A stretch of DNA of 64,000 nt from Pontederia crassipes (taxonomy: Eukaryota > Streptophyta > Magnoliopsida > Commelinales > Pontederiaceae): NCBI GenBank assembly GCA_030549335.1, contig CM060188.1, forward strand, positions 13,250,501 to 13,314,500, read 5' to 3'. This document shows positions 1 through 64,000 of the stretch, in pieces. The stretch's first letter is position 1, and each line of letters begins with the position of its first letter. The notes beneath the pieces are model-generated. The model was not told the origin of the DNA and made no database searches. It worked only from the letters and a program-made list of their open reading frames with translations. Position numbers and translations under genes: made by a program.

Positions 1-353
1 CTATCAGCCATTGTTAAGTTTTTTCCTGGCGCTTGAAATAAGTGCCGTGTTATATCTAGAAGATAAGCATCACACACTAGTGGATCCTTTTATTTTATTT
101 TTCAGTTGTGTCATGAACTGCTATAAATTTCCTCTGTCATTTTCTTGATTGTTTCAATCTTCATATGCAAATATATCATAGATATTGAAAATAATCTTTG
201 AGGTTAACTAAAGGAGATAGGTTAAATGATCATGATAACTAACTTTACCAGACTTTTTTGTTAGTTCTTAGCTGAAAATTGTGTTCAAAATTGGCATAAG
301 AATGGAGAATAATAATACATTTTAAATGACAGAAAACAAACTTATTGCATTTA

Positions 354-368
354 ACTTCTCAAAAAAAA
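354..368 (+). mobile_element. Ultra-short LINE-tail insertion with target-site duplication
   Basis: A short ACTTCTC plus poly-A stretch sits between two copies of the 16-bp sequence aaacttattgcattta (338-353 and 369-384). Poly-A plus a duplication of this length is the footprint of target-primed reverse transcription. The few bases before the A-run match the 3' end of the LINE family found elsewhere in the window (...TTCTCCTC-A(n)). Confidence 0.6.
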
Positions 369-538
369 AAACTTATTGCATTTAAATGACTCTTTAACAT
401 AATCCTGGTTTAGAATATTTGAATGCTTCATTATTATGAACTCCATCCCAGCTAATTTAGTGATAACTATCTAGAAAGGCAATGATATTAGATTGCAGTT
501 GTATGGAGGTCCTTCATAACCACCGAAGGCCATCAATG

Positions 539-558
539 GTTTTTTTTTTCGAGGAGAA
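539..558 (-). mobile_element. Ultra-short LINE-tail insertion with imperfect target-site duplication
   Basis: A poly-T run followed by CGAGGAGAA lies between gccatcaatg (529-538) and gccatcgatg (559-568), a 10-bp duplication with one mismatch. The GGAGAA after the T-run equals the reverse complement of the last bases of the local LINE family. Confidence 0.55.
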
Positions 559-750
559 GCCATCGATGATTTCTTGAAATGAAAGGACACATTAGCATTT
601 CTGTAGTTAAAAATCATACTTCTTACCATGGAAAATAAAGTAGGAAGTGCTAGCCATCTGTATATATAGTACTTATGGAAAATAAGCTCGAGTAGGCGCA
701 ACATGTAGAGATGAACAACAAATATTCCTTCTACAGATTATAACAAAAAG

Positions 751-925
751 ATTTTTTTTTTAGGAGAAAAAGGATGGCCACCAAATTTTATACTTGCCAC
801 CCATGTATATATAACTATGGAGTGATCAAAATGTACAATTGTGTGCCCTCAAGAAAAGGGTGGCAAAAAATGAAGAGGTGTACATCAGCTATCCAAAACT
901 CCACTCCCGAAAAAAAAATGGAAGG
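751..925 (-). mobile_element. 5'-truncated LINE, 3' end only
   Basis: A T-run followed by AGGAGAAAAAGGATGGCC and then a TATATATAACTATGG block matches in order the 3' end of the LINE copies at 2617-3945, 22115 and 41434. Only the last 170 bases or so of the element are present, so it carries no coding sequence. The 5' junction is approximate. Confidence 0.7.
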
Positions 926-1439
926 CTTATCATATTAACTATGATTGGCAACTAGAACACATTTGATGGCATACACACGACCTAAACTATACTGAGTTTT
1001 TAATTTAAACTTCAAGTTATTGCATATGTCTCTTAAATTGAAAGCTTTAAAAGCATAGTTGAACTCCGCAATGCAAGACATCCAAATGAGTCGAGTTCAC
1101 TATAGTCTTTCTTGAGCAGTGCAAGTTTCTGAGTCAAGCAACAAAAAAAGACGTATAAGCAGAACTTTCTATTATCGCTTTCACACAGATAAATGGATGT
1201 CCTAATTGTGAGCTTTAGAAAGTCAATGTATAACAGTTTCTAGCCTTTTTTAATTCTTGTAAATGCTTATAACAGTAAAATGCAACATTAGTAAGTTTGG
1301 AAAGGATAAAATAGAGAATGTAGGCATAATTCAGAAACCAACATAGTCTTTTATGTGCTCATAGTGCAACGAACTACCTTGTGCATGGAGTTCACAAGAT
1401 TTTGAAAGTGAAGGAATTGAAGACCTTGAGTTCACACTG

Positions 1440-1530
1440 GGAAAGGCTATTGGTTAGCTCAGTGGTTGCTCCAGCAACAACAAAGTTTACTCCATTCTGA
1501 GCCCAAGGACCCCGAATAAGGGCTCAATAG
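1440..1530 (+). repeat. Possible tRNA-derived SINE fragment
   Basis: TTGGTTAGCTCAGTGG near 1450 fits the pol III A-box consensus of tRNA-derived SINEs. A convincing B box is not seen downstream (only a weak AGTTTACTCC). It is not a foldable tRNA gene. Tentative. Confidence 0.3.
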
Positions 1531-1782
1531 CTTATCTTTAGAGATTTACCTGCCAGGTCGATCAATATCAGAATCCCCAACATTGAGGTTGAGCAAGTAT
1601 CATAAATAAATTAACGAATGATAAAAAGAACACACACAAATGAAATCAATGGACAACCAGCCATCACAAGAGAAAACAGTAGTCTTGTGGCACTTCCAGC
1701 AGGTGGGTTGAGATATACGCCAAGTCCTGCCATAAGCCACACAATGTCAGAGTTTGAGCCTCCAAAGTTGAATATGATACAA

Positions 1783-1793
1783 ATTTTTTTTGA
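1783..1793 (-). mobile_element. 11-bp LINE-tail insertion with perfect 12-bp target-site duplication
   Basis: ATTTTTTTTGA is bracketed by two identical copies of aatatgatacaa (1771-1782 and 1794-1805). Nothing but the T-run and two further bases of an element remains. Confidence 0.55.
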
Positions 1794-2446
1794 AATATGA
1801 TACAATTGGATTAGCATATGGGGTAGATTGGCTAAAAGTTGAACAACTAAGAAATATGGAAAGAATTTGGGCTTTATAAAATGAAAAGAGGACTGGAGCC
1901 GCCACTCCTTTAGCCATACCCTTCCTACAACACCCCCTCCTAAAAGAATGTGGACCTCACTCTCGTCTTTGCACTGGTAGAAACTATAGTCTCAAGAAAA
2001 TGAGAAGGTGTATGAACGCTGCTTACTCTAAACGCATCGGCAAATATAGAAAGGGAAAAGAAGACTAAACAACTTTCAAATGATTCTTTATGCCACTGAG
2101 AAAAGTGTAGGTCAAACTTCCCAAAATAGACATCAATAAAAGTAACCTGTCATGCTCACTTCAGAAAAATAACCAACATCAGTCTCTAGGTTTAAACAAA
2201 AAGGACTAGCCTCTACACAATATATTTTATAATATAATACAGATCAGTTTCAATTTGCATTTGTGGTGTTAGCCAAGAAGCAGAGTGAGACCTTAATTGA
2301 CATAATCTTATTTTTCTCAAGCTTTGAGCCTGGCATATAAGATTTATAAGTAGGTGTGTTCACAAGAAAGAATCACCAATCATGTCTTCTCTGAAGGTGT
2401 TATTGCAGTATTGCACGTTTCATCAGAACCCATGTTCTTCCACACA

Positions 2447-2616
2447 ATCTGAGGAACAAAAACACTAGACTAACTAGTCTAACAGCTATTCTTTATGTTA
2501 ACAAACTAATTAGCTTAACAATCACCTAGAATACAGAAATAACATAACAAATTGACAAGTATATGAATCTGAGGAACAAAAATACTAGACTAACTAGTAT
2601 CACAGCTATTCTTTAT
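2447..2616. repeat. 120-bp tandem duplication interrupted by a LINE
   Basis: A unit beginning AATCTGAGGAACAAAAA is present at about 2447-2566 and restarts at 2567. The second copy runs about 50 bases until the LINE insertion at 2617. Its remainder (CCTAGAATA...GACAAGTATATGAAT) reappears at about 3946-3989, on the far side of the LINE. About 25 bases of the unit are missing at the junction. Confidence 0.75.
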
Positions 2617-3945
2617 GTTTTTTTTTTGAGGGAAAAAAGGATGACCGCCAGGTTAGGTGGTTGTCATCCGGTATATATATAACTATGGGATGAAAATGAT
2701 ATACAAGTGTAAGCTCTCAAAGTGAGAGCAGAGCAAAAGCAAAAGTATATCAACTATCCAAAACTCCACTCTCGAAGAAGGAAGGAGATGTGGTGTACAA
2801 TACGCTCAATGTGACATCGCTCCCCACAAAAAATCATCCGGTTACGCTGAAGCCATAAGGCCCAGGAACTGGCCAAAAAAGATGCTAGTGGCGCTCTCCA
2901 TCTCTGTCTCTGCCGTGTCAATGCTCGAAACGACTGCCATAGGGCCTGAGAGTCTGGGGAAAGGACCCCCAACGGCCATCCTCTGGCAGATGCCTCGTGC
3001 TATCGGGCACTCAAAAAATAGATGGTCAACGTCCTCCTCTGCCTCGCCACACAAAATGCAAGACGTGTCCGTGTGGGGTGCCCAGCGTGCCCTGTATATC
3101 CTGGTGAGAAGCCGGCCCCGCCGCATAAACCAAGCGAAGATCTTGACTTTCAGCGGTATCCGTGATCGCCAAATGAGCCTCCAATCTGTCCAAAACTCCT
3201 CTGGCGCCAAGTCTGGAAGGAACATGATGTATAAGCTGCGTGCTGACCATGCCTCCGATAGCCATACCCATCTGTCAGGTCTGGAATGGTCGGGACGGTA
3301 GGGGGCTATCCTCCGATGGAGCTCCAGAAGCTCGGTGATGCGCTGGTCCATGAGGGCTGATCTAAAGAGAGGGGTCCAGGATCCAAAGCCGACATCACCG
3401 GCCTCAGACCATGTCTCCGCCACTGTCGCATCAGGATGTGCTGCCAGAGCATATAGGCGGGGGAAAGCCTCTGCGAGGGGAATCCCTGGGAACCAACTGT
3501 GTTGCCAAAACGAGAAAAGCTCTCCTGTGCCGAGAGATGGTGTCATGAGCGGGCGCACCCCGTGGACACAGAGCTGCCACTCCCCTCCAGAAGGATGAAG
3601 CCCCACGGGGCAATATCGATCTCGTCCCCCAAGATAGATCACGCCCGTAGCATGTGAAGAAAACCAAGCGCCATAAGCTGTCCTCAGGACCCATGATCCG
3701 CCTGACCCACCGAGCAAGGAGAGCCCAGTTGGTGCAGCGGAGATCTCGAACTCCCAGTCCACCCTGAGAGGTGGGGCGACAGACACCGCTCCATGCAACA
3801 AGATGAACCCCTCGTCTATCAGATCCGCATCCATCTACTCCTCAGAGAGTTCATACGCCTGATAATCTGGGCCAGTGCGTGAAGAACCGTCATATAGTAT
3901 GTCGGGAGCGCCGAGAAAATGGAGCGTAGCAGGATGAGCCGGCCA
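2617..3945 (-). mobile_element. 5'-truncated L1-type LINE carrying the C-terminal part of ORF2
   Basis: On the minus strand it reads from the end of the reverse transcriptase (GGRLILLRSIFSALPTYYMT, the conserved block after the catalytic fingers) through a roughly 330-residue frame (2842-3834). That frame ends in a zf-RVT domain with CILCGEAEEDVDHLFFECP. A 3' UTR follows, ending in TCCTTTTTTCCCTC and a poly-A that is poly-T on the plus strand at 2618-2628. The catalytic half of the reverse transcriptase, the endonuclease and ORF1 are absent, as expected for 5' truncation. The ORF2 remnant is split over two frames near 3830. It interrupts one copy of a 120-bp tandem duplication and appears to have removed about 25 bp of target. 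Confidence 0.85.
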
Positions 3946-4364
3946 CCTAGAATAGAGCAATAACATAATAAATTGACAAGTATATGAATATGCCCTATTT
4001 CCAGACAGGTCATCTAGTTGTCCACAATGGATTTTGTAGTAGTATGCTTTACAGTGGGAGATATCACCTTATAAATAGCAACATGTTGTGAACATCAGAA
4101 AAGCACATAGGAGTGGATGATCTGATACAAGACAATCTCCAAATGCAAAAGGAAAAGGGAAAGTTAATTCTTCTCAAGAAAAGAAAGAGACAATAATGTA
4201 CTGAGCAGTATTTCAAGTACCAAAAGCAACAGCTTAAAAGAAAACTGTTGAAACTGTATATGATTCAATGGCCTAAAGCCTAGAAGAAAAGCACGAGTTT
4301 CCTAGAGTTTTCCAAACGCCTTGCAAAGGAATGGGAGAGGTTGTGGTGGTTCCTGCATGTTTAT

Positions 4365-4378
4365 TTATTTTGAGGTTG
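4365..4378 (-). mobile_element. Short T-rich insertion with perfect 17-bp target-site duplication
   Basis: TTATTTTGAGGTTG is bracketed by identical copies of ggttcctgcatgtttat (4348-4364 and 4379-4395). The insert fits a decayed LINE tail (T-run then GAGG), but it is less typical than the other short insertions. A plain tandem duplication with 31-bp period is the alternative. Confidence 0.45.
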
Positions 4379-4538
4379 GGTTCCTGCATGTTTATCATTG
4401 CAGAGATTTATTGCAGTTAAGGTGCAAGTCGATATTGATGGTTATGCTCTCGGATGAAAAACTCAAAAAATAATGTGAAGTAACCATTCACATATTTGTA
4501 CCTGAATATCGCCAAGGTAGATACCAGAAACCTTGATG

Positions 4539-6743
4539 TCACCAATAATCCTTACAAGAGCAAGATCCATCCTTGAAATTATGAAACCTATTAGCATCTC
4601 TCAAAACAATTTCTCTGCCGGTTATTTTTGTTATTAACTTAATCACAGAGTGGCAATCCCCACAAACCCGTAGATTCTTCATGACACGTATTGGCATCCC
4701 TTCGGGGACCTTTAATAAACCAAATGCTACAGCCAGTCTCTCACTGTGGTACCGTAGATTATGAGATTTTTGTTCCTCATCAACATCATGGAGAACGAAG
4801 GCACCATCTGGAGAGTAACCTGCTTCCATCAACAACCCATCCAATTGTTCCAGCATGCTAATAATAGCTCCATGCTCAGGATGAGCTAATATGTCACCAG
4901 AGGTGAACATATGCATCTTCTTTTCATATTCAATCCAGCTACATCCTGGGGACTTACTCACCTTCCTGGAGCTCATAATTTTCCTCAACCTTGCAACATC
5001 TTCCCATCTTCCACTTGACGCATAGATGTTAGACAGCAATATGTAAGGCCCAGCATTTCCAGGCTCCAAAAGCAAAAGTTTGTTTGCAGCAATATCTGCA
5101 ATTTCTGCATTCATGTGTGTCCTACAGGCACCTAACAAAGCACCCCAAATTACAGCATCAGCTTCCATGGGCATACTTTTAATCAAATCAAATGCTTCCA
5201 TAACATGGCCTGCTCGACCAAGTAAATCAACCATGCAAGCATAGTGTTCAACCCTTGGCTCCACAGAAGAACTTGAGCTAATTGATTGAAATATTTCCCG
5301 TCCTTCTTTGATCTTTCCCGTATAACTGCAAGCCAAAAGCACCCCAATGTAAGTTATTTCATCAGGCACCATGCCAGCAACCTGCATGTCATGGAAGACA
5401 CACAAAGCTTCCTCTCCCAAGCCATGCTGAGCGTAAGCAGTAATCATCGAGTTCCACATTATGACATCCTTTGATTCAAACCAGTCAAAAACTTCTTTAG
5501 CCTTCACAAGCTCACCGCATTTGACATACATAGTCACCAAAGCCGAGACAACATATACATCTTCATCAAAATGAGACCTCAAGATCATTGCATGAACCTC
5601 CCTGCCATGATCGAGAATTGCCAGGCTTGCACAAACTGCAAGAACGCTGATCAATGAAGGATGAGTCGGAGGCACCCCGCTCATTTGCATGGCTAGGAAG
5701 CAATCCAATGCTTCAACTTCAAATCCATTCTGCTCATAAATCTTAATAATTGCGCTCCAAGATCCATCATCCCTCTCCACCATCTGATCAAAAATCTTCC
5801 TTGCATCCTTCAACATCCCATGCTGCCCGAACCCCAGAATCATTGCATTACAGGAAACAGTTGATTTTTCCGGCATTGTTTGGAACAACTCTACTGCATC
5901 TTCAATACGCCCTGACTGAGTGTAACCAGTAAGCATTGCAGTCCAAGAAACTTCGTTTCTCTCGGGCATAACCTCGAATAACTTCCTGGCAACATCAACC
6001 TGTGAGTTTTGGGCATAGCCGGATACCATGGCCGTCCAAGAAATGACATTCCTGCGGGGCATCTCGTCAAACAGCTCCCTCGCCTCAGCCGTGCGGCCAG
6101 CCATGCAGTACCCAGATATCATGCTGGTGTACGTGACAACATCGCGCTCAGGCATGTCGTCGAAGAGCCTCCGAGCATCGTCTACGCGACCCTCCCGAAG
6201 GAGACCGCCGAGCATTACAGTCCAGGAAACGACGTTGCGTTCGGGCATGCGGCGGAAGAGCCGCTCCGCCTCGGCGACTTCCCCAGCTTGAACGTACCCC
6301 CGGATGATGGAAGTCCAGGAGACGACGTTGGGGCAAGGGACGGAGTCGAAAACGGCGCGGGCGTCGACCAGGCGCCCGACGCGCGCCAGGCCGGAGATCA
6401 TGGCGTTGTACGAGGCGGTATCGCGGAGGGGCATACGCTCAAAAAGCTGTCGGGCTCTGGAGGGTTGGCGGTTGTGGAAGTAGCCGGCGATGAGGGCGTT
6501 GAAGGAGATGACCGTGCGTTCGGGCATGGCGTCGAAAACCCGCACCGCGTCATCGATGCGTCCGAGGCGGGCGTAACGGTGGATGAGGGAGTTCGCGGAG
6601 AGGATGGCCGGCGTCGCAGTGGTGCGAAGGCGGAGCGGTGGGAAGCGCATTTCGTCTAACTCCTTACAGTGCTCCCGGACTCTGGAGTGCACTTTGAAGT
6701 TTGAAGGCGCATTTTGGTTATTGCACGTGCGAAAGACTATCAT
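4539..6743 (-). CDS. DYW-class pentatricopeptide repeat protein (At1g09410/At1g56690-like)
   Basis: This is an intronless 734-residue frame. Organellar PLS-class PPR proteins bind single-stranded RNA through the repeats and direct C-to-U editing through the C-terminal DYW deaminase domain. About a dozen repeats run from roughly residue 45 to 500; several carry the MPERNVVSWT-type ending. E/E+ segments follow, then a DYW domain over about the last 95 residues with the deaminase signature HSE (in HSERLAVAFGLL), CGDCH, and the terminal CSCKDYW. All zinc-ligand motifs are present, so the protein looks active. The longest start is at 6743; the methionine at 6650 (MRFPPLRLRTT...) gives a more typical arginine-rich organelle presequence and lies where GC-rich coding sequence begins. 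The sequence resembles my recollection of Arabidopsis At1g09410 along its length. Target RNA site is unknown. Confidence 0.95.
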   Translation of the reverse strand: MIVFRTCNNQNAPSNFKVHSRVREHCKELDEMRFPPLRLRTTATPAILSANSLIHRYARLGRIDDAVRVFDAMPERTVISFNALIAGYFHNRQPSRARQLFERMPLRDTASYNAMISGLARVGRLVDARAVFDSVPCPNVVSWTSIIRGYVQAGEVAEAERLFRRMPERNVVSWTVMLGGLLREGRVDDARRLFDDMPERDVVTYTSMISGYCMAGRTAEARELFDEMPRRNVISWTAMVSGYAQNSQVDVARKLFEVMPERNEVSWTAMLTGYTQSGRIEDAVELFQTMPEKSTVSCNAMILGFGQHGMLKDARKIFDQMVERDDGSWSAIIKIYEQNGFEVEALDCFLAMQMSGVPPTHPSLISVLAVCASLAILDHGREVHAMILRSHFDEDVYVVSALVTMYVKCGELVKAKEVFDWFESKDVIMWNSMITAYAQHGLGEEALCVFHDMQVAGMVPDEITYIGVLLACSYTGKIKEGREIFQSISSSSSVEPRVEHYACMVDLLGRAGHVMEAFDLIKSMPMEADAVIWGALLGACRTHMNAEIADIAANKLLLLEPGNAGPYILLSNIYASSGRWEDVARLRKIMSSRKVSKSPGCSWIEYEKKMHMFTSGDILAHPEHGAIISMLEQLDGLLMEAGYSPDGAFVLHDVDEEQKSHNLRYHSERLAVAFGLLKVPEGMPIRVMKNLRVCGDCHSVIKLITKITGREIVLRDANRFHNFKDGSCSCKDYW

Positions 6744-6787
6744 TTATGGAGTATATTTATGGAGTATGGAATAAAATTTTACTCACA

Positions 6788-6826
<39 letters not shown>

Positions 6827-8186
6827 TTTGATTTGCAAGCTTGGGTTCACGTGTGTTCAGATTTGCTTAAGAAATTGTTCAAATTAATTGATTTTTTCGT
6901 AAAATAAAACATGATATATAGTCGTTACCAGAGAAAAATATTTGACATATTTTTATGATGTTATATGGCATGTTACCAGGTATAATAATAGGTGGTTGAG
7001 ACAATTGGATAGTGAGATTATATTCTCATCTTAAATTGGATTTTCAGATTCACCATTTTATTAGTATTCGTGCATATAATTTTCGTTTGAATATGATCTC
7101 GATTCAAAAAATAATTAAATAAAAGTCTTAAAAGATATTATTATTTATGTTATTAATTTTTTTGTGTATAATTCGAAAATTTTACTAAGGTACATATATA
7201 TACATGTCTGTGGAAGAAGTCAAATGACATGAGCTAACTATTATTTAACTTATTCTTAAAATAAATTAAATTATAATAGTTGTGATATGAAGTAATAGAT
7301 AAATTCGTGATTTATAAATATTTTTAAAATACTTTTTCGTACAAAAAATCTATCACTATATAGTTACTAATTTTATTATTTATTTATAGTATGTATATAT
7401 AGTTATGAATATGACATTATAGAATGTACAATGTTACATTTTGTAGTAATACATTATACATCAAATTTAATGGAAAATAACATACGTTGCCAATAATATA
7501 TTTGGAACTTGAAAATATAAAAAAACAATACAACATAAAGGGTGTGCATCATTGTGATTTGAATGTAATTGACTTATGGACAACTCAAAACTTTATAATT
7601 CATATTCAAATAAATGTTAATTCATCATTTGTATCAATCTATATAAAAGGAGAGACAACATATGCCAATTGATAATTTATCATTAAGCCACATTTGAGTA
7701 AAACTAATAAATTTTAAATTTTTGAGAATTGATATAATCACTTCGAAATTATTTGGTCTTGTTCTTAAATAAACAGTTAAACAACATTTTTTTTACATGT
7801 GAATCCCACGAGAACAATAAAAAACTAGAGCAAATGAGTTCGTTTTGAAACTTGCTTGCTCAATGGGACAAAGGTAATCAAGAAATAATTTTTTTTCACC
7901 CAAACAGTCCTTCGGGCATAAACAATATGGACAATAAAAAATAATAATTCATATCAATCTATCAAATATGATTTTATTGAAAACTTATCAAATTTTAAAA
8001 ATTGAGAGGTTATAACATAAAAAATAATATGAAAAGAGGGGAAAGGCTAAATCACGTGCAATGCTGAGAGTATAAATGGTAATAAGGTTGAATCACGTGA
8101 TACGAGTCGAAGTCGAAGCCTGTGATGAGTGATCCACAATCCAATAATAATATTGTAATAAGTTTCAATATATTATTTGTATACTC
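6744..8186. other. AT-rich spacer upstream of the PPR gene
   Basis: No gene is seen. An (AT)n microsatellite lies at 6790-6823, within 150 bp upstream of the PPR start, in its presumed promoter. The rest is AT-rich, low-complexity sequence ending at the left flank of the solo LTR. Confidence 0.6.
6790..6823. repeat. (AT)n microsatellite
   Basis: About 17 TA units. It lies just upstream of the PPR gene and could serve as, or obscure, its TATA element. Confidence 0.9.
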
Positions 8187-10894
8187 TGTAACGCCCAACA
8201 AAAATCGAAGGAATTTGAAAACCAATTCGAATGCAAAAATATGGAAAGAATTCTAATTTCAAATTATAATCGGAATAAAAAAAAGAAAAAGGAAAGAAAC
8301 GTAAAACACAAATCGGGAGAGAGATCTCCTCCCCCAATGTGCCTCCTCTGATTGGTCCTCTATGTCGGTCAGTAGGGAGACTATAAGAGGGCACGAGGAG
8401 AAGTCCTTGTGCCCCTTTCGACCTCACCCTACCAGCCGTCGCTCCACCTCTGCTCCTTCTTCATTCTCTCCGGCGAATGATGCATCGAAGGAGCGACAGA
8501 GCAGGGACAGGGGCGATTCAACCTTCAGAGCACCACAGCCCTTCCTCGACACATCAACGCACTCGTGAAGGCTAGCCACACTCCCCGTCGGCCAGGGACG
8601 ATCGGAGGCCGAGAGGACGACGACATTGACTCCGACGAACTCAAACTATCCTATACGTTTAATCCCATAGGCAATAAATTATCGATCATATAATGCATAT
8701 AATGATTCCACAGTGATCTGGAGATTATAGACTACACTTTTCGTATTGTAATCGTCATGATCCGATGGCCGAAAGTCGACCGAAAGAAAAGAAATCGATC
8801 GACGCCTCTATTCTGGCGTAGAATTGGTCGACCGATTCTATATGATTGGTCGACCGGTCGGAAGAAACACATGTATGCTATTATGATCGATCGACCGATT
8901 TCATCAGGATGGTCGACCGGTCTGATGCACAGGTATATCGTGATGATCGGTCGATCGATTCCATAAGAACGGTCGACTGATCCGATGCACAGGCATGCCG
9001 ATACGATCGGCCGACTAGTTCAGTGAGAACGATCAACTAGTTCGGGAGGGTGCCGGATGCGATCACGATCGATCGACCGATTCAATAACGGTCGACTGAT
9101 ATAACATAAACGGTCGACCGATCCCGTAGGAACGGTCGACCGGTCCAAGGACCGAGAGAATTTCAAACCGATTTCAAAGTACGAACACTTGTTCGATCCG
9201 AGTTGAATCCTGACTCGGTTCGAGTCACGTACATGGATTTTAAATAGAAGACTTGATCCAGATTTCTCTTATACAGTCCGGGCTCTATTATAAAAGATGT
9301 AAATGCCTTTTGGGCCCGAAATTCATAATTGGGCCCCAACTTTTGTTAGGCCAACTTGAGGTCATGTCCAATATAGTAAAGAATGTAATGAGACTTTCTT
9401 TTTAGGAAAAGGGATCTGACTTTATCATTTTCTCTGATTCATGATTTCTAAATCCCACATGTAGTTAACAAGATAAGTAAAGTAAAGATGAAACCATGGA
9501 ATTGCTATGTGCCGCCTCAAAGTATAAATTACAAAGATCAACATGTGTGTATTAATAGTTTCACCATGGTCAACGTCATGAGGTGAGTATTAATAGCCCC
9601 ACTGTGACTGTATTACAAAGTAAAGATCAAGGCATAATACAGAGAATGATAAGTAGTTAAGCTGAAAAGACAGCGAACCTACATATTTTTTATGACCACT
9701 GCTTCTGAGATACATGCCATCTTTCATCTGTGTCTCGAATAAGGGTGATGCATTGACACACTCCTTCCCCAAAGAGACATAATTTCATAGTATCGAGGCA
9801 GAGAGACATGTAGCTTAGCTGAGGAGACAATGAACCTACAGATTCTTAAATGATCACTATTCCTAAAGTACAAGTCATCTCTCACATGTATTCCGAAAAT
9901 GGTGATGTATTGACACACCCCTTCTCCAAAGTGGGCATACTGGCTTACAAACTCATAAAGGCATCTCTGGTATCCCAGCCTAATAAAATCGAGCTCACAT
10001 AGGACAATGAACTTCAAAGACTGTATAATAATGTAAAAAATGTAGCACAACTCATGGTAAAATAAAAACATGATAAAGTAAAGTATATCACAGTAAAGTA
10101 TTGCATTGCAAAATACAGTAAAACATGACAAAGTAATGTATGACAAAGTATAACAAATAATAGTAAAGTAATGTATGACAAAGTACATAGTATGACATAG
10201 TAAAGACAAATTAAAGTTACAAGAGAGAATACAACATGAATATAGTAAAGAATAAAGTATAGACATAATGATTCATTGCCTTATGCAATCAAAGCATTGA
10301 TTATAATGAGAAAATAAGAAATTATTGTTCATAGCAAAATATGTTATTACTTATCCGTTATTGATTCAAACATGTTTGATTATTAATTTATAGCCTATGA
10401 ATCTATTGTACTGGATATTTTTGTTCACGGGTATTCGATGCCCCTGTATTTGAGATTTTGCAGGTGAGAATCTTGTTTAGAGAGAAGTGATGGAGGACGC
10501 AGTGCTCAAGAGTTATTGCACATGACTCATTAAACTCAATAGTATCTTTGCTTTTATCTACATTATTTGAATAAATCATCGTTGCACCAGATGGATATTA
10601 TGGTCTTTTTCGCTATAATCAAATATGTGGCCATTGTTGAGATTTTATTGGATACTATTGTCATTGTTCACTTCATTGTGAATTGCATTAAGTGCTCATT
10701 GTCCTTTGATATTCCAACGCTTCTGCATTTACAATAGAATTTTAGGTTATTTTATTATTATATTCATTGTCACATATTAGATTTGTTAAATGATTAAGGT
10801 CATATTATGATCAATAGTATAGCAGGTAGTGTAGCGTTTCTGAAATCAACCTGACTGTATACATAACAGAAGGATGAATTTTTGGGGCGTTATA
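8187..10894 (+). mobile_element. Solo LTR of a long-LTR retrotransposon (fossil)
   Basis: A 2.7 kb sequence starts TGTAACGCC and ends in the near-complementary GGCGTTATA, and is flanked on both sides by the 5-bp direct repeat tactc (8182-8186 and 10895-10899). No gag, pol or primer-binding site lies inside or beside it, so it is best read as a solo LTR left by recombination between two LTRs. It contains a palindromic GGTCGACC array (8770-9145), a duplicated block of about 175 bp (9620-9930) and an AAAGTA-rich simple array (10060-10260). The LTR length suggests Ty3/gypsy (inference). A relative lies at 28582-30905; the two are well diverged, so the insertions are not recent. Confidence 0.8.
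8770..9145. repeat. Array of GGTCGACC palindromes within the LTR
   Basis: At least fourteen sites of the form GGTCGACCGRT(T/C) or close variants recur in two alternating contexts, giving a dimer period of roughly 60 bp. Each site is self-complementary around GTCGAC. The same kind of array occupies the corresponding part of the LTR at 28582-30905. Confidence 0.8.
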
Positions 10895-12529
10895 TACTCT
10901 ATTGAAAGGGTGTCAAAAAATAATAATATGAATGATTTATAAAAAGTAATTATATTTTTTCCTTCCAATCTGCAATTCTCTTTCATTTCATTATTCTTGT
11001 AATAATACATTTTCATTTTTATTCATTTCCTCATACTAACATGTATCATTTTATTTTCTTTCTTTAAATTATTTTTTCTCCCTTCATTTTCAGAACTTTT
11101 GGGTTTCATTATAATCAGTTTCGGTAACTTTAAAACTTTATATAGTCTAATAAAATCTTTCCATATTGATTATTTTTTGAAAAAAAATAAAAAACTAGGT
11201 TGAAACCGATTTATCAATTTAACCCAGGTTTTTTTATTTTTTTTCGAGTCAATCTAATTTTTTATATTTCAAATTTTGATAGGAAACTAGACCAGTCCAG
11301 AAATTGATTTGCGATCAAACATATTGGATTGGCAACTTTGGTTAAAACTCATTCATCTTGTCAGATCAACTATGACCGACTTAGATGGCCATGATGTTTA
11401 CTCGATAATAATATACAAATTTATATGCTTATATAATTTTAAGTATATTCTTAATTCTTCCTGTAACTATAATGATTGCGTGTAACTTTGAATTATGAAT
11501 TTATCGCACGACGCCTCTAAATTTTATCATAATTTTTATTTTAATCATTCTGTCTAATTATGTTAAATTTTCTATTATTTTCACCTTTTATCTATTTATA
11601 AAAAATTAAAATGCCCTTTCACGATTATCTTATTTTTTTAATATTTTAAAAGTATAATATAATATAATAATAAATATTATAAAACTAAAAAAAATTTTAA
11701 AAAGATCTTTGACATTGGTGACTCGTTAAAATATGTTATTTTATTTTAAACATCAAAAGAAAGAATAGTTTGTGAAAGGATATTTTAATCTTTTCATAAA
11801 TAAAAAATTAAAAATAATAGAATCAGACAAAAAGACTTAAGTGAAAATCGTAACAAAGTTTAGGAACGTAAGGTCATAGTTCAAGATTAACCGCAATAAT
11901 TATTATAATTTAGGGAAGGTTTAATAAAATAATATTATAATTTTTCAAAAAGTATAATTCGTAATATATAATTAAATTATGATAGTAAATCATAAAAAAA
12001 TTATATTAAATAAAATTAAATTTTTTTTCTCTTGATAGAGATGTAGTAAAAAAACTTGAAATTATATAAAAAAACATATATTAAGAAATAATTGTTTTTA
12101 TGCTCCCATTTTTTTTTCAAAACTAAAATTAAAATGACATAATCAATTTATTCTTGTTACAATTCTAAAAAATATTAAAAATATAATTATAATAGATTCA
12201 GTTCAATCATTTTCCAGAAATTGTTTACAATACATATTATTATGTGTAAAATTGATTATAACTATGATATTGTATACTTTTTTTTATTGTTTTTTAGAAA
12301 AATAAATTAGAAAGTAAAGTCTAATCCAAAACTCTATGAGTATACTTGTAAATATGATGTCATAAACTTTTACTTCATTTTTATGAGACTGAGTATTATT
12401 GTTAATTTTATTCATCGTCATTATAATTTATACCATTGGGGCATCTCATAGGCATATATAGCGATAAAGAATGAAAATATAATAAACTCCTAAAAATAAT
12501 AAACAATATCACAGAATAATGTACTATGT
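10895..12529. other. AT-rich intergenic DNA
   Basis: No gene is seen. It holds a long-TIR element at about 11455-11920 and runs of A and T. Confidence 0.6.
11455..11920. mobile_element. Non-autonomous long-TIR DNA element
   Basis: The left arm (about 11455-11625, containing ATAATGATTGCG, CTCTAAATTTT and ATTAAAATGCCCTTTCAC) pairs with the inverted right arm (about 11765-11920, containing CGCAATAATTAT and GTGAAAGGATATTTTAAT). The arms are about 160 bp and diverged; the core is AT-rich and non-coding. Arm length suggests a Mutator-like deletion derivative, but I found no clear 9-bp target duplication, so the superfamily is uncertain. Confidence 0.6.
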
Positions 12530-13051
12530 ATGATTAAAATAATAAAGGTAATAGGAGAGTGTAGAATCCTCCAATCAACTACAAAATGTCATCTCATGAA
12601 TTTTGAACCTTCTCTAAAATATTATGCGAGGCAACATACAAGAAGAGGAAGTCGAGCTTATAATCTCTTCTTTGTTTATGAACGAAGATATCTGATCTCA
12701 ATTGTGCAAGAGAAGCTTTACTGTTATGTGTTACAACATTCTTGATCGAAAATCATTTTGTATCGCACTGGGGCAACAAAGAATCAGAATGCAATATCGA
12801 AAACTGAAAACGAGGAAGGAAAAAAACCACAATGTGCTGTTCCGGTGGCAGAATTGTTCCTCATAATAAATGATGGAAAGAACTTATCATGGTTAAGTTC
12901 CAAGTTCCCCTTGGACATCAGTTCCTTGACTGTGGAATTTTCGTTGTGAAGCGAGCAAGAAGCCAAGAACTATTTCAAATTCACAATGATACAATTTTTT
13001 AAGACCCGGTGCTCCCCTAACCAAAGATTTTGATGTTTGAGCACTTGGACT

Positions 13052-15248
13052 TCAAACTTGATCAAGTAGGTTACAGGAGAACTCTCCATTCCTCATCTCC
13101 AGCTTCTCTGCGTTGATCACAGCATCCAGAGAGAGGGGGCTAAAACTCCTATTGACACCGTAGAAATGAGGAAAGTAGGTGCCATTTGCTGCCTCATAGA
13201 TCAATCCTTCCCCGAGCTACAAAAGAATCAAGCCAGAAAGTTATGATGGAAGAAAAATGTTCAATTTGACTTCTTCACATCTCCATGCCACCTTGTAAGG
13301 TCTAATCTCTCTACCAATTGATATAAAAGTAGGTGTTCCAAGTCACATGGGCTAACTATGTATCTTTTAGTTTCTACATACGAATATTTCACATTTCAAA
13401 ATCCAACTTATGTGATAAGAGTATTTTGTTTTACACGAGATTAAGACGATCACATACATAAAGTTAGACAGCTTCAACGAAGTTTTCAGTATTAGCTTTT
13501 GGATAGTTGCAACATCTCTCTTAATTCAGCATTTGAAAAGGAAAAAAAAGTTTTGAGGGGTAAAATGCAAGAAATCAAAAGCCTCGTCATAGAATCTCTT
13601 GTTGATGTTTAAGATGAGGGCTGATGACAAAAATCCACATGAGACAGTAGTTCAGGTTACAATCAGAACTGGAGTTACTACTACCCTATCTATAGTCAGA
13701 CATATGTTGGTGTTGGCTGAAGGATAAAAGGTAAGGCACTTTATTCTGCCAAACACTACAGAAAATGACAAGGGTAAAGTTGATATAAAATAAAAGTTAT
13801 TCATGTGAATAATGAGATTTTCAGAGATAAGTTATTCCACCAAATGGATGGAATAGTGTTCTCCTTTTTAGCAGAATAATGTTTACTTCTTCTGTTCTAC
13901 CTTTATATCTTATTCTATTCACCAACCAAACACCATAAAGTTCCATCAACAAATTAGTCAAGGTCTAGATGCAACTGCCGTTGTTGTCTTTGCAGACAAA
14001 TTCCTCCTGCAGATCATGGTAGATAAAAGTATAGCCTTTTCTTCAGTTCTATTAAAGTAGTCACATAAGGACAAAATGGCAAATGGACCTCGGAATGCAG
14101 CATCAGCTCTCCTCCGAGATCAAGGCATTACACTTAAATCGATCGTTGACCTCCATATGGTCGGATTGCTTTCTCCTAACATCAACTTGTAGATTCCATA
14201 CAATAATCTGCTGAGCGGAACTTGTTTTCCCATTTGCTTTGGACATGAAATACTATATTGGGGCCAGGGTAGAGTTCAAAGTTCAAACTAGGAATCACGC
14301 TATTGTATGTGTAAATAATACTCTGGAAAGAGGCAAAAGTATTCTTGCTGGCTTAATGTAAACCCTCATGATTTGTGTACCAGCTTTGGACTTGCCTCTC
14401 CAACCAAAAAAGAATAAATCCTGGCTTTTAAGATTTCTATGTGGCCCAAAGAAATGACATAAAAGCAGATATGTCAGATCTAAATGGTTGTATGTCATAC
14501 ATTCTTTGTACTACAAGAATGAGACATATAAATAACTTATTCCATGGTAAGAACAAATTGCAAGAAGTATCAACATTTGTTGTATATTGAACAAACAGCT
14601 TCTCACTCTACTTATCAGAAAAAAAAATCTGTAACTCCTCTTCTGTTAGTCTGAACAGGTTAACCAGATCAAACGGCTTCCTATCTATCACCAAAGTGCA
14701 TGAACACACAGAATGATAGAAGATCAAAAGATTTCATATCAAGGCATCTGCAATTCTTCTTCTCTATCAATGAACAATAGAACTGTAGTTTTCCCTAGTC
14801 GCATAAGATATAAAATCATAAAGGAACGAGACAAGTATCCATTTCAAATCACCTTAGCAGTGCTGATCTGAAGCAAAAAGAGATCTTTCTCGGATCGGAA
14901 AAAATTATTCAGAACCATCTTCACCTGTAACAGAAGCACGCGTGACAGGAATCGGCAAAATGGTAAAACCCAAGGCCAAATCAAGGAATAATTGGATTAA
15001 AACATCATAACTCGATGAACTCGAGAACCATCTCTATAAGCGTGATACTCTTCGGACTGCCTGACCAAAAAAGGAAAAAGAAAAAAAAAACGCAAGACCT
15101 GGTGGAGATGACTGAGGTGAATGCAACCAGTCCTGCGATCGAGATCTCGGCCAAAGGTTGCTCCTGTTGTCTGGAGCTCCTCCCACTCCTGGCGGGTGCT
15201 AACTCTGTACACGAATTTTTGCGCTCTCGGAACTCCATCCTTCTCCAT
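13052..15248 (-). CDS. DUF952 domain protein, three exons
   Basis: The exons on the minus strand are 15099-15248, 14853-14924 and 13052-13216. All junctions are GT/AG and in phase 0, giving 128 residues. The protein reads MEKDGVPRAQKFVYRVSTRQ, then EWEELQTTGATFGRDLDRRT and GCIHLSHLHQ; the middle exon gives the NNFF...LFLLQI segment, and the last exon gives LGEGLIYEAANGTYFPHFYG and ends ...NLLDQV. This is the usual length and order of the plant DUF952 family (Pfam PF06108), whose biochemical role is not established. An in-frame upstream methionine at 15341 would add 31 basic residues; I prefer 15248 because family members start close to the domain. The gene is divergent from PII. Intron 2 (13217-14852) contains a candidate MITE. 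Confidence 0.88.
13705..13935. mobile_element. Candidate MITE in intron 2 of the DUF952 gene
   Basis: The left end TTGGTGTTGGCTGAAGGATA and the reverse complement of the right end, TGGTGTTTGGTTGGTGAATA, form terminal inverted repeats of about 20-25 bp around a non-coding 230-bp sequence. The right end is followed by TAA, which would fit a PIF/Harbinger target, but the left flank does not clearly repeat it. Confidence 0.45.
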
Positions 15249-16133
15249 GGCCGCCCGAGCGTTCTCTTTCCTAATCCCCTGAATAAAACCCAGAACGATA
15301 CCGAGTTTGGTTCTAAAAGGCTTTTTTTTCCTGGATTGCAAATTTTGACCATATCCATTTTATTATTAACTCGATTGAGCAAACTTTTCCATTCTCAATT
15401 CACTTTCGAAACCAGATTCCTTTCCGAATAGATTAAAAAATAAATGTGCATACGGAATATAATATATTAAAATAATAAGAAATTAAATAATGTAAAATAG
15501 ATCACAAAATTGTACTATATTTATTCAAATTGATTACAAGTGCTTTTTATGCTAACTTAAATGTTATTATTATTATTATTATTATTTACTTCTATGATTA
15601 TAAGACAAGTTCGCTAACTTATTTTGCATTTTTGTATTAATGAAATTTGTTAACTTCGGTCACAAATGAGTGGCCGTTTTTACTTGTATAATATCATTTT
15701 ACTAAATAAAGGAAGATACTAATTGAGCTCTTGAACCATTTACGTAAAATGTCACTAAGATAGTTTTAAGTAATTCCGTAATCACGATTCCTTTTTAGTT
15801 TTTCTGCCACATTTCGAAGAGGAAAAAACCAAAATTTATTTATCGTAATAATCTCGTATGAAAATGAATCGTCAATACGAGAGATCCGTTTTTCTTGCTA
15901 CAGTTACAGTTGGTAGAAATATATATTTTTTTGAAAAAAACTATTTTGAACAATTGGTTTGAGAAAGGGAAAAAATGTATGTATAATACATCGACTAGTA
16001 TTTATGCCGAATAAATTTTCATTAATAAACATTTGTATTAATTGTCCAATAAAGGGAAAAAATGGGGCGTTTGCCATTAAACCACTTGATCGCCTGCCAA
16101 GGAGTGAACCGTGAAGGCACTGCAGACAAACAC
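15249..16133. promoter_or_regulatory. Divergent intergenic region between the DUF952 and PII genes
   Basis: About 0.9 kb separates the two start codons, and it must contain both promoters and 5' leaders. It is AT-rich, with an (ATT)n run near 15568-15587. No unambiguous TATA element stands out for either gene. Confidence 0.5.
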
Positions 16134-19100
16134 ATGGCAGCCGTCCTCGTGTCGTCCGCCGCCGCCAGGCCGATGGCTCTCGGCCCCTTTCGCCCCCGTC
16201 AAGTGGAGCCTCTCTTCACGCTCCCGATTGCCACGTCCCTTGCCTCCAAGGGGAGGACGCTGTCGCCAACCCTGGTGAATCCGAGGCTGAAGCAGGCCGC
16301 GAGCCCTTCGCTGCGGCGCCCAGCGATCAGAGCTCAGAGCTCTTCTGGTAAACACCTGAAAGTACACATCTTTTCTTCACAAGAATCCAAACTCGTAAAG
16401 GAGTGCTCATTGTTTTCGTTGGTTGCCTCTGCATTGTCCGAAAGATTATGTTCCCGATGCGAGCTTTTACAAAATTGAAGCCATTTTGAGGTAAAGTTTG
16501 AACCTCTGATATCATTCGTCTGGTCACCGTCTTTGTGAAGATATATCGTCTGGGTGCACTAACGGTGCTGTAAATTTTGCATGGCTGGCGTTCTTTTGGG
16601 AAAGGAAGGCCGTGGCGACTTTCACATGTTTCTGCGGTAGGTAAAAGAAGACATTTTTCTGTAGTCGCTGGCTGTAGGTCTACACAATTTTCATTGGAGT
16701 TATTTCAGATCGAAACGGATGATTAAGATGCTCCTCTGATGACTAGGCCTTGCTGCAAATGGGAATTCGGGGAGTTACTGTCTCTGACGTTCGAGGATTT
16801 GGCGCTCAAGGTGGCTCGACAGAAAGGCATGGAGGTATGTTATTTTGGTAGCTGTCGCCCCCGGATTCATGTATGTTCATATGAGAAACATTCGCTTAAT
16901 GTTTTAGTTGATTGTGATTGCTTCTGGCCTTAAAAATCTCACAAACTTCGGCTGCGTTAAAAGTTTTTTACGCTATTTGGTGTTTCGAAGTTGTTCCATT
17001 GCTGTCTTGGAGTTGGTGTTAATTTTTCTTTTCTGGATTACCCGAGAGCGATCAGTGTTTAAAGGTTAACCCCTCCCCGCTCAACAGTGTTTTTGGGGGT
17101 TTGAAGCTCTCATATCTCAGCCCTTAACTTAGTTTACTTAGCAGCTGATCCAACTCTCATTGGTGTATTTTGTGTTAATTTTGGTTTCCTGCGTGGTAGT
17201 TGATTTAATACGTTATAGATATGGTTCTAAAAAAACATCAGGCATATGTGTGTACACACATATAACGGTTTCAGAGATGTGTTTACTGTGATACACTACG
17301 GGTTCTTGTATGTATTTAAAAAAAATGGGATATATTCTTATTCCATCTTGAGTTGAATTGAAGAGAATAAAGTCTTGAAAGATGATATTTTGTAACTAAA
17401 GGTGTAGTTATAAATACTTGATGATCGGTCATTGCAATAAACAATATAGAAATATTATACTAACATGTGGTTGAAAAAAAATGGAAAAGTGACATATGAT
17501 TAAAAAAAAGGAAAAAAAATTAATATTTGCAGGAATATAATTCCTCTGTCAAGGTTAGCGTTTTCTATGTTGTTTTATGGAAAAAACAAAGTGTTGACCA
17601 AATTAATCTTATTATGGCTAATACCTAGTTGTATTTTCTGAATAATGAGTTCCACTATTAACTTTGCAACCCAAGGAACCCACAAACTTATGTTACACAT
17701 TCTATTACCCTTTTTTCTCTGGGACAAATGTAATGTGCAACACATATAGTATACATGTACACATTCCTTAACCCCTTTTTTCTTATTGCTATCATTTGCC
17801 TTTTCTACATAAACAGTGGTTTAGTTACTAATACTGTTTCTTTTTGCTATCTGTACCATTTGACGTGGTCTTTAGGATCTGAGTTTGAGGAAGACAAGTT
17901 CATTAATAAGATTAAGATGGAAATAGTTGTCTCCAAGGACCAGGTACATTGTCTTTGAGTTATGTTCTCCATGCCTATGATTGTTTCTCTACATCTTCAA
18001 TGATCATGGGAAGAGACTTTCTTTGATTGCCAACTTTCAGAGGAATCTGTATCCTGTACACATGCAAAAATGCTTAGCCGTTTGGATAAACATTTCAACT
18101 TTTGTTGTAGCCACAAATACATGGTAAAATTCATAGAATCATCCCTGCAGCTAGCTGAAGGGATTATAAAGAGCTGGACTACAGGTGGTATTTGGAAAGT
18201 TTTGGAAAGTAAGTAAAATTTTGGTATGGATAAGGTTATCTGACTATAACCACTTTCTCAACTTAATCACTAAACTTTGTTAAACTGAAAGGTCATCCGA
18301 CCACTACATGTTTCAGACATGACCATCTCGTCTGGCTATTGGTTTCCTAGTTACAACACCGACGGGGCTGACACACACCCCATTTACCCATTTTCTCTCT
18401 CTGCCACATCGCCAATTTTATTGAAATGACATTTTCCCTCTCTTATGTGTCTATTTTTTCCTTTAGGTTATTGTCATGTTCCCATTAGTTCCACCAGTTC
18501 CTTTTTTTTTTTGGAGAAAGATTAGTTCCACCAGCTGTGAACTGAGATTTGGGTGGTGAAGCTGAATTCTAGCCTGATTATGAGATTAAGAACCACATTA
18601 GATGTCATCATTATATATAAAAATTTAGCATGAAGAAGATATGATATAGTTGAAGCCATCATTTTTCTCACAGATTTCGAACTATGGGATTCCCTCTACA
18701 AGGTTAGGGTTCAGCGTTTCTTGATGAGCTCTGACTGACGGAATGTGGCTGGATTGCTGATGTCCCACTATGATGCAAAGCATTTTTGTTGGAGATCTGA
18801 CAAGTGATCGGGACTAAGGAGATGAAGCTTTTGCTGCTTCCATTTCACACTCTCATGTGGGCTGCCATGATAGGGAGCACTGTCCTCCCAGTCTTCCCCT
18901 TCCTCCTCTGACTTCTTGTTCTCAAAATTTTACTTCTCCTTCGAGCCCAAGTACCAGCTAAGTTCTGCCACAAAGGAACTCCAGCTGAGGTGGCAGCACT
19001 AGATCACTATGGCATCTGCTTCCTTCTTTGTGGAACTGGAAGTTTTGATAGGCACAGATGTGAAGTTCTCGACAGCAACACCAAGAACAGCAGCATCTCC

Positions 19101-22100
19101 TCAGTCATTCTCCTTCCTTGACAAGATAGCCGATGGATCTCCTTTCTTCTTGTCATTGTCTGCAGTGAGAAAGGAGGTGGCCATGCTCTTCTTTGGGGTT
19201 GGAGCTGCGATAAACACATACTGCTACCACTATTTTTCGATCTGGCGTCTTGATTACCTTCTTCATATCTCCACTATCTTGTCGACATGGATGCAAAATG
19301 GAAGAGCAACGGTAGGGGGTGACAACGGACGCTGCAACTTCTTCTTGCTCAAACAAAGGGTGCATGATGAATTGAAAATAATAGACACGTAGAGAGCCAC
19401 AGTTAGAGCATTTGAAATGACTCGCTTCACACCCCGATGCCCTAGCGACCAGCTCCACACCCCGCCTCCGACAAAGCCTGCCGGCAGTGCCACTTTCCGC
19501 CTCCGGCGACCCCTGCCGGCGGCGCCATCGTCACCACCGGCGGCGCCATCGTCACCACCGGCGGCGCCATCGTTACCACCGGCGGCGCCATCGTCACCAC
19601 CGGCGGCGCCATTGTCGCCACCGGCGGCAGGACCACGATATCGTGATCCCTAGCGACCCGCTCCACCGCCGGAGGCGCCATCGTCACCACTGCCAGGAGG
19701 ACCATGACGCGTCGCTGCCCCCTGCACTTGATCGATGGCTGGACCACCTTTACTTGAGCTCGCGAAACCTGCCCCCACCGCCGACCGTCTTCGCATTGCT
19801 TCAGGTGCCTGGAACGCGGTCACTTCACGGGAGACTGCCCTGGCCCTCTTCGATGCCTCTGGTGTAGGGGTGAGGGCCACCGGCAGTCGCTCTGCCCCCA
19901 AACTCTGTTGAGGCGAACAGTCCCCAGACCTGCACACTCCTCCCCCCCTGTGATCGATGCTGCGGCGACTCCCACCATAATGTTACCATGGTTGCTGGAG
20001 ATCCAAAGAGGCGTAGACATCCTCAGCGACTGTGTCGTTGGCGAGATCAGCAGCGTCCCCCAGAGTCAGCGGCTCTTCGTTCAACCGTTATCGCCGGAGT
20101 TGGCGATTTGCCTCCTTTTCACCTCAGCCGAATTTCCTCGTCCTTATGGCTGCTCATCCCTGGGTCTGTGCAGCAGCGCGACCATCTGCTGGCGACCCAA
20201 ACTGCTGTGTCGCCGGGCACCATAGTCCGGTGGCGTCACTGGAAAGATGACGATGGAGCAGCAAGGGCGCCACAAGGGATCCGCCGGTCAGTGGACATTC
20301 AGGGGTTGCCTCTCCATCTCCAGCGGCCGGAGATCGCCCAGGCGGTGGCGCAACTAGGGAACCCCATCTTCATCGCCCTTCCGGCGCTTGGCTCGCTGGA
20401 TCTGTCCGTCACCTCCGTCGAGGTTGACCTGCGCCCTGGAACCAGCATTCCATCGTCACTGGTCCTCATCGTGGGTGTTGATAGCTTCCTCGTCCAGATA
20501 CGGTACTCCGAAGGGTCTGCGTCATGGGCGGAGGTGCTCGCCGATCATCCGCCGTGGTCGCCTCAGTCGTCTGCCATCAGGTCGGTCGCTGGACAGCCTG
20601 GCCGGACACAGCACGTGCGGACGGCACGAGGCAGCCATACTTCATTTCAAATGACCGACCCTGCTTTGAATCCTCAACTGCTTCCCATCACCACTGTTCC
20701 AATACATAATCCCCTCCACCACGGAAAACCGTCGGCAATCCTCCAGCAACCAGACACCTCCAACCCGCCTGCAACTCCCCCACCGCCACAGCAGCCGCAC
20801 CACACCAACCATGCGCCTTGAGCACGGCTGTCACGCGCTGCGGGTTCCGGTCACGTGGATGACAGGACACAGGACACCCTCGGAGCTGCATCAGACCCTC
20901 CCATCCCCCTCTCAGCAAATTTCGCCCCATTCCCCTGTCCTTGGCTAGACACCTTTAGTCTCGCCGCTCGTATGTTTCTCTCTGCCCGTGCTCACCGGCA
21001 TCCCGGTGGTCATCCCGCTGTCGACCACACCCACCGGCGATGATCTCACAGCCCCTCTCTGCCACCAGCGCCGTCGGCTTGCTCAGCATGTTACGCCACC
21101 ACCACCAGCAGGACAGCAGTCACCATCTTCGCCGCCCCAGCAGCCCATGGGAGGTGCATCACAGAACGGGCCAGCTTCGCCGGATGCTGACGGGGATCAT
21201 GGGGCGAATGAAGAGTCTGACCCTGCTGCAGAATCTACCGGCCTCCATCATACCCGCAGGTGGGCACTAAAAGGTGTGGCTTTACACCGGCCCCTATAGT
21301 ACATGCTCACCCACCCTAGGAGCAGCCACAGGAAATGCCCGGCACCGCGACCATTGGAGGGACAGCAGCTGCCCACGCAGTTGTCGTCGCTATTGCTGCC
21401 AATGAGACATCAGCCGTCCATGCAGTCATCACTGCCACCGCCCCAGCAGCCCGTGACGGGGGTACACCGCTGACCACGCCGGACTCGCTGGATAGTGAGG
21501 ACAGGGATGATGGGGTGTGTCTCCTCGCCGGGTGGTCGGATGAAGAGGTTTGCCTAGTTGCGGAGGCTGCCGGCCTCCGCCACACACGTCGGCAGCCACG
21601 GGCAAAAGGAGTGGCCTCCCAACAAGGGGATGGTAATCACATGGAAGGCGACGGATAAATGGACGGTGGATGTGCTCCCCCTTTGAATCCGAGCACCCGA
21701 CGACTGTTTGGGGGTCCAATGATCTCTCATCACCGGAAGACTGTTTCATAGTTGGCACGGAGGTGTATGGTAATCACTCCAAGGTTTAGCACAATAGAGA
21801 TTGAGGTGGAGGACGCCATTTGCGACTTTTTGGCTGGTGCCCGGGCCATTTTGGCACCAGTGCAGCAAACCTACTTTTGGGTGGGGAGAGATGCCGATTT
21901 GCTTTTGGGTGGGGAGAGATGCTTGGTTGATTGTTTTTTGTACTCAACATCTTCTTTTTGGGATCGGGGCCTTGCTTGATGAGATATTTTCCTTTTGTTG
22001 CTGCGCTCCCTTTGAGAGCCTACACTTGTACTCTTTACTTTCATTCCACAGTTATATATATTTGGATGACACCCACACCTCTGTTGGCCATCCTTTTTCT

Positions 22101-24223
22101 CCTCAAAAAAAAAAAAGACACATACAAGGGAGAAAATGCCATTTTAATAACAACTAGACGTGACATAGAGAGAAAATAGGATCCATGGCAGGCATTACAG
22201 CATGTCGACTGAAACCAACGATAGGTGACCAAGATTATCATGCCTAACATTTTAGTAGTTGGATGACCTAATAAAGTTTAGTGACATAGTTGGAAAAGTG
22301 AATACAGCTAAATGACCGAACAGAAAGTCCACTAGAAAAGTAAATCATGTCCATTTCAATGATTGTCTGCTCCGATGTTTATGAGAATGTTCTGGTGCAA
22401 CTTTTGTGCACTAAATTTGGCTCTCTGTACCAATTTGCTTAATATTTTATTGGATTCTAGTGCCTGTTTTGCATGCACTTAGCTGTTTTTTTCTCATAAT
22501 CCTTAGGTTGAAGCAGTGATTGACAAAATAATTGAAGAAGCAAGAACTGGGGAAATTGGTGATGGCAAGATATTCTGTAAGAGCATTTTTTTCCTATTTA
22601 CTTTTATCATTGATAATAGTATATGAATTTTGATTGAGAAAATCATAGGCAATCATAAGATGCGGAAGGCAGCTGTTGATGAATTTCCTTTATTTAAGTG
22701 TTCCTCAACTTGGCAATGCACAATTGTTAGCCAAACATAAAGGGTTCTGTATATTCAGATCTAAAATCCTTTTTTACTGATGAGGGAAAAGATAATTTAT
22801 TACTTTTTTTTTTGAGAACGGAAGGACAACTACCAGAATCTGTAGTCATCCAGCTTTATTGATGAAAGATAAATTGAAAAAATGGTCATAAGTACAAAAG
22901 AAAAACAAAAATGAGATTGCCATGATAACTGAATCTCCTGCCCATAGTTTCATAGGATTTCTGGCATGTGCAATAATTTTATCCGAGTAACACCGTTCAC
23001 CCAGAAAAAAAAAAGAAAATTACCGCATTTCTCTGGGACCAAATTGCCCAAAGAATGGCTAGATGTAGTACATGATGTCAGCGTGGGACATACACTCTCA
23101 CACCCTGATGCCTGCCATCAAGTCGCAGGGACTGCCAGAAGGATGCGCCAGCAATAGATCTAGCCATGTGCATTGGAGAGTCAACCATACCAACTTAGCC
23201 ACTTGACATGCAAAGAAAAGGTGGTCTGTATCCGCTGGAGCCAGCCCACACATGGCACAGTGCACCTCAGCGTAGTTTGCCACTGTAGTCTGTACGTCCT
23301 CGTGAGAAGTTTTCCTCGCTGAATCAACCATGCCAAAATTTGGACGTCCTGGTATGGGCTTATGCCAGATGATTCTACAATCAGCTTTTAAGTCATCATC
23401 TTAGAAACGATCCACCGCATCCAGGACATTATACATCTTCTAAAAGAGACTTCATTACTTAAATCAAATATATGGAAAGTTAAGACAGCTGATTAGCTGA
23501 TTATCACATCTTCCAAAATGCTTATCCGAAAATGCATAGATTTCATAGAACATCATGACGGCCATTTACCACAAATTCAGGGCATCAAACAAGTAGTAAA
23601 GATAGATAAATATGGACATAAGTTTGTTCTAGATGCATTGTTTTTCTGTATTGCTGTTTTTAATCCTGTTTCTTTCACTGTGCCTTCAGACATATAAAGG
23701 CTTGTACAATACATCATAAATGGTTTAATGGAATCTGAAAATATGGACTCATTGATTTATCTGTTGTTTTTTAAAATAACAACATTCTATATCTTATTTC
23801 CATGCAAGTAATCAAGTTCCGTTTTCTGCAGTGATACCAGTTTCAGATGTCATAAGAGTTCGCACAGGTAAGTGCACAATTATGTACCACTTCCCGATTT
23901 CATGTTACTTTTTAGAGTCCACTCTTTCACTTCAGGAGTTAGTTAGTTAAGCCGAATTCACCTATAATTGCTTAAGTTTCTGCTAACTTCATTGTCCCAA
24001 AACATAATCAATAAAGGTTTAGGATTATTAACATTCTGGTTAATCATTCTTTTTCCCCTAAAAAAAAGACTTACTCTTCAGCGAAAGGTATTGTTGCTGG
24101 AAAAATTGTGGCTCCATGCTATTAATCTTGTTTGTTTTCTAATTTATTTCAGGCGAACGAGGGGAGAAGGCTGAAAGAATGAGTGGCGGACGATCAGATA
24201 TGATTTCTGCATCATCCAATTGA
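16134..24223 (+). CDS. GLB1: Chloroplast PII nitrogen regulatory protein, eight exons
   Basis: The exons are 16134-16347, 16445-16490, 16609-16636, 16747-16834, 17876-17943, 22507-22576, 23832-23867 and 24153-24223, all GT/AG, totalling 621 nt (206 residues). PII is a trimeric sensor of ATP/ADP, 2-oxoglutarate and (in most plants) glutamine; in plastids it relieves arginine inhibition of N-acetylglutamate kinase and restrains acetyl-CoA carboxylase. The first 70 residues are a Ser/Ala/Arg-rich transit peptide (MAAVLVSSAAARPMAL...). The core then shows YVPDASFYKIEAILRPWRL, the T-loop GFGAQGGSTERHGGSEF, and the B-loop signature TGEIGDGKIF. RTGERGEKAERM and a short C-terminal extension of the kind that forms the plant glutamine-binding Q loop end the protein. 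Exon 3 is only 28 nt. The start at 16134 is chosen over an in-frame ATG at 16062 because it begins a typical transit peptide. Intron 5 (4.6 kb) is swollen by nested transposons; intron 6 holds a LINE. Confidence 0.94.
18498..18520 (-). mobile_element. 23-bp LINE-tail insertion with perfect 14-bp target-site duplication
   Basis: TTC plus a T-run and GGAGAAAG is bracketed by two identical copies of attagttccaccag (18484-18497 and 18521-18534). The GGAGAA following the T-run matches the reverse complement of the LINE family's last bases. This is the clearest of the ultra-short insertions. Confidence 0.75.
18535..19382. other. Unidentified segment inside the TIR element
   Basis: GC content is higher than in surrounding intron. 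Open frames occur on both strands (for example 19009-19392 on plus), but I recognise no domain and no splice structure. It may be internal transposon sequence or a captured host fragment, as Mutator-like elements are known to carry; nothing in the sequence decides this. Confidence 0.35.
19397..22115 (+). mobile_element. ORF1-only LINE ('half-LINE'), non-autonomous
   Basis: A GC-rich element with an ORF1-type region. It starts near an ATG at 19417, has Pro/Ala heptads encoded by a 21-bp minisatellite (about 19516-19630), and then a double CCHC zinc knuckle at 19797-19905 (CFRCLERGHFTGDC and CLWCRGEGHRQSLC). A long frame at 19988-20821 contains DIQGLPLHLQRPEIAQAVAQ, the GLP-x-H core seen in plant LINE ORF1/DUF4283 proteins. 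No endonuclease or reverse transcriptase follows. Instead it passes to a 3' UTR (GAGAGCCTACACTTGTA, TTATATATATTTGGATGAC, CATCCTTTTTCTCCTC) and poly-A. That 3' UTR is the same as in the RT-bearing copy at 2617-3945. The ORF1 region is spread over more than one frame, so this copy is decayed. Imperfect flanks agacacgtagagag (19383-19396) and agacacatacaagg (22116-22129) look like its target-site duplication. Confidence 0.7.
19516..19630 (+). repeat. 21-bp minisatellite within LINE ORF1
   Basis: Five near-perfect units of a 21-bp sequence built on GCGCCATCGTCACCACCGGC encode a PAAPSSP-type heptad in the ORF1 frame starting at 19417. Being a multiple of three, unit changes keep the frame. Confidence 0.85.
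22801..23440 (-). mobile_element. 5'-truncated LINE in PII intron 6
   Basis: A T-run at 22804-22814 is followed by GAGAACGGAAGGACAACTACC and, in 23098-23331 on the minus strand, a zf-RVT domain (CAMCGLAPADTDHLFFACQV). Its tail has the same layout as the other LINEs but is more diverged. It is antisense to the PII gene. The 5' junction is approximate. Confidence 0.7.
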
Positions 24224-26413
24224 GTAGATATCTTATGTTCTAGTTGTACGTGTTATGTCATTGATTCCCAATAATTTTACCTGCGTCTTGCTTCATTGCA
24301 ACTTGGTATGTATCCCAATGACAAAGGAAAAGACTGGCATAACTCTTTTTTTAAGGAGAAAACTGACGTAACTTGAATAAAGAAGGCAAGTTACTTTTAG
24401 TTGCTAATGTATCTGGATTTCAGAAATGAGTACATTCCATAAGTTTTAAGAGACAAAGGAATGCTGTGAAAAAAAAATCCTTTTAGCTGTAGGAAAATTA
24501 TGCTGTTGCATAGTCTCCTTGAGGGAGTAAAAGTGTTTATCTTGATATCTTAAAATGGCCAGTTTCTTCTTAGAGTATTTAGCCAAGAAATGTTTAACGT
24601 AGTAATTGTTAGATTAGGGAAAGAAATGCAGTGGTATCTGTATGATCATTATGTACTTGGAAGATCAAGCATGGATAACAATATGGTAATAGTATTAGTG
24701 CCCAATCAACAGCATGCAAAGCATGCCATGTTGCAGTTGAAGCTAAAGTGATTAATTGTTTATTGCCTTTGAACTCAGATACGCCACTTGTTTTAGACTG
24801 AGATGCAGATGCATAGGTCTGAGACACCACACTGATCCTCCCATGCTGCTGATTATGTGGATGCCAAAAGTACCAAATGCAAGAAAAAATATGTAAAATG
24901 ATAACACCTAATATACAAATATATATGCAAAAGAAAGCTCATATTTCTGTTTGCGGATGAATTACTTCCCTTTATTTCCCTTTCCTTCTCTAAAACAGCT
25001 ACTTTGCATCATATTAATCTTCTTTTGTCCCGTACTGTCATTTCTCCCATCTACAGCTCATTAATTTGAAACTATTTAATTTGGACCTGTTTGGTGGACT
25101 TTGTTTTTGCGCTGATGTATTCACATATTCTTCGTTCATGTTCTTACATATTTTTGTCATGTTGCTCCTTTACTTTTATCAGTTTCTACAAACATAAATT
25201 TTCTCTGAGCTTCACGTGCCATTGGCAATTTCAGTTGATATATATGGTTTTTCAATTTGTCACATTCTGTATAGGTCGCAAGTCAGAAGCATGATCATGA
25301 TCATCTTGTCATCCTTCTCTTGCATTGCCACAAACGTGACAATTAGATTATGCTTTTGTGTTGGCAGCCCATTAATCTCGTCTTCACTGTTTTTTTTTCC
25401 TTTCATATTTGTGCATGCTGTTTGCACTTTGCATTAGTTACTGTAATGAACTTTTGCATGGGTACCATTAGAGTCTTGAAATCTGTTGAGAACTCAACGT
25501 GAATCAGCCATCCATCATCGAAATTATGCCTTCTCACAGCAGTTCTATTCGGAATTCTGCTTCGGATATCTGTTTGTTCTTGTACTTTAACTGAAAAGTG
25601 GAGTCTGTTACAGAAATCTCTTGTTCACAAAGCGTGTGAATTCCTAGTTATGGAGAGGGCAAAAAATCTCCCTCATCTATATTTATCTCATTTTCAGTTC
25701 AAAGATATATCATGCATAAATTTGAAGCTTACTTCCTTTCCATTAGTAGTTATGAACTATTTTTTTACTCCCATGCGTGTCAGAATGAACTAGGAGAAAG
25801 GAAAGTGATCTATGCACCAGCTTCTTATATTTATGTATTTCATATTCTTTTTTACTGGTCCCCAATCTATGAATATTCATACTCTGATGCAGACATGAGA
25901 CCGTATTTAAAACATGCAAGAAGAAAACAATTCTTACGAATTGATCAACAGCATCATCGAACTCTTTTTTCTGTTTCTCCACAGTAGTCTGGTTCTTGGT
26001 ATGAGTATTGGAATGTAGAAATTTAATATATTCTGAACAATTTAAAGCATATCCTATAAGTGGTCTTATAATTTACTGTACCATTCCCTTCAACCGTTTG
26101 ACAATGGCGGGCAAAGCTGTGAAACAATTTTGAATCTCATAAGTTTTACTTTTCATTTTGTATATACTCATAGACATGAGAAGATCCTAATTGTAGAAGA
26201 TCTAACTGATTTTGAGCCTTTGACCTCATTTAGAAGGCAGAAGAAGAAAGAAAAAAAAAACATCTTATCCTCATCATTAAGAAACATGACTGGACCAGCT
26301 TTAGTTTTGAACACAAAGTGATCAGCAGTCCATAATGCTTTTTAGTTGTCTGCGTGGAACTCTTGTAATTATACGTACGTTGAACAAGCTTCTTTTAAGG
26401 TAGAAGTGATTCC
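24224..26413. other. 3' flank of PII and intergenic DNA
   Basis: The PII 3' UTR must lie at the start. A 17-bp LINE-tail insertion occurs at 24345-24361. No gene is recognised in the remainder. Confidence 0.5.
24345..24361 (-). mobile_element. Ultra-short LINE-tail insertion downstream of PII
   Basis: CTTTTTTTAAGGAGAAA lies between actggcataact (24333-24344) and actgacgtaact (24362-24373), a 12-bp duplication with two mismatches. The T-run followed by AGGAGAAA matches the LINE end exactly as at 751. Confidence 0.6.
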
Positions 26414-26416
26414 TAA

Positions 26417-27904
26417 GGGGTTGTTTGGATTAAGGAATACGAGGGGATGGGGTGGAAAACGAGAAGATGAATTCTTTAAAACTTTGTTTGGTAAAATTTA
26501 TTTTAAAAATTATGAAGAGTTTGGTGACATGAGTTATATCTTCACATTACAATTTTTTCATTTCATCAAATTAGTGGAACGGGGAGGGTTAATAATTTTT
26601 TGGACATGATTAAGATTATTTTTTTTTATCATCTCTTGAACTCTTTTTATATACTACGTCGTCCTTATCGACAATAATTTACAAATTTTCGGTGGCAAAT
26701 AATTTTCGAAATTTGCTTTCTCTGTCTCATTTCTTTTTCTTCTTGATTTCTTGATTTTGTAGGTAACAATTTAAAACTCTCGATGACAAATAATTTTTGA
26801 GGTTTGCTCTCTTTCTCCTCTCTCTTTCTCTCTCCTCTTTCTCTCGATCTTTGCTTTTTTGATTTTGCAAGTAGTAATTTGAAACTCTCGATGTCAGACA
26901 ATTTTCGAGATTTACTCTCTCTCCCCTCTCTTTTTCTCTCTCCTCTTTCTCTCGGTCCTTGATTTCTTGGTTTTGAAATTTTCTGTAGTAGATAATTTTT
27001 GAAGTTTGCTTTCTCTCCTCTCCTTTTCTCTCTCCTCTCTCTCTCTCAGTCGTTGAATTTTTGATTTTGCAAGCAACAATTTGAAATTCTCGATGACAGA
27101 TAATTTTCGACGTTTGCTCTCTCTCTCCTCTCTCTTTCTCTCTTCTCTCCTTTTCTCTCTTAGTCGTTGATTTCTTGATTTTGCTTTGCAAGAATGAAAC
27201 TCTCTAAGACAAAAAATTTTCGATGTTCTCTGTTTTAATGTTTTGCAAGCAATAATTTAAAACTCTATGTGGTAAATAATTTTTGAGGTTTGCTCTCTCT
27301 CTTAGGTTTGCATTTGCTTATTATTTTATTATTTATTTTTTTTAATTTATAATCTCGTATGTAGTATTTTGATATTATTTTCAATTATTTTTTGAAAATA
27401 TAATAAACATGTATTTTTATTAATAAATATGTATTATAAAAATCCAATTATAAATTAATAAATATGCATCATGTATTACAATCGATATTTTCGACAATAA
27501 CATAATGTATTTAAAATTTTTTTCGATCACATAATCTTTTTATTATTCATATATGATCATAATATATAATAAATCTTTTCCAATTTATTTAACTAAAAAA
27601 AATTTCAAGTTTCAACTACTCTTGTATTTTACCTTTCAATATTAATTTACATTGTAATGTAAATAATTTATTAAGTAATATAAATATGAATAAAACATAA
27701 AGGATAAAAAAGATTTTTATCTAAATTAATCTTTTCAACTCCATGTTTTAAGTATTGTATTCAAACAAAAGTTGGTTTAGCTTAATCTTTCAATTATTTT
27801 TTATTCAAACATGAGTTTAGTAAAATCATATCACACCATCTTTCACCACATCCTACCACACCATCCCATCCCACTCTTTCATTACTTATTTCTCAAACAA
27901 ACCC
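26417..27904. mobile_element. Non-autonomous PIF/Harbinger-type element with an internal satellite
   Basis: The termini GGGGTTGTTTGGATTAAG and, inverted, GGGTTTGTTTGAGAAATAAG are flanked by TAA on both sides (26414-26416 and 27905-27907). TTA/TAA is the family's target. There is no transposase. The core is dominated by a pyrimidine-rich tandem array (26690-27310). Confidence 0.7.
26690..27310. repeat. Pyrimidine-rich tandem array, unit about 120 bp
   Basis: Five to six diverged copies share the order GATTTCTTGATTTTG, CAAGYARYAATTTRAAACTC, TCGATGACARATAATTTTCG, GTTTGCTCTCTCT and a CT-rich run. The minus-strand open frames of Arg/Glu/Lys-rich composition here are products of the CT runs, not proteins. 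Confidence 0.8.
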
Positions 27905-28581
27905 TAAATGATGCGAGGTCCCCTTGCACCAGAAGAAACACATGACAACCTAGTCAAGTAGTCCGCAATTTGGGTCTAAAACACAAAAAACTGGACCTAA
28001 TCATTATTCTATTTTCTGTACAGGGGTGTACAGGGAATCAAATACGTTCGATCAGATTAATAAAGTAAACATGAGAAGATGCTCTCTTGTTTTTTGTGTT
28101 AATTTGAATACGGGAAGGAATTGGAGGGGAAGGGGAAGGAGGAGAAGAAGGAAGAGAATGGAGAGAAGATTATTCGACTTTAATTTAGAGTAAATTATTT
28201 TTAGATCATTTAAAGAGAAGAAGAGGTTAATATTCTCTTCTTCATTAAGTTTTCTATCCAAACTAAAGAAAAAAAAACTTCCCATCAATTATCCTTTATG
28301 CTAACACACAAATTATATTCTAAGTGCCGGTATTCTAGCTGTTAACATCAGTAGATTTAAATCCATAAAAAAAATCTGGTTTATGTTATCATCTTCATTA
28401 CAGATTGAGACTGTATTATCGATCGATGATCATTTAGAGCAGTCCAATCGAGATCAGAACATAGTACCCGTCCTATGAGGTCGACAAGTCTGACATAGGA
28501 GGCATTATATTGGTTCTTCTTTAGACATAAATGTTTTCATATGTGAGCTAGACATGGCCACGTTGGAGTACACACAAGCCC

Positions 28582-30905
28582 TCTAACGTATCGGCCTTTA
28601 ATAAAAAGATAATAATAGAGAAAATTTGAAACGAGCAGTCGGCAGGGAAGGCGTAGCCTCTCTTGGCTTTCGCCGTTTCGCCTCTGGCCGGCCATCGACG
28701 GGGGCGTATAGGGGGGGGGGGGCACCCTTGCGCCCTCTTGGAACCCCCGACCTCCTCCTCTCCTTCGTTATTCTTCTCTTCCACTGCACCGGCGAACGAT
28801 GACGCGCGACGACGAAGCAGAGCCGAGACGAACAACGAACGAATCGATCCCTCTTCGACGCATCTCGACATTCTTTGACGTGTGCGAGGGGCAGACGAAT
28901 CCTTCCAGATGACAGCGAACGTCCGACGACGAGAAAACGGCCGGCGAATCCATTTGAGCGAAAAACAAGGTACCCTTAGCGTTTAATCCCATAGACAAAG
29001 AATTATGGATCATTTGATGTAAAGAATTATACCATAGTGATCCTGAGAGTGTTTCCTTTAAGTTTCGTATTCATATTGTATTGAATTGATGGTCGGAGGA
29101 CCGTCAGAATCGGAGGTAAAGTCCGGCGGCCTTGTTTTATCACAGGGACCGGTCGACCGATTCCAGAGACCGGTCGACCGGTCTGTGCACAGAACTTATA
29201 TGAATGCATACTTATCGGTCGACCAGCCACGTCGGTCGACCGGTCTCTCTGTCAAAGAATAAAATCCGACCTTACGATCGATCGACCGATCCTAGAGGAC
29301 GGTTGACCGATCCGTTGCGCACTGCGCCTCTTCATGGCCTAATGAACGGTCGACCGACACCCTGAACGGTCGGCCGGTTCACAGACACCGATTTAAAGAA
29401 CTCGGCCGACCGATCCTATAGGACCAGTCGACCGGTGCCAAGAGAACGGTCAACCGGTCCAACAGGAGCGACCGATCGGTCTGACAGGCAGATCCATTGG
29501 TCAGACCTGATCGGACTAATCCACTTTCAAATCGTAACTAAGATTCTGATCAGTTCACCTATATTGGCTGAGTCCTATTGTACAAAGATCAAAGTTCTAT
29601 TGAAACCTAAATCATAGATTTCACAATGACTAAAGATAAATAAAGCAAGGACAAAGACATGTGATTGCTATGTGCCGGCCCCAAAGTTAAAGCAAAGATC
29701 AAATATTAAAGCAGAGGAGGGATATGTAATTAGCTGAGGGGACAACGACGCTACTGTCTTAAATGACCATTATTCTTGAGATTTCAGATTTTCTCTCACA
29801 TGTATCTCGAATGAAGGGTGATGCGAAAGGACATACCCCTTCCCTTAAAGATTTAAAGTATTATGCCAGAGGGACATGTAGCTAGCTGAGAAGACAGTGA
29901 ACCTACGGGTCTCGTAACCGACCACTGTTCCTGAATTGTAGGAATTCTTTTCCTTACCTTCCGAACTGGGTGAGGTAGTAATACCCACCCCTTTTCTCTT
30001 TATGGGCTTTCTGGCATTAGAGAATCAGAGATGCACCTCTAGCTTTCCAACCTAATAAAGTCGAGTTCGCTTAGGACAACTAACTCTAAGGATAATTTAG
30101 TAATGTAAAAGACGTAGCACAACTAACAGTAAAGCAATGCAAAGTAAAACAATGTACAACAGAGCAATGTAAAACAAAGCACAATAAAGTAAAGCAGATA
30201 TATTGTAAAGCAAAGCATTGTATAATATAGCAAGGACATTGTAAAGTAAAAGCAGAGTAACACAAAGATAAAGTATTGTTATAGTAAAGAACAAAGTATT
30301 GATATGATTAAAGACGTATGTATTGATTTCATGATCGTCATCGATCCTTATTTCACCGTCTATTGCTATTGTACTGCATCTTTGCTCATGGGTATTCTAT
30401 TCCCCTGCATTGAGATTTTGCAGATGAGAATGCCAATTGAGAAGATGATGGAGAGCGCAGGGCTTGGAGAAGCTGCACATGACTGATATTTCTGCTCCGA
30501 ATATTCTTGTTGCATATTTGTTTAAATCATTTTATTGTTCAGAGACATCATATTTTCTTCCGCACATAGAACTTCAGACAAGCTTATTTATATTTTCGCA
30601 TAATTTTTTATATTGTAAGACACCATAAACTTCCGCATACTTTCTATAATATGAAACATCACATACTTCCACATATTTTCTATAGTATGAGACATTATGA
30701 ATTTTCCGCATTTTAGTCATTCGTCACGGCATTTCGACTACTCTTCCGCATTAAAAGTCCTCTATTATATTTATTATTATTTTATTAGTATCACGTAAGT
30801 AGTTTTATTGAATGGTCAATGTCAGTAGAGCAATAAGCAGTGTAGCACTCCTGGAATCAAACTGACCGCCTACGTGACGAAAGGTGCGATTTCGGCGGCG
30901 TTCGA
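28582..30905 (+). mobile_element. Second solo LTR of the same family (fossil)
   Basis: The 2.3 kb sequence is flanked by the 5-bp direct repeat agccc (28577-28581 and 30906-30910). It is collinear with the LTR at 8187-10894. Shared parts are a CCCTT/CCTCCTTC...CCGGCGAAYGATG block, GTTTAATCCCATAG, the GGTCGACC array (29145-29500), two GACATGTAGCTAGCTGAG-type blocks, an AAAGCAATGTA simple array (30110-30300) and CTGCACATGACTGAT. No internal coding region is attached. It is diverged from the first copy, so both are old. Confidence 0.75.
29145..29500. repeat. GGTCGACC palindrome array within the second LTR
   Basis: About twelve GGTCGACCGR sites or variants alternate in pairs. The position in the LTR matches the array at 8770-9145, but the spacers differ. 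Confidence 0.8.
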
Positions 30906-30910
30906 AGCCC

Positions 30911-31820
30911 TCACTCAGCCTTCTTTCAACATGACCTCATTAATTTGTGGAAAGGCCCTGAGGTGATTGATTGCACTCAAGTTCACTTAAACTGTTGTAT
31001 CGGTGTCAAAACACCAAGAAGGCTGCAAAGTTTGCTTCGCTGCATGCATTTGAGGCATCTTAACAGTGCCTTGCAGCAGTAGATCACAGTTCAGATTCCA
31101 CCGTCTTATAAGCACCTTCACCAAGGTTGAACTAAACTAATAAGAAGCTATGACGTTCTAAATATGTGAAAAAAGACAAACAGTGGTCTTAAAGTTTTCA
31201 GTAAATTAATGCATCTACTCTCTCTGTTGATATGAGTGAACAGGAGAATCGACTATATATATTCCCTTAAAGAATAGTCAGAGCTGTTTGCATCATTAAT
31301 ATATATGTCCATGAACATTCATAAATGTGAGCGTATGCATCAAAAGATCACGCATGTGGGGTAGGATGGCCAATCAATGTAGGACAAGAACAAAAATTAT
31401 AAACTAAATTACGTAATTTGTAGACTCCCCCACTTTACAATTAATCCAACTTTGGCCCTTTCTTTTGCATTGTCTAATCAAGTTCCACCTGTCCTCAGTC
31501 AATCGTTCCATCATCCCGTGTGCATGGCCATACAAGCATCTCTCTCTCTCTGAATGTGGCATAAAGCATGGTAAGTTGGTAACAAAGAAATAGATGACAG
31601 TTGAGCGGTTGAGCCTCTTGTCCAAAGTCACAAACATGCTCACTAGTATCACACGCCAAACGAGACACTAGGAATAATAAAGCGTGATAGAGTCGTTCCA
31701 AATGAAACTCTCTCTATCTCTCTCTCTCTCGAGCCACAAATCATGGAATGCAAGTATGCAATCCTCTCATCATCAGCATCATCCTAGCCGTATATGCACC
31801 CCTAGCTCTGCTTCCTTCCA
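30911..31820. other. Intergenic DNA upstream of the WAT1-like gene
   Basis: No gene is recognised. The last few hundred bases should contain the upstream promoter of the gene at 32110. Confidence 0.5.
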
Positions 31821-31829
31821 TATAAATAA
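31821..31829 (+). promoter_or_regulatory. TATA box of the WAT1-like gene
   Basis: TATAAATAA lies about 290 bp upstream of the start codon, with C-rich sequence just downstream. A transcription start near 31850 would give a leader of about 260 nt that includes a 44-bp CT tract. Confidence 0.55.
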
Positions 31830-31940
31830 CGCGGCAAAGTGGTGAGCACCTCATGAATGCCCTCTGTCTTTACTTCCTTTCTGTTATGCTACTGCGCCAC
31901 CCGACGCTCTAAAGCTCCAAGCTCCATCTGGTTGCATAAC

Positions 31941-31941
<1 letters not shown>

Positions 31942-31985
<44 letters not shown>
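31942..31985 (+). repeat. (CT)n tract in the WAT1-like 5' leader
   Basis: A 44-bp CT run lies between the putative TATA box and the start codon. CT/GA tracts in plant leaders are known binding sites of BPC/GAGA factors. Confidence 0.85.
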
Positions 31986-31992
<7 letters not shown>

Positions 31993-32109
31993 ATATGTGT
32001 ATATGTCAATGTTCATTCGCTCTTTCTGTATTAAACCTCTTCTTTTATTTGTGGCGCAGGAGGGAGGGCTTTAGATCAGAGCAAAAGATCACGTCGTCGA
32101 GAGAGGAGA

Positions 32110-34823
32110 ATGGGGGGTGGGTGCGCACCGGCGTTGGCCATGGTGGTGGTGCAGGTTGGCTTCGCCGGGCTCAACGTGCTGTCGAAGCTGGCGCTGGACG
32201 ACGGCATGAGCCCCTTCGTCCTCATCGCCTACCGCCAGATCATCGCCACGGTCGTCCTCGCCCCCATTGCCTTCTTCCTTGAGAGGTATATAAATCTCCA
32301 CCTCCTGATTTCTGTACAGTATATATATCCATATATGATTGCTACAGTATCCGTACGAGCAAGCTTAGTGCAATAACCATTTCTTCCCGGTATGTATCAT
32401 CTCTCCTTCCTCTTAGCATATATATGCTATGCATGGTTCAAGGAATTAACGGCTTAATTACCACATGAACCAAGGTGTTAGCGGCTATTTTGATATGTTA
32501 ATTAATATTAATCAAATGTGATGTAATTAGCTGGTTAAAGTGCAGTAAATTAGGTGGTGGCAAATTGCATATCATATTAATATGCTAGTTGTAAAGGAAG
32601 GAGGCTATTGGGACTCTTAAAGGAGTCAGAACACCATGGTGACCAATCCAGGTCTTTTGCTTACCTTTTGATGCTTAGCTGAGTGCTTAAGTTGATGCCA
32701 CCTGGTCACATCTTAATTACTGGCTGTTTGAACTATGCAAGCTGCCAGAATTAAATATGAACTCCACATATATATATATATATAGTGTGACACTATGTAT
32801 ATCAGTATATCTGATTTTAATCAATTTGAATAACCACGCATGAATTTAATGCAGGAAAAATCGAATGCAAATTACGGGGAAGCTCCTCTTCCAAATCTTT
32901 CTTTGCTCCATATTTGGGTAAGCTTCTACGTACACCACAATTACTAAACCTCCTTGTTAATCATATATCTGATTAATTGCGATTAATTTGATGGACACAT
33001 TACAAAGATATATGTATATAAAGCCACAAATAAAACAAGTTCAGCGCATTCACTGCACACATGAACAAGGATACGAAGTGTCAGCATCACGTTACAGCTC
33101 TGAAACTGAAAGAGAACAATTGGGCGATCGACAAACTAGGGAATTAGCATGCGCTTTGGTTGGTGCGAAGTTATCTTTACCAAACATGACAAATTAAGAG
33201 GGAGATAAAGGTGTGTGTAATCTGTCACTAAAGATGAATTAATCCTGTGAGTTGTGTATGGATCAATCTTATAAACGAATTAAGCAGCGGCACATTTAGT
33301 CAACTTGAACGCACACTTCTCGTCCATGTCTCTATTATGTGATAAGTGTTTGTTTTTCAGAAGAGAAACTTAATGTTCAACTCGCAAATGCGTTTGATTT
33401 TACATTTGATTGGAATAGGAAACATGTGCCTAAACTGATTTATATAGAACTCTACTGACGTTGATGAGGGTGCGTGCAGTCTCACGTCGAATCAGATATT
33501 ATACTTCATCGGTCTCAAGTATTCGTCGCCCACCACGGCGTGCGCGCTCAACAATATCCTGCCGGCCATCACCTTCCTCATGGCCATTCCTTTCAGGTAT
33601 AATGTGCAAATGTTTCAGAGACTATACGTATGGACTACCGTAATGTATTTATACGTGTATCATAATTCTTGGTCCATGCGACTTCTTGGATTGCATGCAG
33701 AATGGAAACAATGTACATCAGGAAAGCCGGCGGGCTGGCGAAGGTGATCGGGACGGTGCTGTGCGTCGGCGGCTCCATGCTGATGACCTTCTACAAAGGA
33801 GCCCTCGTCAAGATGTGGCCGTCCCCCATAAACTGGAGGTACGCCGAGAGAATGAACAGCGTTGCAGGAGACGGTGCCAGCCAGCAGAACATGGCCTTGG
33901 GCGCCAGCCTGGTCATCGGCAGCTGCTTCGCTTGGGCCGTCTGGTTCATCATTCAGGTGAGTGCAAGCTTCACAATTACCGCAGCTTGGGATATGATGCT
34001 GTGAAATCAAGAGCTTCTGGGTGATGCTGCAGGCGAAGATGAGCAAGAGCTTCACGTCCCCGTACACGAGCTCGGCCGTGATGTGCTTCATGGGAAGCGT
34101 TCAGTGCGTCGCAGTGGCCGTCGGGGTGGAGAGGGAGGCGTCGGAGTGGGCGCTGGGTTGGAACATAAGGCTCGCGGCGTCCCTCTACGTGGTAACTATA
34201 TAACCAATGCTTGTTTTCTACAATCAAGCAGTAGAGGTGTGAAGCAAAGTAAGCTCACCAGTGGTCGGATGCAGGGGCTGGTATGTTCGGCGCTTGCAGT
34301 GTCGCTCATGTCTTGGTGCATAGAGAGGAGAGGCCCTCTCTTCGTCTCCATGTTCAACCCGCTGCTGCTTGTCATCGTCGCCATCGTCGGGTGGGCACTC
34401 CTCCGGGAGAAGCTTTACGTCGGAAGGTAAATTTTCTCCCTTGAATCATTCTAATGCTTGGATTGAGTTCCAGAATTTCATTTCGTAGTCTGTTTCATTG
34501 CCGTTAATGAAATGAGAAATGTCGAAATGTCAAAGCTGTTAATTCTTGATGTCTGGTGTTCAATCTCCAGCGTGATAGGATCTGCGCTAATAATCATAGG
34601 GCTCTACTTGGTTCTATGGGGCAAAGCCAGAGAGAGAAATGAAGTCACCAGTGCAAATGGAAAGGCTACACCGGAGGAGGAAGAAGAGGCAGAAGCATAC
34701 TTTGCAGCAGCGTTCCCTCCGCCCCCCACGTTCACAAGTCCTCAAGTATTCCCGTCTCCGAGAACGCCGGAACACAAATTTACCACCACCACTTGCGGGG
34801 TTTGGGGATCACCGGATGCTTGA
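32110..34823 (+). CDS. WAT1-related (nodulin MtN21/EamA) transporter, seven exons
   Basis: The exons are 32110-32285, 32855-32917, 33480-33596, 33701-33956, 34033-34191, 34275-34426 and 34571-34823, all GT/AG, giving 391 residues. These ten-helix carriers of the drug/metabolite superfamily move small organic solutes such as amino acids or auxin across the plasma membrane or tonoplast. The seven exons and length fit the family. Diagnostic stretches are [19 protein letters not shown] (TM1), [20 protein letters not shown] (TM2 with the AYRQ motif) and [20 protein letters not shown] (the conserved T-x-A-x-NxLPA). [12 protein letters not shown] and the exit EKLYVGRVIGS follow. The tail of about 60 residues is hydrophilic, Glu- and Pro-rich. 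At1g09380 is a plausible relative; the substrate cannot be read from sequence. It is convergent with the ABC gene, with 460 bp between stops. Confidence 0.93.
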
Positions 34824-35282
34824 GGACTTGCTTCCGGGTCAGAAGAATCGACAATCAAGTGGCAGAACTGCTGGTTATCCCTGAAGAAAACTGATGGCAT
34901 AGGAAACGTGATTTCTTCGGTTGTCACAACTCACAAGCACAATTTGATTGATTAGAAAATGTAGCAGTTCTGGTAGATTGTAGTTTGCAGCTTCACATGT
35001 GTGCTGAATGTGCATGAGGAACAAAGTTACCGTAAAATGCTAAACTGATTGCAAGAAAATGATTTTGAAGCTGTAGTCATTCATTAGCAACAGATAAATA
35101 GCCAGATCCAGAATAAAAAAACAGGAAGAATTTCTTTGATACATTAAAATTTATAAGATCTTTGAAGCTCTATAGCAGTTCGATCTACACTTCATGTCAG
35201 GAAGAAACTGTTTTAGATTGTTATTCCTTTTCACAAATAGAAGACACATTTTCATAAAAAGGAAATCAAACAAAGGAAGTCA

Positions 35283-37750
35283 CTATTGCCTAATGACTCT
35301 GTTTGAACTATACAAGAAGTTCTCCTCCCCTGCTACAGTGGAGTGTAGCCTCCCCGCTGCCCATCCATTGTTGATTACTTGAGCTGCTTTTTGAACTGGA
35401 GCTCCGGTGACACGGCTACCCTCAACCAGCTTTTCATATTCAGGATTGCCACTTTCCTTTCTCTCTTTTCTCCGCTTTCTGTCTTCATCCCGCTCTTTCC
35501 TTAGCCAACTCTCAACTGTCCTCTGAAATATTCATGGTTATGATTATAGTTGGAAGAACAATAATATCATTATTTAAAACTTTCAGAAACTATAACACAA
35601 AAAAATATTCTAGCAAAAAAAAATATAGTCAAAGAGGACTACCAACGATAACTTAAAAAGAGAGGGCTCCTATAAGTTACCGATAAATAGCTAAACTTGT
35701 TCAAGAATAAATGTTGAAATTCAGGTGATCACCAAAAATATTTGTTGATAACTATTCAGGTCACTTATCAAGATTGTCCCCAAGTGATGTTAGATATAAC
35801 ATTTTCCACAGTTTCAATAACACTGATGCTCTTAGAACTTGTCCCACCAATGCTCGCATATGGTGGTCATGTTATGTCTGGGTTATTACAAAAAACAGCT
35901 GTTGTCTAAGATTACTCCACCATTAGGGTTTAAGGTTGAAAGTCTACTTCCCATGAGTGACAAAAGAAACGAAACTAAAAAAGGGTAGTGGAAAACCAAT
36001 ATTTTTGTGCATCAGAAAATAAAATTGCGGAAGAAAGTTCAAGGGAAAAACTCAAAAAATTTAACAGCTGAAATCTGAATTATCCATGTGAGATTTCTAC
36101 ATACCATTAGAGATAAGTTACTCATTTTTTTCACTTCTTCCAAAGCCAACAACAATTGCAATTTCCCATGAGCAACATAGCACTGCAATTAAACAAAACA
36201 ATGTCAGAAAGTACTTAATATAAGCTCCATAACCAGTAAAGTAGATGAGCAGAAAGACAAACTATACCACATGTGTTGGCCAGTCTTCAAGACCATCAAA
36301 TATATGTGTTGCATAGATAATAGTGGCCCCCCGTTCTTCACATTCCTTTCTTAGATACCTTAATAGATCTGCTCTAGCAAGCACATCAAGGTCCACGGTG
36401 ATCTCATCAAGAAGCAGAACCTGACAAAAAAAAAGTAAAAATGTTATATTCGTTTGTAAACTTCAGCCCTTATTACTACTAAATAAGCAACACACCTTAA
36501 ATGGCTTAAGAAGGCCCATGCAAATCTGAACTCGTCTTCTTTGACCATCTGAGGATCTATGCATCCTCCATGAAAGATCAATATCTAAGACCTGAATATC
36601 CAAGATCAAGTGATCTGTGTCAAGAAATTTATAAGATTTATAAATCTGTTGGTGCCTAAATCATCTTTGCTTTAAGAAACTGCCACAGTGCCATCTACTA
36701 ATAGAAGCTAATATGAGCAGACTATTTACACTGCACATACTCTGTTACAGTTCTCATCAAAATGCCAAGTGAAATACCTTAATAAGTTCTTCTCTCCTCT
36801 TGGGATCAATGCCAGACACCCCGTATATCATCTTCTCTGCGGATATGTCCATCTGTATCGGAACCTCAAAACCAGCAAAAGCAACATCTCGTCGCCACTG
36901 CACCAACAATATTCTGTAAGAGTTCATTCCTCCACGAGTCTTACCTATTTAGCACAAAAAGCATGCACTCTTGCGAATTGTTTGTGAACAATATTCAGAA
37001 TGCATGTGAAACAATTATGGACCACTCCCTATTTAAGTTTCATTGCAGATTGGAATAGGAAAAAAGCTCTTTTCATGCCAGATCCATCTTTTTTCAAGAG
37101 TTAATATCGCAGAAACAGTAAAAAACAGAAATAAATATAAAGCTTAATGGCAAAAATTATCCATAAATCAGGTCTCCCCCTTAACAAGTTGCTTTGTTTG
37201 TTTATTCAACAAATGATAGAGAGTCGATCCTGATTCCTGAATTGTCGCACGTAGATGGTTCTGCAAACATGGATGGATATAAGATATAAAACAACGCTGA
37301 GGGATTATTCCCTACCTCGCCGCCCAAGTACGAAAGGTCACCGGAGGACGTGAGGGAGGTGTCATGGAACGCCGACCTCCCCAATACTCTCACCATATTC
37401 GGATCCACCAGGTGTTTCCCTCCCAGTATCTTCAGTACCGTCGTCTTTCCTACATATAACAAGCAAATCGAAGATCTTACTTTTTTTTCTCCCATCTCGA
37501 CATCATCCTAACTCGATCACAAAACAGCGAATTCCAGGAACGAACCTGCGCCGTTGGACCCGACGAGGAGACAACGGTCGCCGGCTCGGAGTGTCAGGCA
37601 GAAGTCGTCGATGAGGGGAGTCGATCCCGGCGGCGGGTGCCCGTCAATCCCCGGGTACGTGAACCGGAGGTCCTTGATCTCCACGTTTACTCCTCGCGCG
37701 CAGCTGCCCGTGTCACCGGAGGATGCGGCGGCTCCGCTCGTGTCCGCCAT
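35283..37750 (-). CDS. Soluble ABC ATPase, ABCI19/20/21 type, seven exons
   Basis: The exons on minus are 37546-37750, 37316-37449, 36778-36897, 36496-36591, 36268-36420, 36105-36182 and 35283-35522, all GT/AG, giving 341 residues. It is a single nucleotide-binding domain with no membrane helices. Arabidopsis relatives ABCI19-21 form a cytosolic, ER-associated complex that affects cytokinin response in seedlings. The sequence shows Walker A GSNGAGKTT, split by intron 1; [13 protein letters not shown]; and the C-loop in the family's own form, [15 protein letters not shown]. Walker B is VLLLDE and the H-loop is ATHIFDG. A basic, charged C-terminal segment ([16 protein letters not shown]) ends the protein. 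The N-terminal 40 residues are Gly/Ala-rich. WRRDVAF favours the ABCI21-like branch, but I do not assign a symbol. All catalytic motifs are intact. Confidence 0.93.
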
Positions 37751-38037
37751 CGCTTCGTGGTTCCGATATCGATAGCGACAAGGGGGAGGGCTTAAATGGG
37801 GACGAGTGAGCAAGGAGCGGAGTGACTCGTGGCGCAGAGGCCTCCATGGCCGCTGCGGTATACTGTTCTTCCATTTTAAAATGTTCCGTCGCCTGGACAA
37901 ATGCAACTGGTTACTTTATTACAAATTGTATAAATATTATTGTCACTTTTTAACATAGTTTGTTAACATTTTTACTTTTATTTTTTGGTAATTATTAAAA
38001 CTTTTAATGTGACAATAATATTTTTGGAGTTGGCAAT

Positions 38038-38520
38038 CGGGGGTGAAAGTGATGGGGGTGGATTCTTCTATTTTTAAAAAATCATTCTATTTTTTTTATT
38101 GGATTTTTAAAATTTAAAAACCTTATCAATTTTTTCGGACGATTTTTAGAGACTTTAGAGTTTATATTTATAAGAAATATTGATAATATCTAAGAGGTGT
38201 TTTATTTCATGTATTAATGTCATTCATGTATTGTATATTGTAATAGTTCTAGTTAGACTTATTTTAATGTTTTACATATATAATGATATAAATATCATGT
38301 TTATTGAGTAATTATATATATTATAAGTATTTAAAATATAACAATAATATATATAATTTTAAAAAAAATAATTAAGCAGGCTTTCAAGGGGCTCCTCGAG
38401 GGATTTTTTTAAACTTAAAAATCATCTAGGTTTTTTCTCGAATTTAAAAAAAATCTGAAAATTTTATATTGGATCAGTTTTTTAAGTTTTTTATTTTTCG
38501 ATTTTTTACTTACACTCCTA
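38038..38520. mobile_element. hAT-type MITE with target-site duplication
   Basis: The 483-bp AT-rich, non-coding element has ends CGGGGGTGAAAGTGA and (inverted) TAGGAGTGTAAGTAA, flanked by identical gttggcaat (38029-38037 and 38521-38529). An 8-9 bp duplication with (C/T)AGGGGTG-like ends fits hAT. A diverged relative may lie at about 44990-45420. Confidence 0.7.
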
Positions 38521-38816
38521 GTTGGCAATCTCTCAATATATTTACATATTCTTTTCAAAAATATATTTGGTTACTTAAAACAGAGAAATATCTCTCGCCA
38601 GAATATGAGAGAGAACCATTATATCTGGCAGGCCAACATCACAAAACCCATTTGAGTTCCAGGGCCAACAGCAATTCTGTAGTTAATAGTAAAATGCGGG
38701 ACATCAGCAATTTAGTTTCCTTCTGGTTTTGAGTTCAGACTTCAGACAACACTCAAACGGTAGACGAAGACGACGGCGATGTTGCAATCAGAAAGGTCTT
38801 CCACTTCTCCCCCACA

Positions 38817-39548
38817 ATGGATCGAATTCAGGTAAAAATCACGACCCCACTTCGCTATTCTGCCCCCTTCCGAACGATCTCACGCAGTAACCTACGGAAT
38901 CGTTCCATGGGATTATTCTTCATGCATCTGAGATTTATATCACTCCGATGCGTCTATCTTTGTCGATTCTTCTTCAATTCTTTTTCTTCGTTTAAAATGG
39001 TATCTGCAATTTATAACTTTAGTTGTCGCATATTTGTCGGGATTTTGCTCCTTGGTAGCCTCCGGAGGAGAATTGCGCGAACCCCGAAGACTTGTTTCTT
39101 CCCCGTACTCTTCGAGGTGCGATATTTTGGCGTCATTTTGCTGCTTTTGGGTTTTCCCGTTGATCTTTGCTTGGAAATGTCCAATTCTTATGGGTTTGCT
39201 TGTTTACAGGCTGCGGCTTTTTACGTGCTCTCGGTGACTGCTTTATCATAATCTTTGTCGTCACCGTCTCCCTTGCCGCACTCGACTTCTGGGTCGTTAA
39301 GAACGTGAGCGTCCGCATACTGGTGGCGCTGAGATGGTGGAACGAGATAGACGAGCAAGGGCAAAGCATATGAAAGTTTGAGTGCCTGGATCAAGAGGTT
39401 CATGGTAACTTATTTTTGTTGTTATAAGATTTGTTGTTAATCGGGCAATCTTCTTTTACTTAACATTCGTTTGTTTTCTTTTTGCCTTTGCAGTCCCTAG
39501 CTCGCATGAATAAGGATTCCTGGCTCTTTTGGTGGGCAATGTACGTTG
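38817..39548 (+). pseudogene. ECH: Broken, truncated ECHIDNA (TVP23 family) gene
   Basis: ECHIDNA is a four-helix trans-Golgi protein needed for secretion and cell elongation. Recognisable pieces in gene order are MDRIQ followed by a splice donor (38817-38831), an ENCANP...KTCFF exon (about 39060-39117) and AAAFYVLS with FIIIFVVTVSLAALDFWVVK and LRWWNEIDEQGQS (about 39210-39400). The last piece is SLARMNKDSWLFWW (about 39494-39540). The copy is not functional. A frameshift lies between ENCANP and KTCFF, bases are missing after FYVLS, and a TGA stands where the family has the Trp of S(V/I)WKFE. The C-terminal third (last two helices and Lys-rich tail) is absent. Introns remain, so it decayed in place and is not a retrocopy. 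Confidence 0.85.
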
Positions 39549-40789
39549 CCTCTGAGTAGCCATAATGATGACTGTTTGAATTTATAGTCCTACGTTTGAC
39601 ATGCCTGCCTTTGCGATCTTCATAATTAGTTAATTACTGGAGATATGCTCTGTTATCTAATACCGTTTACATCTCGAATCAGTGGTCATTTGATCTTTGT
39701 TGTATCCATCTTGTAGGAATGTACTCATGTATAAGAATATAGCAACGATGGTAGGAATTAGGAAACATATTTACGGCCACTGGATTAAGTGATTATCTTC
39801 ACTAGCCATTGCATGATTAATGTACACAATCGTCTGTGAGCTTGCTCTCATTCTGCTGCAGTGTAGTGAATGCCCATAGGAACAATAGGATCGACAACCA
39901 TGCTTAGCAAGGGCCAGAAAGTGCCCCCAAAGATTTGTAGAATATTTATAATTTTCAATTGATTTGAAAAAGAAAACTGTTGCAGCTCTATTTGGCTTTA
40001 TTTCTATGCTTATTATAGTTGGCCCCCGGGAGGTTGATTTTCTTGCTATAGGTCAGGGCCCTTTGTCTTGCCATTTTGCTTACTACTTAGCCAAGCTTGG
40101 TAGAGATTCATTTTTTATCAATTTTTGGATGCTGATCCACCTCATGGACTCCTCAATCTTTTGTACCTGGACAATGCTTATTCTGAACATCAATGAACAC
40201 TAATTTATTTCGAAAAAAAATCCTTTCCCACGTGTATTCTATCATCTAGAAAGTGGTAAATGGTTCATGTATAATATTCAAGATGCAAAGTTCACTGACA
40301 TGGCTTCGACAGCTCAAGGAATCTTGACTTTTCTTTCAGTTGCCACCACAATATTCGAAGAGGTTGAATAAAAATTCAAATTCACTTTCACTCGATCAAA
40401 CTCACGCCCTGGGTCGCATGCTATAAAAAACCTATGACGAATGAGACTCCCGATGGGAATATTCTCCATTAGATAGATTTGGAATTCGAGACTTTTCTAA
40501 ATGAGAACAAGCTACTTAGCACTTAACTCCAATTCTCCTTTTGTAAGAAAACTCTACTTTAATGGTACAAGTTGTAGCAGGATCTTCCTTGAGATATTTT
40601 TTTCTTTTAAAATTTCAAGCATATTATCTAACAGTTATTGGAATTTGTTTTAACAATGGCATTGCAACATTGTTGGCTTCATCTCTTTTACAATTTTAAA
40701 GGTATTGTTCTTGCTTTTTCATTTACATGGCACCATTCTCCTAATAATTAGGACTCAAGAACTTGTTTGCTGACATATATGCACATTGC
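39549..40789. other. Spacer between two broken genes
   Basis: The missing ECHIDNA exons were looked for here and not found. A plus-strand frame at 39964-40203 has no recognisable domain. Confidence 0.5.
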
Positions 40790-41433
40790 TAGTTCTGGAC
40801 CTAGTGGCTCAGGAAGTGAACAATTCCTTTCGGCAGCAAATGTGTCCAATGGCAAGGCTCAGAAACTTGGAATCATTATTGTCATTGCATTTTCATCGTT
40901 TACCCTTATATTGTCATGTTTTGGCATATTCATTTTTGTCTTGAAGTGGAGGAAACTTCATGAACCACACATTTCTTCTGGCCCTCCATTGACACCGGCA
41001 AGAGCTAAAACATCTGGTATGATAAAGTTCAGTTTTACTTCCAACTGTAAAGTTTATTTTATTAGAGATATTATTTTATTCCATTCATGGTTAGAAGATT
41101 ATTCTTGTATATATTTCCCAGTTGATGGAGAGACAAAAAATAATAAATTTTACTTGGTGGAAACACATCCAAGTAAAGACCTCACTGAGATATATGCATA
41201 TGAAGTGAGATCAATTGTGCAGGTCGCTCAGAAGCCTCTCTATGTATTGAATTTATCTGTTTCAGATTATTATCAATGCCTAATCTGCTGGGTTCAACCT
41301 CTAGAAAATGTCTTCTCCAAAATGGTCCTGAAAATATCTTAAGTTATATACATTAGTTGATAGATAACCTATAATATTAAAGCCGAACACTACCTTTTCA
41401 TGCCTATTTCTTGACCAAAGTGTGTCATGAAAA

Positions 41434-41812
41434 TGACTTTTTTTAGGAGAAAAAGGATGACCAACCATCTGGTTGTCATCCAGGTATGTATATAACTATG
41501 TAAAGAGAAACATGTACAAAAGTGAGCTCCAACTAGGGAGCGACAAAAAGTGGAAAAGTATCCCTCCTAACCAAAACCCCACTCCCGAAGAAGAAAGGAA
41601 GTGTGGTGTACAATCCGCTCAATGTGACAATCGCTCCCCACATAAAATCACTCAGTTACGCTGGAGCCAGATAGCCCAAGAGCCGACCAAAAAAGATGCC
41701 AAAAGTGCTCTCCACGAAGATCTCCGACGGGCCAAACCCCAAAACGACTGCCACAAGGTCTCTGAATCGGGGGGGGGGGGGGGGGGGGGAGAAGACCCCC
41801 AGCTATCCTTTG
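41434..41812 (-). mobile_element. 5'-truncated LINE inside the ALE2-like fragment
   Basis: TTTTTTTAGGAGAAAAAGGATGACC begins the inverted 3' end and matches the LINE at 2617 base for base in long stretches. The match continues to the region antisense to the zf-RVT end. It includes a run of 21 G at 41769-41789, where the copy at 2617-3945 has a GGGGAAAGGACCCCC segment. No clear target-site duplication was found. Confidence 0.75.
41769..41789. repeat. Homopolymer of 21 G
   Basis: An uninterrupted G-run within the LINE copy. Length may be inexact in the assembly, because such runs are hard to sequence. Confidence 0.85.
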
Positions 41813-42469
41813 AATATTATTCACAGATTGATTTTAATATATGCGGATGGCTGCTTAAGTGTCATCATCTTTTCTTCCCTCGAAAAACAATTCACATAAT
41901 ATTCATCTCTGAACGCTTGCCTACAAGAAAGTGAAATTATAAGAAAATGTGATCGAACAGTTTGGCTTTGTCTTTTTAAAGTTTGCAAACATAAGAGTTT
42001 AGTAATTTTTTCGGTTTAGGTCATATGCCAATTTCTCATCAAGTAAAGCCGAACTAACTGTGATATGAACTTTATGATACAGACTTTCGGTCCATTTTGT
42101 CTTTTAGTATGACAAGCTCACATTCTGCATCCTTCACCTTAAGAATGGCTATTTGTCCTACTGTGAAAACTTTTTCCTTGTCTGAAATTGAGAAGGCTAC
42201 TGACCAGTTCAACCCGAAGAAAATATTAGGCAAAGGTGGTTTTGGTTGTGTTTATCATTGTTTGTTGGAAGATGGAAGTGAAGTTGCTGTTAAGTTGTTG
42301 ACAAAGAGGAATCATAATGGTGGACGTGAGTTCATTGCAGAAATCGAAATTCTTAGTCGACTCCATCATCATAATCTTGTCAAGCTAATTGGCATATGCA
42401 TTGAAGGAAGCAAAAGATGTCTGGTTTGTGAACTTGTTCGTAATGGGAGTGTTGCATCTCATCTGCATG

Positions 42470-43076
42470 GTATGTTCAGATAATATTTTGTCCTTCTAAT
42501 GTTCCTAGCAAAATATAAATTATTTTGTTCTCAGCAAAAGCTGAAAAGTACTCATTGTCTTTGTTATACTGAAGGTAATTTCTTGTGCATGGAAGTTCAA
42601 TAACAAGAAAATCAACAGGAGGAAAATAATACATGCTGCAGAATCATGATGTCATTGAAAAGTTACATATGTACTGCATTCATATGTGGCTGGAATTATT
42701 TTTGAGGAACTGCTAGAATGTCAAAGTATGTTGTTTATACAAACAATAAGCAAAACTAACACACAATTATATCATCAAATTATTTCTTTCGAAGAAAGTA
42801 TGCCTCCTTTTTAAGTACTCAGATTCTTTTAAGAACAATTAAGGTACTTCCATTATTGTGAAATCTTTAATTATAAATCTGATAACTGATGATATCTATT
42901 ATTGTTTGTGAATTGTTCATCATTAAAATTATTTGAATGAAAAATTCCTATTATCTGATGATGTAATTTATCTTCATTTTTCTCGAAAAGTAAAAGGATG
43001 ACTAGAATGGAGTTGTAATTTAGGGAATAATATCCAATTGATTTCTATAAATTTATTAACATGCATTTGGTTTATA
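42470..43076. other. AT-rich DNA, no gene
   Basis: The kinase exons that would follow in an intact ALE2 gene are not present here; nothing else is recognised. Confidence 0.5.
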
Positions 43077-43240
43077 GAAGCCCGGATAAAGGAGGAGGGT
43101 TGTGTTAGGTCCCGACAGCCAGCGTAAAATCCTGTCGAATCTCATGAACATGGATCAACGAATGAGCGGAATGGCGTCGTATGATCCATGTAGCCGACCC
43201 CACCTAGTGGGATAAGGCTTTGTTGTTGTTGTTGTTGTAA
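43077..43240 (+). mobile_element. Au-type SINE, 3' portion
   Basis: GCCCGGATAAAGGAGGAGGG, GTAGCCGACCCCACCTAGTG and GGATAAGGCTTTGTTGTTG are the signature 3' blocks of the plant Au SINE, ending in its (TTG)n tail. The tRNA-related 5' part with pol III boxes is missing, so it is 5'-truncated. Confidence 0.8.
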
Positions 43241-44985
43241 GACATGACTAACAACATATCACCTGCAAGCTTTCCCCGTCTCATCTTGAGGCACTTAAAG
43301 GCCTTTCAAGAAAGTCACCTAAAAATTATCAGCCGGAGAAAAACAGCAAGTGATCCTCTCATCTTCATGTGTGATTTAAATCATCTTTGGATTGACAAAC
43401 TTGGGCTTAGATCCTCTAAACAGTGGTCTTTGGATACCTTGGTACGTACTCCATTTTGTTGTAGCTTTTGTTGGCTTTTCTATTCAAGCTGTGCTCTTTA
43501 ATTATTCTGATGATGTAGATTATATAGGTTTCCCTGATCTCCTGGTCATAAAAGTTCACTCTTTACTTGATTTTCACATGATATTCTTACAGGAACTTTG
43601 GCTACGGATTAATGTGAGATGTTTACCGGTCGTTTATAACCTGGGTAATGAGAAATTTTCATAACTTCTGATGGTTTGATAGTGCCTTTAATCTCATCAT
43701 CATTCAAAGTATCCTCTGGTGGATGCTAGATGTGTGGCTTGTCTCAGTTGATCTGTGATTCTGTTCTGCAGTGCATGAGTATCATAGTTTGTATCTGTTG
43801 TGTTTCAGTTAATTTTCTAGTTTGAGGGGACAGTAGTTATTACAGCAGTGAGTCTGGTGACTAATATTTTGTTCCTTTGAAGCAAATCCAACAGTTTGCT
43901 AGTCACACCATTGCATCACATTTCTCCTCTTTGCAATCAGCATTCAGTGTTTTGTGAGAAAATACAAGAGAAGACATTGTAACTATAGCAATTGCTCTGG
44001 GTAAACGTAATCTGAGTGCCAATATTTTAATCTTCCATTTTCGTACAAATGTATATTTTGTCACTGGAGGATGATATTGGGTTTTCAAGGATGGTACTAG
44101 ATAAAAAAAGGGTGACCAAAATTTTGTTCGTTAATGTTTACCGAAATACAATGAACTTGAAATTTGATGGTTGTTCTGATAATTTTGATTTCTTGTACGT
44201 AGATAATGCTCTTGAAATTTTATGATTGTTCTTTCTTATGCAAAACATCACAAAGAGAGATCAAAATAAGTCATGTTAACTGAAAATGAGACGTTTGTTT
44301 GTAGCTATTTAGAACTAACATCCATCAAAATGCCTTATATGCCTTTCATGGTGGAAGCTAAGTTTTTTTTCTTGATGCAGGATGCCTGATACCCGAAAAC
44401 AAGGTTCAAGTTTCAGTCAAGAGGAACAAATGTAGAACCATTAATGATTTGATCCATCCTCGTCCAAAACTATCAGTATCAGATTAGATTGGAACGGTAA
44501 ACCGTGGTAAACTTTGGTCAAATTGACAATGTTAAAAATCAAATTTATTGACTCTTGAGAATTATGAAATACACTGTTAATCATTCGTGCTAACCAAACT
44601 TGAGTAGTGGATTTAGGCATGAGCTAGGTCTAACATCATGCAAACTGGATTCCCAGGTCAAAAAAAAAAAAAAGAGGGAAAAAAGAAAAATAAATCTCCT
44701 CAAGATTGTGCCATCAACTGAAAACCCAATATATGTTTTAATTTCATCAATACAAAGATCATAACTTTTTTCTGTGAATACAAAAATCATATATTGATCT
44801 AATGAAATGCACTAAAAAAGGAAAGCATCACATAAATGAGGTCTGTTCCAAATATGATTCGCAAAGGAAGCTAAAATCATCAAATAAAACTTAATCTTTC
44901 TTTTTTTATTTTTGAGATGAATTAATGACTTATTTTATAACAACAAAAAACGAAGACAAAAAATGATTTTTTTTAATTTTCTGTG
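43241..44985. other. Intergenic DNA, no gene recognised
   Basis: Several short frames around 43244-43664 on plus have hydrophobic stretches but no domain, start context or splice support. No repeat family is identified. Confidence 0.5.
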
Positions 44986-44989
44986 CATA

Positions 44990-45420
44990 CAACTAGAGAG
45001 GAAAGTGGTGCAGATCGAATATTTTTTTTGTTTAAAAGATAACCTATATTTTTTGGATGATTTTTGAAATAAAAAGTCATGAATTTTTTGGGATTGAGGT
45101 CCTAGAAGTTTTATAAAATTTATATTTATGGCAAGGGATTGTGGATATTAAGAAGTGTTTTAATCTATAAATGGACATCGATCGATCACATATTTTATAT
45201 TTTAATACAATTATTGATGACTTATCTAAAACTTTTTTCATATATTGTCACTTGTCAGATAAACATTATGCTCTTTCAGTAATGTATATATATATATTTG
45301 AAATATAATATGTTTTTATAAATCTAATTATGTAAGTCACCGACAGACTTTTTGAGTGAATTTTTTAAAATTTAAAACTTCCCAAGTCTTTTCGAGTTAT
45401 CTGGGATACTAATATTAACA
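44990..45420. repeat. AT-rich dispersed repeat related to the MITE at 38038
   Basis: A collinear match with 38038-38520 runs through TTTTTGG..GATTTTTG, AGTTTATATTTAT, GATATTAAGAAGTGTTTTA and a late TTTTTTAAAATTTAAAA block. The ends are too degraded to give terminal repeats or target duplication. Confidence 0.4.
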
Positions 45421-45869
45421 CAATTAGGATATCTTTTCTTAAAATGAATTTTAACGTTAGGATTTTCTTCTGAGAACTTAGAAGTTAGAATTGGAAAAAC
45501 AAAATTGAAACTTAACACATTAAACATCTGACTTTGCCCTCGTTCCTTACAATTGCAAATATTAAAAAGTTGACTTGATCTCTTGCCGAGTAAACCACAA
45601 CGACGTTCACTAGCTGCCGAAAATTGAAATGTCCATCAACTTGTAAGGATTAAAGAATAATGTGGAGGAGGATGGCGCACCAACTTTGGACAATTAGTAA
45701 ATTACAAGTGCATGCATGTTTCACGTTCATGGAGCTTTTAAGCTTCAGGTAACGAAAAGTTGTCGATGTACACCAAGCTTCGTCCCGGACGGAGCTAATC
45801 GTGTTTAATTAGCTGATCGGAGCTAATTATGTCCCCCAATGTACAAGGCCGCCTTAAATTTCAAGGACT

Positions 45870-46795
45870 ATTAATTCCTTTTAAAAAAAAAAGTGAAGCT
45901 CATTTATTAGCATAATAACAGGTAATGTACCTATAACAAAAAAACTATGGAGGTCTAAGATGAGTTTTCCTCCCACAAAATATCAATACATTCAATTTTG
46001 CATCTATTAGCTAGATGATCAGCAACACAATTTATTTTCCTAATTATATGTCTAGCTTCAAAGTGTTGAGGATCTGATACATCTCAAACATCTGTTATAT
46101 TATTCTGTGTATCAAGGGTAGACTGAAACTTTCTTCAAGATTTGAACAAGAATATGCTCATATATATGTTCTTATGCCCGAGTTCTTAGCATCTTAGTAC
46201 GCCGCATCTCAACCCCAAGTTTCTACCTCTAGTAGAGTAGAATTTTTTGTGAAGAGCACTTGTAGCTAAATATATCTTGCTTTGCATTAGATGATCTAAT
46301 AATATATCCTCCATGAGATGATATTATAATATGCCTTGCACCCCCTCATCCCCTGATCTGTGTTCAATTTAAATCTCTCAGTGAGTTGAAATAGTGGTAA
46401 TTTCTCAATTTTCAAATTCCTCAAAGGCAAAAAGGGAATATGGTATATTTAGAGGAAGGTGGAAATTGTTGTCCTTCTAATATCAAATCACCTTACTCCC
46501 AAGAAGACTGATACTCAAATTAATAATTTAGGGACTATTGAAAAGTATTTCACATATGGATATTTAAAAAAATAAAGAAATGATTGATTGCTCCATGTTT
46601 TATTTCACACAAAGTACATGCAGAATTTATGGATGGATCAAATGTGAGAAGAGAGATTTTGGTAAGCAGTTTCCCATGTGCTATAGTTTTCAAAGAATTT
46701 TCTTTTTTTTATCTTTGGGGGAAAGGAGATGTTACCAGCAAATATCAGCCGAACAAAGTGGGAGTAGTAAGAAATATATAGATACATTTGGCATT
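45870..46795 (-). mobile_element. Decayed LINE with RNase H and zf-RVT remnants
   Basis: On the minus strand, HIIRKINCVADHLANRCKIE (about 45965-46060) is the C-terminal RNase H motif of plant LINEs, followed closely by a stop and a 3' UTR with AATAAATGAGCTTCAC. Further upstream (about 46580-46790) lies a degraded zf-RVT-type stretch with many stops. It is a different LINE lineage from the copies at 2617 and 41434, which end in zf-RVT without RNase H in view. Confidence 0.65.
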
Positions 46796-46897
46796 GCAAC
46801 GTAACCCACTGATCATCACAAAGTTGTGCATGAATATGAACATAAGCAATTTTTTGAATAAGTGAGTCCCCAAAACAATTTTGTAACAATTAATAGG

Positions 46898-47440
46898 AGG
46901 TTCCACCAGAGGAAAGCACGGTCCGGGTCGATCCGGACCGCACCGATCTGGTTTTTTGAGAAATATTTTTATTTCGGTTATAAATTGGATCGGGATCGGG
47001 TCCAACATATAGAAACTAGATCCGAAATCCAACCCGATTATAATAATAATAAAATATAATAATAATATTAATATACTTTTAATTATTCGATAATTTGATC
47101 ATTACTTGTTCATTTTGAAGTGTTAAATTTTTTTTATTGTTTTACTATATGATAGATTGGCATAATATTTTGATAAGTTGATGCTTAATTATCTGGTTAA
47201 ATTATGATTTAATTTTGCTAATTACCATTATTTTCTATATTTATTTTATTTTAAAAAGTATTTTTTATCCGATTTTATTTTCAATTTCATTCTTGATTTT
47301 TGCAGACCGACTTGGACCTAATATCGGTTGGGACAGTCTAGTATCGAGTCCAAATTTTTTAGACCCGACAAAAATCGAGTCGAGACTGGGTGAAGGTGGA
47401 CCTGACCCGAACTCAATTTTGCTCTCCCCGAGGTTCCAAT
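46898..47440. mobile_element. Candidate TIR element with GGGTCGG-type subterminal repeats
   Basis: The left end GAGGTTCCACCAGAGGAAAG and the inverted right end GGAACCTCGGGGAGAGC resemble each other. Both are followed inward by GATCCGG/GGGTCGG motifs and an AT-rich core. Target duplication is unclear. Confidence 0.4.
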
Positions 47441-47473
47441 TACCTTGGAACATTATATCATGTCGATCATTCA

Positions 47474-47658
47474 GGGCTGTTTGATAAAAGATTAATACAT
47501 TTTAAAAGTTTTCATTATGTTGTTATGATAAGAACAAGAATGGTTTAGGATGGAGCAAGAATAATTTATTTTCTACTTTTTTATTTTATAATGATTAATA
47601 TTAGATCCGTGTTTTTAAAATTAATGAATAATATCTTGTTCTTCTACCAAACATGACC
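47474..47658. mobile_element. 185-bp Tourist-like MITE
   Basis: The ends GGGCTGTTTGATAAAAGA and (inverted) GGTCATGTTTGGTAGAAGA are flanked by TCA on both sides (47471-47473 and 47659-47661). A 3-bp duplication and GTTTGGTA-type ends fit PIF/Harbinger-derived MITEs, although TCA differs from the usual TTA/TAA. Confidence 0.6.
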
Positions 47659-48286
47659 TCATAAAACAAAGAAGAGAGTTTACATTTATGTAAATAGACA
47701 TATGAGATAATGGTATAAAAATATCCGAGGACCGTGTACAACATTTGTTTGGTCATTGGTGTACTAGCTAACATTTATATGCGTAGTGCAATATATATTG
47801 GTCATCTAGACAGGACTTGTTACTTAAAGCAACCTTTAGAATTATATCCATCACATATCTCTATAAATATTCATATCTACGAGACGAAGAAATTAATAAT
47901 CTGCATATTAACTTCTTCTTTGTCTCATTTCTTGTGTCATAAGCTTTTGGATCTAACTAAACACATGTAATGCAATGAGAACTACAAGGGCCGACATATG
48001 TGTCTCTCACAATGTTTATGTGGTCCTATTATTGTCGACTGCATATTATAAATATATATGTAGTACAAGGATGCGTCTATCAAATTTATTTATTAATAAA
48101 TTTAGTGCTCTATAGGATGCCAGCTTGGTGTTCCTTTTAATACATGTATGCACGGGGTTAATATGTGTAATGTGTGAACCAATATTTTAATTTATGAGTA
48201 AAAAACACTTAAAATGCCTAAAATTATTGATAGTTCTTTGTTTAAAAATGTAATTGAATTTTAGTTATTACAGTATGCATAAGTTA

Positions 48287-49505
48287 AAGTAATTTTCATG
48301 AATGATCTCTTAACTTTGATGAATTCTCATTTTGCTCCTCTAACTTAAATTTGTAATCAAAAGGTACACAAACTTTGCACGATTTTCGTTGGAGATCTCT
48401 TTTACCTGTAATAATAGGTTTTCTGATTTTTGCTTACGTGGCTTGTCGGATAATATAAGAAATAATAGTATGAATTTAAATTTAAAATATAGTTTTCACT
48501 TATGGTCCATCAACTTTGATTAATATTCATTTTGGTCCATCAACTTATATTTGTAACTAAACGGTCTCCAAACGTTACATAATTTTCATCGAGGGTCGTC
48601 TTTTTGAAATAACAAATTTTTTATTTCAATCGACATATGATATAAACAAAGCCAATAAAACTTATTGAATCATATGACAATAAAGATATGTGAATATCGT
48701 AACTATTAAAAAAATTTGCTAATCGAAAAAATATCTAATGACGTGCCTCCTAAATTATACATTTTTCAACTCGAGCATGCTTCAATTATCCTTTGAAATA
48801 TTTTTTCTAACCTTACTTCACATCATTTTTCAACTTCACTTTCTTGCACTCGAATGTTAAAAGATCTAATTTCAATCGGCTCCACTTTCACCACGTAGAA
48901 CTATTTTCATAAACATTTTTTTCTCTATTGTCATCTCTTTTTTCTTCATGAATGTCTCGAAAGATAATTATTTAGAAATGAATTATTTAAGAATGACAAA
49001 TATATGTTTTTGGTGAATCGAACACTTTTTTTAATGGTTAACTTAGGAACTGGCCAATTTTTTTACTCAGACACATTTATTAAATATTTTTTTTGACTCA
49101 TCTGAGCAATTTTTAATGGTTAAGATATTCATATATCGTTATTGTCATATGATTCAATAAATTTTATTGGTTTTCATTATCATTTGTCGATTGAAATAAA
49201 AAATTTGTTATTTAAAAAAGAGGACCTTTGATGAAAATTATGTAAAGTTTGAGAACTATTTAGTTACAGATATAAATTGAGCAACCAAAATGAATATTAA
49301 TCAAAGTTGATGGACTATACGTGAAAATTACATTTTAAATTTAAACTCATAATATTATTTTATATATTATTCGATAAGTCACGTAAGTAAAAAATTGAAA
49401 AACTTGTCATTACAGGTGAAAGTGACCTCCGAAAAAAATCGTGCAAAGTTCGTGTATCTTTTGGTTATTGGGAGATCAAAATAAGACCATAGTTGAAAAT
49501 TACTC
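48287..49505. mobile_element. Non-autonomous Mutator-like element with 9-bp target duplication
   Basis: The 1,219-bp element is flanked by perfect cataagtta (48278-48286 and 49506-49514). The inverted arms are about 440 bp (48287-48730 and 49065-49505), starting RAGTAATTTTCA. Each arm contains two tandem versions of one block: TTTTCATG.ATGGTCC, TCAACTTTGATTAATWTTCA, TTGTAACTAAACGGT, CAAACTTTGCAYGATTTTCG. The 340-bp core is AT-rich and non-coding. The 9-bp duplication and arm length are diagnostic of the Mutator superfamily; the transposase must come from elsewhere. Confidence 0.88.
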
Positions 49506-49774
49506 CATAAGTTATAAAGAATGTGCTCCACGTTTCTTGGGAGGCACGAACCCCTCGGCAACTCCTACTTGCTAACTGTAGACGTTAACGCTATTGATGC
49601 GCTTACCACATATATAATCAAATTAGACGGTCGATAAACCTAAGCTAATGACTGCTACATGATAAAAAAAAACTAGGTACATATATGTATGATACTTTGA
49701 AAGACAAATGAGTTAGTTAGAATAATTAAGCAGAATAAGTTGCAACAAAGTGATCATTCACTCAATATTCCCGA

Positions 49775-49882
<108 letters not shown>

Positions 49883-51365
49883 GGATATGTATCTAACAGT
49901 TGTAGTCATCAACGAAGGAGAAGTCAAAAGTGACCCGGGGAGGTCCGATGCAAATGCAGGTCGTACAAGCTATATATAAGAAATCATACGCGTGCACTCG
50001 CAAGTCAAAAGGCACCGAATATAATAATGCAAGGTAAATGAATGTATTGAGCATCGATCACTTGTATGCATTGCATTATCCACTTTATTAATGATATGGG
50101 TTTGGATGTTTTGGTCAAAGACGTTGCTGCTGCTTAAATATCCTTAATGCATGACATGGAAATAATGAAACATATTGATTTGATTATTTATTACCCCTCC
50201 TTAATTCTCGTACAGTCTAATCAGATTCCATCCGTCAATCCATCCACAGCTTACAAGTCGCAGGTCACAAGTTGATGCACAGACTTTGCGACCACCGGCA
50301 TCCTTTTTGACGAAATCACATGTACATTTGTGTTAGCTGCGTAAGCTTCCACATTTGCCTGTTCCCCTCAGTACTACTCGTTCATGACATGCATTTATAA
50401 CAAGTTCAAGAAAACATGTTAAAACACAACATATTAAATTGTGGTTCGTACACTCATTGACCAAAAAACTAATCATTATATATTTGAACAAAAATGTACA
50501 TGTCACCTTTATGAATTATGCAACTTAAGTGTTTAGATATGAATGTTGAGAAGCGTACCAGATAAAAATTAAATCAGTTTAGGAGGAACTATCAGATAAA
50601 ATGCATATTGCATGAAGTATTATAAAGAAAGAGCGACAAAAAAAAAAGAATAATAGAAGACAAAGATACAAGCACCTTCAATACATAAGCAGTCTTTTTC
50701 ACTCAAACAAATCATGTTTGATTTCTTTTAAACGTCGAAAAAGAACTCTGAGAGGAGATTAATTGTCATAATCAAATGTGAGAACATTCATATGGAAAAA
50801 TCTGTGCACCTTCTAGAAACCTTTGCACTTAATTGTCATATCATCGGATAATGTGAGTTTAATAGCTTAACGGAAGCAGCCTCGACAATTGATTTTGAAA
50901 CTGATCACCAGAAAAAAATTGTTGGCTGGATAAATCAGGAATGGTTAGTTCCAGCAAAGAGAAGCTTCTCAGGTGGCCGTTCATGAACAGGAGCCTTCAG
51001 TTTCATAATAATAACTAAACAGTAGATCGATATCGATGGAACGTAGTATATTCAGTGCTCATTGATAGCATCAAATAAGTAGCTGTGATTAAGTTTTCTT
51101 TAAGAAAAAGGTTGTAGAGTGTTAGTGCTTCATAATTGTAAGCCCCAGGCATTGCTTTTGCATCACTTTCCTCGCCCTTTATTTACTTATTTATTGAAAA
51201 GTATCTTCTTAAAGAGAGAAGCACAGCTTTGAAAAAAAACATTTAATCATTCATGCTACGGGATGATTTAATTAATTAAGTGGAGTACATATATTATAAT
51301 GTGTAATACCCAATTGCCTGAGAGCTTAACCCAAATGAGAGCACAAATCTTGGGTATTGTAATTG
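49883..51365. other. AT-rich intergenic DNA
   Basis: No gene, RNA gene or recognisable transposon was found on either strand. Confidence 0.5.
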
Positions 51366-52045
51366 TGTTGATGATGTTTTGAATCTGAACTAAGTTGTTC
51401 CCTTTCTCCTAGTCAGACATTTCAACAGATTTTTCCAACGGGTCTCGCACTGAGAAGAGGATCAAGATAAAGAAAATTGACACTGAAGACAATCCACATG
51501 ATATGTTCATCAAATCTGTTCTTTATGACAAGTTCCAACATTGCTTAAACTTATTTAACATCAATACTAATAGCCCCAAGGTGGGGCTGATGGTGGCGTG
51601 ACATGGTATTGAAGTTTTTTGTGTTCTGAAGACGATTCAAGTCAAGGTAGAGATTTGTTGATAATGCTTTGAATCTGAATTCAGTTGTTTCCCTTCTTCC
51701 TAACGAAAAATTTTAAAAGTATTATGTATGTAATTTGAAATTGATTTATTTTCTTATCACGAGATAAGTGTCCTATTTTGAGAGAGAATCTCAGTTAGTA
51801 TGTAATTCCTATCATCTATCAAAGGAAGTGCCTATATAAACTCCCTAAGATTCAGATAGAGACACATTCTTATAATCATCATTATTTCATAACAAAAAGA
51901 GCCGTCACTTTTCGAGGATGTAACCCGATTTAGAACGAGTCACATAAATCTCTGTGTTATTATGTGTTCGTGTGACCTCTCTCCCTCTTTTCTTAACGGT
52001 CTACTCATGAATCAAGCATGAATGATTTATTATTCGTGATCTTGG
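51366..52045 (+). mobile_element. Reduced Ty1/copia LTR retrotransposon remnant (fossil)
   Basis: An LTR start (TGTTGATGATGTTTTGAATC) at 51366 recurs as TGTTGATAATGCTTTGAATC at about 51657, so pieces of both LTRs are present. Between them lies the very end of a copia polyprotein, recognisable by KIKKIDTEDNPHDMF, and a purine-rich tract just before the second LTR. The rest of the element, including nearly all of gag and pol, is gone. It is clearly broken and internally deleted. The two LTR starts differ at several positions, so it is not recent. Confidence 0.65.
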
Positions 52046-54430
52046 GAAGTGTTGAAGTCAGAAAGTTATCTGTATGTAAAATGTAAACTTTGCATGCAAA
52101 ACAAGCAAGAGAAAAAAATATTGTTAATTTGTAAGCAATCTATGATCTATAATTCTATAGCCACCTTGAACCTTGGTGATATGAATGCAAGAATTTTTGC
52201 ACACGTTTTTTTGTCAATACCTTCATTCTTCTTCTTTTTTTTTTACCTGGAGAAAGAAAAAAAAAAAACAAAACTTTCCATTCTATTTCTCATTTGTCCC
52301 CCACTATCTGATAATTTATCTAATCCAAACGGACAGGGAAACAACAAAGTTTAAGCATAGGGCACAAAGTATACACCTTTGCTTCGCCACAGCCGACATC
52401 AAAGCTTGTTTAAATTAACCTGTCGAAACAAATGATTAGTTCCTTCACCTTTTTCTTTTATGTATGTCATTTTCTTAAACGATATATATATATATATATA
52501 TATATGAGAAAAATGAATACATATGCTACTCGTGTTGCACATATATAACGTACGCTAATTTGAATATATATATATATGAGAAAAATAAGTATATTGTATG
52601 CTTATACTACATAAAATGATAGGTGGATTTTAGTGAACAGTAACGACTTATTATTAGTCTTATTCAGTGCCCATATATATAATTATTTTAATGAAACTTT
52701 GGCTTCTTTTTGGAACTATATATGTGTGGATTTGTCGATGTGTTTGAGTAAAGCTTGATGTCAGGTTGCCAACTCTATTCAGAGTTCACAGACACGGTTT
52801 TGAGACAAATATTTGGGGCCATCGTCATCATATTCCACTATCAATAATATGTTGAAGAACTTAATGAAAGAGATAATAAAAGGGATGGGGGCCAAAAGCA
52901 GAAGAAAAGAGTGGCACATATACTTTTCTAATCGTAATAGATAGCAAGAGAGAAGATGCATCATGTCATCTTATATTAACATTTATGCCACATTCATACT
53001 ATATTCTGAGACACGTTTTTGGTATGTTAACACAGGTGATGCCACTGTGTTGCTCTGCAAGTTTTGGCTCAAGATTCTAGTTTAACCACAATTCTGTTAA
53101 CTATTCATTTTAGGTAAATTTGTGATCTTACATTTGAATCAATTCAACTTGATGAAATAATCATGTCTTCATGAGATCCTGAAATTCTCAGAATATCTTA
53201 AGAAAAGTTCATCTTCTGGCTATTCATATATACAATGCAGATGGATATAAAATCTGGTGACAAAGTTCTCATGTAAAGCCTACATGTAGTTAAAGCTTTG
53301 ATCCTGGACCTGTAACATGAGGTTACTCAAAATACTTTTGTCCGACTCTTTTCTGTCCATGCACTCCAAAAAACTTGTCGAGTTCTGAACATGCCAAGAG
53401 GACCAAACTGTAATGGCCTTTGCGTGCCCTGAGCTTAATTAATTTTAGTGGCCAACAAAAAAATAATCCACTGTGCAACTTTCGGTCTGAATTAAGCATG
53501 TACAAACATGTCAGAACAGATACATAGACTGTTCCACTGTTTGGCACGGTTCGATCGAACAGGGCCTCGAACACTGCAAATGGGCAGACATGCCACAGCC
53601 ACATATACACATCTATCACTTTCCATGAGTTTGGCTGCCATCTCTCCCTCCCAAAAGCTTATCAATTGAGGCAGCAACGCCCTCTGCCTATCGCTAGCAA
53701 GCTTTGTTGACCTGCAGCATATACATTCTTTGGCATCTAGCTGCAGCAACTTTCTTCCCTTGTCCGTGGACATGGACATGGCCATGGCCATGGCGAGGTC
53801 AAAGTTAACTCCGTCTTCCAGTTGACGTACGTGCGGCCGATTAGTTCAACCATTCGAGAATGTCAAACCCTATCGGTTGATTCGAATAATAAAAGAATTT
53901 CTTGAAGTCAAACAGCATGCTCCTGTTTACAAGTTAAAAATAAGACTATGAACATATGCTGTTATGGTAAAGCCAAAATACTACATCTCAAGGGGTTGAA
54001 ACGTTGCAAAATCCAATTCAAACTCCTTGGTATCTTAATGCACCACAACCCAATTTTTTCAGACCCCGTCTGCGAGATATGGAAACCTACCATCCTAAAA
54101 CTCGTAGATAGCATTTGTGGCCTCCCTTTTCTCTTTCTGCAGCCTGCCACCACTACCAACTTGAAAGGGTCACATGAAATAGGAGGTCTCATCTCAGTTA
54201 TTATATATTATATGTTATAAGCCACAGAGAGAGAGAGAGTCCACGTAAAGGACGAAACCACACAAAACAAACCAAGAACATAATTTGGACCCTTCACCCT
54301 TAAACGAGGACTAATATGTAACTAGTTCACTAAGGAGTCTCAATGTTGGAATATAATATTTTCTTTGCTGTCAAACTTTAATTATAGCCTAAGCGAGTTC
54401 GGTTCACTAACAGTATAGAAAAACAAAGAG
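52046..54430. other. Intergenic DNA with microsatellites, no confident gene
   Basis: TA-repeat runs lie at about 52486-52506 and 52565-52577. A GC-richer patch at 53490-53830 has overlapping minus-strand frames, one starting with MAMAMSMSTD, but no domain is recognisable. The rest is uninformative. Confidence 0.45.
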
Positions 54431-54457
54431 ATCGATTAGAGAGAGAGGGAGACACAC

Positions 54458-54459
<2 letters not shown>

Positions 54460-54502
<43 letters not shown>
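54460..54502 (+). repeat. (GA)n tract upstream of the MYB gene
   Basis: 43 bp of AG repeats about 165-210 bp upstream of the putative TATA box, complementary to the CT tract in the leader. Confidence 0.9.
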
Positions 54503-54504
<2 letters not shown>

Positions 54505-54668
54505 CAAGATTCAAAGGGTAGATGGTGGAGGTGACATATATTAATTACTACGCTGTTTGGTTTGATTAAAAGACCCTGCTTATGGCTTTAATGCGGGGCT
54601 CACACCAAATCCCATTCCATTGCGGCTAAACTCCATCACATGTCTCAATTTCCCCACGTGTCGCCCTC

Positions 54669-54675
54669 TATAAAA
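54669..54675 (+). promoter_or_regulatory. TATA box of the MYB gene
   Basis: TATAAAA in CCTCTATAAAACCGCCC, 210 bp before the start codon. A start of transcription near 54700 would put the whole CT tract in the 5' leader. Confidence 0.7.
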
Positions 54676-54732
54676 CCGCCCGTGGCAGCTTGCGCCAAAA
54701 TGAGTCTCAATTCAATCGCATCCCAATCGCAA

Positions 54733-54735
<3 letters not shown>

Positions 54736-54788
<53 letters not shown>
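54736..54788 (+). repeat. (CT)n tract in the MYB 5' leader
   Basis: About 53 bp of CT repeats between the TATA box and the ATG; complementary to the GA tract at 54460-54502. Confidence 0.9.
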
Positions 54789-54790
<2 letters not shown>

Positions 54791-54878
54791 CTCTCTCCAT
54801 CCACAACCCACAGGCCATCGACCTCATCTGCTGCTGCTAGCCAAGCTAACGTCCATCTGAGTTTTGAGGCATCGAGCA

Positions 54879-55981
54879 ATGGAGTACCACGGGACTGTGA
54901 GGCCTTGCAGCAGTTCTGCGACGCCGCCGCCGAGCGACGACGACGACCTGAGGAGAGGGCCGTGGACCGTCGAAGAGGACCTTATACTGATGAATTACAT
55001 ACACGCTCACGGCGAGGGGCGATGGAACTCCCTCGCTCGTTCCGCAGGTGCGTACGCACGCAGTTGCCGGATTTCGTACTTAGTGCTCCTCGTGGCCCTT
55101 TTTGTGCAGTAGCTAACAGGCAAACTTTCGTTGGGTGATCATACAGGTCTCAAGAGAACCGGCAAGAGCTGCCGGCTCCGGTGGCTGAACTACCTCAGGC
55201 CCGACGTCCGGCGGGGCAACATCACCCCCGAGGAGCAGCTCCTCATCCTCGAGCTCCACTCTCGTTGGGGAAACAGGTGAGCAGTCGACCTCGCGCAACA
55301 TTCTCCTTTAGCTTCCTCCGTCCTTATCACGACACGCCGACGTCTAATCCGCTATCTGCATGGATTCCCAATCGCAGGTGGTCCAAGATCGCGCAGCACT
55401 TGCCCGGGAGGACCGACAACGAGATCAAAAACTACTGGAGGACACGGGTGCAGAAGCACGCGAAGCAGCTGCAATGCGACGTGAACAGCAAGCAGTTCAA
55501 GGACATCATGCGCCACCTGTGGATGCCGCGTCTGGTCGAGCGGATCCGCGCTGCCTCCGGGAACTCGGCCGCGGCGGGGTACACCCACGACGCCTCGGCT
55601 CCCGTACTGATGGCGCCCACGCAGCAGCCGGAGGATCACCGAGCGCTGGATCTTTCGTCCCCGCTGAAACCGAGCCCGGAGAATTCCAGTTTCGCCGGGT
55701 CGACGTCGGAATCCGTCGACGTGCTGCAGCAGCTCTCCTCGCCCATGGTCTCGGAGAGTTTCACGGGGAGCTACGGCGGGGTGCAAGCCAGCGAGGACGA
55801 GGTGGTGTTGGACGGCAACTGCTGGATCCAGGAGGCGCAGCAGCAGCAGCTCTGCTGGCCGGAGGTCCTGCCGAGCCCCGGTGCCGCTTACGCAAACCTC
55901 GGCTTGCCGGACTTCGACCAGAGTGCATGGGGGGAGAGCCTGTGGACTGTGGAGGATCTCTGGTTACAGCAACAATTCTAG
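54879..55981 (+). CDS. R2R3-MYB transcription factor, subgroup 20, three exons
   Basis: The exons are 54879-55047, 55147-55276 and 55378-55981, all GT/AG, giving 300 residues. The intron positions are the two standard ones of plant R2R3-MYB genes. R2 has [23 protein letters not shown] and [13 protein letters not shown], with the regularly spaced tryptophans. R3 has [40 protein letters not shown]. The motif [11 protein letters not shown] after R3 marks subgroup 20 (MYB2, MYB62, MYB78, MYB108, MYB112, MYB116), nuclear regulators of jasmonate, ABA, stress and anther-dehiscence responses. The C-terminal half is Ser/Pro/Gln-rich and ends in an acidic-aromatic stretch ([17 protein letters not shown]) typical of an activation domain. 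Which member it is cannot be settled here. Confidence 0.95.
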
Positions 55982-57631
55982 AAATACTGCAAGGAGGGAT
56001 GGAAAAAAATGTGTACACATGAAACATAATTATTTTTGGAAGTTTAATAAGACAAAAGAAGAAAAATAAATAAATGGATAGGGAGATAGAGAGATAGAGA
56101 GAAAATGGTTGATGATAAATTTTTATTTTCCAATCATTTTCTCATCTTTTTTTCATTAGATGATTAGGAGATTAAAATTAGAGTTCTAATCGTCTTATTC
56201 TTTTGGTGTATATTAATTACTCAGAGAATTATGAAGTTAATTATCCCCAGCATGTTGTTTCTTCTTTGTTCACCCACGTTCTCACATAATTATATGAAAA
56301 AAAACCCAAAAATGGAGCAAACACGATTACTACGTCAATAAGATATTTTTGTTCCTGTTAGACCTCACGTAATATAATTTGGATAATCTAAAAATATTTA
56401 CTTTTTAATTTCATATTGCTCATTTTTCATATAAAAAATCCATTAGTTGTTCAGCTCTTTTTGGATGCATCAGGATGAGAATCCAGACTATAAATGACAT
56501 GTCTGCTTCAATTTCATGAACATGGGCACTAATCTTAAAGTGCTGGTTTCATCACAAGCTTCTACGTAAGATTTTGACGCTTAATTATGCCATTAGCCGC
56601 ATGTTAAAGACTAAAATTATCCGCTAATTAATCTTAATTGTCCATTTGTTTACAAAGTTCATATTAAATTTATATAGGAGATTTCCAATGTTGAATTTTC
56701 TTAAAATAATCTCAGGGGAAATGGATTCTCTTATTAGTTAATTTAAGGCGAGAGTAGTCTCGATCCATTACCCACTCTATTATTTTTTCGAGGAAGCTTA
56801 TTAATTACAATTAGTTAATTAGTGGAAGTCAGCATCAATGCACTGTGCAACACCATGGTTGGCATTCATTAGCAGTCCAAAATTGTATATGTGTGCATTT
56901 AATCAAGCTGGCACTTGAACGACTCAGAGAGAAAGAGAAAGAGGACCTTGCCAAAAACTTTGTTGAATTCTTCGTAGGGCGGAGAGAGAGAGAGAGAGAT
57001 GCACTTGGACAGACAACTGAGAAGTGTGTCCAAAAGTTAACTGATTAATGTCACTGGAATTATGATTAACTGCTTCCTTAAAAGAGTAATGAAACAATTC
57101 GAGAAAAGCCTATATCACCATAATCCTCTCCGTTACCAAAGCTTTTTGTTAACTAACTGATTAAGCTCCCAAGTTTAAAATCAAGATATATTAAATCTGA
57201 ATCAATCAATAAATCAAATATATTGGAAATATATTAATTGTAAAAAATGGTTTTAACACGTAGGAATGTTCATTTATGTACTATCCAATTTCTTAACAAT
57301 GTTCATGTGGTATCGATTGGTCAAAGTGAAATGAAATGTGTTTGAGTCAAATGTAAATTAATTAGATAATTAGATGTATAAATTATCTAAAAGTTAGTTA
57401 GTAAATTGAAATATGCATAAATGATAAGAGAGCGAAATGTATAAATTAATTAATTAGATGCCTTTGAGTCAAAAGTTTCTAATTCTATAGCCCAAAGAGT
57501 CATCTGAGACGCGGAAGGGCGGTCAACGAGATCCAACGTGACACGCGACACCCCATCAAATGCCTCCCTCTCTTTTATTCTCTTTGAAGTCAACAACAGG
57601 GCTCCCAACCATGAGACATCACCTCCCTCGT

Positions 57632-57632
<1 letters not shown>
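55982..57632. other. MYB 3' flank and AT-rich spacer
   Basis: AATAAGACAAAAGAAGAAAAATAAATAAA near 56045 could supply polyadenylation signals for the MYB gene. No further gene is seen. Confidence 0.5.

Positions 57633-57685
<53 letters not shown>
57633..57685. repeat. (CT)n microsatellite
   Basis: 53 bp of CT repeats in intergenic DNA; open frames through it on either strand (Ser/Leu or Arg/Glu runs) are artefacts. Confidence 0.9.
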
Positions 57686-57687
<2 letters not shown>

Positions 57688-60600
57688 AAAGTTTTTGCCT
57701 TCCCACTGGAAATTAAATTGCATAAATTGTCCATCGTTCCACTACTACAAGAACAACAGATGTGATCAAAACAACAACAACATCATCATCATTATCATCA
57801 TCTTTATTATTAAGTTCTGATTGCATCGAACATATTTGTGCCATGCAACTGAAGATTTTTGGACTGCGCCTCTTACTTGAAAAAGCAGCCAATTAAGAGT
57901 TTTACTTCTCCACATGTCGATCGTCAATTTGAGTTTCGATTCGTCAGGCTGTTGAACAACAATTTCTTGGGCTCTGTCGGCCGCACGGCACAACGCCCAT
58001 CGTACGAGCCCATCAGAAGCACCACGCACATAAACCAGGCACGTCTGCGATTATCTAATAGAAGATATGGCTTTCTCTCTCCTTCCAGGAATGATGCAAT
58101 TGCTGTAAATGCACAAAACTAATTGCCAACACATAACAAACTCCGCAGATACAAAGCTCATCGCTCCACTTTTAGCATCGCAATATGTCTTACAAGTCTC
58201 TCTCTCTCTCTCTCTCACTCTCTCTCTCTCTCACACACACACACACAATATATTACCTTTTGCCGTCTGTACGCAGCTCAGCTGGGATAAGATTCTCAAC
58301 TCAAAATCCACCGCTAGATTCCGTAGTTCACGAAGCAACCACGAATGGCCACACAAGTCGCGCGGTATGTGGCTGTGGAAATAAGTCTCGTTTATGATCC
58401 ATGCAATGCCGGACGCATGGCACGGCATGGGGGGGAAGAATGACGTGCAATGGTGATGCGGTAGAAGAACGAGACGAGATAAATTGTGTTGGAGCACCAA
58501 AAAGTCCTTTTCTTTCTTCTTTCTTCTTCTTCTTCTTCTTGTGGATAATGTCCACGTTCTTGGCGTGTGTATCTGTTTTTAGAAATCGGAAGGATGTTGG
58601 AATCATTGGACGAGAGTGGCATCAGTTGGATTCATGCTTGCTCTGTGATTTATGTCGTTCTTCCTCTGAAAGGGGAAAAAAAAATTAAGACATGCCATGG
58701 TTGCGAGATATGATGATTAAGGTGTCTCGTCATCTAACTTTATCTTTCTTCTTCTTTATTTTGTTTCTGAATAGATATCTGAACAAACTGAATCATCAGT
58801 TGGCATCAACTGCCGAATTCCATATCTGTTCATGGCTTCTTTTTTTCTTAGCTTTTTTGCAGGACTGTCTTCTGCATGCCGAAACAAGAATTTGATTCAT
58901 ACTTGTGTGCCAATTTGGGCAAAGGCATATGAACACAGGAAAGCATATAAAACAAAGAACACTGTGCCACGATCCATGACATTGACAGGTGGTATTGCTC
59001 TCGAATTCAATGTGAGAAATAGCTCCAATGAACAAAAGAAAAAGTTAGTAGGCTGGGGAAAAATATAGCAGGGTTGCTGTCTGATGGATTCAGATGTCCG
59101 CATCTCACACCGAGGAGATATCAATAGTGGTGTTAGGCCTTGGTGATGACCGTGCATCGGGGATGGATCAGGACAGAGTACATACACAGAACGAGTTGTG
59201 TGTTCATTCAAAACATGCTAGAAGCAAATCACTGCTCACAGCAGCAGAAATGGCATAACAAATTGGGTTATATGCACGCATGCGTAGATACTGAAAAATC
59301 TTGGCGGAAGCTAAACAAATCACTGCTGGATGCACGCATACATAATTAGTCGTATCTGTTCTAATGCAGAGGCAACTCCATTTATGCATTTGAGATATCT
59401 TGGACTTAGCTTAATAATTAGACTATAGGATCAACTGTGATGAAAAGAAAAGAAGAAAAGACCTTTGGATTAATAACTAGAGGATGACCGATGCTAAATT
59501 CAAAGTATTATCAGAATAAGAACATTAGAATGCTAGCGCAAAAGATTACGTTTGGTAATGCATTTAACTTAAAGAAGCAATATCATCTGCATCAGACTTT
59601 GGCCACAGTTAGGTATATATCTTACTCCGGCAGCTGAACCCTTATTTATACGGGTCTCAGGAGTTTTATAAGAACAAAAACTTGCATCAGGAAAAAGATC
59701 ACATGCTACGATGGACAATCAGAAACCAGGACCCCTCTTGAAGGACAGACAGAAGATACATTTTGGCTCATGTCAGCTGTACATGCATGCAGAGCTGGAA
59801 ATCTCTGTATGCTGTAACACAATTCATCTGCGAATTTCGGTGATACGTAGGATAAATGAAACTAAAGAGTTTATGCTAAACTTAATTACGGGAAGAAACT
59901 AATGTCTGAGAAATGGTCATGTGCATCTGAATTACAAAACCTTAAAAGGTCAAATGAAGAATTCAGCAAATTTCCATGTCTGGTCGTCGTTGTGAATGCT
60001 GCAACTACTGCTGTCGCAGCAACTCTCGGTTTCATCTCGTTCTTTGATCTGATCCAGACCTTGTCTCGTTTCTTGCTGATCACCACTGCAATCACAGTCA
60101 AGCACTATGAATCCATCGAACGCTGCGGCATAAATCCTGACATATTCTCTATTGAGTAATGCTCTGAAGAACAGTAGGAGGGAGGCCATTTGCGATGACT
60201 GCAAGGTGCACTCTCTATATATCTTGATCCAATGTATTGTACTCCTTTCAAACCTTCTTCTAGATTTCCACTGTATAGTTAGTTGGCTTACTCGCATGAG
60301 TGTTTACAGGTAGATCATGTGGATGGTTGAAACTTGAAACACATTTGGTGATTGATACAAGAATCCCTTCTAGTGGTCTCATGCTTCAGATGGCTATCTC
60401 ATCAATTAGCTATAATCATTTTTTAACAGGTAAATGGTTGTTGATCCACCAGTTTAGTTTTTCTCTTCTGCTTCTACGTACCTTGTTACTTTGGTTTTGT
60501 AAGCAAAGTTGATCAGATTCATCTAAGTTGATGTTTGGTACATTTTTCACTGCTTTGAGCCTTTTACAAACTTTCTTCCGAAATTAATCTGTCATCAACC

Positions 60601-61017
60601 TCACATTAGTCACATAATTAGGTAAATCAGGCACCTAATTACTTTATATGACAAAAAGAATTATTCTTATTTTCTTCTGCATGCATGCAGCATGTTGAAC
60701 TAATTCTAACTTGTCTTAATAAAATCATTTAAGGGAATTATATCAGGTCCATAAAAAGAAAAAAAAAGGAAAATGTTTATCTACTTTTTACTCAAAAGAA
60801 ATGATCCGTGGCCTAAGTCTAACACCGTTTGGAAAGGCCAATAGAATTAGCCCGATACATTGCACCCGTCTTCTGTGGGTTTTTAAGAAGGCTTTAGTTA
60901 ATGCGTATATAGCCGTTTCCAATAATTAATCTGCATCTCACACTTCCATATCTTTAGTAGGGACGGTGCTAGTCAGCTCAACGATTCTGCTTAAGCAAAG
61001 TCTTAAATTTTTGTTAG
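57686..61017. other. Intergenic DNA, no gene recognised
   Basis: A compound CT/AC microsatellite lies at about 58196-58248 and a TTC run at about 58516-58540. Frames near 59902-60159 and the antisense 59950-60297 have hydrophobic or acidic stretches but no family match. No repeat family is identified. Confidence 0.45.
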
Positions 61018-61455
61018 TAGGGGTGTTCACGGGAACAAATTCGATCCGACCAGGTCGGGTCAAGCCCCTTGGAGGTAGAAAATCAAACCCAACCCACCCG
61101 ATTTGAGTCGAGTCGGATGATCGGATCATTCGACCATCCTTTTTTTTAATTTTTTATCTTACTTTTTTATATTTATTTTAATATAAAAAATAATTGATAA
61201 TTATTATAAAATATAAAATGTTTTTGAATATTTGAGCATTATTTTCATAATTAAAATATTTTATTTAATATTTTTCCATTTTAAATCAACTATAGAACTA
61301 AAAAAATAATAAAAGTCGGATCATCGAATCGAATCGGGTCGACTCGGGTCGGGATTTTTCAACCCGTACCCGACTCGAACCCTCATCAGGTTAAGTTCGG
61401 ATCGGATCGGGTCGGGTCAAATTCACCGGGTCGACCCGACCCGATGAACGCCCTT
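61018..61455. mobile_element. TIR element with GGGTCGGGT subterminal arrays
   Basis: The left end TAGGGGTGTTCACGGG and the inverted right end TAAGGGCGTTCATCGGG form imperfect terminal repeats. Each is followed by clustered GGGTCGG/GGATCGG motifs (61050-61130 and 61315-61440) around an AT-rich non-coding core. (T/C)AGGGGTGTTCA ends are common among hAT-derived plant MITEs. No clean 8-bp target duplication is visible. Confidence 0.6.
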
Positions 61456-62680
61456 AAAAATTTCATTTGCCACTCAAATACACGATCCAAGATGATTTAT
61501 ACCGAGTTAGTTGAGCGACCTGTTCAGTAATGTCGTACAAATTATCCTTCCCAAAAAAATGTAGGATACGTCGGCGTGTGATTTTCATGTATCCATAACA
61601 TCATAAATAAAAATGTACGGATATACGAAGATACTCACTCGATGGTATGTGTATGTGTTGGAAATTAACGCCCTGATGGACCAAATGGTGTGCAAACTGC
61701 ATACGTGCAGTTGTGCCAACTTCACGTGAGCGTAGTTGTGGAAACATTCATGTATGCACATTGTAAAAGAAGAAGTCAGTGCTCTTCTCGTTTGGGTGGT
61801 GCTGTCGAGAGCCATGTGTGGCTGAAGGCATGTGAAGTCCATTCCAACAACGCCGACAGGCTGCCACACTCTCGCCAAGATTCCAAAGTTGTCTTGCGAT
61901 ATTTAGATTGTGAACATGTGGTCCTTATTCATATGTGATTAGAATCCGACGATGAGTCCGAAATAATATAAAAAAATTATCGACGATTCGACTTTCGTTG
62001 TGAGATATTTTAAAATATTTCTATTTTTTTTATTATCAATTCCTTCAGTATGCATGTTGATTCTTTTGTAACTATGCCAAAGAATCTTTTAGCACTAAAG
62101 TGTTGATACTCCCTGACTGACTACGTTGTAAAGTTTAAGGGTGATCATAATGCCACTTTTAAAAAACTTAATATTAATTCAAAGTGATAATTTTACTCTT
62201 TATTTTTATTATAAGCTTTGAGTACTATTAATATAATTAGTTGAACCTGATAATTGGACAGGAACATAGGTGCTGTTAATTAGTTGAGAATTGAGATACA
62301 TATGCATGTTTCCTTAGTTGAGGCACACCGCATGTTTGTTTAGTTGAGATACATATGAAAGGTTTGCTTACTGGTACAAGCTGAATCAATTACACATCAA
62401 AGTTGTCGTAAATGATTCAAGAGTAACTTTTGAGTCCAATTGATTACCTGGTGAGGTACATGGCTGAGTATGGAGATCTGGCTTTGATTCTTGTACAAAT
62501 GTTACGATGGTTACTTGTCCTAATCAAATAACAACGAGCCCCAGAGAGAGAGACATTTGCAAGGACAATGAGATCAGTGGTGGGCACGGGGCACATCATA
62601 TATGAATGCATTGTTCTAGGACATTATGATGGTTAAAAAAAAAGTTGTAATTAAGTTTTAAAGGGAGGGCATTTTTGTCA
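61456..62680. other. Intergenic DNA, no gene
   Basis: A short frame at 61690-61938 and its antisense have no recognisable content. Nothing else is identified. Confidence 0.5.
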
Positions 62681-62682
62681 TT

Positions 62683-64000
62683 GTGCAGGATGGGACGGCC
62701 TAAAAAAACATTCTTCTCCTCCCCATTCCCAACCTGCTACAGTACCGCGCGCACTGTAGCGCGTCTGCAGTCGCCTCCACTTTCGGCCGCCGGATCTCCT
62801 CCGTCCGGTCACCGTTTTTCGCGCGAGAGGTATCAATGGAAAGAGGACGACGAGACGAACGTTTTGACATATAGTATGCGATGATTGATCCACTATGTGC
62901 GACGCAGTGAGAGAAAAATGCGAGGAGGTCGGAAAATCCGCCGGTGATGATTCCGGCGACGATTTGCGCCGATTCTTCTCCCGGAGGCCGAAATTAGGAC
63001 TTTCCGACGAACTTTTCTGGCGAACTTTTCGGCGAATAAAAGGTTCGAAAGTTTCGAATTCCGATCGTCTGACGATATTTTCGACGACTTGTCCTCAATG
63101 TGTATTGAAAGCGACGTTCGACGTTCAGCGAGTATGATTTCGATTTAGAGAGCGGAAGGGCTTCGTTTATTGTAGTGGTTATCCGATGAGCTTTGAGTAG
63201 GGTGCTATTAGTTGGCGATTTATTTTCCCCTATCGATTCGAATGAAAGTTAGTTGAGACTTAAGGAATCAAAGGTGAGGGAACTTATCTTAATTGATATG
63301 AATTGCTAAATCCTTCGGGGTGAAGACATTGTTCCACCTGATGTGGAAATGGATTTTTCGTGATAGTTTTCCTCATGCATATTCATATATTTTTATGCTT
63401 CATATGTGTGTCATCATATGACTTGTGATATTTTATTATGAATTTTGAAAATTCGTTGAATTTTATGCTTGTGAAATTGAGGTGAATATTTAATTTTTGA
63501 AAAGGAAAGTTTATATGATGGTTTCTAATTCTAAACTTCTATTTGGAAACTGCATACATGCGTCATGTGCATTACATGTAAAAATTCGCATAAGGCAGAG
63601 TGTTTTCACCTCAGAGGATTGGTCAACTTTGAGTAATTCGGTTGGGGTTCGATTTGCTCTGTGTCGATATAGTGACACGAGGAGCAGGTTCAACACCCTG
63701 TGTCGATATAGTGACACGAAGGGTGGAATTAGAATAATCATCTTGTGACGATATAATGACACAAGGGATGGAATGGAAAAAGAAAAAAACAAGCTCTGTG
63801 TCGATATAGTGACACGAGAAACGGTTCAACATCCTATGGTGATATAGTGACACGAGGGATGGAATTAGAACAACAATCCTATGGCGATATAGTGACACGA
63901 GGGGTGTGTGAAGAAGCACTCGATTGACGAGTGGTATGGATATCCGTGCTTGATGATGATTCCCCAACTTATATACTATATATGTATGATTTCACCATAC
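62683..64000 (+). mobile_element. Probable LTR-type sequence running off the window (fossil)
   Basis: An abrupt change to GC/CpG-rich sequence at about 62690 (GGGACGGCC..., GCGCGCACTGTAGCGCG) is followed after 1 kb by a palindromic tandem array (63657-63905). This layout is the same as in the two solo LTRs: a GC-rich first third and a palindrome array about 0.6-1 kb in. Sequence identity with them is not evident, so it would be another family. The right end lies beyond the window and no target duplication can be tested. Confidence 0.4.
63657..63905. repeat. Palindromic tandem array, GTGTCGATATAGTGACAC
   Basis: Six copies start at about 63660, 63699, 63750, 63797, 63836 and 63880. They alternate between two spacer types (one with GGTTCAACA, one with GGAATTAGAA), so the true unit is a dimer. 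Each copy has dyad symmetry around the centre. Confidence 0.85.

Follow-up and report, generated by a model that had tools for sequence, protein, structure and literature searches.

Gene content and LINE copies of the analyzed region

The window, i.e., the whole stretch of 64 kb that was analyzed, was judged to be plant nuclear DNA from its gene content, which comprises a PPR-DYW gene, a kinase exon and zf-RVT LINE pieces. The following genes and longer LINE-related features were located.

4542-6743: PPR-DYW gene
42064-42480: kinase exon, with a kinase match
752-924 (upper border approximate), minus strand: truncated LINE copy with its 3' end at the T-run 752-761; blastn 71-75% to other copies
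2618-3943, minus strand: truncated LINE copy of about 1.3 kb, about 23 bp of target lost; zf-RVT, E 4.4e-19
21952-22116 (upstream reach approximate), plus strand: 3' end of a LINE copy; blastn 71-79% to other copies
22804-23441, minus strand: truncated copy of a more distant LINE, ending in GTTCTC + A10; zf-RVT within 23101-23400, E 1.8e-07
24037-24067, plus strand: short LINE 3'-end piece, about 23 nt + A8; blastn 30 bp at 86.7% to the 41438 copy and 23 bp at 91.3% to the 752 copy
41438-41773 (upper border approximate), minus strand: truncated LINE copy upstream of the kinase exon 42064-42480; blastn 75.1% over 342 columns to the 2618 copy

A preliminary description of this DNA had named long LINE ends at 751, 2617, 22115 and 41434. 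These are present as the copies ending at 752, 2618, 22116 and 41438, which show mutual identities of 71-79% in blastn, and a further end was found at 22804. When read on the A-strand, the ends are TTTTTCTCCT at 752 as well as at 41438, TTTTTTCCCTC at 2618, TTTTTCTCCTC at 22116 and CCGTTCTC at 22804, and in each of them an A-run comes next. The LINE identity of the family is backed independently by zf-RVT in two of these five longer copies (2618 and 22804), and a source LINE is at hand within the window. For the copy at 22804, a probable target-site duplication was detected (22787-22805 and 23442-23460, 16 of 19 positions matching). No convincing target-site duplication was found for the copies at 752, 22116 and 41438, where the best flank scores were 5.8, 8 and 9, respectively, and no flanking repeat was found in the flank test of the short piece at 24037-24067 (score 6).

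The LINE copy at 2618-3943 interrupts the second of two tandem units of about 120 bp (2447-2571 and 2567-3992). The first unit aligns to both flanks of this LINE, positions 2447-2499 corresponding to 2567-2619 (50/53) and positions 2523-2571 to 3944-3992 (45/49), and from this alignment it follows that about 23 bp (2500-2522) were lost at the insertion point. The first unit thereby serves as a paralogous empty site for the long LINE copy within one window. Target deletions accompany 350 of 8673 calls of human insertions, by the counts given in PMC12016303.

Upstream of the LINE 3' end at 22116, an open frame at 19758-22116 contains two CCHC-like zinc-knuckle motifs that were recognized by eye. 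Six open frames between 19421 and 22154 matched 0 Pfam families and no reverse-transcriptase match was obtained in the tested frames; 19758-22116 is perhaps a LINE minus its second gene. A run of 21 G residues (41769-41789) is found about where the similarity of the 41438 copy to the other copies ends.

Short inserts between direct repeats

Five sites at which an A/T-run insert lies within direct repeats had been described for the window, and their structures are given below.

Case 1, plus strand: insert 355-368, A-strand CTTCTC + A8 (A-run 361-371); repeats 338-354 and 369-385, 17/17, score 17
Case 2, minus strand: insert 543-558, A-strand TTCTCCTCG + A-run; repeats 529-542 and 559-572, 12/14, score 8
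Case 3, minus strand: insert 1783-1793, A-strand TC + A8 + T; repeats 1771-1782 and 1794-1805, 12/12, score 12
Case 4, minus strand: insert 18498-18520, A-strand CTTTCTCC + A11 + GGAA; repeats 18484-18497 and 18521-18534, 14/14, score 14
Case 5, minus strand: probable, ambiguous insert 24345-24361, A-strand TTTCTCCTT + A7 + G; repeats 24333-24344 and 24362-24373, 10/12, score 6

Borders are shifted by a few bases from those described earlier where the A/T run can be assigned to either flank. The repeats are perfect in cases 1, 3 and 4, whereas those of cases 2 and 5 are imperfect. For case 5, an alternative layout exists in which the repeats are 24324-24344 and 24353-24373 (17/21, score 9) and the repeat includes the LINE-like bases. 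Inserts between repeats are secure in cases 1, 3 and 4, case 2 needs the LINE tail as support, and case 5 is ambiguous.

On the A-strand, the order of elements is identical in cases 1, 2, 4 and 5, namely repeat, LINE-end bases, A-run and repeat. One repeat copy abuts the LINE 3'-end bases and the other abuts the A-run, except that GGAA intervenes in 18498-18520 and one base (G) in 24345-24361; the GGAA that follows the A-run of case 4 counts against the LINE reading. The claim that four of the five cases carry the exact LINE end holds for TTCTC plus A-run, which is present in cases 1, 2, 4 and 5, but not for CTTCTC of case 1, which is close to the long-copy ends (CTCCTC, CTCCT, CCCTC and GTTCTC) yet letter for letter identical with none of them. 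In case 3, only TC precedes the A-run; this insert is not assignable to a LINE, and its assignment to the LINE family was rejected. The human L1 endonuclease prefers to nick at TT/AAAA. On reading by eye, no TT/AAAA-like nick site was apparent at the insert sites. The inserts of about 14 to 23 bases are nearly all tail, and repeat screens would miss them.

Direct repeats with other filler also occur. A possible sixth insert at 4365-4378 has a 17/17 repeat, but its longest A/T run is 4, and it was rejected as a LINE insert. Since GAGGTTG, which lies ahead of the left repeat (4337-4343), recurs inside the supposed insert at 4372-4378, a tandem duplication with filler accounts better for this site. 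At 44749-44791, a 13-bp insert (A-strand CACAGAAAAAAGT) with an A6 run lies between 14/15 direct repeats. Perfect 14-bp repeats at 48503-48546 enclose a 16-bp insert devoid of an A/T run, which looks like a duplication with filler, and at 21874-21922 repeats of 21 bp are 7 bp apart.

Flanking repeats compared with controls

As a null, left and right flanks of different A/T runs were paired in 6000 swaps, some of them between neighboring runs. Scores of at least 12 were obtained in 3 of these controls, scores of at least 8 in 1.2% and scores of at least 6 in 8.0%. The 106 A or T runs of at least 7 in the window gave 17, 14, 12, 9, 8 and 8 as their best scores. For the score of 17 (case 1), no control fell between 17 and 21 and a single one lay above, at 22. 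The score of 9 belongs to run 24346 and arises from the 17/21 repeat through the LINE-like bases, whereas the layout described earlier for this site scores 6; the second score of 8 belongs to run 27517, which is devoid of a LINE tail. With 106 runs tested, cases 1, 3 and 4 stand alone statistically, whereas cases 2 and 5 do not. Regarding the flanking duplications of the inserts with LINE-end bases, those of 355-368 and 18498-18520 are beyond the null and that of 543-558 is weaker.

When exact repeats of at least 11 at a spacing of 8-40 bp were counted, with low-complexity repeats left out, 19 pairs were obtained in the window (several of them in tandem arrays), 3 of which enclose an A/T run of at least 7. 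The corresponding means in block-shuffled windows (n = 60) were 0.93 pairs and 0.017 pairs with such a run.

LINE-like bases next to A-runs

On the A-strand, 8 of the 106 runs (361, 540, 752, 18502, 22105, 22804, 24346 and 41438) are preceded by TTCTC at a distance of no more than 9 bases, compared to a mean of 0.94 runs and a maximum of 4 in 300 rounds with shuffled flanks. These eight runs are composed of four long LINE-copy 3' ends and the four short inserts of cases 1, 2, 4 and 5. If A-runs of at least 5 are considered, ten TTCTC sites are found, i.e., the same eight plus 7728 and 46962 (A-runs 5-6), at which neither a LINE nor a flanking repeat was listed.

The association of this tail with flanking repeats was first noticed in the same window, and the tests that follow it therefore overstate certainty: after removal of the long copies and with case 5 left out, a score of at least 8 was obtained in 3/3 TTCTC runs versus 2/98 others (p = 6e-5), and with both cases 2 and 5 left out in 2/2 versus 2/98 (p = 0.0012). 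Inclusion of case 5 at a score of 9 gives 4/4 versus 2/98 (p = 3.5e-6), a figure that uses the layout of case 5 (17/21) that argues against its LINE reading. With a looser tail definition, which covers 10 of the 106 runs, long copies included, and misses the 22804 copy, scores of at least 8 were reached in 4/10 versus 2/96 runs (p = 0.0006, or 0.004 without case 5) and scores of at least 12 in 2/10 versus 1/96 (p = 0.023).

Nine-base words that match AAGGAGAAA at 7/9 positions or more account for only 246 of 63,991 words (0.38%) in the window, so that the resemblance of the left flank of 24345-24361 to the LINE tail is itself unlikely to be due to chance. At run 52235, GGAGAAAG is located near a T-run and the flank match is only weak and gapped. 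The link to the LINE is good for 355-368, 543-558 and 18498-18520, and fair for 24345-24361.

Origin of the short inserts

The inserts 355-368, 543-558 and 18498-18520, and probably 24345-24361, are likely to be LINE-derived and to reflect target-primed reverse transcription that stopped 6-9 nt beyond the poly(A). This origin had been proposed in the preliminary description for all five cases; it is the best reading for the first three of these inserts and a fair one for 24345-24361, but 1783-1793, where TC is all that precedes the A-run, falls outside it for lack of LINE bases. In such an event, plant L1-type LINE machinery would nick the target and reverse transcription would be primed on the poly(A) tail of LINE RNA, to stop once this tail and a further 6-9 nt from the 3' end of the LINE had been copied. 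The second strand would then be cut 12-17 bp away and sealing of the ends would leave a target-site duplication around an insert of 14-23 bp. The anatomy of the inserts and their excess over chance in the window are observed, whereas the mechanism, the use of LINE RNA and not of a different RNA with the same tail as template, and the reason for the stop are inferred.

The inserts look like 5' truncation at its limit, that is, like extreme members of the class of 5'-truncated LINEs that arises by a known process. As in the 5'-truncated L1/LINE insertions described in the parts of PMC2912911 and PMC4859970 drawn on here, the 3' end and the A-run are kept and the 5' part is gone, with duplications of 12-17 bp in our cases; unlike in those insertions, merely 6-9 nt of the element are left. 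With regard to short L1 insertions, poor processivity is considered an unlikely cause and conflict with host factors is suspected (PMC4859970), and abortive intermediates are described as healed by end joining (PMC2912911). Extending these two accounts, an early cut-off followed by end joining may have produced the short inserts studied here. A tail-only insertion is also known from the human NF1 gene, where a poly(T) insertion of about 120 bp, new in one patient, was interpreted by its authors as a possible Alu, L1 or processed pseudogene after severe truncation (PMC3219598, as far as its account of this insertion goes). Our inserts resemble it in being tail-only, and differ from it in that they measure 14-23 bp and contain a small number of element bases indicative of a single LINE.

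Alternatively, staggered double-strand breaks might have been filled in, with duplication of their overhangs, and rejoined via A/T-rich filler; we consider this explanation, in which retrotransposition plays no part, unlikely. Duplications with other filler do exist in the window (48503-48546, 4337-4395 and 21874-21922); 4337-4395, with its repeated GAGGTTG, fits a break-repair duplication with filler, 24324-24373 possibly does so too, given that its repeat crosses the supposed LINE tail at 17/21, and the insert with the A6 run at 44749-44791 has no LINE tail. Among rice insertions of 10-1000 bp, tandem and partly tandem duplications are frequent, and these are credited to break repair (Vaughn and Bennetzen, 2014, as summarized in PMC7407515). 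Like our cases, those in rice are short direct duplications, some with added bases; a LINE end plus A-run as the added bases, found here, is unmentioned in the portion of PMC7407515 drawn on. However, break repair fails to predict that the filler consists of LINE-end bases followed by an A-run in LINE order, as observed for four TTCTC sites out of eight (the remainder are long copies), and by eye the duplications do not extend into the insert at 338-385 and 18484-18534.

Less likely still is an origin from a SINE, or from some other RNA with the same 3' tail as the LINE, mobilized by the LINE machinery. On the basis of 6-9 nt, a LINE and a non-autonomous element sharing its end would be indistinguishable, but all copies with this end that were recognized in the window by blastn and Pfam are LINEs. 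Least probable of all is chance, by which some of the common A/T runs would have similar flanks: a score of 8, at the frequency in swapped flanks, is expected about once in 106 runs (run 27517 being of this kind) and 24345-24361 in its earlier layout reaches only what 8% of controls reach, but scores of 17, 14 and 12 are far out, two of these sites also carry the LINE tail, and for 355-368 and 18498-18520 chance is already very unlikely by the flank-swap control.

Frequency and size of the LINE insertions

All five cases are located in the first 25 kb, and no further case of a tail plus A-run of at least 7 is found in the rest of the 64-kb window. This corresponds to three or four inserts per 64 kb, in contrast to the five in 25 kb that had been stated. 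Including 24037-24067, ten LINE insertions are recognizable in the window, four of which (one ambiguous) keep less than 10 nt of the LINE. If truncation were evenly spread over a 1-kb range, the probability that four copies out of ten keep no more than 10 nt would be 2e-6, and for three of ten it would be 1e-4. With a log-uniform spread, four of ten are ordinary (0.26), and the window therefore provides no proof of a separate class. It is conceivable, albeit doubtful, that LINE retrotransposition in this plant frequently aborts at a separate point immediately beyond the poly(A) junction and that inserts of less than 10 nt form a class of their own, which would add duplications of 25-40 bp to introns and spacers unseen by repeat maskers.

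A sugar beet LINE family is reportedly heavily truncated, going by the title of Wenke et al. 2009, and would likewise be a plant LINE with heavy truncation. Among the titles listed in our literature search, none named plant LINE inserts of such a size, an absence that says little given the thin coverage of subscription journals. If such a class were frequent genome-wide, LINE activity would be undercounted, as at least one published screen, of human insertions, took those of at least 50 bp (PMC2912911, in the part drawn on here), and some of the short duplications in plants that are attributed to break repair would be due to retrotransposition. The proportion of tail-only inserts relative to longer ones would reveal where reverse transcription most often breaks off.

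Additional repeats in the window

Clusters of imperfect repeats of the palindrome-like CGGTCGACCG are found at 8823-9140 and 29147-29360, and an array of imperfect repeats that contains GATATAGTGACACGAGG is located at 63659-63875.
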